Source: Clavelina lepadiformis
Taxonomy: Eukaryota; Chordata; Ascidiacea; Aplousobranchia; Clavelinidae
DNA length: 64,000 nucleotides
Direction of reading: 5' to 3'
Assembly (NCBI RefSeq): GCF_947623445.1
Contig: NC_135240.1
Span: 24,366,001 to 24,430,000, forward strand
Shown here: piece by piece, positions 1 to 64,000 of the stretch
Position numbering within the stretch: position 1 is the stretch's first letter
Layout of the letters: each line of letters begins with the position of its first letter
Translations under genes and position numbers: made by a program
Notes under the pieces: model-generated
The model's input: the letters and a program-made list of their open reading frames with translations, nothing else
Databases searched by the model: none
What the model was told of the DNA's origin: nothing

Positions 1-1208
1 GAGGAATAGGTCATTACCTCAGCAGCTTCGATTAACTTGAATAACTGAAAGTAGTTGAACGTAGCTGGTCACAGCAAATGTAAAAATAGGCTGTTTACGG
101 TAAGGTCAATTGCTGTATTTTATTCTGTTTTGCAATGACGTGACTCAATTGATTAAAAAAAAGTTAAGCTAATTGTGTAAGGCCAAACATAGTGTTCTAC
201 GAAAAAATTTGTGATAGGCCTATTACCTTAAAAGTTTAAACAAAAAAGTTTGCGATGGTGAATGGTAACCAACTTGGTGCAGCGCCTGATCAAATTCAGT
301 AAGGTTTATGAACATGGTTTGACTCGAGTCAGAAAAACATAACTTCGTATTACAACTCTGTTTCCAATTTTGAATAACTCGAAGTATATTAATCGGTGTC
401 TTTGAACACGAATTAACCAGTTTTCTCTGCATGTGTAGGCTACATATTGGACCAGCTGCCGACCGATGCAAACTGTAAAATGCTTTATCAAGTCATATGT
501 TGCTGATGTGTTTCTTTGGTCTTGATTCTTCAAAGGCCATTAGCAGGTACAGTATAGGCCTACCTACATAGCTTACACGAGCAAACAAGTAAAATTCGCA
601 TTAAGTTGTTTGAACATTAATGTTCACGGCTGTAGTTGACAACTGCATAGCTGCTCAGTGACCACGTATTAATAACTTGAGCACTGCACTGCAATTGGGC
701 AACTACAACTAAGACCTGAGCTAAGATACTTTGCTGCAAATATGTCAATGTTAGTTACCCTAACCTTCTCCGACGTAGCCTACAACTATCACCATTTACT
801 AACAGCGTTGTGTAACATGGCTTAATTGCGGTTCTATTTACATTTCGGCTTGTTTAACAAATTCTTCTCTGCCTAAGCGAATTGAGCAGAAATACGATTC
901 CGGTGACCGAGAATATGCGAAACGACGTCACGGGCTGCAGTATCTCAGTTTGTCAGACAGGGTAGGCTACTGTTCACGTTCTTGTCGCACGTTACGTACA
1001 CCACAAAATGTAGCAAGACGTGATTAATTTTAAGAGTATTTCATGTATTGATTTCGACTTGCCACAACAAGCTATTTTTAATTGATATTTGATAGTTGGT
1101 ACGTTACTATATTTCGCTATTTACGTTGACAGTATGCATAACCACATTGTGAGGATTGTTTTTTTAAATAAGCAATCCATTTTGGCTTCCATTTTGGTTG
1201 CTTTAAAT
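1..1208. other. Non-coding stretch
   Basis: No exon, RNA gene or transposon could be supported here. The short open frames on the minus strand between 223 and 533 overlap each other in different frames, carry no recognisable motif and have no convincing splice context. The segment lies 3' of the FAXDC2-like gene. Confidence 0.5.
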
Positions 1209-3128
1209 TTAATTTTTTTTTCTGTTAGAGTCAGGAATTAATTCAGTTATTGGTGAGAGACTGTAAAATGGAACGTTTCTTTTGAATTGGATGGACTTCT
1301 GGTAATCTTTGTCGGTCTTATGAAACCGGTCAAGAAACACTCCGGATCCGAAACATTCGGTGAACCTGAAAAATAATTTCTTGTCACTATTGGCTATAAA
1401 TAGTGAAGATGTGTTATTGTGAGAAAGGTACTAAACATTTAATATGCGTAACCATCCTGTATAATGGAAATGCTTGCAACTGTCTTTTCATGAAACAGCA
1501 GTAGCCTACTGCAAAAATTAATCAGCTATGTAGAGGCTGGCGAACTTGTAATGATGATAATCGTGGAACTGGGGAGATGAGAAGAATGGAAGGTGATAAT
1601 TGCTATGATGAAGACAAGCTTGAACTTGGAAGTTGAAAATCCAATACCAAGCCAAGGACAAATGGCAGCCGACCAGAATAGGACCGCTGAGAAGAGGTGC
1701 AACATGGGATACCTATTTTGACAAGTGAATAAAATTCAAAGCTTTACTCTTCGTAAAATCTACTTTTCATGGGAGAGTGAGAGTGGAAATCTGTTTTAGT
1801 CCACATACCAGATGTTCAACGGGATGGTTGTAGATTGCGGCAATGCTTATTGGAGCCACCCACTCGTGATGCCATTTGTGCATAGCTTTGTAAAATGGAG
1901 GCCAGTGCATAAGTCTGCCATGAAAATAAAATCGCTGAAGTTAATATTTGACCAACATTCTAAAAGATAAATACGCGAATCAGCCGTTGCGTTGCACAGC
2001 AAAAATATGTTTCACCTTGTGGCAATTTCAGGTTCTGCTTACAAACCAGTACACAAAAGAATTTTAGTATTTCGATTTAAACTGAACCGGGTTATCAGAA
2101 AACCAATTGTAAATAGCATGATCTAATTCATTTATCAATTCTTATATGAGACTGATTTGTAACCAGTTACTTTTGCGTGACTTAACCTCAGCTACGTTAT
2201 TATCCTATAAAATTAGCTAAATCAGAGGAGTTAAAATGTTACACATGCTATTGTACTTTTTTAAAGAATTTTTGGTTTATTACAATCGGAAAAATATCAA
2301 AGCCTACCTGTGGGTATAATAAAACACGATTTCGTCAATGATTACGCAGGCCTGGTATTCCAAGTAGACTCGCCATATGTGTGGAAGTTCCTGGCTGGCT
2401 GACATACCGGTGTATTTCATTACTGGGTAAAGCAACCAAACGCACAAGCAGGTGACAAAATGATTGCCGAAGGAAACTATACAGCATCGGATAAAACGGC
2501 TCTTTTCAACCTAAAAATTTGCGTAACAAATTCAGTATTTTTACGATTAAACTTGATCCGCTGGTGCTTTTAAGTCATATGTTACTGGTATATTTTTGTC
2601 TTTGCGAATCTTGTATCGGTGCATGAACGCTGGTTTTCCGGTGTAGTCCAAGTACATGAAAAAGGAATTTACCAACATGAACGAGGTGACCAGGATTAGA
2701 GTTGTACCTGCATGGATTGCAAACACAACGGTTACTATTGCTATGTTTTCTTACAAGCTGAAATCTTTCTGGGTGTGTATAACCTAGGACTAGGCGGAGA
2801 ATCGGGAAAAACAATTCTTTTAATTGTTTCATAGTAAATTATGTAAAATGCGAGATTGCATATCACTACTTGACGAAATTATCATCAATTTACCCAAAAT
2901 ACTTTACCTGCACAAAATACCAGATGGTCATCATTTCCAAAAAGACTTAAAACTTTTCCCCATTGTTCACACAGATAGCCGTGTGCCATGTAATACATGT
3001 CTACTAGCGATATTAAGAAATCCATTGTGTTTAAGATAGTGAACTTCTGCACAGATCGAAGTAAGTGACTTGCCTGCAGAACAAACAAAGTTAGCCAGCT
3101 AACTCACCGCACCTAATATGGTAGTCAT
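1209..3128 (-). CDS. FAXDC2-like fatty acid hydroxylase/sterol desaturase-family protein
   Basis: Seven exons read on the minus strand: 3128-3108, 3073-2908, 2707-2586, 2510-2308, 1914-1809, 1712-1546 and 1365-1209; phases join without a break to give 313 residues (human FAXDC2 is about 330). The start ATG is the first after an in-frame stop. Family marks are LDYTGKPAF and YKIRKDKNIP near residues 82-103, then the three iron-binding histidine boxes of the membrane di-iron hydroxylases: HRLMH (about 171), HKWHHEW (about 184) and FHDYHHYKF (about 255), with NHPVEH between. The end, FHKTDKDY...SPITELIPDS, matches the FAXDC2 C-terminus. Expected to be an ER membrane oxidase acting on lipid or sterol substrates; the substrate is unknown. 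Introns 1-5 are GT-AG; the donor of intron 6 is a weak GTTCGC. A decayed copy lies upstream on the same strand. Confidence 0.86.
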
Positions 3129-4148
3129 TAGTAGCTTTGCTGAACCTGCGATACAGCTTTCCCCAGCACTCCTTAATTAATGTGCTAAAAATCTGAAAGC
3201 ATGCAGGACTTGTGGGTGTATTTACAAACCACTCCTGTACTGTTTGAGTGTTTAAACTGAGGGGTAAAAGCTTTTGAAAAAACGCAATTACTGGTTGCTG
3301 AAGAAAAGTATTATCTGCTAAACAATCTTTTTGAGCTAAATAGTTTGTTACACCTCTCCTTTAAGTCCTGGCAGAGACATATGATCAACCTTTGCAGAGT
3401 AAATTTTTTATTTCGTTAGCCCTTCGGCTACATCTTGCTACCACGATAAAGTTTTCATTTTGTGGAAGCCTGGCAGCCTGACTCTATTTAAACACCTCAA
3501 TTCATCGGGAAAAGTCTGTTTGCGTTTTTATTTTCTCGTAAGAGCATTTGCGTTTGGATATTGAAGCAAAAGGGGCAAGGGCCTTCTTTCTTAAGCCCTG
3601 AAGAACTAATAACGTTTGCCGCTTGGTCTTTTCCTGCTTTAAACACCTTGCTGTAAAATCCAATTGTTAGCGGAACCATTTGTAGAAGCTAAGCTAAGAT
3701 ATTTGCCTAAGCTTTGGTGAATAGGACAGCTTCATTCATCTTCTACAACTCGCTGAGTAGCTACAAAATTCAATGCAACGGACTGATCATAGAGTAGGAT
3801 AGCCTATGTACTATCGTAGACAGCGTAACCGTCTAGCAGTCAGGCTTAGGCTAATGACGATGAACAATAGCTTAATATCTCACAGTTCGGTATGTTTCGC
3901 AAGATTCTAACGTTTTTTTTTCTTTTACGAAATGCTAATTATTGGTTTGAAGTTGAATAGGAGCAATTCTTAAAACACCTTTATTCCGGAATATTGCAGA
4001 GTGAACAACCATACTACACAAATCAATCTGTATACAGCAAACGGAAATTATTTTATGGCCCAGATTAAAAAATTTTCAACACCACTTTGACTACAACATT
4101 TGGGTTGAGGAAGAAAAGGAATTTCGCAATAAAGTTCAGTTTTTATTT
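3129..4148. other. Non-coding spacer between FAXDC2-like gene and its decayed copy
   Basis: Nothing supportable. An open frame on the minus strand at 3497-3679 has no domain signature and is not flanked by usable splice sites in a phase fitting either neighbour. The first 100 bases upstream of 3128 should contain the promoter of the FAXDC2-like gene, but no clear TATA box was seen. Confidence 0.4.
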
Positions 4149-5555
4149 TCAAGATGACTTGGAACTCTCCGTTATTGGTTTCAGACCGTAAAACACCACA
4201 TGCCTCCTTCTGTAAGCTGATTTCTGAAATTTTTCATAGGTGCCATGTAACCAATCCAGAAGGCTGCCGCTATAGCATTGGTTAAACCTAAAGATTTTGC
4301 CGGAAAATTTGTATAACTATTTTGGTAGGTTAACTACTTTGTTTGGAATTTATTAATATATCATGTTTATAATTATTTTAGTAATAATTTGCTATAAGTT
4401 AGTTGGTGATTGTTTTTGAAATTTTTTTTAATTATTCTCCTTTGACAACAGCTGAAGCAAAACAAAGAATGCGTACCTTAAGTGATGAAAATTGTGATAT
4501 TGCGGAGACCATAGAAAGACAGCGGGCCCCAATGAAAGGGTCTGTTAAAACCAAACACAGCTGAACTTTTAGATATTGAATAGAATATGGTAAGCGTTTA
4601 GGCAAGTAATTTCATCATTAATTAGGCCTATAGTTCTCACTTTAACATGACCGCCGTGGTTAACTACGCACACAATACTGTTTGAAACAGAAGTTTTTTA
4701 GGATCGATTTTATGTGAGGCCGTCGTAGAAGGTTATTTCTCTTGTGTAAGTATGTATGTAATAGTCAAGTCAATATATCAATATGTAATATTGACAATAG
4801 TAATACATACAATATATGTTACAAGTCAATATGTAATACAGATGTGGTAATGGAGTTTTACAAGACAAGTCGCAGTACTTCATCAACGGATACATAAACC
4901 ATATGCATAGGCAAGTGATTACCTGGTTAGCGAAAGAGATCAGATAGCACTTAAAGAAACGCTTTGGTTCAACCTATTAAAAACACTTACGTAGTTAATA
5001 AGTTAACAATAATACTATCAAAACGACTATAGCTAAAAGCTAATACTAAAGGCGCTAACTAACCGGGACATTTTTGTCTTTTTGAATCTTGTATTTTTTA
5101 TGAACTTCGGGGCCCCGTGTAGTCGAAGAACACAAAGAAAGGGCCGACTATCAAATACGATATTATAAGAACGAAACTGGTTCCTTCAGATGCAAAAGTT
5201 GTCGTTAGTTGGCGCTGGCCTTAAGACTTCCTTCCTCCTCTTTCCTCAGTTACCGTTTTGTGCTTGCAGGAAGTTACCTATCAAAATATTTACTGCATTC
5301 AATCCGATGCCCTTACGAACAAAGTTTGCCCCTGGACAGTTAGGTACCTGGTCATATCATAATTATATAATCATTTAAAAAAAAGTTGAACTTGAAAGGG
5401 TAAACTAATTTAATTGTCACGTAATTGGTAGGCATACCTCCGACAAACACCTTCCAATCATTATCACCGAAGAGATGCAGCACTTTCTCCCATTGTTCAT
5501 CCAGATACCCACGCACAGAGCGGTAATAACTTAATATCTTATGGTCGCTTAGCAT
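4149..5555 (-). pseudogene. Decayed tandem copy of the FAXDC2-like gene, catalytic exons missing
   Basis: Three exons match the neighbouring gene: 5555-5438 (RGYLDEQWEKVLHLFGDND, parallel to GYLCEQWGKVLSLFGNDD), 5183-5064 (FFDYTG then KKYKIQKDKNV) and 4287-4149 (FNQCYSGSLLDWLHGTYEKF and a C-terminus ending KPITESSKSS). The middle exon is 120 bases where the intact paralogue has 122, and the frames before and after the TG motif disagree, so it carries a 2-base loss. Between 5064 and 4287 no sequence resembling exons 4-6 could be found, so all three histidine boxes are absent. The protein could not be a hydroxylase. Some exons resemble vertebrate FAXDC2 (LDWLHGT, FNQCY) more closely than the intact copy does, so the duplication is old. 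Confidence 0.75.
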
Positions 5556-6655
5556 GGTGGAAACTTAATGAAACTTTTGGAATTGTCGCCAAAATTAAAC
5601 TATAAGTGTATTGGCAATCCTCAATGGCTGAGCTGTAACTATAACGACCATACTGTAACTAGAGGCGCCAGAGACGACTCGGCTCGCCCATGCCCTTTTG
5701 CCCCGGGGACGGTGGCAAAAAAGGCATAATTTAAACAGGATTGTTACGTTATGTCAAACCTATGACATGTATCTAAAATCTTCAATCAGATGAAAAATAA
5801 GATGTTTGTCATCCTAACCACATGTCCATAATAACTTAACCTATAATTCTTCTTCCAATCGAAATCTAACTTGCGATCAAATCCAAATAACTCAAACCAA
5901 CGTTTTACATATCTTTTCTCATAACCTTAACGCCTATCAACCCGCTGCACGACCCACTTCTCGAGCTGCTGACATGTGTTCTTCGCTTGCTCAATGCTGT
6001 AAGCTTGTTTGCCTAATTCACCCGAAAGTTATTACAAGGAGAATAATTATTGTTTCTCTTTGGGTGCTGAGCTGACGCGATGACAGAATACGCCTGGTCA
6101 TATTTAGTTGCTGTCACGTGAGATTAAAGTCCGTAAGCAAACAGTAATGATATTTTTATGATACCCATAAATGGATTGTTTAACACGGTCCTCTGTTTAT
6201 ATTGGCTTTATACGCGGTAAAAGTTTTAGATTATATTAATAACTCGTGAGAAATTTACAAAATGCTGTTAGAGATATGCTTTCTTTGATGTCGAACGGCG
6301 TACTTTTAACCAAACTTAAAGGAAACAACCCGACAAAAAGACTTCAGACCTGCGAGTATGCTTTACTGACGGATGATCAATAAAGCAACAATATCGGTGC
6401 TCCGTCGTCTCTATAAAGTTTTTCATTATATCGTAATAAGTCTATTCACTTAAAGACTGCAAAAGTTGTTACAAATTACAATGGGACTCTTAACACCGGG
6501 GAAATACATCGAAAGGCAATCTAAACAAAGCAGCCAACTAGCAACGTTACGTGATAAACTAAAAACGCGAAATACATTCGTTGTAACCTGTTGTATCCAC
6601 CAGTAAACACAAAGCCTATACACAATGAACGTGAACTGCCAGGTTTACACTTATA
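5556..6655. other. Non-coding spacer
   Basis: No gene supported. It contains a GC-richer patch at about 5660-5720 inside AT-rich DNA, with no coding frame and no recognisable repeat ends. The right part is the 3' flank of the LDLa receptor gene. Confidence 0.4.
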
Positions 6656-9600
6656 TTACACTCTGGTAGAAGAAAGTTTTCGTTTCGTTGTCAATGTGGT
6701 TTCATTTGTTCGCAGAGACGATTTTAAAGTCCGTGTCCTACTCCAAGCTTTGTCCAAATACCTGTCCATGAAACTGCTGTAAAGTATCGGATTCAGTGAA
6801 CTGTTAACAGGCAACAAAATGACTGCCGATATGACGTAAGCAATTGACGGCAGCTTGATCCCGCCCATGTTCAAAAACGTCATGATGGAGACTGGAACCC
6901 AGCAGCAAAAATCAGATGCGATTAGACGGATGATTTTTCGTTGCAAAACTGTAAAAAGAAGAAGAATTGTATTAGCGTATACAGTATAGGATTCTACGGT
7001 GACCATGTATGCTAAAATGTACTGTTTTCAAAATAATTATTTCTTGCTTAATTACCTAGTTTAAGAGTTAAGACTAGACAAAGAAGTGAATAAATCTAAT
7101 ACAAACCATATCACCAACAAAAGATGGCCATAGTTGGTTGGTAATGTTATGGTTCTTTTACCTTTTGAATGTTTTTGGTTTTTCACTGATCGTGTCCTGT
7201 GCAAGCTCGAGCTTGATTTGGATTTCATAAAGATGGCGACGTAGGCCGATGAGACGAATACAAAGGATAGGAAGTTAAACAATGTTATGGTGAAGGAATA
7301 TGACGAAGAAGCGACATTTTGTGTCACGAATAATTTGGGAATGCACACACTGTTGGCGCTATAGTACCTTGAAATGATAAAAAAGAATCCAAGACTATGT
7401 TAATTATTGTGTTGTGCAATAGTTTTGCCGTACTCCTATCGGTTTCTTACCCTAGCCATCCTGTTGCTTCTAAATACTGAGGATGGTTGCTGTGACGTGA
7501 AACCACCGCCATCAATGTTTGCCATGACTCCGCTGCTAGAACTTGTTCAAAGCGAGTTGTAACATTTGCCGGTATCTGGTCAAAAACGACAAGCTTTTCA
7601 GCAAACAATTTTGCAGAATCAAAGTCCACTGTGGCGTTGGCAAAAAATGGGTTTGCTCGGATCACTGCGCTTTGCTCAAAGACTGAATGAAGCTCATCCA
7701 AAAGTGGAAGAATTGCCAGGAGAAGTGATATTATCCAAGCGAAAAAGACTAAGCTCATAACCAATTTTGCGTTAGGTCGCGTGGACGAGTCGAATGGCTG
7801 TTATAAACAAGAGTATGTTTTAATAAAACCTGCTAAACAATAACAAAAGATCACAGTTCGATTCTCTATTCGTTCATTATCAGTTCATGCTCTTTGCTGG
7901 GACTGGAACATTCGTAAGTTATCCTCTTACCTTGATGACAGCATACAGCCTAAAGATTGTAAGCATGAGCATGGTCATAACAGAGGTTTCGGAGGAAATC
8001 ACTACCAGTATACCCATGACTGCGCAAGTATGGCTCGATAACCAGTTTAGCCTATTAGCGCAGTAAATTCCACTGTAGAAGATCCCAGTCGCCCCCAGAA
8101 TTATTAGATACACGCCCATGAGGAAATCGGCAAGGGCGAGATTAAAGACCAGTATATGGTTGGTACGTAACGAAGCAGACACGTCTGATTTTTTCATGAT
8201 ACGATGCAAGGCCTTGCTTTCTTCGAACATCACGCACTGCGAAAAACAACATATTTGTTTTTCTCATCACAATACACGTTTACTTCGAAAGTCATTGTTT
8301 TCTATGGTAATTTATACTGTAGGCTATGTAGCACCTTAGAGCTAAGGTTATGTCCTTGCAATTCTCATTGTTAACACTTAGACCAAAAAAGGTAACTATT
8401 ATAGTAAGGTATAGGCTATGAAACTGCACGAGACTTACCAAGTTACCACAAATGGCAAAAATTCCCATAACCCACACAAAGACTCTAAGTACAGGACTGC
8501 CAATGAGCTCATATCTCGATGAAAAAATGTTGTGGTCTGGCGGTTTTGACTTTATCGGACACTCATCACTCCAATCTGAACAGTCACACCGGCCGTCAAA
8601 TTTCTGTCAAATCGTTAAGGTCAGAATAACTTTGGATGCTGTTTTGCCAGCAGTGTATAACTTTCATTATACTGACAGCAATAAGAATCATTTTTTGGCG
8701 TTTTAGTTCTTCACTCACTTGTCGTTCCGTTACGAACAGCGGCTTTTCATTTTCACAATAAAATCTACCATCACCTTCACAATTCTTTTCGTCACTTCCG
8801 TCGTCACAATTGACGTTGAAATCGCAAACAAACTTTCGCTCGATTGAAATCTGGTATGAACAACTCAATGAAAATCCGTATACGGGCGTTACAACAATGC
8901 CAATTTCAACAAAAATATAAAAGCAAGTTTTGTGGCAAAAACAATTTGTACTTTAGCGCCACCCAAAACCGGGCAGTAGAATCTGTCCGAGCAAGTATCA
9001 TTAATCTCGTCCGAAAGATCATCGCAGTCGGGATAACCGTCACAAACTTTTGATTTATGGATGCTTATCAAGTTTCCTGCCTTGCAATAGAATCGATCGG
9101 GACACAAATCTTCTTTCTCATCTTCCTGGCCGTCCAAGCAATCTACGAATCCGTCACAGATTTGATCCTGGACGACCACAGCGTAGTGAATCATCGTCGG
9201 CATGTCTGGTGGGGTGGGAATCTATTTACAAGCAGGAGAAAACATCATCTGAAGACATGCGCAAGTTGAGGTGCTTATGCCCTAATCCCAACGCAGAAAT
9301 AAACCGATTTGTGGTAATAAACTTGCATAAACAAACCAGAAATAAACTTGCATAAACTAACCCAAAACTTCAAAAATATCAGAACATTTGGGAAATATTG
9401 ACAGTTTGTTTACTTTCTATCCTCCTTTTGATATCGTGAAAGAGTTTCGGTGTCGATATGCGGATGTGTTCCCGCAATTGTGCAAACGCAATTCAATTCT
9501 CTTATAGATTATATATATACCCGACAACTGTGTTTTCTGTTATTGTTTCATTAAACCTGACACTTAATTTCAAAAATTAAATCCTTACCTCAAACTGGCA

Positions 9601-11677
9601 TTGGATCATTTTAAAATCAACATCAGTCAATGGGATGTCTAGTAAGTATGGTGTAGTGCAGGTAAATTTCATCACATCTGGATGGTAGCAAGCACCCGTG
9701 CATTCGTCGATCGGGTGTCCGGGTTTGTCCGGCCACTGTATATCACGTTCAGAAGGCACGGGGCATTCTCCTTGTCCGTCACACATGACTCCATATAGAC
9801 TCTTACACGGTTTGTCACAACTGCAACGACTCGTACGAGTTAAAACGAAACTCGCCGTAGTAAGCGCCACATAATAATAGCGTTTGATTGACAGTGGACA
9901 CACTGAGATTGTGTTACTTGTTTAAATCATAATACTCCAATTGTATGCTAAAGCCTTTTCTGAAGCTTATTTTTATTTTATTATAGCTCTTTATAGCTTG
10001 CTCTATTCTTTATATTTATTCTTATACACAAAATTATCACTTTAATGCATTTCAGGCAAAAATACATTCAGTTGTTCTTGAATTACTATACCGGCAGGTC
10101 TGATTTATGGTTTCAAACGTTCCTTCCGAACATTTCAACGTTCCCCGACAATATTCGTACCTTTAAATAAGCATTTAAAGTAATTTTGAGATTGTCTTTC
10201 GTGTTTTGTCACGTAAATATCCGGCTATTAGTACATATTGTAATTATAAATTAACAACATCATTACATTTCGTCTCTTCCGTCATAGCAGTCTCTTGTTC
10301 CGTCACAAACCGATGATCTGTTCAAGCACTTTCCGTCCCCGCACGTGACCTGCCCAATCTCACATAGATTGTTGTCGCTAAAATTCAGTCAAATTAAGTA
10401 CAAGTCACAATCATACCGTCCACAGAAAAAAATTGCAGCATAGTCTGCAATGCAGTCCCATTTGTAACTGCATGGTTACTTAATTTATAAAGATTTTTCG
10501 CGATGACTACCGCTGACTGTATTTGCTAAATTTTAATTTTTTCGCCCATTCTAACTTTTAGTAATTTCACCTTGAGTTGCGCAGAGGCGGGTGCGTTAAA
10601 ATGACGTCATTACAAATTCTGGGAACGTTGCCCTGGCACAAGCATTCGTCAGAGAGGTCGGGACAATCGATTATTCCGTCGCATATTTTGTTGCGTGGGA
10701 TAATGACTCCACCCAGAAAGCATTGAAAACAGAGTGATGAGTCAAGAATAGAAAGAGACCTGTACAAAATGAGGAAGAAGAAGCGGAATATACCATTATA
10801 CTATAAAGGTCAAGGCTACGTACTGAATAAGCGATCAAGACTATATTTGAGGCGTATAAGTAGTTACCCCGATTTAATGAAACATAGATCTTCGCCGTTG
10901 TCACAATCCTTGACGTTGTCATGTAGGAGTTGTTGAGGGATGAGACACGGCTTTCCATTCCTAACGCATTTAAATCCCACACCGGAAGTCCACTCAGTAT
11001 CTTCGTCACATCCGTTACAGCTATTACCATCGCAGATCGTCGAACGAGGACGACAACTCGCGTCACCCTGACAACGGTAGTGTGTCGCACAGCCCACGTC
11101 ACAAGGATCTACGTCATGGCAAGAAAGTAGCGCCTTACAATATGTCTCCTTCTTCGCTGCACAAGTCAGGTTGATAGGATTTTCCGTTGAGTGACAGCTG
11201 CAAAATATTGTATATACACATAAGCCTATTATTTATTTTTTATTCTTATAGATAACATACTTATTAACATTATAATGATTTTTAGTAGGTGACTGGTTGC
11301 GTTTTGCTGTATTGTATTTCATTTTTAGAACTATTGTTTCTGCTTTTATTGTAGACTCTGAGCTCGTTTCTGTTGTCAACAAAGTTTTTGATGTTTACCT
11401 CACTTGCAAGTCTGAACAATTACTACATCTTCTATCGGTGACGATTTCGTCGCTTTTATCCGAACAATCGTATCGTCCATCGCAGAAATATTCTCTTTTG
11501 ATTATCTGACCGTTGTCACAAATAAAATCTAGAACACACGAGGAAAGTTGTTGTCGAGTTTATACCATTTTTATTAGTTGAATTATATTTTACGGTTTAA
11601 AAGCTGTTACCGTTCATAGATTGAGAAACATTCCACAGAAGTAAAACATGAAGCCAGAACCGCATGGTGGACGACAT
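6656..11677 (-). CDS. Relaxin-receptor/GRL101-like GPCR with LDLa ectodomain
   Basis: Fourteen minus-strand exons join in phase: 11677-11611, 11528-11399, 11197-10868, 10759-10571, 10377-10267, 10160-10092, 9820-9589, 9221-8952, 8850-8719, 8603-8439, 8236-7931, 7797-7451, 7367-7162, 6948-6656; 948 residues. Exon 1 is a signal peptide ([13 protein letters not shown]). Exons 2-10 encode about nine Cys-rich LDLa-type modules, several with the calcium motif ([46 protein letters not shown]). Helix 1 starts near residue 545 ([15 protein letters not shown]), helix 2 has [12 protein letters not shown], helix 3 ends FRLYAV in place of DRY, the second outer loop is about 90 residues and ends [11 protein letters not shown] as in RXFP receptors, and helix 7 has [12 protein letters not shown]. 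No leucine-rich repeats were seen, unlike RXFP1/2 and GRL101. It is probably a cell-surface peptide or protein receptor; the ligand is unknown. Confidence 0.9.
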
Positions 11678-13995
11678 GTCAGCAAGCAAATAGCGAAACA
11701 AATTAAAGTTAATACAAATTAATGCTTTAGACAATGAACGAGTGCTACAAAAACCTGTAAATAAAAAGGTTTGCTAAAGATCTAACAGTATTCGACCTTC
11801 GCACCATAACTTCTGCACTGGAATGACTTTTCAATTATTCCTGGATAACTCCACCTTAATAATGAAAAAGCTCCACGTAAGAACATATGCTTGTATATGG
11901 CGATACTAACCGCATCGGAGCCACTTTCACTGAAAGACGATGTTGGATCGAGTTTTAGCTTCACAACTGAAAGCATCCTCGCCCCATAGAGGGCTCATTG
12001 AAAAACCACTTATCTCTCATTCGTTCTTGTTTAGTGGTATCCTTTGACTGCTTTACAACCCTTATTTGTTCAGTTGATGGAAGTATAGTGTTTGTGAGCG
12101 TATTGCGTACTTCTGTGATCAATAACGTAAACACTTGTACGGTCTGCTTGGAGAGGGGTGCTACACCAAATTTGTCGAAACAATGCCTGGAATATTAGAA
12201 GTAGCAAACTACATTGTTTCAAAATTTTGATGTATTCCTACCGCGACACTTTCGCCATCATTGTGTCCTGAAGCAGACAACGGGGAATTTGGTATTTACT
12301 AGAAATTACCGCAGGTGCTTCAACGGAATTTTTCCGGAGAAAATTATGGTTATGTTATGGATATATGGAAAATACCTTCATTTTAAAAATCTTACCTTTT
12401 TCCCGAAATGACAAAAGTGTGTCGGTGTTTGTAGTAAATATATTTGTGTTGTAAACGGCATATGATCCTGTATGGTCACTACTCGAGTCATTTATAGTTT
12501 TTTGAAATCAGCACCTGCTTGTGATAAAAAGCATTTTCGAGCAATTTACCAGATGCACTTTTCATATAAGCAACAAACAATGATAACTTTAAAGTGGTAC
12601 TGCCAGGGTTTGCTTGCGATGGTGAAAGATACATCTTAATACATAATTATTTTACATACTCTGTATAATACGTATAGGTGCTGAGGGCCATTTGTCGTAA
12701 ACATGTTCCTTAGACCTAATAAGCTAAAATAAAGCTAAAATTGCAATTGTATTGACACGTTCAGGTTCTGCGTTCGACAATAAACAACAGCTTGTGTTTT
12801 TGAGATGTGTTTTGGGAGATTCAATCTGCAACGTTGCACCTTCTGCGGGCGATGACTTGACAATTTCACGGACTTCCCGTGCTTCGCAAGGTAAGAGAAC
12901 AAGGTAATGAGCATGATATTAAAGCGGAAACGTCACTCAGTCACTGAACGACCATAGAAAGCGTTTTGAAACGAAAATCGAGACCCTGCTTACTACGCTA
13001 TGCATCGCTTCCAACAACAAATAAAGGAAATCATCCGTAATGCTTATATATTATTATTAGGGTTACGTTATTTACCATAGAATCTGAATGCCTCAGTCGA
13101 GGTAGCCTGCGGCCGCTGTGTAATATTCTTTAAATGGTTGATAATACTATATAGCATTGGGAGTTTACAAAAGGTTTTTGTTAACCTACTAATATTGACG
13201 ATGGTGCTTACAGATGCCTACCATGGTTTCGCATATGTCGTATCGGGTCAAAGTTAGATACACTGTGCAGTATATTAATTGCGTTAATACGTGCGTAACA
13301 GCATTAATTAATTGCAGGAACTGATCGCGTGAGTAATAATTTGGGAATTCGAATGAATTGTCCACGATGGTCATAACGCAGTATGTGTCTCTTGACGTTT
13401 TCAGACCAGACTATTTCCTTGCAAGCATAGGATTTTGCAGAGTCAAATTAAACGAAGTGTACAAACTTTGTCTTTTTTATACTGCGATTTTTAACCATTG
13501 TGGCCGGATTTTTTCAGTCATCTGGATTTACGTTTAATTTAATCAAAAGGAACCGGTATTGAATGTCAACTGCTCAGTAGCTCTCCTTACAGGCCATGAA
13601 GTGCAGCTTTAAGGTATGTAGCATTAACGGCGATATTGTACGTTAGAAACGCAACTATGTTGCATAAACAAGCAATGATTAATTATAGTAAGTAGAAAAG
13701 TCCAAGATTATAGCTTGTAGTACCTGAAACTATGTTTGATTATCTACGCATTCACTGAAAGACTTTTGTTGATTTGAAGATTCTTTTTGCGGACTCGAGG
13801 TTGAGAATGACTTTTGCAAAGTGCCATGAAAATTAAATATATTTATCATAGTTTTTGTTTTAATATAAACTAATTCCGGCAATTGTTTAGGTTAGCAATA
13901 GTCCAAGTTCTAAATGGTCGAGACTGAAGTGAAAAAGCGAAGCCGACACTTTATTAAGAACCTGAAATTTGCTGCATTGACCAAAGTTGTGGTAA
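11678..13995. other. Intergenic region between divergent receptor genes
   Basis: This lies between the minus-strand LDLa receptor and the plus-strand receptor at 13996, so it should hold both promoters. No certain exon was found. A minus-strand frame at 13374-13189 (start MTIVDNSFEF, hydrophobic VLTQLIYCTVYLTLT, then a possible GTAGGC donor after CETM) looks exon-like, but no following exon could be joined to it. Frames at 11782-11976 and 11998-12411 carry no motif. Confidence 0.4.
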
Positions 13996-16073
13996 ATGTA
14001 TTCAACTTCCAGTCCTCACGGGCTATTTGGTACCACAGATGCAATTCACGAAAATTCAACCCATACAGAATGTCAGAGTCGCCGAACACCGACCTTCCTG
14101 GTTTTTTCGGTTTTGCCGACATTATCAATCGTCATAAACGGATTTATTCTCCTAGCTATTGTACTGTATCGCCATAAGTTGCGTCAGAACCACGTGTACT
14201 GTTTGGTTGGAAATACCCTCCTGACAAATATGATCTTTTCTCTGTTAGCTCTGTACCAAATTCTTAACTTGTACTTTGCCCTGGATGGTTACCCGGACAC
14301 AGAAGCCGTCGAAAAGCAGGGAGTCGTTCGAAACGATGCAAGATTATGGTGGGCATTCTACAGGTAAAACGTGTGATACGGTACTTGGTGACTTAAAACA
14401 GGCGTTACTATACCCTTGCTTAAGATGAGCTGACTTAAATTTATGCATGCACTACAAGAAGGGGCGCCATCGTCTCCTTGAACAAAAGGTCGACATCTAA
14501 TGTACATCATAATTTCATAACCTATTACCACAACCTGTCATTGTACCATGCTGTGACAAGTACAACTTAAGTGGGCTTTATATGATTCAAACCTGAATAA
14601 CACCCATTGAAAGTAGTACAGCTTGCCACAATTTTGCCTTATTGGAAAGAGTTTTTGCGATCCCTGCCTGGTCGTGTCTTAAATGAAACCTACTCGGTTT
14701 CTGCAGTGAAGTTTTCATCCTGTTATAAGGATCTTTTCTACCTATAAAGGGAAAGCGTGATGTAACTTTTCGCACAATGTATGTCCACCACTAAATGGCA
14801 GCTTGCGCTGTGAAAATGATCTATCTGATACTTTATTTACTTTCTTTCTTTTTTAATTTAGAGCCATGTTGACGGCGATGTTTCTTGTGATGTGCGGAAA
14901 TATTGGTGTCCTAGTATCGGCCATCAGAGACACCAGCCACGGTCCGTTGCTTTTCGGATCTCGAGCTTTGGAGCTTTTCAATAAAAATCGGATGGATCAC
15001 GGGCGTAAACTTGCTAAAATGCTGTCCGGTTTTGACCGGAAGCGACGTCAAAGACGGACATGGTTTTATATTTTCTTCGTCTGGCTCCTACCTCTATTGT
15101 ACGTCATCAGCGCCCCGCTGGGCTGGAGTTGCGGTTGGTCGTGTATTTGCTTGTCAGGTGGGTGCTTTTGCCTGCAGCCAAAACTTACCACGTAGAATGC
15201 AGCCGAAAAGATCTAAACACATATATCATATACGCCATCGTTTCTACTGGGTAATAAGGAAGCACTGAAAATTTCTGCGGCAATTCCCGATCTAGATCCA
15301 GGCTACAAGCAAGGTTTTATAATAAACTTGTTTTTGTGTAGGTTGTTACCAGCATTCGCAGCTTGACACTTTGTCACATCGACACTGCTCGAGGGTGTGG
15401 CCTCCAATGCGTCACGACTGGTTGTTTGTGGGAGTGACGGCCTGGGTGATATGCGTATTTGTCGTCGTGGCTATCTCCTGGCGAGCCTTTACTGCCACCA
15501 AGCGGCACTTTCAATTCTGTCAGGACAGGTAAGTACTCATGTCAATGCAAGGCCTTGTGCAAACAACTTTTGCAGTGACAGATTATAATATCGCTGAAGG
15601 GTGGTAAACGGGAACACATCTGTCGTGAACCAGAACATTTGTGACGATATTCCACCGGTATCCTACGTTAAAAGTCCACGTCATCGTTCTCTGATGCGGT
15701 CACGTCAAGTTTCGGTAAAATGCAGCGATTTTTGAAAACAGTGATGAACCTTTTATCTTTTGCGACTTATAACAAGATATCTCCTCGAGATCTAGTTATA
15801 AATATACCACTACAGGAGGCTATTACAGTGCATTTGCTACAGGGTCGTACTTTAAGCAGTTTGAGATACCTCATTTGGATCACTGTTCTTTTTGTTGTCT
15901 GCACCTCTCCCGCCATGGTGCTCATGCTGTACGACTTTTTCTCCGACACTAATCCTAGCATGGCGCTTGGAAACGGATGCTTATGCGTCTCTTTTGCGTA
16001 TTGTTGGATTTGTCCATTGCTCTTAACTCGATGCTTACCTGGAATAAGGTGGATACTTGATACTCTTTCATAA
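13996..16073 (+). CDS. Divergent rhodopsin-family GPCR, lysophospholipid/cannabinoid-receptor-like
   Basis: Five plus-strand exons: 13996-14363, 14862-15157, 15342-15528, 15600-15714 and 15816-16073; phases agree and give 407 residues. The ATG at 13996 follows directly on an in-frame TAA. Exon 1 has a short glycosylatable N-terminus (HENSTH) and helices 1-2, exon 2 helices 3-4, exon 3 the second outer loop and helix 5, exon 4 an intracellular loop 3 rich in basic and Ser residues, exon 5 helices 6-7. The helix 4/loop junction APLGWSCGWSCICLSGC recalls the GWNC-CxC pattern of LPA, S1P and cannabinoid receptors, and helix 6 (VLFVVCTSPAMVLMLYDFF) recalls LPA receptors. The DRY site reads AIRDT and NPxxY is absent (CWICPLLLTRCL). 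An alternative acceptor at 15843 is also in phase. The ligand is unknown; it shares helix 3 features with the two receptors at 19.5-25.5 kb. Confidence 0.8.
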
Positions 16074-19000
16074 CTTTTTATTTTGTAGCCTATTATTGTT
16101 ATTTATTTGTTATTTAGGGTATTTATTTAATTATTTACTTTTACCGTCTCAGATCTTTGTTATCGGTAAAGAATTAAACATTGTTAAATAACATCCAATT
16201 GAGGTCGTTGGTCGTTGCCAAACTGTTACAATTTATGAATGTGTGTAATAATAATCCTCAATTTTATAAACGTTTATACTATAGTATATTTTTAACAGAT
16301 CAGCTATTAGCAGCCTTCTTTTGAAGATATGTAAAGGTGGGGTAAAGACGCAACAGAGGAGCATTGTGTCTCAAGTCCAAAGTACAAGCGAAAACGTGTG
16401 ATATAGTGGTCAGTGTTTGCTTAGAAAGAAGAATACTTTTACAGTGGTGCTGTCTCAGAAGCTAAAAAAAATGTGAAGAGTTTGCACATGCTTGTGATTG
16501 CCACATATCGTTAAATTTTGCACTCATGCTGCACCACTCAGCCATTTTGGGGTATAACACAGCTCCGTTTAGAGAACTGTTGGTTCTGCTCCATGTTCAG
16601 GGATCAGCAACCTTTTTGTTCATGCTCTCACAGCAGCGTTATGAATAAATGAGTAGCCAAATACTCAGCAGCCATTTTTGTGGCAAAATCAGGTTACGCT
16701 TTTCCATATTTGTGATGGGCTGAAAAATTTACTGTGTTTCACAACGTACTGGTCTTCGATGAAGTTGTGTTGTTTCAAAGTTTACTTTGCTTGTTTCAAA
16801 ACCTGTACATGGCTGTACATCTCTACTTTTCGTACATGTTTTATGGAAATAAATAAGTGCGTTGTTTGTTTGTATTGCATTCTTTTATATATTTTTCGTA
16901 AAATTATTAAAGTAACGACTCGTTCCATTTGTACCCAGTGTGAATTTTTTCGACTGACGTTGATCACGGTATATATCTTTTTCACAAATTTACATGTTTT
17001 TGTCACAAGATGTCAGGCAGAAATATCTCTGTAACGCAGTGCCACAATCCTTTCCACCTCCGGGCAAAAGCACTGATTAATTTAACTACTTCTTGCCTGT
17101 GTGTTGTAGCAAGTAATTTTGAGCGATAGAAGACAATCTGTTGTAGTAATCTTCAGGTCTGATCGAACCAGCAATAGAAAAATCCGGTAACATATTTCAG
17201 TATTACCTGCTATTTTTATTTTCTGTTAACCTGAGTCCTGAGGTGGTTTGAATAATCTATTTGTGAAAGTAATATTTATATAGGCCTACACAAAGGTGGA
17301 TAATGGCCATTGTTCGCAGTGCTCAAAAATATGTGTGGAGCATATTTGAAATTAAGTTTATCTCATAAGTCGCGGTTATAAGCATACTGTTAGCAGTTCA
17401 GGTTTTCAATAGAGATCATCTTTGAACCTTTTCTCTTGATTTCTTCCGTTGGCAAACAACCATACAGCAGCCAGCAGTGTGTCTCCTGCTTTCCATTTTT
17501 CCAAGTCGAAACCACTTCAGTTTCATGCCGGCTATGGTGCATGATCTTAGTATGCAGCATGTTTTCAGGGAAACTGAAGTCATTTTTAACCTACTTTCTT
17601 GGAAAGGATGAAAATACGCTGATTCCGAAAATATAAACGAAGTTTCTCTCTTTTTTCGTTAATGAGTCATTGGTAAAACCGTTTTCAAAATCCTGTACAA
17701 AGAGCGGATGTGACGTCACCAGGGTTGTTGATATTCGAGCATGCTTCAAGCGCTTCATCGATGAATGGGAACTTGCTGTTGCAAGACTCGTTTCGGTGAA
17801 TGTATTTTTCGTCCGACACGTTTTCGTGTCGGACATTTTTTAAGTATTTTTTCAGTAATGAATGATTGACAAATAATTATAAAAGGCGTTTTTAATTAAA
17901 CAGTATTATTTGTATGTGCATTGTGTGGCTTTAGCTCTAAGTAGTCTAAGCCTAGCGCTCAGACGCTAAATACAGTTTTATTTGGCTTTCAGCTTTTCAA
18001 TAATGTTCATAAAGGCCAACTTTTAGGTTTAACCAATTCCTGGAATACAATTACGGGGTGTGCATCGAGTAGAAGTAATGGCCTTTCGATCTTCAAAAAA
18101 GTAACTATTCTTGCCCTTCACTGTCGAAAAACGTAGAAATGTGTTGTCACCAAACCAAATGAACTGAATATTGTTTTGTCATTCCTCGTCCACAAGGAGC
18201 TTCTCATCCAGCGTTGTGCTGCTCGCGAAAGCACTTTGTGGTGTTGGGTTGACATGTTTTTTGTCTTAAAGCAAATTAGGTTCTAAATAAAGAACTTAGA
18301 TTCATGAGGAAGGTTATCATATGCAATCTACATAAAATAAAGTTCATGCACCAGGGTTTTGAAGATAACATGCAAAATTGGATTTACATGCAATCAACTG
18401 CATGACTGCAAAAATTCAAATTTCTTTGACGCACTTCATGCATCTAAATCCGTTACGAAACTACCTCACAGCATGGCACATGGCACACAACACACACATT
18501 GCCAGGCTAATTTACAAACAAATGGCCGAGTAATTAAAACGCTTTTCTTAACATTCTTCCTGTGTATATTGGTATGATGACACCCATTTGCAGGTTTTGT
18601 TCCTAAACTCAACACCACGAGGCGATTGATGCAGGGGATTACTCTCGAGTCCATTGCCTACAAATTGTTAGGACAGGTTTCAATACGATCAGTAGCTTTT
18701 AGACATCCGTGAGCATGAGTTTTTAGTAGATTAATTTCTTTCCCAATATGTATAACTTTTATCCGTCTGTTAGTTTATTTGTGGCAATGTTTATATCCTG
18801 TAGCTTATCTCTAAAAAAACTCATTATTATCATTAAAAAGATCGCGCGACTGATCTTTCTTTGACCTGGCAATATTGGATTTTTTGTCACGCAGTCTGCG
18901 AATCGTCTATATGTGATTGTGTATAGAATACGAATATATATATATAGAATCATGCCTAATCTCGCCTTGTTTTTGTGCATTTTCTTGTAATTGATGAACG

Positions 19001-19543
19001 ACAAACAATTCACGTCGAAAAGAAACAATTGCGCAGCTATGTTACCAGAGACTTGAAATTATTGTTTGTGATTCGGTTAGATCCTTCTGTTTATTTAAAT
19101 CTCCATCAATACTTTGCATACTTTTAAAAAGTTAATCTTTTATACAGGACAACGCAACTGTATCATGCATGGTTTATGCAAATTTCCTAAAATAAGAAAA
19201 TGAGGCTACTTTTTGTACGTGGAGAAGTCATTCTAATGAAGTTCAATTTTATTAATGTTCTGTTTAATTCTCAAACAACATCAACATAAAATTCAAAAAA
19301 CGCCTCACAGTACATTTGTTTATACAAATTTATAATTATAGCAATATGACTTCCGAATATATGATGAGTAGTGAATAAAAAATTAATCAATACAATTAAA
19401 TGAAACACTATAATCGATATAGAACAGCTTGGTAAAAACGTTTTGTAAAATAGCTTTAAAATTTCTTTATTTTCATGCAAAAAGTTGTCCAATAAACATA
19501 CGCCATAGTATAGTATTGTTTTGGCATTGGATACAAGAAAATG
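16074..19543. other. Long non-coding region
   Basis: AT-rich, without a supportable gene. The 118-codon plus-strand frame at 16678-17034 is Phe/Cys/Thr-rich and mirrored by a long antisense frame, typical of low-complexity AT-rich DNA. A perfect hairpin lies at 17811-17834 (separate entry). A sequence near 16600 (cagggatcagcaacc) resembles a hAT transposon end, but no partner end was found. Confidence 0.4.
17811..17834. repeat. Perfect 10-bp inverted repeat with TTTT loop
   Basis: The arms gtccgacacg and cgtgtcggac are exact reverse complements separated by four T, and the right arm is followed by a run of T. It could be the tip of a foldback or MITE-type element or an RNA hairpin. No wider inverted repeat was seen around it. 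Confidence 0.6.
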
Positions 19544-21580
19544 TCAAGTTACATAATTGTATCTACTACAAGACAGTATAACAAAACACAGCTTTTTAAC
19601 GGATCGTTTAAGACCAGGTGTAACACAACATGTTATTATTGATAACAACATTTCTATTTCGAGTGATATCCAGTACATAATAGTCAGAAAGCCAATTGAA
19701 AAATAATTCAAACTTTGTGGGTCAATAGCAATAACTAACGAAGGTATGCATATAAATCCATAACCAATCACAAAAGCGATTGATAAAATGAAAAGATATA
19801 TTAAATTCTTCCTAACACTTTCAAGAAAAATGCTGCCTGATTGATCTTTCAAGTTAAACTGCTTTGGAAATTTTGTTAGAATTTTGCTAGAATTTTCATT
19901 GGAAATAGGTTTTGAAGTCTCAAGATCAAGGGAATTCTGCTCATCTTTGTCTGGCTCCTCCTCGCCGTTTGGACTTGTAATTTCTAATACATGATCATCT
20001 GAATCATCTTTGTGCTTGTAAGAGACTCTGAGAGCGTTTTTCCTTTGAAGTTTGAAGTGTTGGAAATCTTTGCAGGAAAGTATCAGAATGCATCCAAGAA
20101 CTATTGCGAAAACCAGCCAAATTACTACTCCAACTATGACAGCATAGTTCGTCATTGGAATCAAGAGTTGGTGGCAACCTGTACCGAAGTCAAAACAGAA
20201 GCAGAAAATTTTAGCAATTTTAGTTTTGCGTATGTAACTTATTTTAAAATTTTATTTTTGACCTATATCTCGTTCCTTGTTTTAATTCTTACGGCAAAGT
20301 AACAACTTTAGTTTTCAGTGAAGTATATTTATTACTTTCTATCGGAGGGCAAACCGCCAGTGACGTATCAAGAGGAAGGTAGTTAAACACACAGTGGCAG
20401 GTGAAAACACAATTATTCCCCATCAAGACAACGACTACCGCACCAAGAATAGGTATCAACCATGACAAGAATATACACCATAGGGCAACTGCTCGAGGTC
20501 TTGTCTTGAGGCAGACAAGGAAGCTATTTGAATAAACAAATCAGTTTTACGCTGTTTTATTTTGAAGAGATAGAGCAAATACTGCGAGCGTTTTAGAAAA
20601 CTGGACCCTCTTTTATAGGCTTTCATTTAACCTACTATTATACCTTTTGTGCTATAGAGCCTATATACTGTACTATATACTTTCTATATAATATGGAATC
20701 CCTATGGTTATAAAAAAATATGAAGGGATCTGTACTTGCAAATTCCTCTGCAGATTTCTGCATGTTCCTGAACTGAAGATCTTCCTTGTCCCGATCTTGA
20801 GTTATTAATTTGGAAGATATTTATCCGCAAAGAATTGACCAGAAGACACATTGCAGCAGTAATAACTTTTCAAAAAAGATGTTAAAAATACTATACGAGT
20901 TTTTTTTTTAACTTTAAATACGCTTACGTTGAACATAAACTAAACAACTACGTAGCACTTTCAAGCAGTGTATATGCTTCTAAAATCAAATAAAGTGTTA
21001 AAATAAATTCCACAAACTTTACTTTTATCTTTATTTAATGAAACAAACGCCAGTTTCTTGTTTCTAAAGTTTTGCTAGCATTTACTAATAAAACTCTTTT
21101 ACTCACCTAGAAAAAGCATAAGGTTTAATACGGCCACCGCGTACCAAAGCATCAACAAGGACTCATTCTTGTAAAGGTGGTAATGGATTTTTTTTCGGTT
21201 AAGATGATTGTAAGCTGCAACTGTTTCCTCGTTGAAAAACCAAGAAAAGTTTGAGAATATTCTTATCAAGCCTGCCATGAAGTTGGCAACAATTAAGTTT
21301 GTCGCGTAGATATTTGTAGGTTTTTGACGAAAATGTTTTCTGTAAATGGAGTTAAAATAAGCCTAATGAAAATCCCAACGCAATTTACGCTGTTTTCTTA
21401 AAATAAGCATAAGTTAATGTGATGGTCTTACCCATAAATCAGAATTGATAACAAAATGAAAATATGCATAGCAACAGAAATAGATGCAAATGCCGCTTCT
21501 ACATAACGATATACTGATTTATCTTGCTGGCATAGGGAGCCATCACTGGAATTTGTCTGATTCTGGCTGCTATTCATCAT
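19544..21580 (-). CDS. Divergent rhodopsin-family GPCR, tandem copy A
   Basis: Five minus-strand exons: 21580-21432, 21339-21107, 20865-20736, 20523-20336 and 20178-19544, joining in phases 2, 1, 2, 1; 444 residues. The N-terminus has clustered N-glycosylation sites (MMNSSQNQTNSS). Helix 1 is in exon 1, helix 2 (NIYATNLIVANFMAGL) in exon 2, helix 3 (VITAAMCLLVNSLRIN) in exon 3, helix 4 and a Cys-rich outer loop (NNCVFTCHCVFNY) in exon 4, helices 5-7 in exon 5. A long, acidic and polar intracellular loop 3 of about 90 residues separates helix 5 from helix 6. Neither DRY nor NPxxY is present. The same exon plan and motifs occur in copy B at 23.1-25.5 kb. Two ATG codons stand side by side at the start; the first is used here. 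Presumed plasma-membrane receptor, ligand unknown. Confidence 0.82.
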
Positions 21581-23113
21581 TTTGTTGTTGTTGATATTTC
21601 TGATAGATTAAAACTGAAAGCCTAAAAATAAAAAATTAAATTAAGTCAAAAATATCAGTTGTTTGATTACCCCGTTACATTTGTTGTTACGGGTAATTTT
21701 GTATTTAATATCAAATGAGGTACATGTTCAACACAAAGCAAACGTTGATGTTATGAAATAAGGTTATATTTGTTTGCAAAGGAAAAACGACGTCACATAT
21801 CGCTAATATATTCATCTGCTACAATCTCATCCAAAGAAATATTCGAATGTTTTCGATATAGTTATTCCTAAAACATGGTTTTACTCAATAGTTACGAAAG
21901 TTGCCATACTGAGACAAAAATAAACCCAACCATTAAATTAAAAGTTATTTTATCGCATGCTTTCTGAATAACTCATTATTTATACCAAATCACTCTTCGG
22001 TACAAAATAATTACAAAATTTTTTTCATCTACAATTATTTGTGCAAATTTAGTAGAAGTTTTCTTCAACCTTTCAAGAAATCGTAACTCTCGCTTCAAGA
22101 CGCTGACGACTATGCTTACATCAATGTAGTTACGACGGCTGTTCGCAACAACACTAGTCGTCTATTTATTTCTCCACGGAGCTTTGTACAGACCCTTATA
22201 AAGGCATCACTGATCGCCCTGTTTTAGCAAACTACAGCAACCAATAAATGTAGCCTATATTTGCATGACCGGGCGATAAACAATACTTACGAAAGCTGAA
22301 AAACTGTGATAATAATACCCGGAACTTTGGTTATTCACTGCTTGCTTTAATTGCTCACTATAATTATGAAAGCATAAAGCATGGACTCTTTTCCGTTCGG
22401 AATTAATATTAGATTAATATATATCACTTATATATTTCTCTTGATTACTTTTCATTGTTTGTATTTTGTTAACAAAACTGGTTAAATCATTTTAGTGTAA
22501 ACTATGCTGGTAAAACCGCCCCCAAAAGTGATCTGGAAGTGAGCGGAAAAAGAGCACGATCATATATACTTGTATATCAATCGACTAACCGCACTATAAC
22601 GATAAACAGCAGAAACCTTTTGCTGGGACATCCGTCGTCCGCTCTTACGCCAGCGACCATATACACTACTCGTTACAATGTTTTTTACAAATAAAAAATT
22701 TCAGTAAGCTCCAACGGAAGAGTATATCTTTTCGAAAAAAGTTAAGGCTACAACATATGCACAGTATGATGCGAAATAAAAATACAGTACACGACTGCTG
22801 TTCACAACAATATGCAAAAATGAACTTTTACGATCAATAAGACACAAGAATGTGGAAAAATTTCCGCTTTACCGTCGCCCGATATAAACGAGACCTTAAA
22901 CATTTTGAACAGAAATCTACAAGACGTAACTAAAAACACAATAATATCTGCTGATCTTAAACACCCCGGATTTTCTTGAACATGACGCAGAGTGAAAAAC
23001 GATACAAAATAGATGAGCCGACCACAAGGCGTTGCTAGGAACACGCTGTAAAAAATTTAACAGTTCGTCAGTTTTAATTCTATACATAGTATACGAGAAA
23101 CTGAATCACGCTT
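21581..23113. other. Intergenic region between tandem receptors A and B
   Basis: No gene seen. The 80-codon minus-strand frame at 22802-23044 shows no family motif. The part next to 21580 should include the promoter of copy A; the part next to 23114 is the 3' flank of copy B. Confidence 0.4.
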
Positions 23114-25470
23114 TTAACGCCTTTTAAGGCAAGAGCAGGAAATACAAGCATAAATGGAGATCAGCATTTTTGACACGGCCCTTCGAAGGCGATTGGAGCC
23201 ATAGCAGACTATGATGGATATTATAGTCTCAATCACAATTGAAGTTGTGTACATCGGAATAAGCAGTGCGTCGTTGATGTTCCCCACGCCTTGTGAATAA
23301 ACGGCAATTATAAGTGAAGGGATGCTCACCAGACCAGAACCTACGATGAAGAGGACAGATAAGGCGGAAAGATAAATGATGTTCTTCTTGACACTTTTCA
23401 AGAAAATGCTGCTAGTTTCAGCTCCTAAACCAGAATCGTCACTGCAAGTGGCCGAATCCGTTGAAATCAGGCCCGGCAATGAATTGGGATTGTTTGGTTC
23501 AGTGTGTTCCAGTTGAATTTTATTTGGGTCTTGTTCTGACTCGGAAAACATGGAATTTCCGAAATGAGTCTCCTTCGAATTCTTGTAAGAGGAAACAGCC
23601 GTTGCCCTTTTAGCCGTAAGGTGGCGCAAGTCTATCAAGGAACGCACCAGGAAGTAGATGAGAATGAGAACAAAGAGCATCCAAATTGAAACTTGAACTA
23701 TGACGACACGGTTTGTCATAGGGGTCCAGAACATATGACAGCCTAAACACGATAAATGTTTAAAACTTTTAAAATCAACGGGGTGATAATTTTACATACA
23801 GAAACGGTAAATTCAAATTCAAAAATTAGCATAATTTACCAGTACTTTTTGAGCTTTGGCCCACGTTATAAGAAGCGTGACATTATCACCAAATATTTTC
23901 TGATTAATAAGGTTTATCATACATCTTGAGTAGGGTCTTGTTTTTAATTCATTAAATTTATCAGTGATTTTTCTCATTTTATTTTCAACAGTTTAGGCCT
24001 ATATGTACACTTGGTTGACAGGTGGTGGCAACCATGGGCGTCTAATTTTACTTTAGTCATTACTTTACAATTAATCTGTAAACAAACGCTTGTTTTCGAA
24101 ACATATTGCTCTTTCAAGAAATATACCCTGAGATGTTGGACAAGCAGGTCTTTGATCAGATGGAACGTAGTCAAACACGCAATCACATTTGCGAATACAA
24201 CCTCCAGTAGATGCAGACAAGAGCGCGATTAAAATAGGCAAACACCAGGACATCACAATAAGGCAAGTGGCGTAAGTGCGCGGGTTATTTCTGAGCCATT
24301 GCTTGTAGCTAAAAAGGCAATCAGAAGTTGAGTCTTCAAAACAGAAGGAAAATTTCCAACGTTGATTACAGTAATTTAAAACACCAACAGCTACAGCACC
24401 AAAAAAAATATTAAAAAGTTCAAATACAACAGTTGTGTTGATAATTTTATACAATAGTCTAATAAACGCGAAGCATAGGCTTGTTATAGAAACATTATAC
24501 AGTAGATGTCTATCAATTTTACTTACCGGCTAACGCAACCAGTAGATGACTGTTCACCAAATACATTGGAGGGTCTTCTCAGTCCGGCAACCATCTCATG
24601 AATACGGAAGAGGTTATCTCGGAGCGACATGATCACGAGAGATATTCCAGCAGTGACAACTTTGTAGGAGAAAAGATTTTAAAAAACTGTGCTGGGATAT
24701 GTTTCAAAAACGCGTTCAGTGTACAAAACACACTTTGAATTTACAGTTGCTCAACCATATAGTTATTGTTAACATCCATTCTCACCGAGAAATAATATCA
24801 GAACCACGACGTTTGAAAAGAGCCATGTGAACTGTAGGGCTAGTCCGGTTTGGTTGTTATAGCGATCGTCAGGAAATGGAACTTGTATATCTTCGAAATG
24901 TTTTGACCAGTTTGAAAATACTCGGCTGACTGCTGAAAGGAAGTTGGCGACGATCAGATTAACCGCGTATATGTTTACCAAATTTTGTCGGAGGTTCTTC
25001 CTGCAAAAAGTTTATAGGTGTTTCATTTAAGTCACTCTGAAGCAGACCCTGACAAATCTTACCCGTGAAACGCAAATGCTGCACAAATGAAGAAGTGGCA
25101 TATGACCGAAATAACGGCGACCACCAGTTCAACTGTACGAAATATTCTTGTGTCCTTCTGGCAATAAAGAATTTCTTCGCTGCCATTGGTCGTTCTGTTT
25201 TTATATGAATTAAAAGCAGGTATGTATAAGTTTGTAAAACTGTCAACGCAGTTAAAAGAATAATCGATTATCGATTTAATAATTAATTTACCAATTTTAC
25301 AAAAACGTTATTACAGAGTATCCATATCGTTAGGTGAACTTTAAACAAAGCATATAGGAATAGATAAAAAGTACAAACTGTGGGCTACATTGCAAAGTTA
25401 CAAAACAGTAATTTTACCCAGTGTATGAGCTCTGTTCTGTCAATATGGCTAAAGTAGAAAGAATTTTCAT
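23114..25470 (-). CDS. Divergent rhodopsin-family GPCR, tandem copy B
   Basis: Minus-strand exons 25000-24786, 24659-24527, 24308-24127 and 23742-23114 are well supported; before them 25239-25063 encodes helix 1 (TVELVVAVISVICHFFI) and a possible first exon 25470-25418 supplies an ATG and joins in phase, giving about 462 residues. The first exon is tentative because exon 2 has no in-frame ATG of its own. The introns shared with copy A fall at the same positions and in the same phases (2, 1, 2, 1); motifs match too: NIYAVNLIVANFLSAVSRVFSN, VVTAGISLVIMSLRDN, GGCIRKCDCVFDY and PMTNRVVIVQVSIW. Intracellular loop 3 is again long and rich in Ser, Asp and Glu. DRY and NPxxY are absent. The pair arose by tandem duplication; sequence divergence is large, so the event is old. 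Confidence 0.78.
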
Positions 25471-28400
25471 TCCCCCTACAGCTGCGGTTGTGTTTGAAGA
25501 CATAGCAAACAATTTTTTTACAATAATTCTGCCTAATATTTTATCACTTCAAATCTTTTAATGAAAGTAACTCCTGCAAGAAGAGACACTTATGACAATG
25601 ATGTCACACTAGTTTAAGCCGAGGCTGTGAATGCGTTTATAGTTTATTTTTTTATTGTTGTCATTGCAGCTAAACACAAAAAGGTTTTCGTGATTGTTTA
25701 TGAGTCAATAATACATTTTTAGATAATATCAGTGTACAAGTCAGCGATTCATGCCAGCGCATGATACCCGACCATGAAATGAATATATAGCCTAGTTATT
25801 ACAGTAAGTGGCGATTTTTATCTCGACAAAACAAGCAAACAAACTTAGTTAATTTCAAAGATACGCCAATCCAGAAGAATTAAAACACTTGATTGAACAA
25901 AAAGGCGTGACATTCTTTAATTTTTGGATGTTCATTTAATCGATACCGGAATCTTAGCGACAAATGTGAAAAATAAATAGAAAAATGTTTGTTCAGATTA
26001 GCAAGTTCAGCCGTTTATTAGATAAGGTTCACTGCCATTAATCATATAAACATATATGTAGTATACATATATACATTATATGTGTAGGCTACATATCTTA
26101 ATTCGGCCTATTGCTTTTGAAATTTCTGTAAACTTCAGCTATCCATCTGCATATATTTCATGAAAGCAACTTTCAATATTTCTTCTACCTACTGAGGAAG
26201 CACTCTCCTCATGCACTATATTGCCACCTTTGACTTGCGTGCATTGAGCATGCTGAGCACACACAAAACTATACAGCTCACGTCGCGGCTAAAAAAAAAA
26301 AGTTTTGTTCTGAACAACATAACTTACGCGAAGTTATGATGATTAATTTCCTGATTCTGAGGAACTCAAAGTCGATTCTTTCTCGCTTGCAAAAAAAGTG
26401 ATGTAATGCTTTGCATATAATGTTTATAGCTTAACCCTTCGTACAAGGTATTCTTGAGATACTATTAACTACTACAGTAACTCACACATCATGGTTAGCG
26501 CAATGGCTTTTTTGGGTCATGAAAAATCACCTCGCATGCATTAATTATAATCTGACTTCATTCTCAAAGCTTATTCGCTTTACAAGCATCAGGCACTCAT
26601 CGGTATTTGAATTTTTGCTGCTCACATTTCCAACTTCAGTGGTTGAATGAGCTACTGCGTATAGTTAAACCTATGAATTCTAATGCGATACCTTCATAAA
26701 ACATCACTGCTACGGTTATAACCTCACTAAAACAAAATGAACGTCGTCCAAAAAATTTTTCTGGTAACAGCTATCTATCCATCTATCGGGTTTAGTTTAG
26801 ATATAAACAGTGGCAAGCTTCGTTCATGCCAAACACATTGCAACATATGTTTTTAACGACGCGCTTTCTTTCGTAATCGACCGAAAATTTGACGTAGGTG
26901 TACTGTACGTTACCAGCCTGCATTTCCTTGTGTTACGTCATAAACAACATTTTCTGTAATATTTTCAAGCAACACTTCACGAATTACCGTATTACGTCAT
27001 ACTATTATTAAAAAGTACGGAAGGAAGCTTTTAACAACACACAAACAAGGCCTTTGCTTTAAGATATACAATAAATGTTTTTAGGATAGAGTCGCTTTTG
27101 TTCGATATTTCCGACATGCACCCGATAATTTTATCACATAGTTTGATGCAATAATTCGAATGTTTCGGTGCTCGTCATTAGAACCGTACAAAGCGTTATC
27201 AGACGACTTCAGAAAGTCCATGCATGTCGTTTTTTGACGTGCAACGGAAAAACGTAAACGCAAACGCTCGGGGTATATTTACCTACATTATTCTTTGAAC
27301 AGGATCTCTAGGCTTTATTTTTTCAAATAAAAGTCCACTATATGCAGCAAAATTTTCTGCAGTTTTGAAAATTTTATGTAATAGTAAACCAACCTCAATT
27401 TTACGTGTCTTCCAAACCGACGTGTTGTTACACGTGCACCCTATGAACTACGTCTTGTAAGATGAAGTCATTTAAAAATATGTTTGTAAAAATTTCAATG
27501 GGTAACGTCAATTTATTCATCGAGAAGAACCAGTTTTAAAAGGCAGTCTGAAATGACGTCATATGTAGGTATGAACTGGAGTAGCCGTAATAAGTCGACG
27601 CACAGACTGTAATATTGCACGGAATTTTACAGTAAAGCAGCGGAAGTTGAAACTTTTCTGTGAACGCCAGGCATTCGTTAGACCAGTAAAATGGCATTTT
27701 GGTTGCTCTGCCTGCTATTGCGTGAGGCTAACCAGGCTATGTTAGGTGACAAACTTAGGCGTAACCCAATTCGCGAGCCTGCAAAAATTGTTTTATTTTC
27801 TACGTTTGTCCAATGCACTGCAAACTGCAGGAAAGCAAGAACAATGTTACTTGTTTGCAATTTCAACTGGGAGTTTTGTGTTTTTCATTATCATCTGCAT
27901 TTGCAAAATTTAAACAAAAATCTTATCAGGTCACTGCTGCACATGCGATGTCATCAACATAAAAATCATTTTTTTTTGCTTTTATACCGAATGTAAACGT
28001 CGTGCATGTAAACGGGAGAAGTGTGAGAGTTAAAAGTTGGTATTTAGGCTCAGTAAAACAGGAAGAGTATTACGGTTTGATATTAATTAGTATCGGCAAC
28101 GTTAAAGGCTCATTTCATGTGGAAACTTGGAAGGTTGGTCGATGCGTCGATGAAGGTCGAACTGAGTTTACTTGGTGATGACGTATGACTCAAACTCATG
28201 ACGTTCGCGTAAGAAAGGCAAATTCTGAAATCCGGCAATTTAAAAACACCTAAACAGCAGAATACGTCACAGACTTTCTGACAATCCTCACGTTTCCACA
28301 GTTTCGAAAGTGGACCGTCATGTGTGAAATGCTCGTGAGTTACCAAATACAGGCTGAGGCAAATATATACGTAAGCATCAATGCTTTAAAAATACAATGA

Positions 28401-28574
28401 CGGCGTCATAGTTTCCTCAAAGCATCAAAGTAGTTTTCAAACAACTAACGAAGCAATTGCGTTTAAATGTTGGATGACGTAATGTGAAACAAGATTTTAT
28501 TCATCTACAGTTGTACACGAAATGTAGCACCTCGCTTGTTGAAAGGCGTTTTATGTTATGCATTGTTTATAATC
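25471..28574. other. Long non-coding region
   Basis: No gene supported. The segment contains an AT-rich, near-palindromic patch of TATA words at 26043-26095 and several short open frames (27081-27263, 27678-27996, 28110-28346) without motifs. Confidence 0.4.
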
Positions 28575-28775
28575 GGCTTGGTGTCTTGTTGGCGGAGCGA
28601 TTGGCATGCCGAACCATACATTGCGAGCCGGGATCAATTTCCAGTTGCGCTATCGTTGTAATATCCTTGAGCAAGGTAGGAACGACGCTTGCTTTTGCTC
28701 AGTGGTCCTGGTAAACAGTTCCAAATTCGGGCGATATAACAACAATCTCGGCTCCAGGGCTAAGAAATCATAGCC
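28575..28775 (+). mobile_element. tRNA-derived SINE (degraded)
   Basis: The head resembles a tRNA promoter: an A-box-like ttggcggagcgattggc around 28589, followed about 30 bases on by a B-box-like gagccgggatcaattt. The body then reads atccttgagcaaggtagg and tgctcagtggtcctgg, words typical of the tRNA-unrelated part of many marine invertebrate SINEs. The B box departs from GGTTCGAATCC, so this is a mutated copy and not a functional tRNA gene. End points are approximate and no flanking target repeat was identified. Confidence 0.6.
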
Positions 28776-29568
28776 GCACGTTTAAAATGGTTCAAGAAAA
28801 CGTTTCACAGTGCGCGGGTATAGATTGTGAAACCATATTCACAAAAGATTGTTGATTCCTGTATGTCCGCGGGACTTTTCTTTGGTTTGTTGAAGGAATC
28901 AGGACATAGAACTAAAAAAAGTTTGTTTATCATACAGTCATACACCATCAACTTCCTTTGATCTCCTTTATTTGCGTCACTATACAGGTCTTGGGCACAC
29001 CAGGAAATTCCGTTGAACATAAATGTTTTCGTACATTTTGCCATCCACACTACGTGCATAATGCGTCGCGGCGTAGTCCATACCTATTCCTTTGATTTTT
29101 CAATTAATTTGGCAACTTTACTTCAATGACTTAATGAGCTACGTTTGGTATGGTAGTATCTACGCTAACAGGCTGCTGTAGGCTTTATTGAAATCACTAC
29201 GGTACGAACGCTGACCAAAACCGATTGCTTCCGTTTCATTCTGATTGAATCAGCGGAATCGGCTGATAAACAATATTACAAAACCGCGTAGTTGTTTCCG
29301 TGGTTTCGTGACGCCTTTGTGTATAAGCGTCTTGTTTCGAACATTTGTTAGGAGTTCTATTTTTTCTCTGTACTAACTATAAGAACTTTTGATATACGAA
29401 GGGTTTGGACTAGTGCTTTCAAAACATGTCTTAAAAGACGTAAGCTATGGTATTTTATTTGCCCACTCATTGTAAGCATTCGTCATAAGATAAACTGCCA
29501 CACAAAATCAACAGAGTTTGCCTGCTCAACTAAAGGCCAAGTAGAAGTTAAAATAAGATTTCTATGAG
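28776..29568. other. Non-coding spacer, 3' flank of VWA gene C
   Basis: An 84-codon minus-strand frame at 28805-29059 has no recognisable domain and is not counted as a gene. The rest shows no feature. Confidence 0.4.
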
Positions 29569-31813
29569 TTAACATTTCAGCAACAAGTCGTTCCAAGTAG
29601 GAGCAGCGCAAAATCCTGCCGGTATCTTGTTAATCTCGTCCACAAGATTTTTCTTTGCGTCCGCAAAACTTGAGTAAAAGAATTGTTGGAAACAAGTACA
29701 TTTCGTGTCAAAAGCCTGTGAAAGGTTGAAAGCGTGTAATTAGTGCTGCTTTCGCTAGGGACACTTGCTTTAAAAAAGAATAGGATTTCCTTTTTCTCAG
29801 TCCAAGTTTTCCGTTTACGAATATACGCCTACCTGCATGTGGTCTTTGCAATTTTTATCATTCCCGATAAAAACCGACACGATGCAGCTTCCTTCGGCTT
29901 TGTAGCGATCTCTCACTATCTCTGGTGTCAAGTTATCGTTACCATTTCCGCAGCTGTATAAGTAAACCATAATAATAACTTTAGACAAACTGACAGTACC
30001 GCAAATGAGAGAAAAATGTTAGAAGAAAAATTGCAGTCATTCAACATTGAGCGTGATTTTCTGATCTTACGAATCTGATTTGTTACAGCATTAACAACAT
30101 TTCAATTTCTCACCCGTCTGAAATGACGAAGGTCATTTGTCTTACTCTTGGATCTCTGTAGCGTGATCCTTTTGATTTATCGTGGAGGATATTTGATCGA
30201 GCCTTGTCTACGGCTGCATTCAAAGCAGTTCCACCATTTGGACTTATCCTACAGAACAGAACGAAAATGTTCACAATCCCGAACATGCAGCATATTACCT
30301 GCATATGCAACTAACTAGATTTAGTCAATCCCTACTAGTAACCTTGAAATGTCTCAGCATGTGTTGACATGAATTTCGGCACAAAACTTACTTCAAACCT
30401 TTGATAGCGGCTTCGAGAGCTGGTTTTTGGTCTTCCCTTGCAAATCGGTTCATTTCAATATGGCGATGGAACCCAGTATCAAAGGAAGCCACTGCTACCC
30501 TGGTACGGTCTGAACTTAGGTCAATTGCTTGGCAAATGACTGTAAAAAAGTGATATGGGAATGTTTTCTGCATCTACAAATGGCCCACGCTAATAACTGT
30601 CCTGAGGGCAGAAATTTATCACATCCTATAACGTTTTGAGGTTTAGTTTGAACGTTTGTGATCGCTGCTTTAAATTTATGTATTTTATTTGAAATTGAAC
30701 AAGCACTTTTTCGATTTCTAGGGTTACAAAATATAAAACACCAACACGTATAACTCGAAATAGGCTACTATACCGTGTACAATAGAAGCTGCAACCTCCT
30801 TGATAACCTGCATGTTACTGGAACTACTTATACTTCTACTCTTGTCCATCAGCAAAACAATGTCGCTAAATTGTTCGAGCTGTGCATAAAAGCAAAGTGA
30901 AATGTATTCATCAAATTTCATATATCACAAAGTCATCCTGAATCAAATCATCTTTTTTTGAAAAAAAAAAAAAAGTTTTTTGTATTGTTTTTCTAGAGCT
31001 AAAAACGTCAGTGAGCGTGGAGTTATCTTTAAACAAGACTATGTAAGAACAGCTGTATTGCTGACATTGCCACCTACATAATACTGAAGCATACTCACAA
31101 TTTGTCGGCGGAAACGCTTCAAAAACGATGCCAGAGTTTCTTCTTCATCCACCGATCTTCTCTTACGACTCTTGTGCGGACTACAGTTTCCAGACGCAAG
31201 AACTTGTCCTGCAGGCGTCTTTATGACATCACAATATTCACCTTTGGAGTTTTTTTCGCGAGGTAAGTTAGTAGCCCCAGAACTCAACGTTCCTTTAGAA
31301 GACGCGAAGGGTGAAGTAAGTGAAGCCACGGCGGTTAGCAGGACGTTGGTCGCCACTTTGCTCTCTTCACCAGGGGATTGACCACAAGCTGTATACAAAC
31401 ACGTGTTTAGCTTTATCATACATCACTGCTTATTGTAAGAAACTTGCGGCCGTTTATCTACATACGTCTTGTTTCCTTTGTTTGCAAATTTGGGCTGCAA
31501 GCCTTTCCACCACCGCTAGCTGGCGTCACGTATCTGATTCTCGTCTCTACAGATGTTCCGTCGGGCAGTGGCCGACAGTTCTTCCAGTTCGTCCACGGAG
31601 TAATGTAACAATCACCTTGAAGGAAAAATGTGAATTTTTGAAAGATAAGAAGCACATTTGGTCGTATTAAAAGTCCGTTTCAAATAGATATAACTGCTTA
31701 CGTCTTGTCGAACCTCCTCCGAATAGAAAGCCATTGGCGAAGAAGAATTGGCTTCCAAAGATACCGAGTAGCAACGGTAACATAACCACTTTGTCTGCCA
31801 CGTTCCTTGACAT
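29569..31813 (-). CDS. Secreted TSP1-VWA protein, family member C
   Basis: Eight minus-strand exons: 31813-31702, 31615-31466, 31388-31099, 30879-30774, 30539-30392, 30248-30114, 29953-29833, 29715-29569; phases agree, 402 residues. Exon 1 is a signal peptide (KVVMLPLLLGIFGSQFFF). Exon 2 is a TSP1-like module (CYITPWTNWKNC). Exon 3 ends in a linker with a furin-type site (SRKRRSVDEE) and a second basic stretch (RFRRQ). Exons 4-6 form the VWA domain with MIDAS elements DKSRS, GGTAL and FVISDG, so metal binding is expected. Exons 7-8 give a tail with paired cysteines (CTCFQQFFYSS, GFCAAPTW). It is the most diverged of the four long members and lies outside the recent duplications. Presumed extracellular adhesion or coat protein; partner unknown. 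Confidence 0.87.
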
Positions 31814-32589
31814 TTTATGCAAAACGACTATTAAGTCTTCAAAATACGTTTTAGGTATGAGATCGATAGAAATGTTTTGGGTTTTTATACTGATTTCTGA
31901 GGGGAATCACATTCCTAAATTGCTCAATTTATGCTCGTAAGTGACCCGAAAGTGACAGAGAAACAATAAAAAGTTCGTAAAAACTTTTTGCCTCAAGTAA
32001 TCAAAACTTCATATTAACCCGTGTCAGAGGTTACAACGGGATATTTATGGTGAGATGCTTGTAAATGTCTTGGGAATAAAATTATCGAAACTGCAAAAGG
32101 TTTCATCAAAACAATTTTATTTCAAAACCGGGATTTATTTCCATTTTTCCGTACAATGTTTTGCGCAAAATAGAAGATTTTCCCATTGCTAAATTCACTT
32201 TGAAATTTAACTTTATTCTTTTATTCTAATTTACTCGAGGGGGATTTAACACAACATCCTTTGACTTGTTTATGCGGTTGTTTTCACACATTATGGCATT
32301 GACTATTTTCCGGCAACGTGACTATGGCTGAACTTGTTTTGTTAAAAGTTTAAATTGCTGTTGTGATTTAAGAATTTCTTTCCATCAAATTCAAAAACAA
32401 ATTTAAGTGTTTCTATTTATATCAAAATTTACATTGCAATATCACACACTTGTATTAACAATTTTCAATAACTTGCTAACATTTTTATGCATTTTTATAT
32501 GTTGTCTGAAACGGTTTAACGTATGTTTTGAAATCACTGTTTCCGCTTTTTGGAATGGTAATGGAACTTGCAGAAAATGTTTTGAATGT
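31814..32589. other. Upstream region of VWA gene C
   Basis: AT-rich, with no gene seen; it should include the promoter of gene C. Confidence 0.35.
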
Positions 32590-33862
32590 TATGGAGAGTT
32601 TGTTATGTTGCCTTGATTGCGCGTTCGCATTAAATTGAACAAAAAGACAAAGTCTGTAAACGTTTTCCACGTGTTTTTGACGTTAGTTCCATCACGCTTT
32701 CAAGCCAATACGAAAAACATAATAGATTTACGATCACCAACAGTAAATCGTATCGAGTTCCTTAAAGGACGTCATGAGTTCGTCATGCTCGTGACCGTGA
32801 CGTATATGCAGTATTTGTTGTTCTAGAATGAAAGCGTTTTGATTACTTAGTTTTGTCACGTTGCAAAAACAGCCAAACGACACACGACCGTTTAATATAC
32901 ATATTTCTTATTTTCACCGGCTGTTAATGTAGTAAGTATTTCTTTGCGTATAACTTTCGTATAGCACGTACAATACTATACACCAAAAATATTAATTGCC
33001 CAATATGACCGGTGTCGGTTATCGTCTCAGAGAAATATTTTTACTGAAACACCGTCTGGAAATTTTCCAATCATGAAAAAAAAACTCCCATCTAAGCCCC
33101 ATCATTTACAATTTAAATAGGATACCCACTTCCAGTTACAGCATAGGTTAAGACATTGTATGCCTACGCTCCCTTTGCTTGTACTGTACGATGGTGATTT
33201 CCGCTCGTCAACAATATAGTTGTTACCAGCTATTGAAAGAGTTTTGTTTACTGCGTAGTGGAGTTCTTTTTAATATGGCCCACATGTAGGACAAGCGTAA
33301 GCCAATGCAACATTAATACTTGTTAAGATGTATCATTATAACCTATTAATTGTGCTGTGCTTTTTAGTACTGTATATGTATGTTTCTGGCGGTCTATATG
33401 TCGCCACACGACCTTACAATAATATTGCACCGTTGTTTAAGGAGTATATTTGTCACTTATCATGTTACTACACAAATGAATGGTCATGTTGGGGTCTTGA
33501 TGTCTTTCCTCGTGACTTGAGCGGCGCATCACACACTGCGGTTTTTGCGTGTATAGTTAAATAGTGCTTGCGGCAAAATTGTCATTAACAAGTATGTTAT
33601 GTTATGGTATGGTATCATGACTAATCTTTGTCCTAGAACTAAGGAAAGTCTTTACACGACTTAAAGTCGGCGATGATTCTTTATGATGATTTATGATGAT
33701 TACTTTCTCATGACTGGTGACTTTTCTCTCGTCGCAATACATTACAAAATGTCAATAAAAACACCAGAAACATTTTCAGATGAAAGTGCAATGTGTTTAT
33801 TTCCTTATACTATTATTGATGTAAACATCATTTTAAATGTCACTAAAGGACAACTTTGCGGG
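32590..33862. repeat. Duplicated 3' flank of VWA gene D
   Basis: This 1.3-kb segment recurs nearly unchanged at 36871-38129 (3' of gene E) and, inverted, at 57836-58977 (3' of gene F) and in part at 45516-46507 (3' of gene G). Recognisable words include catcacgctttcaa, ggcggtctatatgtcgcc and cgacttaaagtcggcgatga. Open frames inside it (32617-32826, 33328-33564, 33683-33874) recur only because the DNA is duplicated; their frames are not preserved in every copy. A reverse-strand AATAAA at about 33800 is a plausible poly(A) signal of gene D. Confidence 0.8.
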
Positions 33863-36384
33863 TTAGCATGTTAGCAACAGCGAATTCCATGTAGGAGCAG
33901 CGCAGTACCCAGACGGTACGGAATTGACTACATCAACAAGATTTTTCTTTGCGTCCTTAAAACTGGAGTAGAAGAATTGTTGGAAACATGTACATTCCGT
34001 ATCAAATGCCTGTTATAAATCAATAAATTATTCTGTGCTTCTTGGGATGTAACTTAAAAGTTGTAAACGACATGTAAAAATGACAGGATAAATTTATTTG
34101 GGTTTATTTTGATTTCTGTTTTATATTGCATACCTCCATGTGAGATTTGCAATTTTGATTATTTCCGATGAAAATGGAGACGATGCAGCTTCCTTCGGAC
34201 ATGTAGCGGTCTCTTACCATTTGTGGAGTCAGGTTAGGATTATTGCGTCCACAGCTGCAAGCGAAAGTTAAAATCTAATATCAACGACCAGCAACGACGC
34301 TTTAACAAACTCCTGTATATTTATTTATATACAATGGCAATGCTATATCTGACAAGCAACTACATAATAAATCCGAGCATGCACAAGAACAACTCCGATT
34401 AAATTTCTCACCCGTCTGAAATAACAAATGTCATTTGTTTCACATTTGGGTTCTTGTAACGTGATCCTTTGGATGTGTCGTGAAGCACAAGAGTTCTCGC
34501 CTGGTCTACTGCCTGGTCCAACGCAGTTCCACCACCAGGACTTATGCTATTTGAAAATATTTCAATTTAACGCTGTAACCTAAATATAGAGTTCTAAATC
34601 ATGTGTGATACGGTAGGGTTATGGGTAAACTTTTCCATTTGTTTGTAACCATTTGAAATAAGATGAAATTTTTAGCGAAAACATTTGTATTATGCAAATG
34701 TATGGTAATTGAGCTGTCACCAAATAATTCTATCCTATTGGTTAGAGCGAAAACTATATCCATGCAGTACGCTACATACTTTGCCAAGCCAAACCTTACG
34801 AGCGTTTGTTTAGATTTGGAAACTTTCAGTTAGAAACTTAATTACCTCAAATTTTTGATGGCAGCTTCAAGTGCTACTTTTTGGTCTTGTCTCGGAAATT
34901 GATTCATTTCAATAAGACGGCGGAAAGTGTTATCGAAGGAGGCCACGGCAACTTTTGTTCGGTCGGAACTAACCTCAATGGCGCCGCAAATTACTGTAAA
35001 AACAAACGGTTTTTAAATTTTTTTGATGTACACAACTAAAGCAGAACTATTTTCAGGCTAGTGTTATTTAATAGTTAACGAGTTTGTCCGTTTTAAGACA
35101 AAAAAATAACCAAAGAAATTATTACCTATAAATAGCACAAATTCTTTTTAAATTTATGTTGATATACTTCAAGCAATTGGGATAAAAATGAGGTATTTTT
35201 AAAGGTAGATCCATACCGTGTACAATAGCAGCTGCTACGTCCTTGACAACCTACATGTTATCAGCTGTTCCGATGCTTCCACTTTTATCAAGCACCAGAA
35301 CAATGTCGCTAAACTGTTCGACCTATGTACAAAAAAAATTATTATTAAAAGAATAGTGTTTTAGAAATATGTTAATTCATTTAAGTTTTACATCTTCTTG
35401 AACGTCGAAACAAGTTTGTGGTAAATTTAAAAATGCGAAAAAATAAAAGGAAAATGTTTACTGTCAGAGAGATTCCTCTTCAGTCTTAACACATCGAAAA
35501 ATGTGCCTTATAAATGAACTTAAAAAAAACGAATTCTTTTTATTATTAATGAAATATAGTTGGGCATCACTTACAGTCTGTCGACGAAATCTTTTCAAGA
35601 AGGATCCGAAAGTTTCTTCTTCCTGGTTCAGCGACCTCCTGCGACGGTTCAGATTAGGACTACAGTTTCCAGACGCAAGAACATTTCCTGAAGGAGTCTT
35701 TATGACGTCACAATAATCACCATTGACGTTCTGTTCACGAGGTAACTTGGTGGCACCGGAACCGAGCGTTCCCGTCGAAGACGAAAATGCGGAAGTGAGT
35801 GAAGAAACGGCTGTTAGCAGGATGTTGGTCGCTACTTGGCTTTCTCCTCCAGGAGTTGAAGCACAGACTGCGTAAGAAAATGCTGGTTATACTAGGCAAG
35901 ATACCATTTTTTGGTTACGACTTGGTTACGTACATTGCTTATTTGCCGCTGCTTTTATATTGCTAATTTTGTTTCCCCTCTATACTCCAAGTGCCCTAAG
36001 TCTTCTGTTTATGGTTTAATTGTGTAAACCCACCTCTTGTGTCTTTCGTTTTTAGGTTTGAAGCGCAAGGCATTCCACCACCGCTAGCTGGGGTCACGTA
36101 CCTAACTCTCGTTTCCACGGATGTTCCATCTGCCAACGGACGACAGTTTCTGAAGTCCGTCCATGGAGTAACAAAACAGTTACCTTTGGTACAAATGTCA
36201 GCATTATAACGCATCTTAACACATTATGACATAACAATACAGAAATATTGTAGAATCCAAAAATGAACAATTTCTAAAATTGCTTACGTGGTTTTCCTGG
36301 GTTGAAGAGAAATGCGTTGGTGATTAGGCATTGACTGCAAAGAACTAAAAGCAGCAGTTCACAAACACGGTTTTTTTCGACCAT
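33863..36384 (-). pseudogene. TSP1-VWA gene D with a premature stop in the VWA domain
   Basis: The eight-exon structure is complete: 36384-36288, 36183-36034, 35867-35575, 35322-35217, 34993-34846, 34546-34412, 34254-34134, 34009-33863; all phases agree (398 codons expected). It has a signal peptide (VCELLLLVLCSQCLITNAF), TSP1-like module (CFVTPWTDFRNC), furin-type RRRRS and VWA MIDAS DKSGSIG. In exon 4, codon 24, the otherwise invariant CAG of NMQVVKD is TAG (35253-35251). This would cut the protein after the first VWA strand, leaving signal peptide, TSP1 and linker. Everything downstream is intact and E and F have CAG at this place, so the change is recent: a polymorphic null, a young pseudogene or a sequencing error. 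The promoter TATA box is retained. Confidence 0.8.
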
Positions 36385-36870
36385 CTTTGTTGAAATAGGT
36401 TCTGGTAAAGTCTTGAACAACGTAAATTTGTAAAACAGACTGGAATGACATCCACAAAAGACGTTTTCCTTTATATAGCGTTTTTGAGGAAAATTTTATA
36501 AAAATAATTTGTTTTTTAGTGTAATTAGACTACAACAAGCAAAAAACAAGTTTTACAGGACAGATGTAAGGAAAAGACAAGTTCCATCACGCTTTCAAAA
36601 CAATACGAAAGACATATTAGATCTTCGACCACCAACAGTAAATCGTATCGAGTTCCTCGAAGGACGTCATGACTTCGTCACGCTCGTGACCGTGACGTAT
36701 ATGCAGTATTTGTTGTTCTAAAATGAAAGCGTTTTGATTACTTATTTTTTCACGTTGCAAAAACAGCCAAACTACACACGACCGTTTAATATGCATATTT
36801 CTTATTTTCACCTGCTGTTAATGTAGTAAGTATTTTTTTGCGTTTACCTTTCGTAAAGCACATACAATGT
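36385..36870. other. Upstream region of gene D with an extra partial repeat copy
   Basis: The part near gene D holds its TATA box. From about 36580 to 36850 there is a third, shorter copy of the flank repeat (words catcacgctttcaaaacaat and gtgaccgtgacgtatatgca), in tandem with the copy starting at about 36871. Confidence 0.7.
36468..36477 (-). promoter_or_regulatory. TATA box of gene D
   Basis: Reads TATATAAAGG on the minus strand, 84 bases upstream of the start codon; the same motif stands at similar distance in genes E and F. Confidence 0.6.
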
Positions 36871-38129
36871 TATGAAGAGTTTGTTATGTTGCCTTGATTG
36901 CGCGTTCGCATTAAATTGAACAAAAAGACAAAGTCTGTAAACGTTTTCCACGTGTTTTTGACGTTAGTTCCATCACGCTTTCAAAACAATACGAAAAACA
37001 TAATAGATCTACGATCACCAACAGTAAATCGTCTCGAGTTCCTCGAAGGACGTCATGAGTTCGCCACGCTCGTGACCGTGACGTATATAGTGTACAGTAT
37101 TTGTTGTTCTAGAATGAAAGCGTTTTGATTACTTAGTTTTGTCACGTTGCAAAAACAGCCAAACGACACACGACCGTTTAATATACATATTTCTTATTTT
37201 CATCTGCTACCTAATGTAGTAAGTGTTTGTTTGCGTATAACTTTCGTATTGCACGTACAATACTATACAGCAAAAATATTAATTGCCCAATATGACCGGT
37301 GTCAGTTATCGTCTCAGAGTAATATTTTTACTAAAACACCGTCTGGAAATTTTCCAATGATGAAAAGAAACTCCCATCTAAGCCCCATCATTTACAATTT
37401 AAATAGGATATCCACTTCCAGTTACAGCATAGGTTAAGAGAGTGTTAAGACATTGCATGCCAATTTGCTTGTACTGTTCGATGGTGATTTCCGCTCGTCA
37501 ACAATATAATTGTTACCAGCTATTGAAAGAGTTTTGTTTACTGCGTAGTGGAGTTCTTTCTATCGTGGCCAATGCAACATTAATACTTGTTAGGATGTAT
37601 CATTAAAACCTATTAATTTTGCTGTGCTTTTTTGTACTGTATATGTATGTTTCTGGCGGTCTATATGTCGCCATACGCATTTACAATATTATTGCAACGT
37701 TGTTTAAGGAGTATATTTGTCACATATCATGTTACTACACAAATGAATGGTCATGCTTGCCTCTTAATGTCTTTTCTTGTGACCAGATCCGCGCATCAAA
37801 CACTGCGATTTTTGCGTGTATAATTAAATTGTGCTTGCGGCAACGTTGTCATTAACAAGTATGTTAGGTTATGGTATGGTATCATGATTAATCTTTATTC
37901 TATAACTAAGGAAAGCCTTTACACGACTTAAAGTCGGCGATGATTCTTTAAGATGATTTATGATGATTATTTTCTCACGACTGGTGACTTTCCTCTCGTC
38001 GCAATACATTACAAAATGTCAATAAAAACACCAGAAACATTTTCAGATAAAAGTGCAATGATTTTATTTCCTTATACTATTATTGATGCAAACATCATTT
38101 TAAATGTCACTAAAGGACAACTTTGCGGG
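36871..38129. repeat. Duplicated 3' flank of VWA gene E
   Basis: Near-identical to 32590-33862 in the same orientation and to 57836-58977 in inverted orientation. No independent gene was recognised; the open frames shared with the other copies are by-products of duplication. Confidence 0.8.
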
Positions 38130-40649
38130 TTAGCATGTTAGCAACAGCGAATTCCATGTAGGAGCAGCGCAATACCCAGACGGTACGGAATTGACTTTAT
38201 CAACAAGATTTTTCTTTGCGTCCTCAAAACTGGAGTAGAAGAATTGTTGGAAACATGTACATTCCGTATCAAATGCCTGTTATAAATCAATAAATTACTC
38301 TGTGCTTCTTGGAATGTAACTTAAAATTTGTAAACGACATGTAAAAATGACAGGATAGATTTATTTGGGTTTATTTTGATTTCCATTTTATATTCCATAC
38401 CTCCATATGAGATTTGCAATTTTGATTATTTCCGATGAAAATGGAGACGATACAACTTCCTTCGGACATGTAGCGGTCTCTTACCATTTGCGGAGTCAAG
38501 TTAGGATTATTGTTTCCACAGCTGCAAGCGAAAGTTAAAATCTAATATCAATGACCAGCATCAGCGACGTTTTAACAAACCGCTGTATATTTATTTATGT
38601 ACAATGGCAATGCTATATCTGACAAGCAACTACATAATAAATACGAGCATGCACAAGAACAACTCCGATGAAATTTCTCACCCGTCTGAAATAACAAATG
38701 TCATTTGTTTCACATTTGGATTCTTGTAACGTGATCCTTTGGATGTATCGTGAAGCACAAGAGTTCTGGCCTGGTCTACTGCCTGGTCCAACGCAGTTCC
38801 ACCACCAGGACTTATGCTATTTGAAAACATTTCAATTTAAGACTGTTACCTAAATATAGAGTTCTAAATCATGTGTGATACGGTAGGGTTATGGGTAAAC
38901 TTTTCCATTTTTTTTATCCATTTGAAATAAGATGAAATTTTTAGCGAAAACATTTGTATTATGCAAATGTATGGTAATTGAGCTGTCACCAAATAATTCT
39001 ATCCAATTGTTTAGAGCGAAAACTATATCCAGTTCGCTACATACTTTGCCAAGCCAAACCTTACGAGCGTTTGTTTAGATTTGGAAACTTTCAGTTAGAA
39101 ACTTACCTCAAAGTTTTGATGGCAGCTTCAAGTGCTACTTTTTGGTCTTGTCTCGGAAATTGATTCATTTCAATATGGCGGCGGAAAGTGTTATCGAAGG
39201 AGGCCACGGCGACTCTTGTTCGGTCGGAACTAACCTCAATGGCGCCGCAAATTACTGTAAAAACAAAACTGCTTTTTAAAATTTTTTGCTCTACACAACT
39301 AAAGCAGAACTATTTTCAGGCTAGTGTTATTTAATAGTTAACGAGTTTGTCCGTTTTAAGGCAAAAAATGACCAAAGAAATTAATACCTATAGCACAATA
39401 TCTTTTTAAATTTATGTTGATTTACTTCAAACAATTGGGACAAAAATGAGGTATTTTTAAAGGCAGATCTATACCGTGTACAATAGCAGCTGCTACGTCC
39501 TTGACAACCTGCATGTTATCAGCTGTTCTGATGCTTCCACTTTTATCAAGCACCAGAACAATGTCGCTAAACTGTTCGACCTATGTGCAAAAATATAACA
39601 AATAAATATGAACAAAGTTGTGTTTTAAAAAAATGTTAATTCATAAAAGTCTTACATCCTCTTGAACGACGGAACAAGTTTGTGGTGAATTTAAAATTGC
39701 GAGAAAATAAAAAGAAAATGTTTACTGTTAGAGAGATTCCTCTTCAGTCTTAACACATCGAAAAATGTGCCTTATAAATGAACTTAAAAAGAATAAATTC
39801 TTTTTATTATTAATGAAATATAGTTGGGCATCACTTACAGTCTGTCGACGAAATCTTTTCAAAAAGGATCCGAAAGTTTCTTCTTCCTGGTTCAGCGACC
39901 TCCTGCGACGGTTCGGATCAGGACTACAATTTCCAGACGCAAGAACATTTCCTGAAGGAGTCTTTATGACGTCACAATAATCACCATTGGCGTTCCTTTC
40001 ACGAGGTAACTTGGTGGCACCGGAACCGAGCGATCCCTTCGAAGACGAAAATGCGGAAGTGAGTGAAGAAACGGCTGTTAGCAGGATGTTGGTCGCTACT
40101 TGGCTTTCTCCTCCAGGAGTTGAAGCACAGGCTGCGTAAGAAAATGCTGGTTATACTGGGCAAGATACCATTTTTTGGTTACGACTTGGTTACGTACATT
40201 GCTTATTGCCCGCTGCTTTTATATTGATAATTTTGTTTTCCTCTCTATACTCAAACTGCCCTAAGTTTTCTGTTTATGGTTTAATTGTGTAAGCTCACCT
40301 CTTGTGTCTTTCGTTTTTAGGTTTGCAGCGCAAGGCATTCCACCACCGCTAGCTGGGGTCACGTACCTAACTCTCGTTTCCACGGATGTTCCATCTGCCA
40401 ACGGACGACAGTTTCTGAAGTCCGTCCATGGAGTAACAAAACAGTCACCTTTGGTACAAATGTCAGCATTTTAACGCATCTTTATACATTATGACATAAC
40501 AACACAGGTATATTGTAGAATCCAAGTGTGAACAATTTCTAAAACTACTTACGTGGTCTTCCTGGGTTGAAGAGAAATGCGTTGGTGATTAGGCATTGAC
40601 TGCAAAGAACTAAAAACAGCAGTTCACAAACACGGTTTTTTTCGACCAT
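38130..40649 (-). CDS. Secreted TSP1-VWA protein, family member E
   Basis: Eight minus-strand exons: 40649-40553, 40448-40299, 40131-39839, 39580-39475, 39254-39107, 38816-38682, 38521-38401, 38276-38130; 398 residues in an unbroken frame. Domain order: signal peptide ending about residue 25 (CLITNAF), TSP1-like module (CFVTPWTDFRNC, GGGMPC), linker with furin-type NRRRRS and a second RFRRQ, VWA domain about residues 181-345 with DKSGS, GGGTAL and FVISDG, and a Cys-rich tail (CTCFQQFFYSS, GYCAAPTW). The MIDAS ligands are complete. It is an extremely close relative of D and F; with F it forms the arms of a large inverted repeat. Gene G starts 2.7 kb away on the opposite strand, so the two are divergently arranged. 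Function in adhesion or extracellular recognition is inferred from domains only. Confidence 0.88.
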
Positions 40650-41620
40650 CTTTGTTGAAATAGATTCTGGTAAAGTCTTGAACAACGTAAATTTGTAAAA
40701 GAGACTGATATGACATCCACAGAAGACGTTTTCCTTTATATAGCGTTTTTGAGGAATATTTTATAAAAAAATTTGTTTTTTAATGTAATTAGACTACAAC
40801 AAGCAAAAAAAAAGTTTTACAGGACAAATTTGAAGAAATGACAAGTTTGATTATAATTTCCAGCCCGTGGGCAATTGCGAAAACTGTTTTTAACTTCATG
40901 TTGTTTGACAGCGAATGGCATTTCTTAATTATAAAATTATGCGCTCAGAGAGTAAACGCAAGATAGAAATTTTCACAAACAAATATTTACAAACTACAGT
41001 TTGAAAGAAATAGTTAAATTTTCGGGAATTTTGTTTATTTTTCTATGTTGAATGAAATGTTTTCTTACTATCACACAACTGTATTACTTATAAATTGTTA
41101 TGACCATTGATTCATTCATTCATAAATTGAATCTTTTACTCCACAATTTTGAATAAATGTCTGCTTTCTCATACTATATACCACAATTATATGGTTTACT
41201 ATACTGTGAATACAAACATTGCGTTTCCAGAGCTTCATCCAGCAAGGAGACAAAAAAGATTAAAAACTACAATTAAAATTCTTTACGTCGTCAAATATTT
41301 ACGAGTGCTGTAAATTATATCAAAACTGATTAGATTATTATGTAACAACAATGTCAAACTTTCCCACTTGTTTTGTTTTATTTGGCGTTTGTGTGGAAAT
41401 TCTTTTGCGAAAACTACCCGCCTGAAGCAACTTTTTATCAACATTCAGAAGATTGTGGCCTGGACCGATTACAAACGTCACTTTCCGATCGATGAGGTCA
41501 TGCCCGGTACTTAAAGCGAGTTTCGTATTTTCCTGAAGATTATTTCCATAACAACACCCGCGAGGCAACACAGTTAAACGTCATCACTTTGGCGAAGTAT
41601 TGGTATTCGTTGCCTTAGTA
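40650..41620. repeat. 5' flank of gene E, inverted copy at the gene F side
   Basis: Near-identical, in inverted orientation, to about 54500-55465 upstream of gene F. No gene seen. It ends at the 8-base target sequence of the hAT MITE (ccttagta, 41613-41620). Confidence 0.75.
40733..40742 (-). promoter_or_regulatory. TATA box of gene E
   Basis: Minus-strand TATATAAAGG, 84 bases upstream of the start codon, conserved in D and F. Confidence 0.6.
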
Positions 41621-41969
41621 CAGTGCTTCTCAACCTTTTTTTGCGGCGACCCAAATATTAAACATAAATTAATAGCGATGCTGAGGCGACCCAATTTTTT
41701 TTCCCAAAATATGGGTATTTACAAATATTTAGCCTTGACTCGAACGTAGCTAATCTAAAGTCTCACAGCAAATAATCATCACCATACTTCTTCACTAGTG
41801 TTTCCGCAACAATGCACTATGACGTCAATAAACAGTCAATATGCAGTGAATAGAGTAAGGTACTCAGTTATCGAACGGCTTTGTGGACTAGTTTAATTGG
41901 CGACGGCGACCCAAACCAACCAAATGGCGACCCACTTTTGGGTCGCGACCCAGGGGTTGAGAAGCACTG
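41621..41969. mobile_element. hAT-type MITE, 349 bp, with intact 8-bp target duplication
   Basis: The ends are inverted repeats: the left starts cagtgcttctcaacc and the right ends ggttgagaagcactg. Both sides carry the same 8-base direct repeat ccttagta (41613-41620 and 41970-41977), the target-site length of hAT elements. The interior has no coding frame and repeats the word gcgaccca near both ends, so this is a non-autonomous element. It is present in the gene E/G flank but absent from the inverted copy near gene F, so it inserted after that duplication or was lost from the other arm. Confidence 0.92.
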
Positions 41970-43307
41970 CCTTAGTATGTTAAGGACAGTTTGCGCAGGT
42001 GGATGGGACGGTCCAAAGGCGAGTTAAACAACACGATATCAATGATTGTACAAATGTGTAGTGTATTTGTTTAGAACACTTGAACGACTTTACCATCAAA
42101 ATATAGAAACCGTTTTTCATCACAGCAGACATGTGTGGTAGAAGCGAAATTTGCAGCCCCACGGATATATTTTTATGAAAATGGGCATAAGGTCTTCTGA
42201 ACGTCATTAAACATTAGCAAAAAATTTGGTAAAGTTTCAAACTTGTTCGGTTAACTTTATCTGACATCAGACATCGTGACAACACAAGTTTTCAGAAATA
42301 ATTATGACTCATTACTGATGAATCAAACTAAAACTCCCATAAAACTCCCCCACATAGACAATTATGGCAACGACTGTCATTCCATAGTTTAAGATGACTT
42401 ACATAATAACTTCACCATAAAAAGAATTAATAGAAAGTACAAGAAATCAGGTTTCGGTTCCAGACAAATTTGTCAATTTATAGCTTTTAAACTTTCCTGA
42501 CCGCAAAGATCTTTCCCATACATTTCGGGCCAAAAATAATTTTGAAAAAGACTCTGTCAAGCTTAAAGTGAAACTTTTGACCGTCTAATTAAGTAATGGA
42601 GATATTCAACAAACGTGAAGTGAAGTATTGCTCAATTATTTACTTGCTATTAATTAGTTAGTTTTGATTAATTAACAAATAGTTATTGATATAACACCTC
42701 GACAATAAACAAGTGTTTCTGTAGCAAATGAAAAGAGACAAGAAACGACTTGTTTAAAACAGTATTTGACAAATAAACTTTTGTCAGAAGTACTGCTCAC
42801 GTACTGTTTATCAAGAAAATGTTCGACAGAAGAAAATGAAGAAGAACATCACAAGAATGTCAAACAATGGGTCTATTATTTCCCAATAAAAATGATTCCA
42901 TTGCTATTTGATGCATTCTTGATGGTATAAAATCATTTTGGTTTTTAAACAATCATGCTACTTGGACACTTTGCAGTTTAGACTGAATAAGTAACCGTAA
43001 AAACAAAATTGTAACGAGTTACCGACCACAAAATCCAAAATACGTGCAAAAACACTCATGTTAATAGCCTGGTTTGGTTTTCTCAGAACAGTTACAGCCA
43101 GGAGCATAAGTTAAGAAACATTTGCGAAATTCTCCTTCAAAATTGACATAAAGACACTCGCACAAATCTGTATTATGAGGGGATTTTTCGATACCAGCTT
43201 CTTTATATAACATCGAACTCTTTCTGTGTCTCTTATACTTCAGCATAAAGTTTAAAGTTAAATTGGAAATTTGAGTTGTTTTTTTTATGCAAGATATCTG
43301 AAGAACC
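41970..43307. repeat. 5' flank of gene G, directly repeated before gene H
   Basis: Near-identical to 48743-50085 in direct orientation, and its first 920 bases also to about 53556-54490 in inverted orientation. Close to the start codon lies a TATA box. On the minus strand, a frame at 43061-43351 contains an exon-like, Cys-rich end preserved in the H copy (see findings). No other gene seen. Confidence 0.75.
43204..43210 (+). promoter_or_regulatory. TATA box of gene G
   Basis: TATATAA about 98 bases upstream of the start codon, in the same place in gene H. Confidence 0.55.
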
Positions 43308-45515
43308 ATGGCAGGAAGAAGGCTTGTATTTTCATTTCTCATTGGCGTCATTTATTGCCAAACTATTCTCATCCACGGAGGAGAAATCGATTTTGGTAAG
43401 CACTGTCGAAGATCAAGCAACAATACATCTTGCGTAAAGTTTTTCATTTTACCGCAAAACTTGCTTATTTAAGAAGTCACATTTGTCACATTCATTAAGA
43501 AACAGCACGAGATGTCGTTTTCCTGTTGGACAAAAGTGGAAGCATTGGAAGCACCGAAAACATGCAGGTCGTCAAAGACATGGCAGCGGCTATTGTGCAT
43601 GGTGAATATTATACTTTTTCGCAAGTCGGAACAAATCGTTTTACTTTTTAACCATAGTAATTGAATGTTGAGCATGCATATTGCACACAACTTGTAGTTT
43701 GTACTAAGTTACAAAATCGAAAATTTCCCCAAACAACTTAATTTTGTTAAGCTGGAAAAATTGCGTATACTGTTTTTGAAATTGGTAAGATATTGTGAAT
43801 TAATCCAAAATTTTTATAAACATAAAACTTATAATGTCTTATTTGAAACTTAATAGTCATTTGCGGAGCCATTGAAGTAAGTTCCGACCGAACGAGAGTT
43901 GCTGTTGCTTCATTCGACAATGCCATTCACCGCCACATTGAAATGAATCAGTATGTGAGACCTGGACAAAAGGCAAAACTAGAGACTGCTATCAAGCAAT
44001 TGAGGTACAGTGTACCCAACAATTGAAATGTTTATATAGGATTTTGAAAAAGTAAACCTATATTTATACTCCACAGTCACACGGTGAGTATAGTACATAA
44101 AATTTAGTTATACTTGCACGTCTAAGACAGCTTTCCATTAAAAGTAACGACACAAAAGTGTCTCAAGGCAACGTTAAACTGTTAATTTTTGTATGAATAA
44201 TTATAATTCACTAAAGACCGCACCAATTACAAAATGACTTTCAACTGCACTTTTACCAGCGTTACCAGGTTTTATTTTTCAGAGTCAGTCCTGGCGGAAG
44301 CTCGTCATTAAATGTTGCCTTGGAAAATGCTCGAAGATTAATTCTACACGATACGACCAAAGGAGCTCGTTATGGAGATCCACGAGTGAAACGAACAACC
44401 TTTGTAATAACGGACGGGTTAGTATCTGTAAGAAATCAACTTGACGTAAGCATAAGAAACGTCATGTTTGGAATCATATACAATAATATGCAGAAGCATT
44501 AGGCCCGCATTAAAATATCGAATGTAGTGGACCTTGTACCCTACATATAGGCCTACAATGTTGCTATTGATCTGTAAAACTGGCAATAAATTTGAAAAAC
44601 TAATGCACGCGGATTTTCTAATGTTTAGATGTGCGACCTCACGGAGTGGTTTAACTCCGAAACAGGTCAGAGACAACTACGTAGCTGATGGAAGCTGTAT
44701 TGTTTTCATTTCTATCGGAAATCATTCAATCTGTAAAGCAAGGTTGCAGGTATAGCTAATAGACGAAGTTCATTAGTTTCTCACAGGTAATTTTTCAAGA
44801 ATCCTGAAAAGCAAGGTTTCCCAAATCGTGTGCGGTACTTACGTCACAAGTGTGCGGCAAAACTTTTGAAATTGCTTTAGCAATTTTTTTACTAAAAAAA
44901 CAACGTTAATCAAATACTACACGGCCAAAATAGCAATAACTTGCTAACTGTAAAGTACTATATTTCGTAATCTTGTTAACGCTGAAGTACGGTTGTGCCA
45001 CAATGAGATTAATTCTTTATTCTTATTGTGACCAAATCACCCTGTGTTGATAAACAGTAAGAAATACTTCAAAGCTACTTAAAATTACTTATACTTTAGT
45101 ACCTATAAAAAGTTAAATTTTAAGTTTGACAATAAGTTCATAGTTCATCTACATTCTGGTGTTTTGAAACATCATTAAACTTATTACGTCACGATCGGCA
45201 AGAATGGCGAAATCACTGAATCGCCCCTCGTGTGGGATTTATGTTGTGTCTTATTATAAATTTAAGTTATGTTGTGTAGGGCGCCTTGGACAAAAATAAT
45301 TTCAAAACGTCAGTGTACGCTAAGGTATATTTTATGCATTACTATGTACATGAACTTTATTGCTGCAGGCGTTTGATACGGAATGTACATGTTTCCAACA
45401 ATTCTTCTACTCCAGTTTTGATGACGCAAAGAAAAATCTTGTTGATGTAGTCAATTCGGTACCGTCTGGGTACTGCGCTGCTCCTACATGGAATTCGCTG
45501 TTGCTAACATGCTAA
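43308..45515 (+). CDS. Short secreted VWA protein, family member G (chimeric last exon)
   Basis: Six plus-strand exons: 43308-43395, 43500-43601, 43857-44004, 44283-44417, 44629-44749, 45369-45515; phases agree, 246 residues. It has a signal peptide (RRLVFSFLIGVIYCQTILI), then directly the VWA domain with DKSGSIG near residue 42 and FVITDG, then the family tail. TSP1 module, linker and furin-type site of C-F are absent. The MIDAS threonine of GGGTAL is replaced by Ser (GGSSSL), a residue that can still bind metal. Donor GTTAGT after exon 4 is slightly unusual and shared with H. Exons 1-5 and introns match gene H closely, but the last exon and 3' flank match genes D, E and F instead, with the switch in the first dozen bases of the exon. 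Confidence 0.87.
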
Positions 45516-46507
45516 CCCGCAAAGTTGTCCCTTATTTCCAGTTAAAACGATCTTTACATCAATAATATTATAAAGAAATAAAATCATTGCACTTTCATCT
45601 GAAAATGTTTCTTTTTTTTATTGACATTTTGTAATGTATTGCAACGAGAGGAAAGTCACCAGACGTGAGAAAAAGTAATGATTTGTAAATAATAAGCAAG
45701 TAATTCGAACAGTTATTAATATATTAGTATATTAGTCAATTAGTGTGTATCAATCGGAACTTGCACAAACGCTAGTTCGGTAATCGGGTCTCGAGCGATA
45801 AAGAATCATCGTCGACTTTAAGTCGTGTAAAGGCTTTCCTTAGTTCTGGGACAAAGATTAATCATGATACCATACCGTAACATAACATACTTGGAAATGA
45901 CAATGTTACCGCAAGCACTATTTAATTATACACGCAAAAACCGCAGTGTGTGATGCGCCGCTCAGGTCACGAGAAAAGACATTAAGAGGCCAACATGACC
46001 ATTCATTTGTGTAGTAACAATATAAGTGATAAATATACTCCTTAAACAACGGTGCAATATTATTGTAAATCCGTGTGGCGACATATAGACCGCCAGAAAC
46101 ATACATATACAGTACAAAGAAGCACAGCACAATGAATACGTTATAATGATACATCTTTACAAGTATTAGTGTTGCATTGGCTTACGTTTGTCCTACATGT
46201 GGGCCACATTAGAAAGAAATCCACTACGCAGTAAACAAAACTCTTTCAATAGCTGGTAACAACTATATTGTTGACGAGCGGAAATCACCATCGTACAGTA
46301 AAAGCAAAAGTAGCGTAGGCATGCAATGTCGTAACCTATGCTGTAACTGGAAGTGGATATGCTATTTAAGTTGTAAATGATGGGGCTTAGATGGGAGTTT
46401 CTTTTCATCATTGGAGAGCTACCAGTCGACATTTTAGTAAAAACAGTTTTCTGAGACGAAAACCGACACCGGTCATATTGCCAACTAATATTTTTGGTGT
46501 ATAGTCT
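45516..46507. repeat. 3' flank of gene G, shared with gene F
   Basis: Near-identical to 57836-58820 downstream of gene F, in the same orientation, and inverted relative to 32980-33862. The match ends near 46507, where a cluster of tctagaatc words begins. AATAAA at 45577-45582 is a likely poly(A) signal, 62 bases after the stop. Confidence 0.75.
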
Positions 46508-47806
46508 TAATTCTTCTAGAATCTAGAATCTAGCCTTCTAGAATCAGTTTCCTTGTTTGTTTTATTATGACGTCTTAGGCTCGAATCCGACATTTTTCCA
46601 CGAATCTGTTGTGCGCACACAAGTTTGTTTCTTGTGAAAGAGTTTGAAATAAAAGAAAGCCTTGAAAGTTATCGTCAAAATTGTTGCCAATTTCTCGGCC
46701 GTTGCAAGAACTTCGGAGGACATCGTCACCTTGTACTGCGTAGAATTGGGCGTGTAGCGGACTAGCTGTTATGCAGATATGCCCGATTAGCCTGAGCTAA
46801 GAACTTTTTATTTTTAACTGCTTGCCAGGCTCCGCAGATCTATTCTTCGTGCTTGCATTAGTTTCTAACTTGCTTGTGGTCTGAAAATTACTGAAATCTT
46901 ATTTTTATGCATATCTCGTTTATTACTTTTTTCGGTTTTTGCAAAACTAAAAAGCAGTTTACAGCCGATTATAGTAATGTATGGTCAAAATTGCGGTTTT
47001 TCTCTATACTAAATGAAGCTATAATATATAATAAAATAACTATACATTATTTATCTTACACTAATGACGTCAATATTGTGTGCTTTGACTGTATCTGATG
47101 CGTAACAAGCTTGATTTCTTGGTTGTGTTCTTGACTTCAGCCAATTATTGGCAGTGGTGCAATAAACCGTGGTTTGCTAATTTGTGCAAACTTACCAAAA
47201 CGGCTCTTATTTTCAGCCAAACACTGCAAATACGGATCAGATCCGTCAAGTGAATCCACACGCTTTATTTGATAGTGCGACGCAAAGTTATAAAACATTC
47301 AATCGTTTACAAAGTAATGTTGCGTAATGTTTTGAATTTTGTGAAATAGTTTTACGAGTTTCGTAAGAAAATATGTTGGAGAGATATTGGTTTATAACAT
47401 GTATGATGTATGAGCATGTATGAACATATGAACATGTATGAGCAATTTTGAATCCACTTCAGCGAAAGATTATGCAAGATAGGCCTATAAGCACTTCACG
47501 GATGCTTGTTCCACTGCAGCAAAATTTTGCACAGAAAACTTTGGTAATTTAAATTGGGTCTGAAAACATTTGCTTTACAGTCGACAACCAATTAAAGTGG
47601 CGGAACACGGTAAAGCGTTAAATGGTCCATTTTTGTCTGAAAACAACTGTCAGAAATTTCTTGAAAAAACTAATTCGGTACAGAGGTACCGGTATCATGC
47701 AGCACTGAAGAAGTACCGCGTTACAGTAATTCGGTACTAGAGTACAGCGGTACTGTCCACCTATGACTATAATGAAACTTGCTAACCTGTTTACAATTTA
47801 ACACAG
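46508..47806. repeat. Repeat unit carrying VWA fragment I
   Basis: From about 47105 the DNA matches 60410-61105 (words ccaattattg, ccaaaacggctcttattttc, gttggagagatattggttta). Short internal repeats: tctagaatc words at about 46513-46545 and catgtatgag-like words at 47395-47445. No gene upstream of the VWA exon could be identified. Confidence 0.6.
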
Positions 47807-47954
47807 CCATTTGTGATAATATTGCCCTAAGTTTTGACCGAAATAGAATTGGAGTAGCAGCTTTCGACCATGATTTTTATCGGCTTATTGAACTAAACCA
47901 ATACAGCACTACGGGAAGCAAGGCGACATTAGAGAAGGCCATAAAAGATTTACC
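47807..47954 (+). pseudogene. VWA gene fragment I (single exon)
   Basis: A 148-base exon with acceptor and donor, the same length and phase as the second VWA exon of C-F. It encodes AICDNIALSFDRNRIGVAAF and continues through LIELNQYSTTG to KAIKDL, clearly homologous to the family exon reading AIEVSSDRTRVAVASF. The frame is open here, but no other exon was found nearby; the following sequence runs into a hAT fragment near 48128. Treated as a relic of a diverged family member. Confidence 0.7.
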
Positions 47955-48127
47955 GTAAGTAAAATAAACTTATTAATTTGTCGTAAATTGTTGAATAAAT
48001 GACCGTACTTTGCAAAGTCTGTAAAGTACATGATTTGCCGTTGATATTTTGATTCATATAAAGGCGTTAAGGTATAATCAAATATTACAAATGGACACCT
48101 TTAAAGCATTGAAAAACAAACATGCAT

Positions 48128-48742
48128 CTGTAAAGAAAATTGTGTTGTTTTGAGTTCATCACAAAGTTTATTTTCAATGTCAATTGCCATTTCATCAATT
48201 CTGGAAGACACAGTACTATTGTTCAGTGGAATCGAAGGTGTTACATCTTTTTGAGTGGCCATCATAGTACTGTTGATTTCTTTCACAGCTGGTATAATAA
48301 GTTCTTCACCAATAGTGTGCGATTTTCCACATTTTGCAATGAGCTTTGAAACTTTGTAAGATGCAATAAGACCTTTCTCAACTTCATTTCTGCTTAATTT
48401 GAATAGTGCTCCTATGGTGGAGCGTTTTTCAAATTTTTCTTTCAGATCACGAAAGTATGCAACATCCTTGTTTGCTTTTTCGGGATGCTTTGTCTTCAAA
48501 TGATCAATCATTCTCGAAGGTTTCATTCCTTCATTTGTAAAAGTTTTCTCGCATATTAAAAACGTTGGTAATTGTCCATTAGTCACAGAAGGAATAACAC
48601 CATATTTTAAGTATTCACTTGAGTATTGCGACACTTTCGCTCTGAATATAGCGCCCCCCATAGCGCCCCCTGAGTATTTCCGCCCCTCTAAAAATCAAAA
48701 ACGCCCACTGGGGGGCGGTAGCGCCCACGTTAAGAACCACTG
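48128..48742 (-). mobile_element. hAT transposon fragment with BED-finger transposase N-terminus
   Basis: A minus-strand frame at 48661-48101 resembles the N-terminal part of SCAND3/ZBED5-type hAT transposases: YLKYGVIPS, a BED-finger remnant (CEKTFTNEGMKPSRMIDHL then KTKHPE) and a following helical segment (ASYKVSKLIAKCGKSHTIGE). The first Cys of the finger is missing. The outer end is intact: the element ends at 48742 with taagaaccactg, followed by the target octamer ccttagta (48743-48750). The other end is lost; near 48128 the element is joined directly to the VWA fragment unit. Catalytic core and dimerisation domain are absent. Confidence 0.78.
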
Positions 48743-50085
48743 CCTTAGTATGTTAAGGAGAGTTTGCGCGGGTGGATGGGACGGTGTAAAGGCGAGTTAT
48801 GATACCAATGATTGTATAAATGCGTTGCGTATTTGTTTAGAACACTTGAACGACCTTACCATCAAAATATAGAAACCGTTTTTCATCACAGCAGACATGT
48901 GCGGTGAAAGCGAAATTTGCAGCCCCACGGTTATATTTTTATGAAAACGAGCATAAGTCTTCTGAACGCCATTGAACGTTAGCAAACATTTCGGTAAAGT
49001 TTCGGACTTGTTTGCTTAACTTTATCTGACGTCAGACATTGTGACATCACAAGTTTTCAGAAATAATTATGACTCATTACTGATGAATCAAAAGGTTCAT
49101 TTTTAAAGTTCATAAAACTCCCCCACATAGACAATTATGGCAACGACTGTCGTTCCTTAGTTTAAGATGAATTACATAATAACTTCATCATAAAATGAAT
49201 TAATAGAAAGTACAAGAAATCAGGTTTCGGTTCAAGACAAATTTGTCAATTTATAGCTTTTAAACTTTCCTGACCACAAAGTTCTTCCTCACACAAATTG
49301 GGCAAAAAAAAATTTTGAAAAAGACTCTTCCAAGCTTAGAGTGCAACGTTTGAACGTCTAATTACGTAATGAAGATATTCAACAAACGTGAAGTGAAGTA
49401 TTACTCCAGTATTTAGTTACTATTAATTAGCTAGTTTTGATTAATTAGCAATTAGTTATTGATATAACACCTCGACAATAAACAAGTGTTTCTGTAGCAA
49501 ATGAAAAGAGACAAGAAACGACTTGTTTAAAACAGTATTTGACAAATAGACTTTTGTCAGAAGTACTGCTCACGTATTATTTATCAAGAAAATGTTCGGC
49601 AGAAGAAAATGAAGAAGAACATCACAAGAATGTCAAACAATGGGTCTATTATTTCCCAATAAAAATGATTCCATTGACATTTGATGCATTCTTGATAGTA
49701 TAAAATCATTTTGATTTTTAAACAATCATGCTACTCAGACACTTTGCAGTTTAGACTGAATAAGTAACCGTAAAAACAAAGTTGTAACGAGTTACCGACC
49801 ACAAAATCCAAAATACGTGCCAAAACTCTCATGTTAATAGCCTGGTTTGTTTTTTTCAGAACAGTTACAGCCAGGAGCATAAGTTAAGAAACATTTGCGA
49901 AATTCTCCTTCAAAATTGACATAAAGACACTCACACAAATCTGTATTATGAGGGGATTTTTTGATACCAGCTTCTTTATATAATAGCATCGAACTCTTTC
50001 TGTGTCTCTAATACTTCAGCATAAAGTTTAAAGTTGAATTGGAAATTTGAGTTGTTTTTTTTTTATGCAAGATATCTGAAGAACC
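48743..50085. repeat. 5' flank of gene H, directly repeated before gene G
   Basis: Near-identical to 41970-43307. The match begins exactly at the transposon target octamer. It contains the antisense Cys-rich frame also found before G. Confidence 0.75.
49977..49983 (+). promoter_or_regulatory. TATA box of gene H
   Basis: TATATAA about 103 bases upstream of the start codon, equivalent to that of gene G. Confidence 0.55.
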
Positions 50086-52297
50086 ATGGCAGGAAGAAGG
50101 CTTGTATTTGCATTTCTCATTGGCGTCATTTATTGCCAAACTATTCTCATCCACGGAGGAGAAATCGATTTTGGTAAGCACTGTCGAAGATCAAGCAACA
50201 ATACATCTTGTGTAAAGTTTTTCATTTTACCGCAAAACTTGCTTATTTAAGAAGTCACATTTGTCACATTCATTAAGAAACAGCACGAGATGTCGTTTTC
50301 CTGTTGGACAAAAGTGGAAGCATTGGAAGCACCGAAAACATGCAGGTCGTCAAAGACATGGCAGCGGCTATTGTGCATGGTGAATATTATACTTTTTCGC
50401 AAGTCGGAACAAAACGTTCTACTTTTTAACCATAGTAATTGAATGTTGAGCATGCATATTGCACACAACTTGTAGTTTGTACTAAGTTACAAAATCGAAA
50501 ATTTCCCCAAACAACTTAATTTTGTTAAGCTGGAAAAATTGCGTATACTGTTTTTGAAATTGGTAAGATATTGTGAATTAATCAAAAATTCTTATAAACA
50601 TAAAACTTATAATATCTTATTTAAAACTTAACAGTCATTTGCGGAGCCATTGAAGTAAGTTCCGACAAAACGAGAGTTGCTGTTGCTTTATTCGACAATG
50701 CCATTCACCGCCACATTGAAATGAATCAGTATGTGAGACCTGGACAAAAGGCAAAACTAGAGACTGCTATCAAGCAATTGAGGTACAGTGTACCCAACAA
50801 TTGAAATGTTTATATAGGATTTTGAAAAAGTAAACCTTTATTTATACTCCACAGTCACACGGTGAGTATAGTACATAAAATTTAGTTATACTTGCACGTC
50901 TAAGACAGCTTTCCATTAAAAGTAACGACACAAAAGTGTCTCAAGGCAACGTTAATTAAACTGTTAATTTTTGTATGAATAATTATAATTCACTAAAGAC
51001 CGCACCAATTACAAAATGACTTTCAACTTCACTTTTACCAGCGTTACCAGGTTTAATTTTTCAGAATCAGTCCTGGCGGAAGCTCGTCATTAAATGTAGC
51101 CTTGGAAAATGCTCGAAGATTAATTCTACACGATACGACCAAAGGAGCTCGTTACGGGGATCCACGAGTGAAACGAACAACCTTTGTAATAACGGACGGG
51201 TTAGTATCTGTAAGAAATCAACTTGACGTAAGCATAAGAAACGTCATGTTTGGAATCATATACAATAATATGCAGAAGCATTAGGCCCGCATTAAAATAT
51301 CGAATGTAGTGGACCTTGTACCCTACATATAGGCCTACAATGTTGCTATTGATCTGTAAAACTGGCAATAAATTTGAAAAACTAATGCACGCGGATTTTC
51401 TAATGTTTAGATGTGCGACCTCACGGAGTGGTTTAACTCCGAAACAGGTCAGAGACAACTACGTAGCTGATGGAAGCTGTATTGTTTTGATTTCTATCGG
51501 AAATCATTCAATCTGTCGAGCAACGTTGCAGGTATAGCTAATAGACGAAGTTCATTAGTTTCTCACAGGTAATTTTTTAAGAATCCTGAAAAGCAAGGTT
51601 TCCCAAATCGTGTGCGGTACTTACGTCACAAGTGTGCGGCAAAACTTTTGAAATTGCTTTAGCAATTTTTTTACTAAAAAAACAACGTTAATCAAATACT
51701 ACACGGCCAAAATAGCAATAACTTGCTAACTGTAAAGTACTATATTTCGTAATCTTGTTAACCCTGAAGTACGGTTGTGCCACAATGAGATTAATTCTTT
51801 ATTCTTATTGTGACCAAATCCCCCTGTGTTGATAAACAGTAAGAAATACTTCAAAGCTACTTAAAATTACTTATACTTTAGTACCTATAAAAAGTTAACT
51901 TTTAAGTTTGACAATAAGTTCATAGTTCATCTATATTCTGGTGTTTTGAAACATCATTAAACTTATTACGTCAAGATCGACAAGAATGGCGAAATCACTG
52001 AAGCGCGCCTCGTGTGGAATTTATGTTGTGTATTATCATAAATTTAAGTTATGTTGTGTAGGGTGCTTTGGGCAAAAATAATTTGAAAACGTCAGTGTAC
52101 CCTAAGGTATGTTTTATGCCCTACTATGTACATGAACTTTATTGCTGCAGGCGTTTGATACGAATTGCTTGTGTTTTCAACAATTCTTCTTTTCAAGTTT
52201 TGCCGACGCAAGATCAAATTTTGTTGACATCATCAATAACCTACCAGAAGGGTTTTGCGCTGTTCCGACATGGGATGATCTATTACCTGCCTGCTAA
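50086..52297 (+). CDS. Short secreted VWA protein, family member H
   Basis: Six plus-strand exons: 50086-50173, 50278-50379, 50635-50782, 51065-51199, 51411-51531, 52151-52297; phases agree, 246 residues. Signal peptide (RRLVFAFLIGVIYCQTILI), VWA domain (DKSGSIG, GGSSSL, FVITDG) and Cys tail. It differs from G by few residues in exons 1-5 (for example SSDKTRVAVALFDN for SSDRTRVAVASFDN), but the last exon is clearly diverged (CLCFQQFFFSSFADARSNF, GFCAVPTWDDLLPAC) and probably represents the original tail of the short type. No TSP1 module. Presumed secreted, with metal-dependent ligand binding. Confidence 0.87.
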
Positions 52298-53555
52298 TGT
52301 ACTGTATAACGTATACAAAGCGTCATTGACTAAATTATATATATATTGTTGAGCAAAATTCTGTCGTGTTGAAATATTTATAAAAAAACTTTGCAATAAC
52401 TAGTTGTTTAATAACAATAACAATAACTATTCAATAACAATAAGGTTTGTCGAATTTTTTTTCATTAGCTATCCAATTCTGCAAAATAATGTTTTGTGTT
52501 TCTCATAACAATATTGGAGCTCGAAAGCCGGCAAACACGGCGTTTCTACAAGTTCGAACATTTTACAAAAATGCATTTCTCGTTGGATGTGAAAAAAATT
52601 TCGTTTTATCTTTGTTTTTTGTTTGTCACTTGTTTAATTGTAATAAAATTTGTACATACGCAAGTTCGCTTGCCAAACGATTCATTTTTAACTCTCACCA
52701 GGAAATTGAAATTCATCTACCGAACATCTTCGTGAATTGTCAGTTTGCGTCAGGCGGTAAACAAGTTCTATCGATAAATGAATTGATTAGATTAGTATAA
52801 AATAATGGCCGCTGCATGCACTTCATCAAGATTATTCATAGCTTGTGCTGTGGATAACTGGTTATATAGGCTACTTAGCTTACTATCTCCCAGAACATAT
52901 AAATCATAAACGGTGTTCTGTCACTACTGTATTTGCAGTAATCACTAATGTATAATTGTAGTTGTTTGAATTCATAAAAGCCTACACGGCGCTCAAAATC
53001 TTAATTCATTCAACCAACATAGGAGTAGCGCAACTCTAAGTGCATTACAACGGTTTAGCGTCATCGGGTATGTCACAGTACTTTATGAGCATTCCTTTAA
53101 TAAAAAAAACGTCTTTCTTGTATTGAAACCAAATGAATCAACTCTTCTCCAACAAACCACAGCGTCATCAATTGAATTATCATTAGGGTGTGAGATTGGA
53201 AATTGCGGGCAGCGTAACATACCTCGGGGGGAGTTGTGGGTAAAGGAGTAAACCGTGTACGTGTGTAGTAAACTTACTAACAATTAAAGGATTCACAAGT
53301 GGCATACCGATAAATGACTAATACTACATAAACATGCAATCACACATTATGGCCACAACAATACGGATGGAATACATCTTAATATAAATCTAAAAACACA
53401 TCGTGGAATATACATCTAACTATACAACTAAATACATATCAATGTGCAGTGCTACATTAACACCCCTGTCAGCATGGTTAATATACAAAGAATTATCAAA
53501 CATGAAATTTGGTGACATTCAATATACGAACAAGAATGTATCAAATATCAATGGA
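52298..53555. other. Unique spacer after gene H
   Basis: Not part of the recognised duplications. Open frames at 52447-52800 and 53083-53283 lack motifs and are not called. AT-rich. Confidence 0.4.
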
Positions 53556-55465
53556 ATCATTTTTATTTAGAAATAATAATTAATAGACCCATTGTTTGAC
53601 ATTCTTGTGATGTTCTTCTTCATTTTCTTCTGTCGAACATTTTCTTGATAAACAGTACGTGAGCAGTACTTCTGACAAAAGTTTATTTGTCAAATATTGT
53701 TTTAAACAAGTCGTTTCTTGTATCTTTTCATTTGCTACCGAAACACTTGTTTATTGTCGAGGTGTTATATCAATAACTAATTGTTAATTAATCAAAACTA
53801 GCTAATTAATAGCAAGTAAATATTGGAGTAATACTTCACTTCACGTTTGTTGAATATCTTAATTACTTAATTAGACGGTCAAAAGTTTCACTCCAAGCTT
53901 GTCGGAGTCTTTTTCAAAATTATTTTTGGCCCGAATTGTATGGGATAGATCTTTGCGGTCAGGAAAGTTTAAAAGCTATAAATTGACAAATTTGTCTGGA
54001 ACCGAAACCTGATTTCTTGTACTTTCTATTAATTCTTTTTATGATGAAGTTATTATGTAATTCATCTTAAACTATGGAATGGCAGTCGTTGCCATAATTG
54101 TCTATGTGGGGAGTTTCATGAACATCATAAAATGAACCTTGTGATTCGTCAGTAATGAGTCATAATTATTTCTGAAAACTTGTGTTGTCACGATGTCTGA
54201 CGCTAGATAGAGTTAATCGAACAAGTTCGAAACTTTACCAAATTTTTTGCTAATGTTCAATGACGTTCAGAAGACTTTATGCCCATTTTCATAAAAATAT
54301 ATCCGTAGGGCTGCAAATTTCACTTTCACCGCACATGTCTGCTGTGATGAAAAACGGTTTCTATATTTTGATGGTAAGGTCGTTCAAGTGTTCTAAACAA
54401 ATACACTACACATTGTACAATCATTGATATCGTGCTGTTTAACTCGCCTTTGGACCGTCCCATCCACCTGCGCAAACTGTCCTTAACATACTTAACTAAG
54501 GCAACGAATACCAACACTCCGCCAAAGCGATGACGTTTAACTGTGTTGCCTCGGGGTGTTGTTACGGAAATAATCGTCATGAGAATACGAAACTCGCTTT
54601 AAGTACCCGTGCATGACCTCATCGATGGGAAAGTGACGTTGTAATCGGTCCAGACCACAATCTTCTGAATGTTGATAAAACGTTGCTTCAAGCGGCGTAG
54701 TTTTCACAAAAGAATTTTCACACAAACGCCAAATCAAACAAAACAAGTGGGAAAGTTTAACGTAGTTGTTGCATAATAATCTAATCAGTTTTGATATAAT
54801 TTACAGCACTCGTAAATATTTGACGACGCAAAGAATTTTAATTGTAGTTTTTAATCTTTTTTGTCTCTTTGCTGGATGAAGCTCTGGAAACGCAATGTTT
54901 GTATTCACAGTATGGTAAACCATATAATTGTGGTATATAGTACGAGAAAGCAGACATTTATTCAAAATTGTGGAGTAAAAAGTTCAATTTATGAATGAAT
55001 GAATCAACGGTCATAACAATTTATAAGTAATGCAGTTGCGTGAAAGTAAGAAAACATTTCATTCAACATAAAAAAATAAACAAAATTCCCGAAATTTTAA
55101 CTATTTCTTTCAAACTGTAGTATGTAAAGATTTGTTTGTGAAAATTTCTGTCTTGCGTTTACTCTCTGAGAGCATAATTTTATAATTAAGAAATACCATT
55201 CGTTGTCAAACAACATGAAGTTAAAAACAGTTTTCGCAATTGCCCAGGGGCTGGAAATTATAATCAAATCTGTCATTTCTTCAAGTCTGTTCTGTAAAAC
55301 TTGTTTTTTTGCTTGTTGTACTCTATTTACACTAAAAGACAAATTTTTTTTATAAAATTTTCCTCAAAAACGTTATATAAAGGAAAACGTCTTCTATGGA
55401 TGTCATATCAGTCTCTTTTACAAATTTACGTTGTTCAAGACTTGCCAGAATCTATTTCAACAAAG
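53556..55465. repeat. 5' flank of gene F, inverted copy of the gene E/G intergenic region
   Basis: Inverted near-identical copy of 40650-42890 without the MITE. At the MITE target the sequence reads, on the minus strand, ccttagttaagtatgttaagg: the empty octamer plus four extra bases (54487-54501). Frames at 54326-54746 and 55097-55342 are by-products of the duplication. Confidence 0.75.
55374..55383 (+). promoter_or_regulatory. TATA box of gene F
   Basis: TATATAAAGG, about 90 bases upstream of the start codon, conserved in D and E. Confidence 0.6.
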
Positions 55466-57835
55466 ATGGTCGAAAAAAACCGTGTATGTGAACTGCTGCT
55501 TTTAGTTCTTTGCAGTCAATGCCTAATCACCAACGCATTTCTCTTCAACCCAGGAAAACCACGTAAGCAGTTTTAGAAATTGTTCACCCTTGGATTCTAC
55601 GATATACCTGTGTTGTTATGTCATAATGTGTTAAGATGCGTTAAAATGCTGACATTTGTACCAAAGGTGACTGTTTTGTTACTCCATGGACGGACTTCAG
55701 AAACTGTCGTCCGTTGGCAGATGGAACATCCGTGGAAACGAGAGTTAGGTACGTGACCCCAGCTAGCGGTGGTGGAAAGCCTTGCGCTGCAAACCTAAAA
55801 ACGAAAGACACAAGAGGTGGGTTTACACAATTAAACCGTAAATAGAAAACTTAGGCTACTTGGAGTGTAAAAGGGTAAAAAAATTATCAATATCAAAGCA
55901 GCGGGCAATAAGCAATGTACTGTAAGTCGTAACCAAAAAATGGTATCTTGCCCAGTATAACCAGCATTTTCTTACGCAGCCTGTGGTTCAATTCCTGGAG
56001 GAGAAAGCCAAGTAGCGACCAACATCCTGCTAACAGCCGTTTCTTCACTCACTTCCGCATTTTCGTCTTCGACGGGAACGCTCGGTACCGGTACCACCAA
56101 GTTACCTCGTGAAAGGAACGCCAATGGTGATTATTGTGACGTCATAAAGACTCCTTCAGGAAATGTTCTTGCGTCTGGAAATTGTAGTCCTGATCTGAAC
56201 CGTCGCAGGAGGTCGCTGAACCAGGAAGAAGAAACTTTCGGATCCTTTTTGAAAAGATTTCGTCGACAGACTGTAAGTGATGACCGACTATATTTCATTA
56301 ATAATAAAAAGAATTTATTCTTTTTAAGTTCATTTATAAGGCACATTTTTCGATGTGTTAAGACTGAAGAGGAATCTCTCTGACAGTAAACATTTTCCTT
56401 TTATTTTCTTGCATTTTTAAATTCACCACAAACTTGTTTCGTCGTTCAAGAGGATGTAAAACTTATATGAATTAATATTTTTTTAAAACACAACTTTGTT
56501 CATACTTATTTGTTATATTTTTGTACATAGGTCGAACAGTTTAGCGACATTGTTCTGGTGCTTGATAAAAGTGGAAGCATCGGAACAGCTAATAACATGC
56601 AGGTTGTCAAGGACGTAGCAGCTGCTATTGTACACGGTATAGATCCACCTTTAAAAATACTTCATTTTTATCCCAATTGTTTGAAGTAAATCAACATAAA
56701 TTTAAAAAGATATTGTGCTATAGGTATATTAATTTCTTTGGTCATTTTTTACCTTAAAACGGACAAACTCGTTAACTATTAAATAACAGTAGCCTGAAAA
56801 CAGTTTTTCTTTAGTTGTGTGCAGCTAAAACTTTTAAAAGCAGTGTTGTTTTTACAGTAATTTGCGGCGCCATTGAGGTTAGTTCCGACCGAACAAGAGT
56901 TGCCGTGGCCTCCTTCGATAACACTTTCCGCCGTCTTATTGAAATGAATCAATTTCCGAGACAAGACCAAAAAGTAGCACTTGAAGCTGCCATCAAAAAT
57001 TTGAGGTAATTAAGTTTCTATCTGAAAGTTTCCCAATCTAAACAAATACTTGTAAGAATTGGCTTAGCAAAGTATGTAGCGTACTGTATATAGTTTTCGC
57101 AGTCTTTCGGCAGTCATTGTAACAGTCTTAAATTTAAATGTTTTCAAATAGCATAAGTCCTGGTGGTGGAACTGCGTTGAACGAGGCAGTAGACCAGGCG
57201 AGAACTCTTGTGCTTCACGATACATCCAAAGGATCACGTTACAAGAATCCAAATGTGAAACAAATGACATTTGTTATTTCAGACGGGTAAGAAATTTCAT
57301 CGGAGTTGTTCTCGTGCATGATCGTATTTATTATGTAGTTGCTTGTCAGATATAGCATTGCCATTGTACATAAATAAATATGCAGCGGTTTGTTAAAGCG
57401 TCGCTGCTGGTCGTTGATATTAGATTTTTACTTTCGCTTGCAGTTGTGGAAACAATAATCCTAACCTGACTCCGCAAATGGTAAGAGACCACTACAAGTC
57501 CGAAGGAAGCTGCATCGTCTCCATTTTCATCGGAAATAATCAAAATTGCAAATCTCACATGGAGGTATGCAATATAAAACAGAAATCAAAATAAACCCAA
57601 ATAAATTTATCCTGTCATTTTTACATGTTATTTACAACTTTTAAGTTACATTGCAAGAAGCACAGAATAATTGATTGATTTATAACAGGCATTTGATACG
57701 GAATGTACATGTTTCCAACAATTCTTCTACTCCAGTTTTGAGGATGCAAAGAAAAATCTTGTTGATGTAGTCAATTCGGTACCTTCTGGGTACTGCGCTG
57801 CTCCTACATGGAATTCGCTGTTGCTAACATGTTAA
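55466..57835 (+). CDS. Secreted TSP1-VWA protein, family member F
   Basis: Eight plus-strand exons: 55466-55562, 55667-55816, 55980-56272, 56531-56636, 56858-57005, 57152-57286, 57444-57564, 57689-57835; 398 residues in open frame. Signal peptide, TSP1-like module (CFVTPWTDFRNC, GGGKPC), linker with NRRRRS and RFRRQ, VWA domain with intact DKSGSIG, GGGTAL and FVISDG, and Cys tail identical in pattern to D and E. Exon lengths equal those of D and E exactly. It is the inverted partner of E. AATAAA at 57897-57902 is the likely poly(A) signal. The product probably leaves the cell and may be cut at the basic linker, separating the TSP1 and VWA parts; cleavage is inference. Confidence 0.88.
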
Positions 57836-58977
57836 CCCTCAACGTTGTCTTTTATTTCCACTTAAAACGATCTTTACATCAATAATATTATAAAGAAATA
57901 AAATTATTGTACTTTCATCTGAAAATGTTTCTTTTTTTTATTGACTTTTGTAATGTATTGCGACGAGAGGAAAGTCACCAGACGTGAGAAAAAGTAATGA
58001 TTTGTAAATAATAAGCAAGTAATTCGAACAGTTATTAATATATTAGTATATTAGTCAATTAGTGTGTATCAATCGGAACTTGCACAAAGGCTAATTCGGT
58101 AACCGGGTCTCGAGCGATAAAGAATCATCGTCGACTTTAAGTCGTGTAAAGACTTTCCTTAGTTATAGAATAAAGATTAATCATGATACCATGCCACAAC
58201 ATAACATACTTGGAAATGACAGTGTTACCGCAAGCACTATTTAATTATGCACGCAAAAACCGCAGTGTGTGATATGCGCCGCTCAGGTCACGAGAAAAGA
58301 CATTAAGAGGCCAACATGACCATTCATTTGTGTAGTAACACGATAAGTGACAAATATACTCTTTAAACAACGGTGCAATATTATTGTAAGGTCGTGTGGC
58401 GACATATAGACCGCCAGAAACATACATATACAGTACTAAAAAGCACAGCACAATTAATAGGTTATAATGATACATCTTAACAAGTATTATTGTTGCATTG
58501 GTTTATGCTTGTCCTACATGTGGGCCACATTAGACAGAACTCCACTACGTAGTAAACAAAACTCTTTTAATAGCTGGTAACAACTATATTGTTGACGAGC
58601 GGAAATCACCATCGTACAGTACAAGCAAAGGGAGCGTAGGCATGCAATGTCTTAACCTATGCTGTAACTGGAAGCGGATATCCTATTTAAGTTGAAAATG
58701 ATGGGGCTTAGATGGGAGTTTCTTTTCATCATTGGAGAGCTACCAGTCGACATTTTAGTAAAAACAGTTTTCTGAGACGATAACCGACACCGGTCATATT
58801 GGACAACTAATATTTTTGGTGTATAGTATTGTACGTGCTATACGAAAGTTATACGCAAAGAAATACTTACTACATTAACAGCAGGTGAAAATAAGAAATA
58901 TCTATAACGGTCGTGTGTCGTTTGGCTGTTTTTGCAACGTGACAAAACTAAGTAATCAAAACGCTTTCATTCTAGAA
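57836..58977. repeat. 3' flank of gene F
   Basis: Inverted copy of 32590-33862 and 36871-38129, and direct copy (in part) of 45516-46507. It is interrupted at 58978 by a hAT transposon inserted in the word cattctagaa, which continues uninterrupted in the other copies. Confidence 0.8.
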
Positions 58978-60388
58978 CAGTGGTTTCCAACCAGGGATCC
59001 ACGGACCCTTGGGTTCCGTGATGAGGTTGCAGGAGGTCCGTGAGTGTACTGGAAATTGACAGAATTTAACAACAATATTCAATTAATTTCACGTGGATGT
59101 AAGGCAACAACTTGTAGGTGGGAAAATAATGTAGCGCCGTCAATTGTTTCCATATTTGGTTAAGAGATGTGATTTTGTTTTCTTTTTTTGCTGATTGTGA
59201 CGTTTATCCAAACTCAGAGATTGAAATTACATGTGGAACCATAGTCTTTATGATGTCACAATTTCTCCTGGTTCAAAATGCCAAGCATTAGTAGCAGATC
59301 AGATATTAGCAATAGGACGGGTTGTTTAGCAAAAGGAGAGTTTGCAATAAAGCTTAGCAAAAGGACAGGTTGAAATGGCGGCTAAAAAAAGAAAATATAA
59401 TGAAGAATACATATCATACGGATTTACCGTTACTTTGGATCGCGATGGTATGGAAAACCTCAATGTTTCCTTTGTGGAAAAGTTCTGGCTAATAGCAGCA
59501 TGAAGCCAGTAACCTAAAGGAACACCTAAACGCTAATCACCCGGGAAAACGTTCCGACAGCGGCGACACATTTTTGCAAAAGAAGGCAAGATTGGAAAGC
59601 GGCGAAACTTTAGATAAGTACGGGTTTATTCCAACTGTAAAAGCCTTTGCTTGAAGCAAGTTACAAAGTTACTTTTCGGATTGCCAAGGAAAAAAGCCGC
59701 ACACTATTGCCGAAACACTAATAATAAAACCCTGCTGTGCTCTAGTAATGACCGAAATAGTTTGTGGCTCAGAACAGAGAAAAAAACTTGAAAGTATACC
59801 GTTGTTATATCAAATAACGTTGTTAAATCGAGAATAGATGATATTTCAGAAAATATTCTCAAACAAGTGATGGAAGAATTGGCATCATCTCCTTTTCCAA
59901 TTAGCTTGCAGCTTGACGAAAGCATTAATGTTTCTTATTGCAGTCAGCTCTTAAGTTATGTGCGTTAAGTTAATGGCGATAAAATCAAAGAAGAATTTTT
60001 GTTTTGTGAAACTCTTTTGGAAACTGCAAAGGCTAGTGCTGTATTTAGAATGGTAAACAAATTTTTCGTCAAGCAAAATTTTGACTGGAAAAATAAATTG
60101 GGCTCAATTTGTACAGATGGAGCACCAGCGATGCTCGGAAATAAATCGGGTTTTGCCACTTTAGTCAAAAACGAAGCTCCTAATGTAAACGTTACTCTTT
60201 GCATGCTGCACAGGCATGACTTAGCAGCAAAAAGTTTGCCATTAACTCTCAAACAAGTTCTGTCAGTTTGTGTGAAAATGGTTAATTTTATCAGAAGCCG
60301 AGCCATTAATCATCGTATCTTCAAAGCTCTCTGCCGGGAACTTGGGTCAGATCACGAGGTGCTTTTGTATCATTCAGAAGTACGTTGA
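58978..60388 (+). mobile_element. hAT transposon (SCAND3/ZBED5-like), 3' truncated and decayed
   Basis: The left end cagtggtttccaacc is a typical hAT terminus. From 59375 the reading frame begins MAAKKRKYNEEYISYGFT, then a BED finger in another frame (KPQCFLCGKVLANSSMKP followed by KEHLNANHPGK). At 59990-60388 the catalytic-core region is readable (CTDGAPAMLG, FATLVK, CMLHRHDLAAKSLP, VNFIRSRAINHR, LLYHSEVR). Several frameshifts and stops separate these parts, and the C-terminal dimerisation domain and right terminus are missing; at about 60388 the DNA passes into the repeat unit of VWA fragment J. It is not autonomous. Confidence 0.85.
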
Positions 60389-61105
60389 CTTTCCAGAGTA
60401 ACCAGTTTGATTTCTTGATTGTGTACTTGATTGCAGCCAATTATTGACAGTGTTTTGAACCGTGTTGAATAAACCGTGTTTTGCTTATCTGTACAAACTT
60501 ACCAAAACGGCTCTTATTTTCAGACAGACAATGCAAATACGGATTAAATCCGTGAAGTGAATCCAATGAAAGCAGATCACACCACACGCTTGCTTTATTT
60601 GATAATGCGACGTAAAGTGATAAAACATTCAAACGTCTACAAAGTAATGTTACGTAATGTTTTGAATTCTGTAAAATAGTTTTACGAGTTTCGTAAAAAA
60701 ATATGTTGGAGAGATATTGGTTTATAATATGTAGCCTATGAGCAATTTTGAATTCACTTTAGCGAAAGTGTTCATAAAAGATTATATGCAAGATATAAGC
60801 ACTGCACGGATGCTGGTTCCACTTCAGTAAAATGCTGCACAGAAAACTTTGGTAATTTAAATTGGGTCTGTAAACATTTGCTTTACAGTCGACAACCAAG
60901 TGGCGGAACACGGTAATGCGTTAAATGGTCCATTTTTGTCTGAAAACAACCGTCAGAAATTTCTTGAAAAAACTAATTTGGTACAGAGGTACCGGTATCA
61001 GCACTGAAGAAGTACCGCGTTACAGTAATTCGGTACTATAGTACCGCGATACTGTCCACCTATGACTATAATAAAACTTGCTAACCTGTTTAGAATTTAA
61101 CACAG
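60389..61105. repeat. Repeat unit carrying VWA fragment J
   Basis: Matches 47105-47806 with moderate divergence. It includes the GTACCGGTAC-rich patch at about 60985-61060, which may be the end of another transposon. No gene seen. Confidence 0.6.
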
Positions 61106-61993
61106 CCATTTGTGATAATATTGCCCTAAGTTTTGACTGAACTAGAATTGGAGTAGCAGCTTTTGACCATGGTTTCTATCGGCTTATTGAACTAAACCAA
61201 TACAGCACTACGGGAAACAAGGCTACATTAGAGCAGGCCATAAAAGATTTACCGTAAGTAAAATAAACTTATTAATATGTCGTAAATTGTTGAATAAATG
61301 ACCGTACTTTGCAAACTCCGTAAAGTACATGATCTGCCGTTGATATTTTGATTCATATAAAGGCGTTAAGGTATAATCAAATATTACAAATGAACACCTT
61401 TAAAGCTGTAATGAAATGATTGTTTATCGTTCCTTAGCCTGTAAGGGCGACCACTTCAATTACAAAGTTTGTCTCTTGAATTGTCGTCCTCGATGATAAA
61501 TGAGTCTCAGGTCGTTGTTTCGCTTCTCTTAATCTTAGAATCAATTGTACACCATGACAACTGTATAAACTGTTTATATTGTTTCTTGTTTAAACGATTA
61601 CATTAAATAAGACATTGGGACAGCTACATAATAAAGTCGACCACTTTCTAGGGTTAACTTCGTAGACGTAGACTGTAAAGTGATGACTCGTAATGCACGC
61701 ACAGTAAGAGAGAAGCAATCGATTACGTCACGCAGTGTTATGCTTCGCTGATTCGATAGACGAGAATTCTATGTCGTACACAATTTTATGTTACATTAAT
61801 CGATATATTTATCACAAAGCATTGAAAAACAAACATGCATCTCTTTTTACTCAACAAAGTATAAAAAGCGGCGGCTCAACTCACTTGTCAAAAGCCATGG
61901 AACGCACCAGGACTGAAATGTTGAGAGATAATGCCAATGCGCACGTCATGGTGATCCAAGAGTTCGAAAGATGGTATTTGTAATTTCCGACGG
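61106..61993 (+). pseudogene. VWA gene fragment J (two broken exons)
   Basis: The exon at 61106-61253 is the counterpart of fragment I, with in-frame stops (the family SFDRNR is replaced by tga and tag codons) but intact splice ends. The exon at 61860-61993 matches the third VWA exon: KSGGSTHLSKAMERTRTEM in one frame, then GDPRVRKMVFVISDG in another; it is 134 bases where functional copies have 135, so one base is lost. Donor GTGAGG remains. Both exons belong to a diverged member that is no longer functional. Confidence 0.75.
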
Positions 61994-62776
61994 GTGAGGT
62001 TTTTAACAACAAGCCGACTCTAAATTATCTATTTTTGGGCGATTGTTTGATATAGATTATAGAGTTTAGAGATTCCCTCATTCCGAAACCCTTACTTTAT
62101 AGTACAGTACAGAGTAGACGTCGTACAGAATTTATTGATAAATATGTTTGTAAGAATGTACGTTACTTGAAACAACTGTAGTCTACTGAGAAGTGAGTAG
62201 CCTACTGTACAAGATAAATCAATTTAAGATGTTACAATAGGATGAATCATATTAAATAGGAATTATTAACGTATTGTGTGGTAATTTGACGTAATGGTCC
62301 CCCCCAAGAGTTTGGAAGCCTCTGAGTTAACTGATCTAGGCCAACTGGTTAGTATATAGGTTATTCTGAATATATAACATAGCCTTGTGGCTGGCCAAAG
62401 AATCGGTAAACAACTTTAACTAATTAACCAGGATACCGGTAACTAACTTCACGTTTTGAATATTTAACCAATTACTAACTTTCACTGTGAAAAGTAACCA
62501 AAACTACTGAACTGGTAAATAACATCATGACGGTTCTATTGTTGTCATGCTGTGTACGATCTCTATTGCTGCATCAGACAGTGTATTTATGAACACAATC
62601 TTAGTCCAAGAGCTTCAAAGTTGCAAATTCTATTGGTCTATTTTGCAAAACCCAGTTAGAACTAAAAAAATTAATTACGATTTCCTTATTGTTTGCTCTG
62701 GGTAAACAAAACCCTTTATTCCCACATTACTGCTTTATCAAATCGTTCCTACAATTCTATGTAGCTTGCTGTTTCC
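61994..62776. other. Non-coding spacer before the kinase gene
   Basis: No feature recognised; it should contain the promoter of the kinase gene starting at 62777. Confidence 0.4.
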
Positions 62777-63963
62777 ATGGAAGGTTTACCAATTTTTAAA
62801 GCTGCTGAAATTTTGACACATCCAACTAACAAAGGTGTGGTTGGATATGGAAGCAGTGGAAGAATCAGATACTGCAGACATAAACAACTCGGTGAATGTG
62901 CGGTAAAATGCTTTGCCATATCAGGAGATGCACAGTTGATTGAGGAAAGGAAAAAAAAGTGTCATAACCTTGAAACTCAAACACTAAATTCGAGCAACTT
63001 AGGCTTTATTAAAAACAGAATTGAACAGACCTAAAACAAATAGAATCAGTTAGGCGAAACGTGACAGCTATATAACATTTATATATGTGAACTTATACTA
63101 TTAAGCAGCCGACCCACCGACACTGCGCTTGCTACTGAAATGACGTTCTACAGTTCTATTTAAGGCGGCGAAGCAATTAAGGCGTGAGGCAAGGCGTAAA
63201 CAATTAAAGCGTGAGGCAAGGCGTAAACAAAGGAATGTTAATACATTGGAATGTCACCACAAAAAGTGAGAGTAAACTTGTTTGCCGGTACTTTGATAGC
63301 TTATTACAGAAAAGTTTACTGTTCCGGTTCAAAAGTTAAACATGACTAATCTTTTGCTGTTTTTTAAAAGTATTTTTATTAACAAGCTTAAACAAATAAT
63401 CCTAGATATAGATATGCTGTAATTGAGTAGTACTGTACTATAATATACTGCATGAATGATGATTACACCTGCAATGATTACACACTGTTCTTTTTCAGAA
63501 TATTAACTGAAGCTAAAATATTACAAAACATGACCCACAAGAACATTATGCAAGTTCATGGGGTTACAAGTTGGTCAAACTCCATGGGTATTATAACAGA
63601 CTTCTTTAAATATGGAAATCTGGAAGATTTGTTGTTGAAATCTAATAAATTAAAAGACATTCCCTGGCCTCTTAGATTACGAATTGCCATAGAAATCAGC
63701 CAAGCTCTTTCTTTTCTTCATAACTATAAGCGATCAAAAGCACTTGTTCATGGAGATCTAAAACCACAAAATATTCTAATTACTGATGATCTGAGGGCAA
63801 AGTTAGGAGATTTTGGTTCGGTTACTTTGATTGCATTTACTGGTGCATCATCAATGTCAACTACAGTGCCAAGCAATACCCAACACACTCCTTTGTACAC
63901 TGCTCCGGAGTTTTTGAAAGATGTTTGTCAAACAAAACGAACTACCAAGATGGATGTTTACAG
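62777..63963 (+). CDS. RIP-kinase-like protein kinase, 5' part (continues beyond window)
   Basis: Two exons are visible: 62777-62958 and 63499-63963, joined in phase 2; the second ends at a good donor (GTAAGA) and the gene runs out of the window. About 215 residues of an N-terminal kinase domain: glycine loop GYGSSGRI (about 24), ATP-binding Lys in CAVKCF (about 44), a hydrophobic helix (ILTEAKILQNMTHKNIMQVHG), catalytic loop HGDLKPQNIL with Gly in place of Arg of HRD, DFG, and TAPEFLKDV followed by KMDVYR. The kinase starting near the N-terminus and the pattern resemble RIPK/TKL kinases of innate immune and cell-death signalling. A downstream death, CARD or ankyrin part cannot be seen. The donor after exon 1 (GTGTCA) is weak. 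Confidence 0.8.
63175..63228. repeat. Two-copy 27-base tandem repeat in a kinase-gene intron
   Basis: Copies 63175-63201 and 63202-63228 differ at one position and contain gcgtgaggcaaggcgtaaac. They lie within the first intron of the kinase gene. Confidence 0.8.
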
Positions 63964-64000
63964 GTAAGATATATACATGTTATATGTTGCATATTTACAC

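Follow-up and report, generated by a model that had tools for sequence, protein, structure and literature searches.

A locally duplicated family of putatively secreted VWA proteins, most with a TSP1-like module, in the ascidian Clavelina lepadiformis

The VWA and TSP1 modules are combined in the apicomplexan adhesins TRAP and MIC2, where the VWA precedes the TSP1 in a membrane-anchored protein. The proximal thread matrix protein 1 (PTMP1) of the mussel byssus, with a VWA domain of its own, binds collagen. Among tunicates, passages on the house oikosins of Oikopleura describe oik35 with VWA and oik23 with TSP repeats (PMC3390340). Passages on ascidian fertilization describe the Ciona egg-coat protein CiVC57, with a von Willebrand domain, EGF repeats, a ZP domain and a transmembrane segment, and the sperm Tast proteins, which are TSP1-bearing astacin proteases (PMC9265791). 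No description of a tunicate secreted family with TSP1 followed by VWA was found among the titles, abstracts and passages covered from the open-licence literature.

We find that a locally duplicated family of VWA proteins, secreted as judged from their signal peptides, is real in Clavelina lepadiformis. The window is the whole stretch analyzed here, 64,000 nucleotides of contig NC_135240.1, and a cellulose synthase exon agrees with its ascidian origin. Positions 29569-57835 contain six gene-sized members, of which four have a TSP1-like module and VWA (A, B, C and F) and two have VWA only (D and E). Two relics accompany them.

Gene A, 29569..31813, minus strand: 8 exons; signal peptide, TSP1-like module, hairpin region and VWA; 402 aa; W-x-x-W present; Pfam VWA E-value 2.9e-15, TSP1_spondin 25.3 bits.
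Gene B, 33863..36384, minus strand: 8 exons; plan as in A; in-frame TAG in the first VWA exon.
Gene C, 38130..40649, minus strand: 8 exons; TSP1-like module and VWA; 403 aa; Pfam VWA E-value 3.3e-17.
Exon 3 of C, 39839..40144, minus strand: hairpin region with its two cysteines, and the two basic sites of cleavage type (RRRR-S and RFRR-Q); counterparts in A at 31099-31386, B at 35575-35880 and F at 55967-56272.
Gene D, 43308..45515, plus strand: 6 exons; VWA only; 246 aa; chimera; Pfam VWA E-value 4.5e-19.
Chimera breakpoint interval in D, 45371..45381, plus strand: E-like base at 45371 and B/F-like base at 45381 in the alignment of D, E, F and B.
Relic 1, 47076..48129, plus strand: pieces of the gene G locus, one VWA exon included, joined by two deletions.
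Gene E, 50086..52297, plus strand: 6 exons; VWA only; 246 aa; own tail kept; Pfam VWA E-value 1.1e-18.
Gene F, 55466..57835, plus strand: 8 exons; TSP1-like module and VWA; 403 aa; inverted copy of the B/C type; Pfam VWA E-value 9.9e-18.
Relic 2, 60399..62027, plus strand: both deletion junctions of relic 1; an additional exon of G; first exon piece interrupted by a stop.

The members were located by protein searches and the six window genes were built as spliced models. These models and the relic alignments bear out the six genes and two relics of the preliminary description, made from the sequence of the window. Its count is right within the window, but the family reaches beyond it and onto a second chromosome. 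There are 11 loci in two clusters, with six in the window, two beyond it and three on the other chromosome (G, H, I1, I2 and I3 being those outside), and the last three are more distant relatives. Ten of the 11 have uninterrupted reading frames and intact motifs, and the exception, B, is likely a pseudogene or a null allele. In a genome-wide search for the VWA family, the cluster is absent among the matches listed (150-odd exons), because its VWA domain is split over five exons. TATA-type boxes stand 74-116 bases before the ATG in all 11 members, in AT-rich DNA and counted without a shuffled control. A gene-family expansion of this sort is of an ordinary kind.

The exon lengths of 148, 135, 121 and 147 nt, said earlier to be constant throughout, are kept in all six window genes and in G but differ in H, I1, I2 and I3. 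For D and E the 148-nt exon was chosen by homology over a 136-nt variant that scores slightly higher on a crude splice score (29.3 vs 29.0 in D and 29.0 vs 28.7 in E). Both genes lack the TSP1 part, as first noted. Their first VWA exon, however, starts differently (102 nt instead of 106), so a simple loss of exons does not describe their structure.

The local duplication with inversion, the tail exchange and the nonsense mutation of the preliminary description all stand. The inverted arms include one of 804 nt (97% identity) and one of 821 nt (93%), and B carries its in-frame TAG at 35251-35253 on the minus strand. D is a chimera by DNA alignment of D, E, F and B: its exon-8 tail and 3′ flank are of the B/C/F type, and the breakpoint falls among bases 1-13 of exon 8. 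The D-E identity is 0.94-1.00 per block before about 45280, and 0.61 and lower past 45434. An exon-8 protein tree gives no resolution, with none of its seven inner branches starred. Both relics are deleted copies of the locus of the neighbouring member G and share the same two deletions with common junctions; thus one relic was copied. Transposase-like open reading frames lie close to the relics. Carriage of the relics by a transposon was considered and dropped, as both are the G locus with two identical deletions.

Pfam VWA (PF00092) is matched by all five proteins scanned (A, C, D, E and F, the stop-bearing B being left out) at 57.3-69.8 bits, against a curated cut-off of 23.8, with E-values from 2.9e-15 in A to 4.5e-19 in D. 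A metal ion-dependent adhesion site (MIDAS) consists of D-x-S-x-S, a loop Thr and an Asp. The D-x-S-x-S and [ST]DGC motifs are present in 11 of 11 members, and the loop Thr in nine, with Ser instead in D and E. The VWA chain has an even number of cysteines throughout, eight in eight members and six in three. The same two positions are absent in I1, I2 and I3, which matches the expectation for a lost disulphide. Signal peptides and transmembrane segments were judged by eye alone, and no membrane anchor is evident by that judgement. The Pfam matches and motif counts thus agree with the first account of a secreted family with MIDAS-bearing VWA, whose signal peptides remain those judged by eye.

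The other module deserves its cautious label. TSP1_spondin (PF19028) scores 25.3, 20.7 and 23.4 bits in A, C and F, below the cut-off of 41 in all three scanned. The W-x-x-W motif occurs in four of the nine TSP1 members, W-x-x-F in three and F-x-x-W in two. As read from the alignment, the region has four cysteines, not six, and Q/E-T-R-x-R is present. We call it TSP1-like because of the scores below the cut-off and the departures from W-x-x-W and six cysteines, and the same wording was apt in the preliminary description at 20.7-25.3 bits.

The TSP1-like module comes before the VWA in all nine TSP1 members, and R-x-R-R stands immediately N-terminal to the VWA in each of them. Upstream is another basic site, R-x-[KR]-R in seven of nine and merely dibasic in G and H. 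What was described earlier as a basic linker is there, but its nature as a pair of convertase-type sites had been missed. The VWA of D and that of E each contain one R-x-[KR]-R as well, so a motif match by itself is no proof. The case for convertase cleavage is made by the position and the conservation of the sites, which suggest that the precursor may be cut there. Given such sites before the VWA, D and E encode roughly the chain that cleavage of the others would release. The cysteines before the cleavage-type site number six, an even count, in nine of nine. Around the exon-3 cysteine pair a hairpin is predicted with block means of 79-86 pLDDT, in a model whose remainder is poor (4 sequences, mean pLDDT 59.8, too poor for a fold search).

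The best explanation, to which we give about an even chance, is that these are secreted matrix or adhesion proteins processed by a furin-type convertase. In the precursor of each full-length member, a signal peptide and a single TSP1-like module would be followed by a hairpin region of two cysteines, which carries two basic sites, and by a VWA whose MIDAS is intact. A cut at R-x-R-R in the secretory route would separate the TSP1 piece and the VWA chain, and the freed VWA chain may bind a matrix ligand via a metal ion. The TSP1 piece may serve as a chaperone, a latency piece or a separate adhesion module, while D and E would supply roughly the freed chain without it. The copies were made by tandem and inverted duplication and have exchanged sequence, probably through unequal crossing over or gene conversion. 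A more specific and tentative version, which we regard as possible yet doubtful, is a two-part adhesion system. There, the convertase would turn the precursor into two products with separate functions, a TSP1-hairpin piece that evolves faster and a VWA chain with MIDAS. The VWA-only paralogues would provide this chain in unregulated form, and gene conversion would shuffle VWA tails between the classes, as in D.

The pairwise averages indicate mainly purifying selection. Whole-gene pN/pS is 0.30-0.61 in the eight pairs computed. The omega of the VWA part is 0.12-0.18 for A, D and E against B, C and F and for G-H, where the pairs with D or E have dS of 1.8 or more, near saturation. Departures from neutrality have Fisher p of 0.021 in B-C, 0.021 in C-F, 0.008 in I1-I2 and 5e-16 in G-H, and B-F gives 0.087. 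The D-E constraint is not significant (ratio 0.61, Fisher p 0.49), with differences of 2.1% in introns vs 1.8% at non-synonymous sites. Near-neutral ratios are limited to the closest pairs, there to the N-terminal piece, and their counts are small: omega is 0.93 in exons 1-2 of G-H (20.5 vs 6.5 changes), and in exon 3 it is 1.03 for B-C and 1.18 for B-F, while C-F has 7.0 vs 0 changes. The B, C and F proteins are ~95% alike. Mostly purifying selection fits the supply of a matrix, tunic or adhesive better than an arms race.

The preliminary description had suggested that these are recognition or coat proteins evolving by birth and death, a view not supported by pairwise ratios mostly well under 1. 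It had named uniform purifying selection, together with equal copy number and one-to-one orthology in related species, as counting against this role; the ratios go half that way, being mostly purifying with the N-terminal piece near-neutral in G-H and among B, C and F. That the family consists of recognition proteins, whether in allorecognition, at the immune surface or in plasma, with the variable N-terminal piece doing the recognizing, seems to us unlikely. The tandem and inverted copies, the chimera, the nonsense copy and the near-neutral N-terminal ratios would all suit it, and in passages of its report a Botryllus allorejection library has VWA and TSP1 ESTs as separate entries (PMC2527998). 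However, the low VWA ratios between the subfamilies, the whole-gene ratios and the likeness of the B, C and F proteins argue against it, and relaxed constraint accounts equally well for the small near-neutral counts. Such relaxation is the core of another reading, with one or two working genes and duplicates kept by chance in decay. The stop-bearing B, the two relics and a D-E pair indistinguishable from neutral point that way, but with ten open members bearing intact motifs and four pairs (B-C, C-F, I1-I2 and G-H) departing from neutrality, we find it very improbable.

Fast local duplication suits gamete genes in general and in this way fits egg-coat or gamete proteins from follicle or germ cells. 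The TSP1 of the ascidian sperm Tast and the von Willebrand domain of a major egg-coat protein, in the passages cited above (PMC9265791), lend it some kinship. Yet ZP, EGF, astacin and fibrinogen domains are absent from the five scanned proteins (ZP and EGF at E up to 1), and the passages covered of two ascidian fertilization reviews name no protein with TSP1 and VWA, so that we hold this origin, too, as very improbable. A settlement or attachment adhesive, that is, a papilla or stolon glue in which the VWA chains give cohesion, is a special case of the matrix or adhesion explanation and by itself rather unlikely. A byssus matrix protein is the best single-domain PDB match, and passages of a review, which cites a Ciona robusta stolon study, credit vWFA domains with a presumed role in the cohesion and cross-linking of marine adhesives (PMC12472103). 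In the passages on Ciona settlement, VWFA proteins are three of the top ten rising, but one is also among the top ten falling (PMC13225635). Nothing ties these Ciona proteins to the Clavelina family, and the VWA resemblance is generic. The sequence evidence does not separate matrix, adhesive and plasma roles.

If the cleavage reading is true, a single adhesion chain is encoded within 30 kb both in a form to be processed and in a pre-processed one, a natural pair by which the role of the TSP1-like piece is directly testable. The family offers candidate matrix proteins of the tunic, stolon or papilla for an aplousobranch ascidian, a group poor in molecular data. D is a clean case of a coding chimera between inverted paralogues.

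Among the known systems, PTMP1 is the best single-domain PDB relative (i-E 1.1e-11 in the family profile search) and of the same broad type, a secreted VWA domain. It differs by two matched VWA domains against one, by its phylum and by a search that reported neither a TSP1-like part nor convertase sites. The N-terminal VWA array of collagen VI alpha-3 shares the VWA fold and has the top whole-chain score, 1.5e-46 over several domains, whereas its best single domain reaches just 7.5e-5 and the Clavelina family is without the collagen triple helix.

The oikosins, from the passages that describe them, are likewise secreted proteins of a tunicate extracellular structure built from VWA and TSP modules, but on separate proteins, and the likeness is drawn at the level of description. 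CiVC57 and Tast, again by passages, are likewise secreted or surface proteins of ascidians and carry a von Willebrand domain or TSP1, whereas their EGF, ZP and astacin parts are not found by Pfam in the five Clavelina proteins scanned. TRAP and MIC2 combine VWA and TSP1 and are matched in the VWA at E 8e-5 to 0.007; the Clavelina proteins, however, have the TSP1-like module first and no evident membrane anchor. The domain combination is convergent.

The whole genome was searched (209,060,895 bases in 95 contigs). Protein C gave 64 matches, all within C1:24395572-24456075 and C4:9014914-9048379 on two chromosomes, C1 being that of the window. Member I3 gave 54, and all those with E <=0.002 fall within the same two regions. 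Its weaker matches outside them are TSP1 or VWA exons of generic type. Five members were modelled beyond the window genes A-F:

C1:24442660-24446089, plus strand, gene G (model)
C1:24453388-24456087, plus strand, gene H (model)
C4:9014911-9018665, minus strand, gene I1 (model)
C4:9032775-9036964, minus strand, gene I2 (model)
C4:9046293-9051429, plus strand, gene I3 (model)

All five share an eight-exon plan, and the exon-7 donor is GC instead of GT in G (position 6788 of extract L022) and H (6774 of L023). A VWA tree built from exons 4-7 sets I1-I3 apart from the remaining members (support 100/99). In it D pairs with E (100/98), G pairs with H (93/90), and the grouping of A, B, C and F is less firm (90/93).

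In the window, exon-by-exon tblastn and splice-site modelling yielded six spliced genes, A, B and C on the minus and D, E and F on the plus strand, bearing out the six gene-sized members of the preliminary description. Its division into four TSP1-type and two VWA-only genes holds, with eight exons in all of A, B, C and F and six in D and E. The lengths 148, 135, 121 and 147 are indeed constant (6/6 genes), the 148-nt exon of D and E having been picked by homology while a 136-nt variant scored nearly equal. The VWA domain was matched in Pfam in 5/5 proteins scanned (E 2.9e-15 to 4.5e-19).

The neighbouring window features matched in Pfam are as follows:

6656-11232, minus strand, rhodopsin-type receptor exons (7tm_1 5.9e-5 and 0.008) with LDL-receptor class A modules (Ldl_recept_a 4.6e-6), probably an LDLa-bearing GPCR
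63431-63967, plus strand, protein kinase exon (Pkinase 9.9e-24)

Several ORFs in 13996-24529 read by eye as multi-pass membrane receptors, and none of the four scanned (14857-15192, 19544-20248, 23114-23788, 24071-24526) had a Pfam match at E 0.01. A 309-aa exon matches cellulose synthase, a tunicate hallmark.

The inversion and tail exchange proposed earlier are both visible. Inverted arms link the B/C region with F, for example 804 nt at 97%. Compared in 150-base blocks, D and E are 0.94-1.00 identical between about 43200 and 45280 and <=0.61 from 45434 onward, whereas D matches B at 92-93% starting at exon 8. The switch falls at most 13 bases into exon 8, position 45371 being E-like and 45381 B/F-like.

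Measured against the G locus, both relics have two deletion junctions in common; they match its exon-5 part at 94% and its upstream part at 81-87%, so one deleted G copy was later duplicated. Intron 4 of G (L022 5538-6030) holds a GGTACC-rich, MITE-like element with inverted ends, and the last block of both relics starts within it, at 5921. ORFs that by eye resemble hAT/ZBED-type transposase pieces adjoin the relics at 48101-48694 (minus; no Pfam match) and 59969-60388 (plus). A repeat block of about 200-435 nt (90-96%) recurs in member flanks, upstream or downstream (32585-33013, 36480-37300, 58789-58979).

Decay of copies is a rival to a working matrix or adhesive family, and the nonsense mutation claimed before is real, an in-frame TAG in gene B. 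Omega in the VWA part is 0.15-0.17 for A against B/C/F, 0.12-0.16 for D/E against B/C/F with dS near saturation, and 0.18 for G-H. Introns diverge by 6.5-9.9% against 2.2% at non-synonymous sites in B/C/F and by 5.7% against 1.9% in I1-I2, but by 2.1% against 1.8% in D-E. Whole-gene pN/pS is 0.46 (B-C), 0.54 (B-F), 0.43 (C-F), 0.32 (G-H), 0.37 (I1-I2) and 0.30 (A-C); it is 0.61 for D-E with exon 8 left out, and 0.38 for D-C, where alignment of the first exon is poor.

Two results count against the purifying reading, omega of 0.93 in exons 1-2 of G-H (20.5 versus 6.5 changes) and of 1.03 (B-C) and 1.18 (B-F) in exon 3, where C-F has 7.0 versus 0 changes. Relaxed constraint, silent-site reset by gene conversion or N-terminal diversification may underlie them, and the figures are pairwise averages that cannot separate the three. 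A recognition or coat role under birth-and-death evolution, as proposed, is not supported: the low VWA omega (0.12-0.18) speaks against it, although the near-neutral ratios, confined to exons 1-3 of close pairs, speak for it.

R-x-R-R lies immediately N-terminal of the VWA in 9/9 TSP1 members; it reads RFRR in six of them, RLRR in I1 and I2, and RVRR in I3. The upstream basic site is R-x-[KR]-R in seven, and merely dibasic in G and H. This pattern also occurs once within the VWA of D and of E, so the motif alone is weak evidence, and the predicted cleavage is argued from motif position and conservation. D and E lead from the signal peptide almost at once into the VWA and therefore encode about the chain that this cleavage would free. 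Cysteines are even in number on both sides of the putative cut, six in the N-terminal part of all nine and eight in the VWA chain of 8/11 members. I1-I3 have six in that chain and lack the same two aligned positions, read as one disulphide lost. The TSP1_spondin match is under threshold (20.7-25.3 bits versus a cut-off of 41), and W-x-x-W is kept in 4/9. The exon-3 cysteine pair sits in an AlphaFold2-modelled hairpin (four sequences; block means 79-86 pLDDT, whole-exon mean 59.8).

We give an even chance to the family being secreted matrix or adhesive proteins with predicted convertase processing. Attachment glue, recognition and egg coat proteins are the rival functions, and the related contexts cited here are linked to the Clavelina family by module type alone. 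Thus in the literature vWFA domains are thought to provide cohesion in marine adhesives (PMC12472103), and VWFA proteins are three of the ten most increased and one of the ten most decreased at Ciona settlement (PMC13225635). VWA and TSP1 ESTs are present in a Botryllus allorejection library (PMC2527998), and Oikopleura house proteins employ VWA and TSP modules (PMC3390340).

The modules themselves are already known. Full-text searches of open-licence papers on tunicates turned up, in titles, abstracts and passages, no family that combines the TSP1-first order with two conserved basic sites, paralogues of VWA alone and a chimera at exon 8. Taken domain by domain, the closest relative in the PDB is mussel PTMP1 (1.1e-11), which scores better than integrin alpha-X (4.6e-9) and than collagen VI alpha-3, any single domain of which reaches 7.5e-5 at best.
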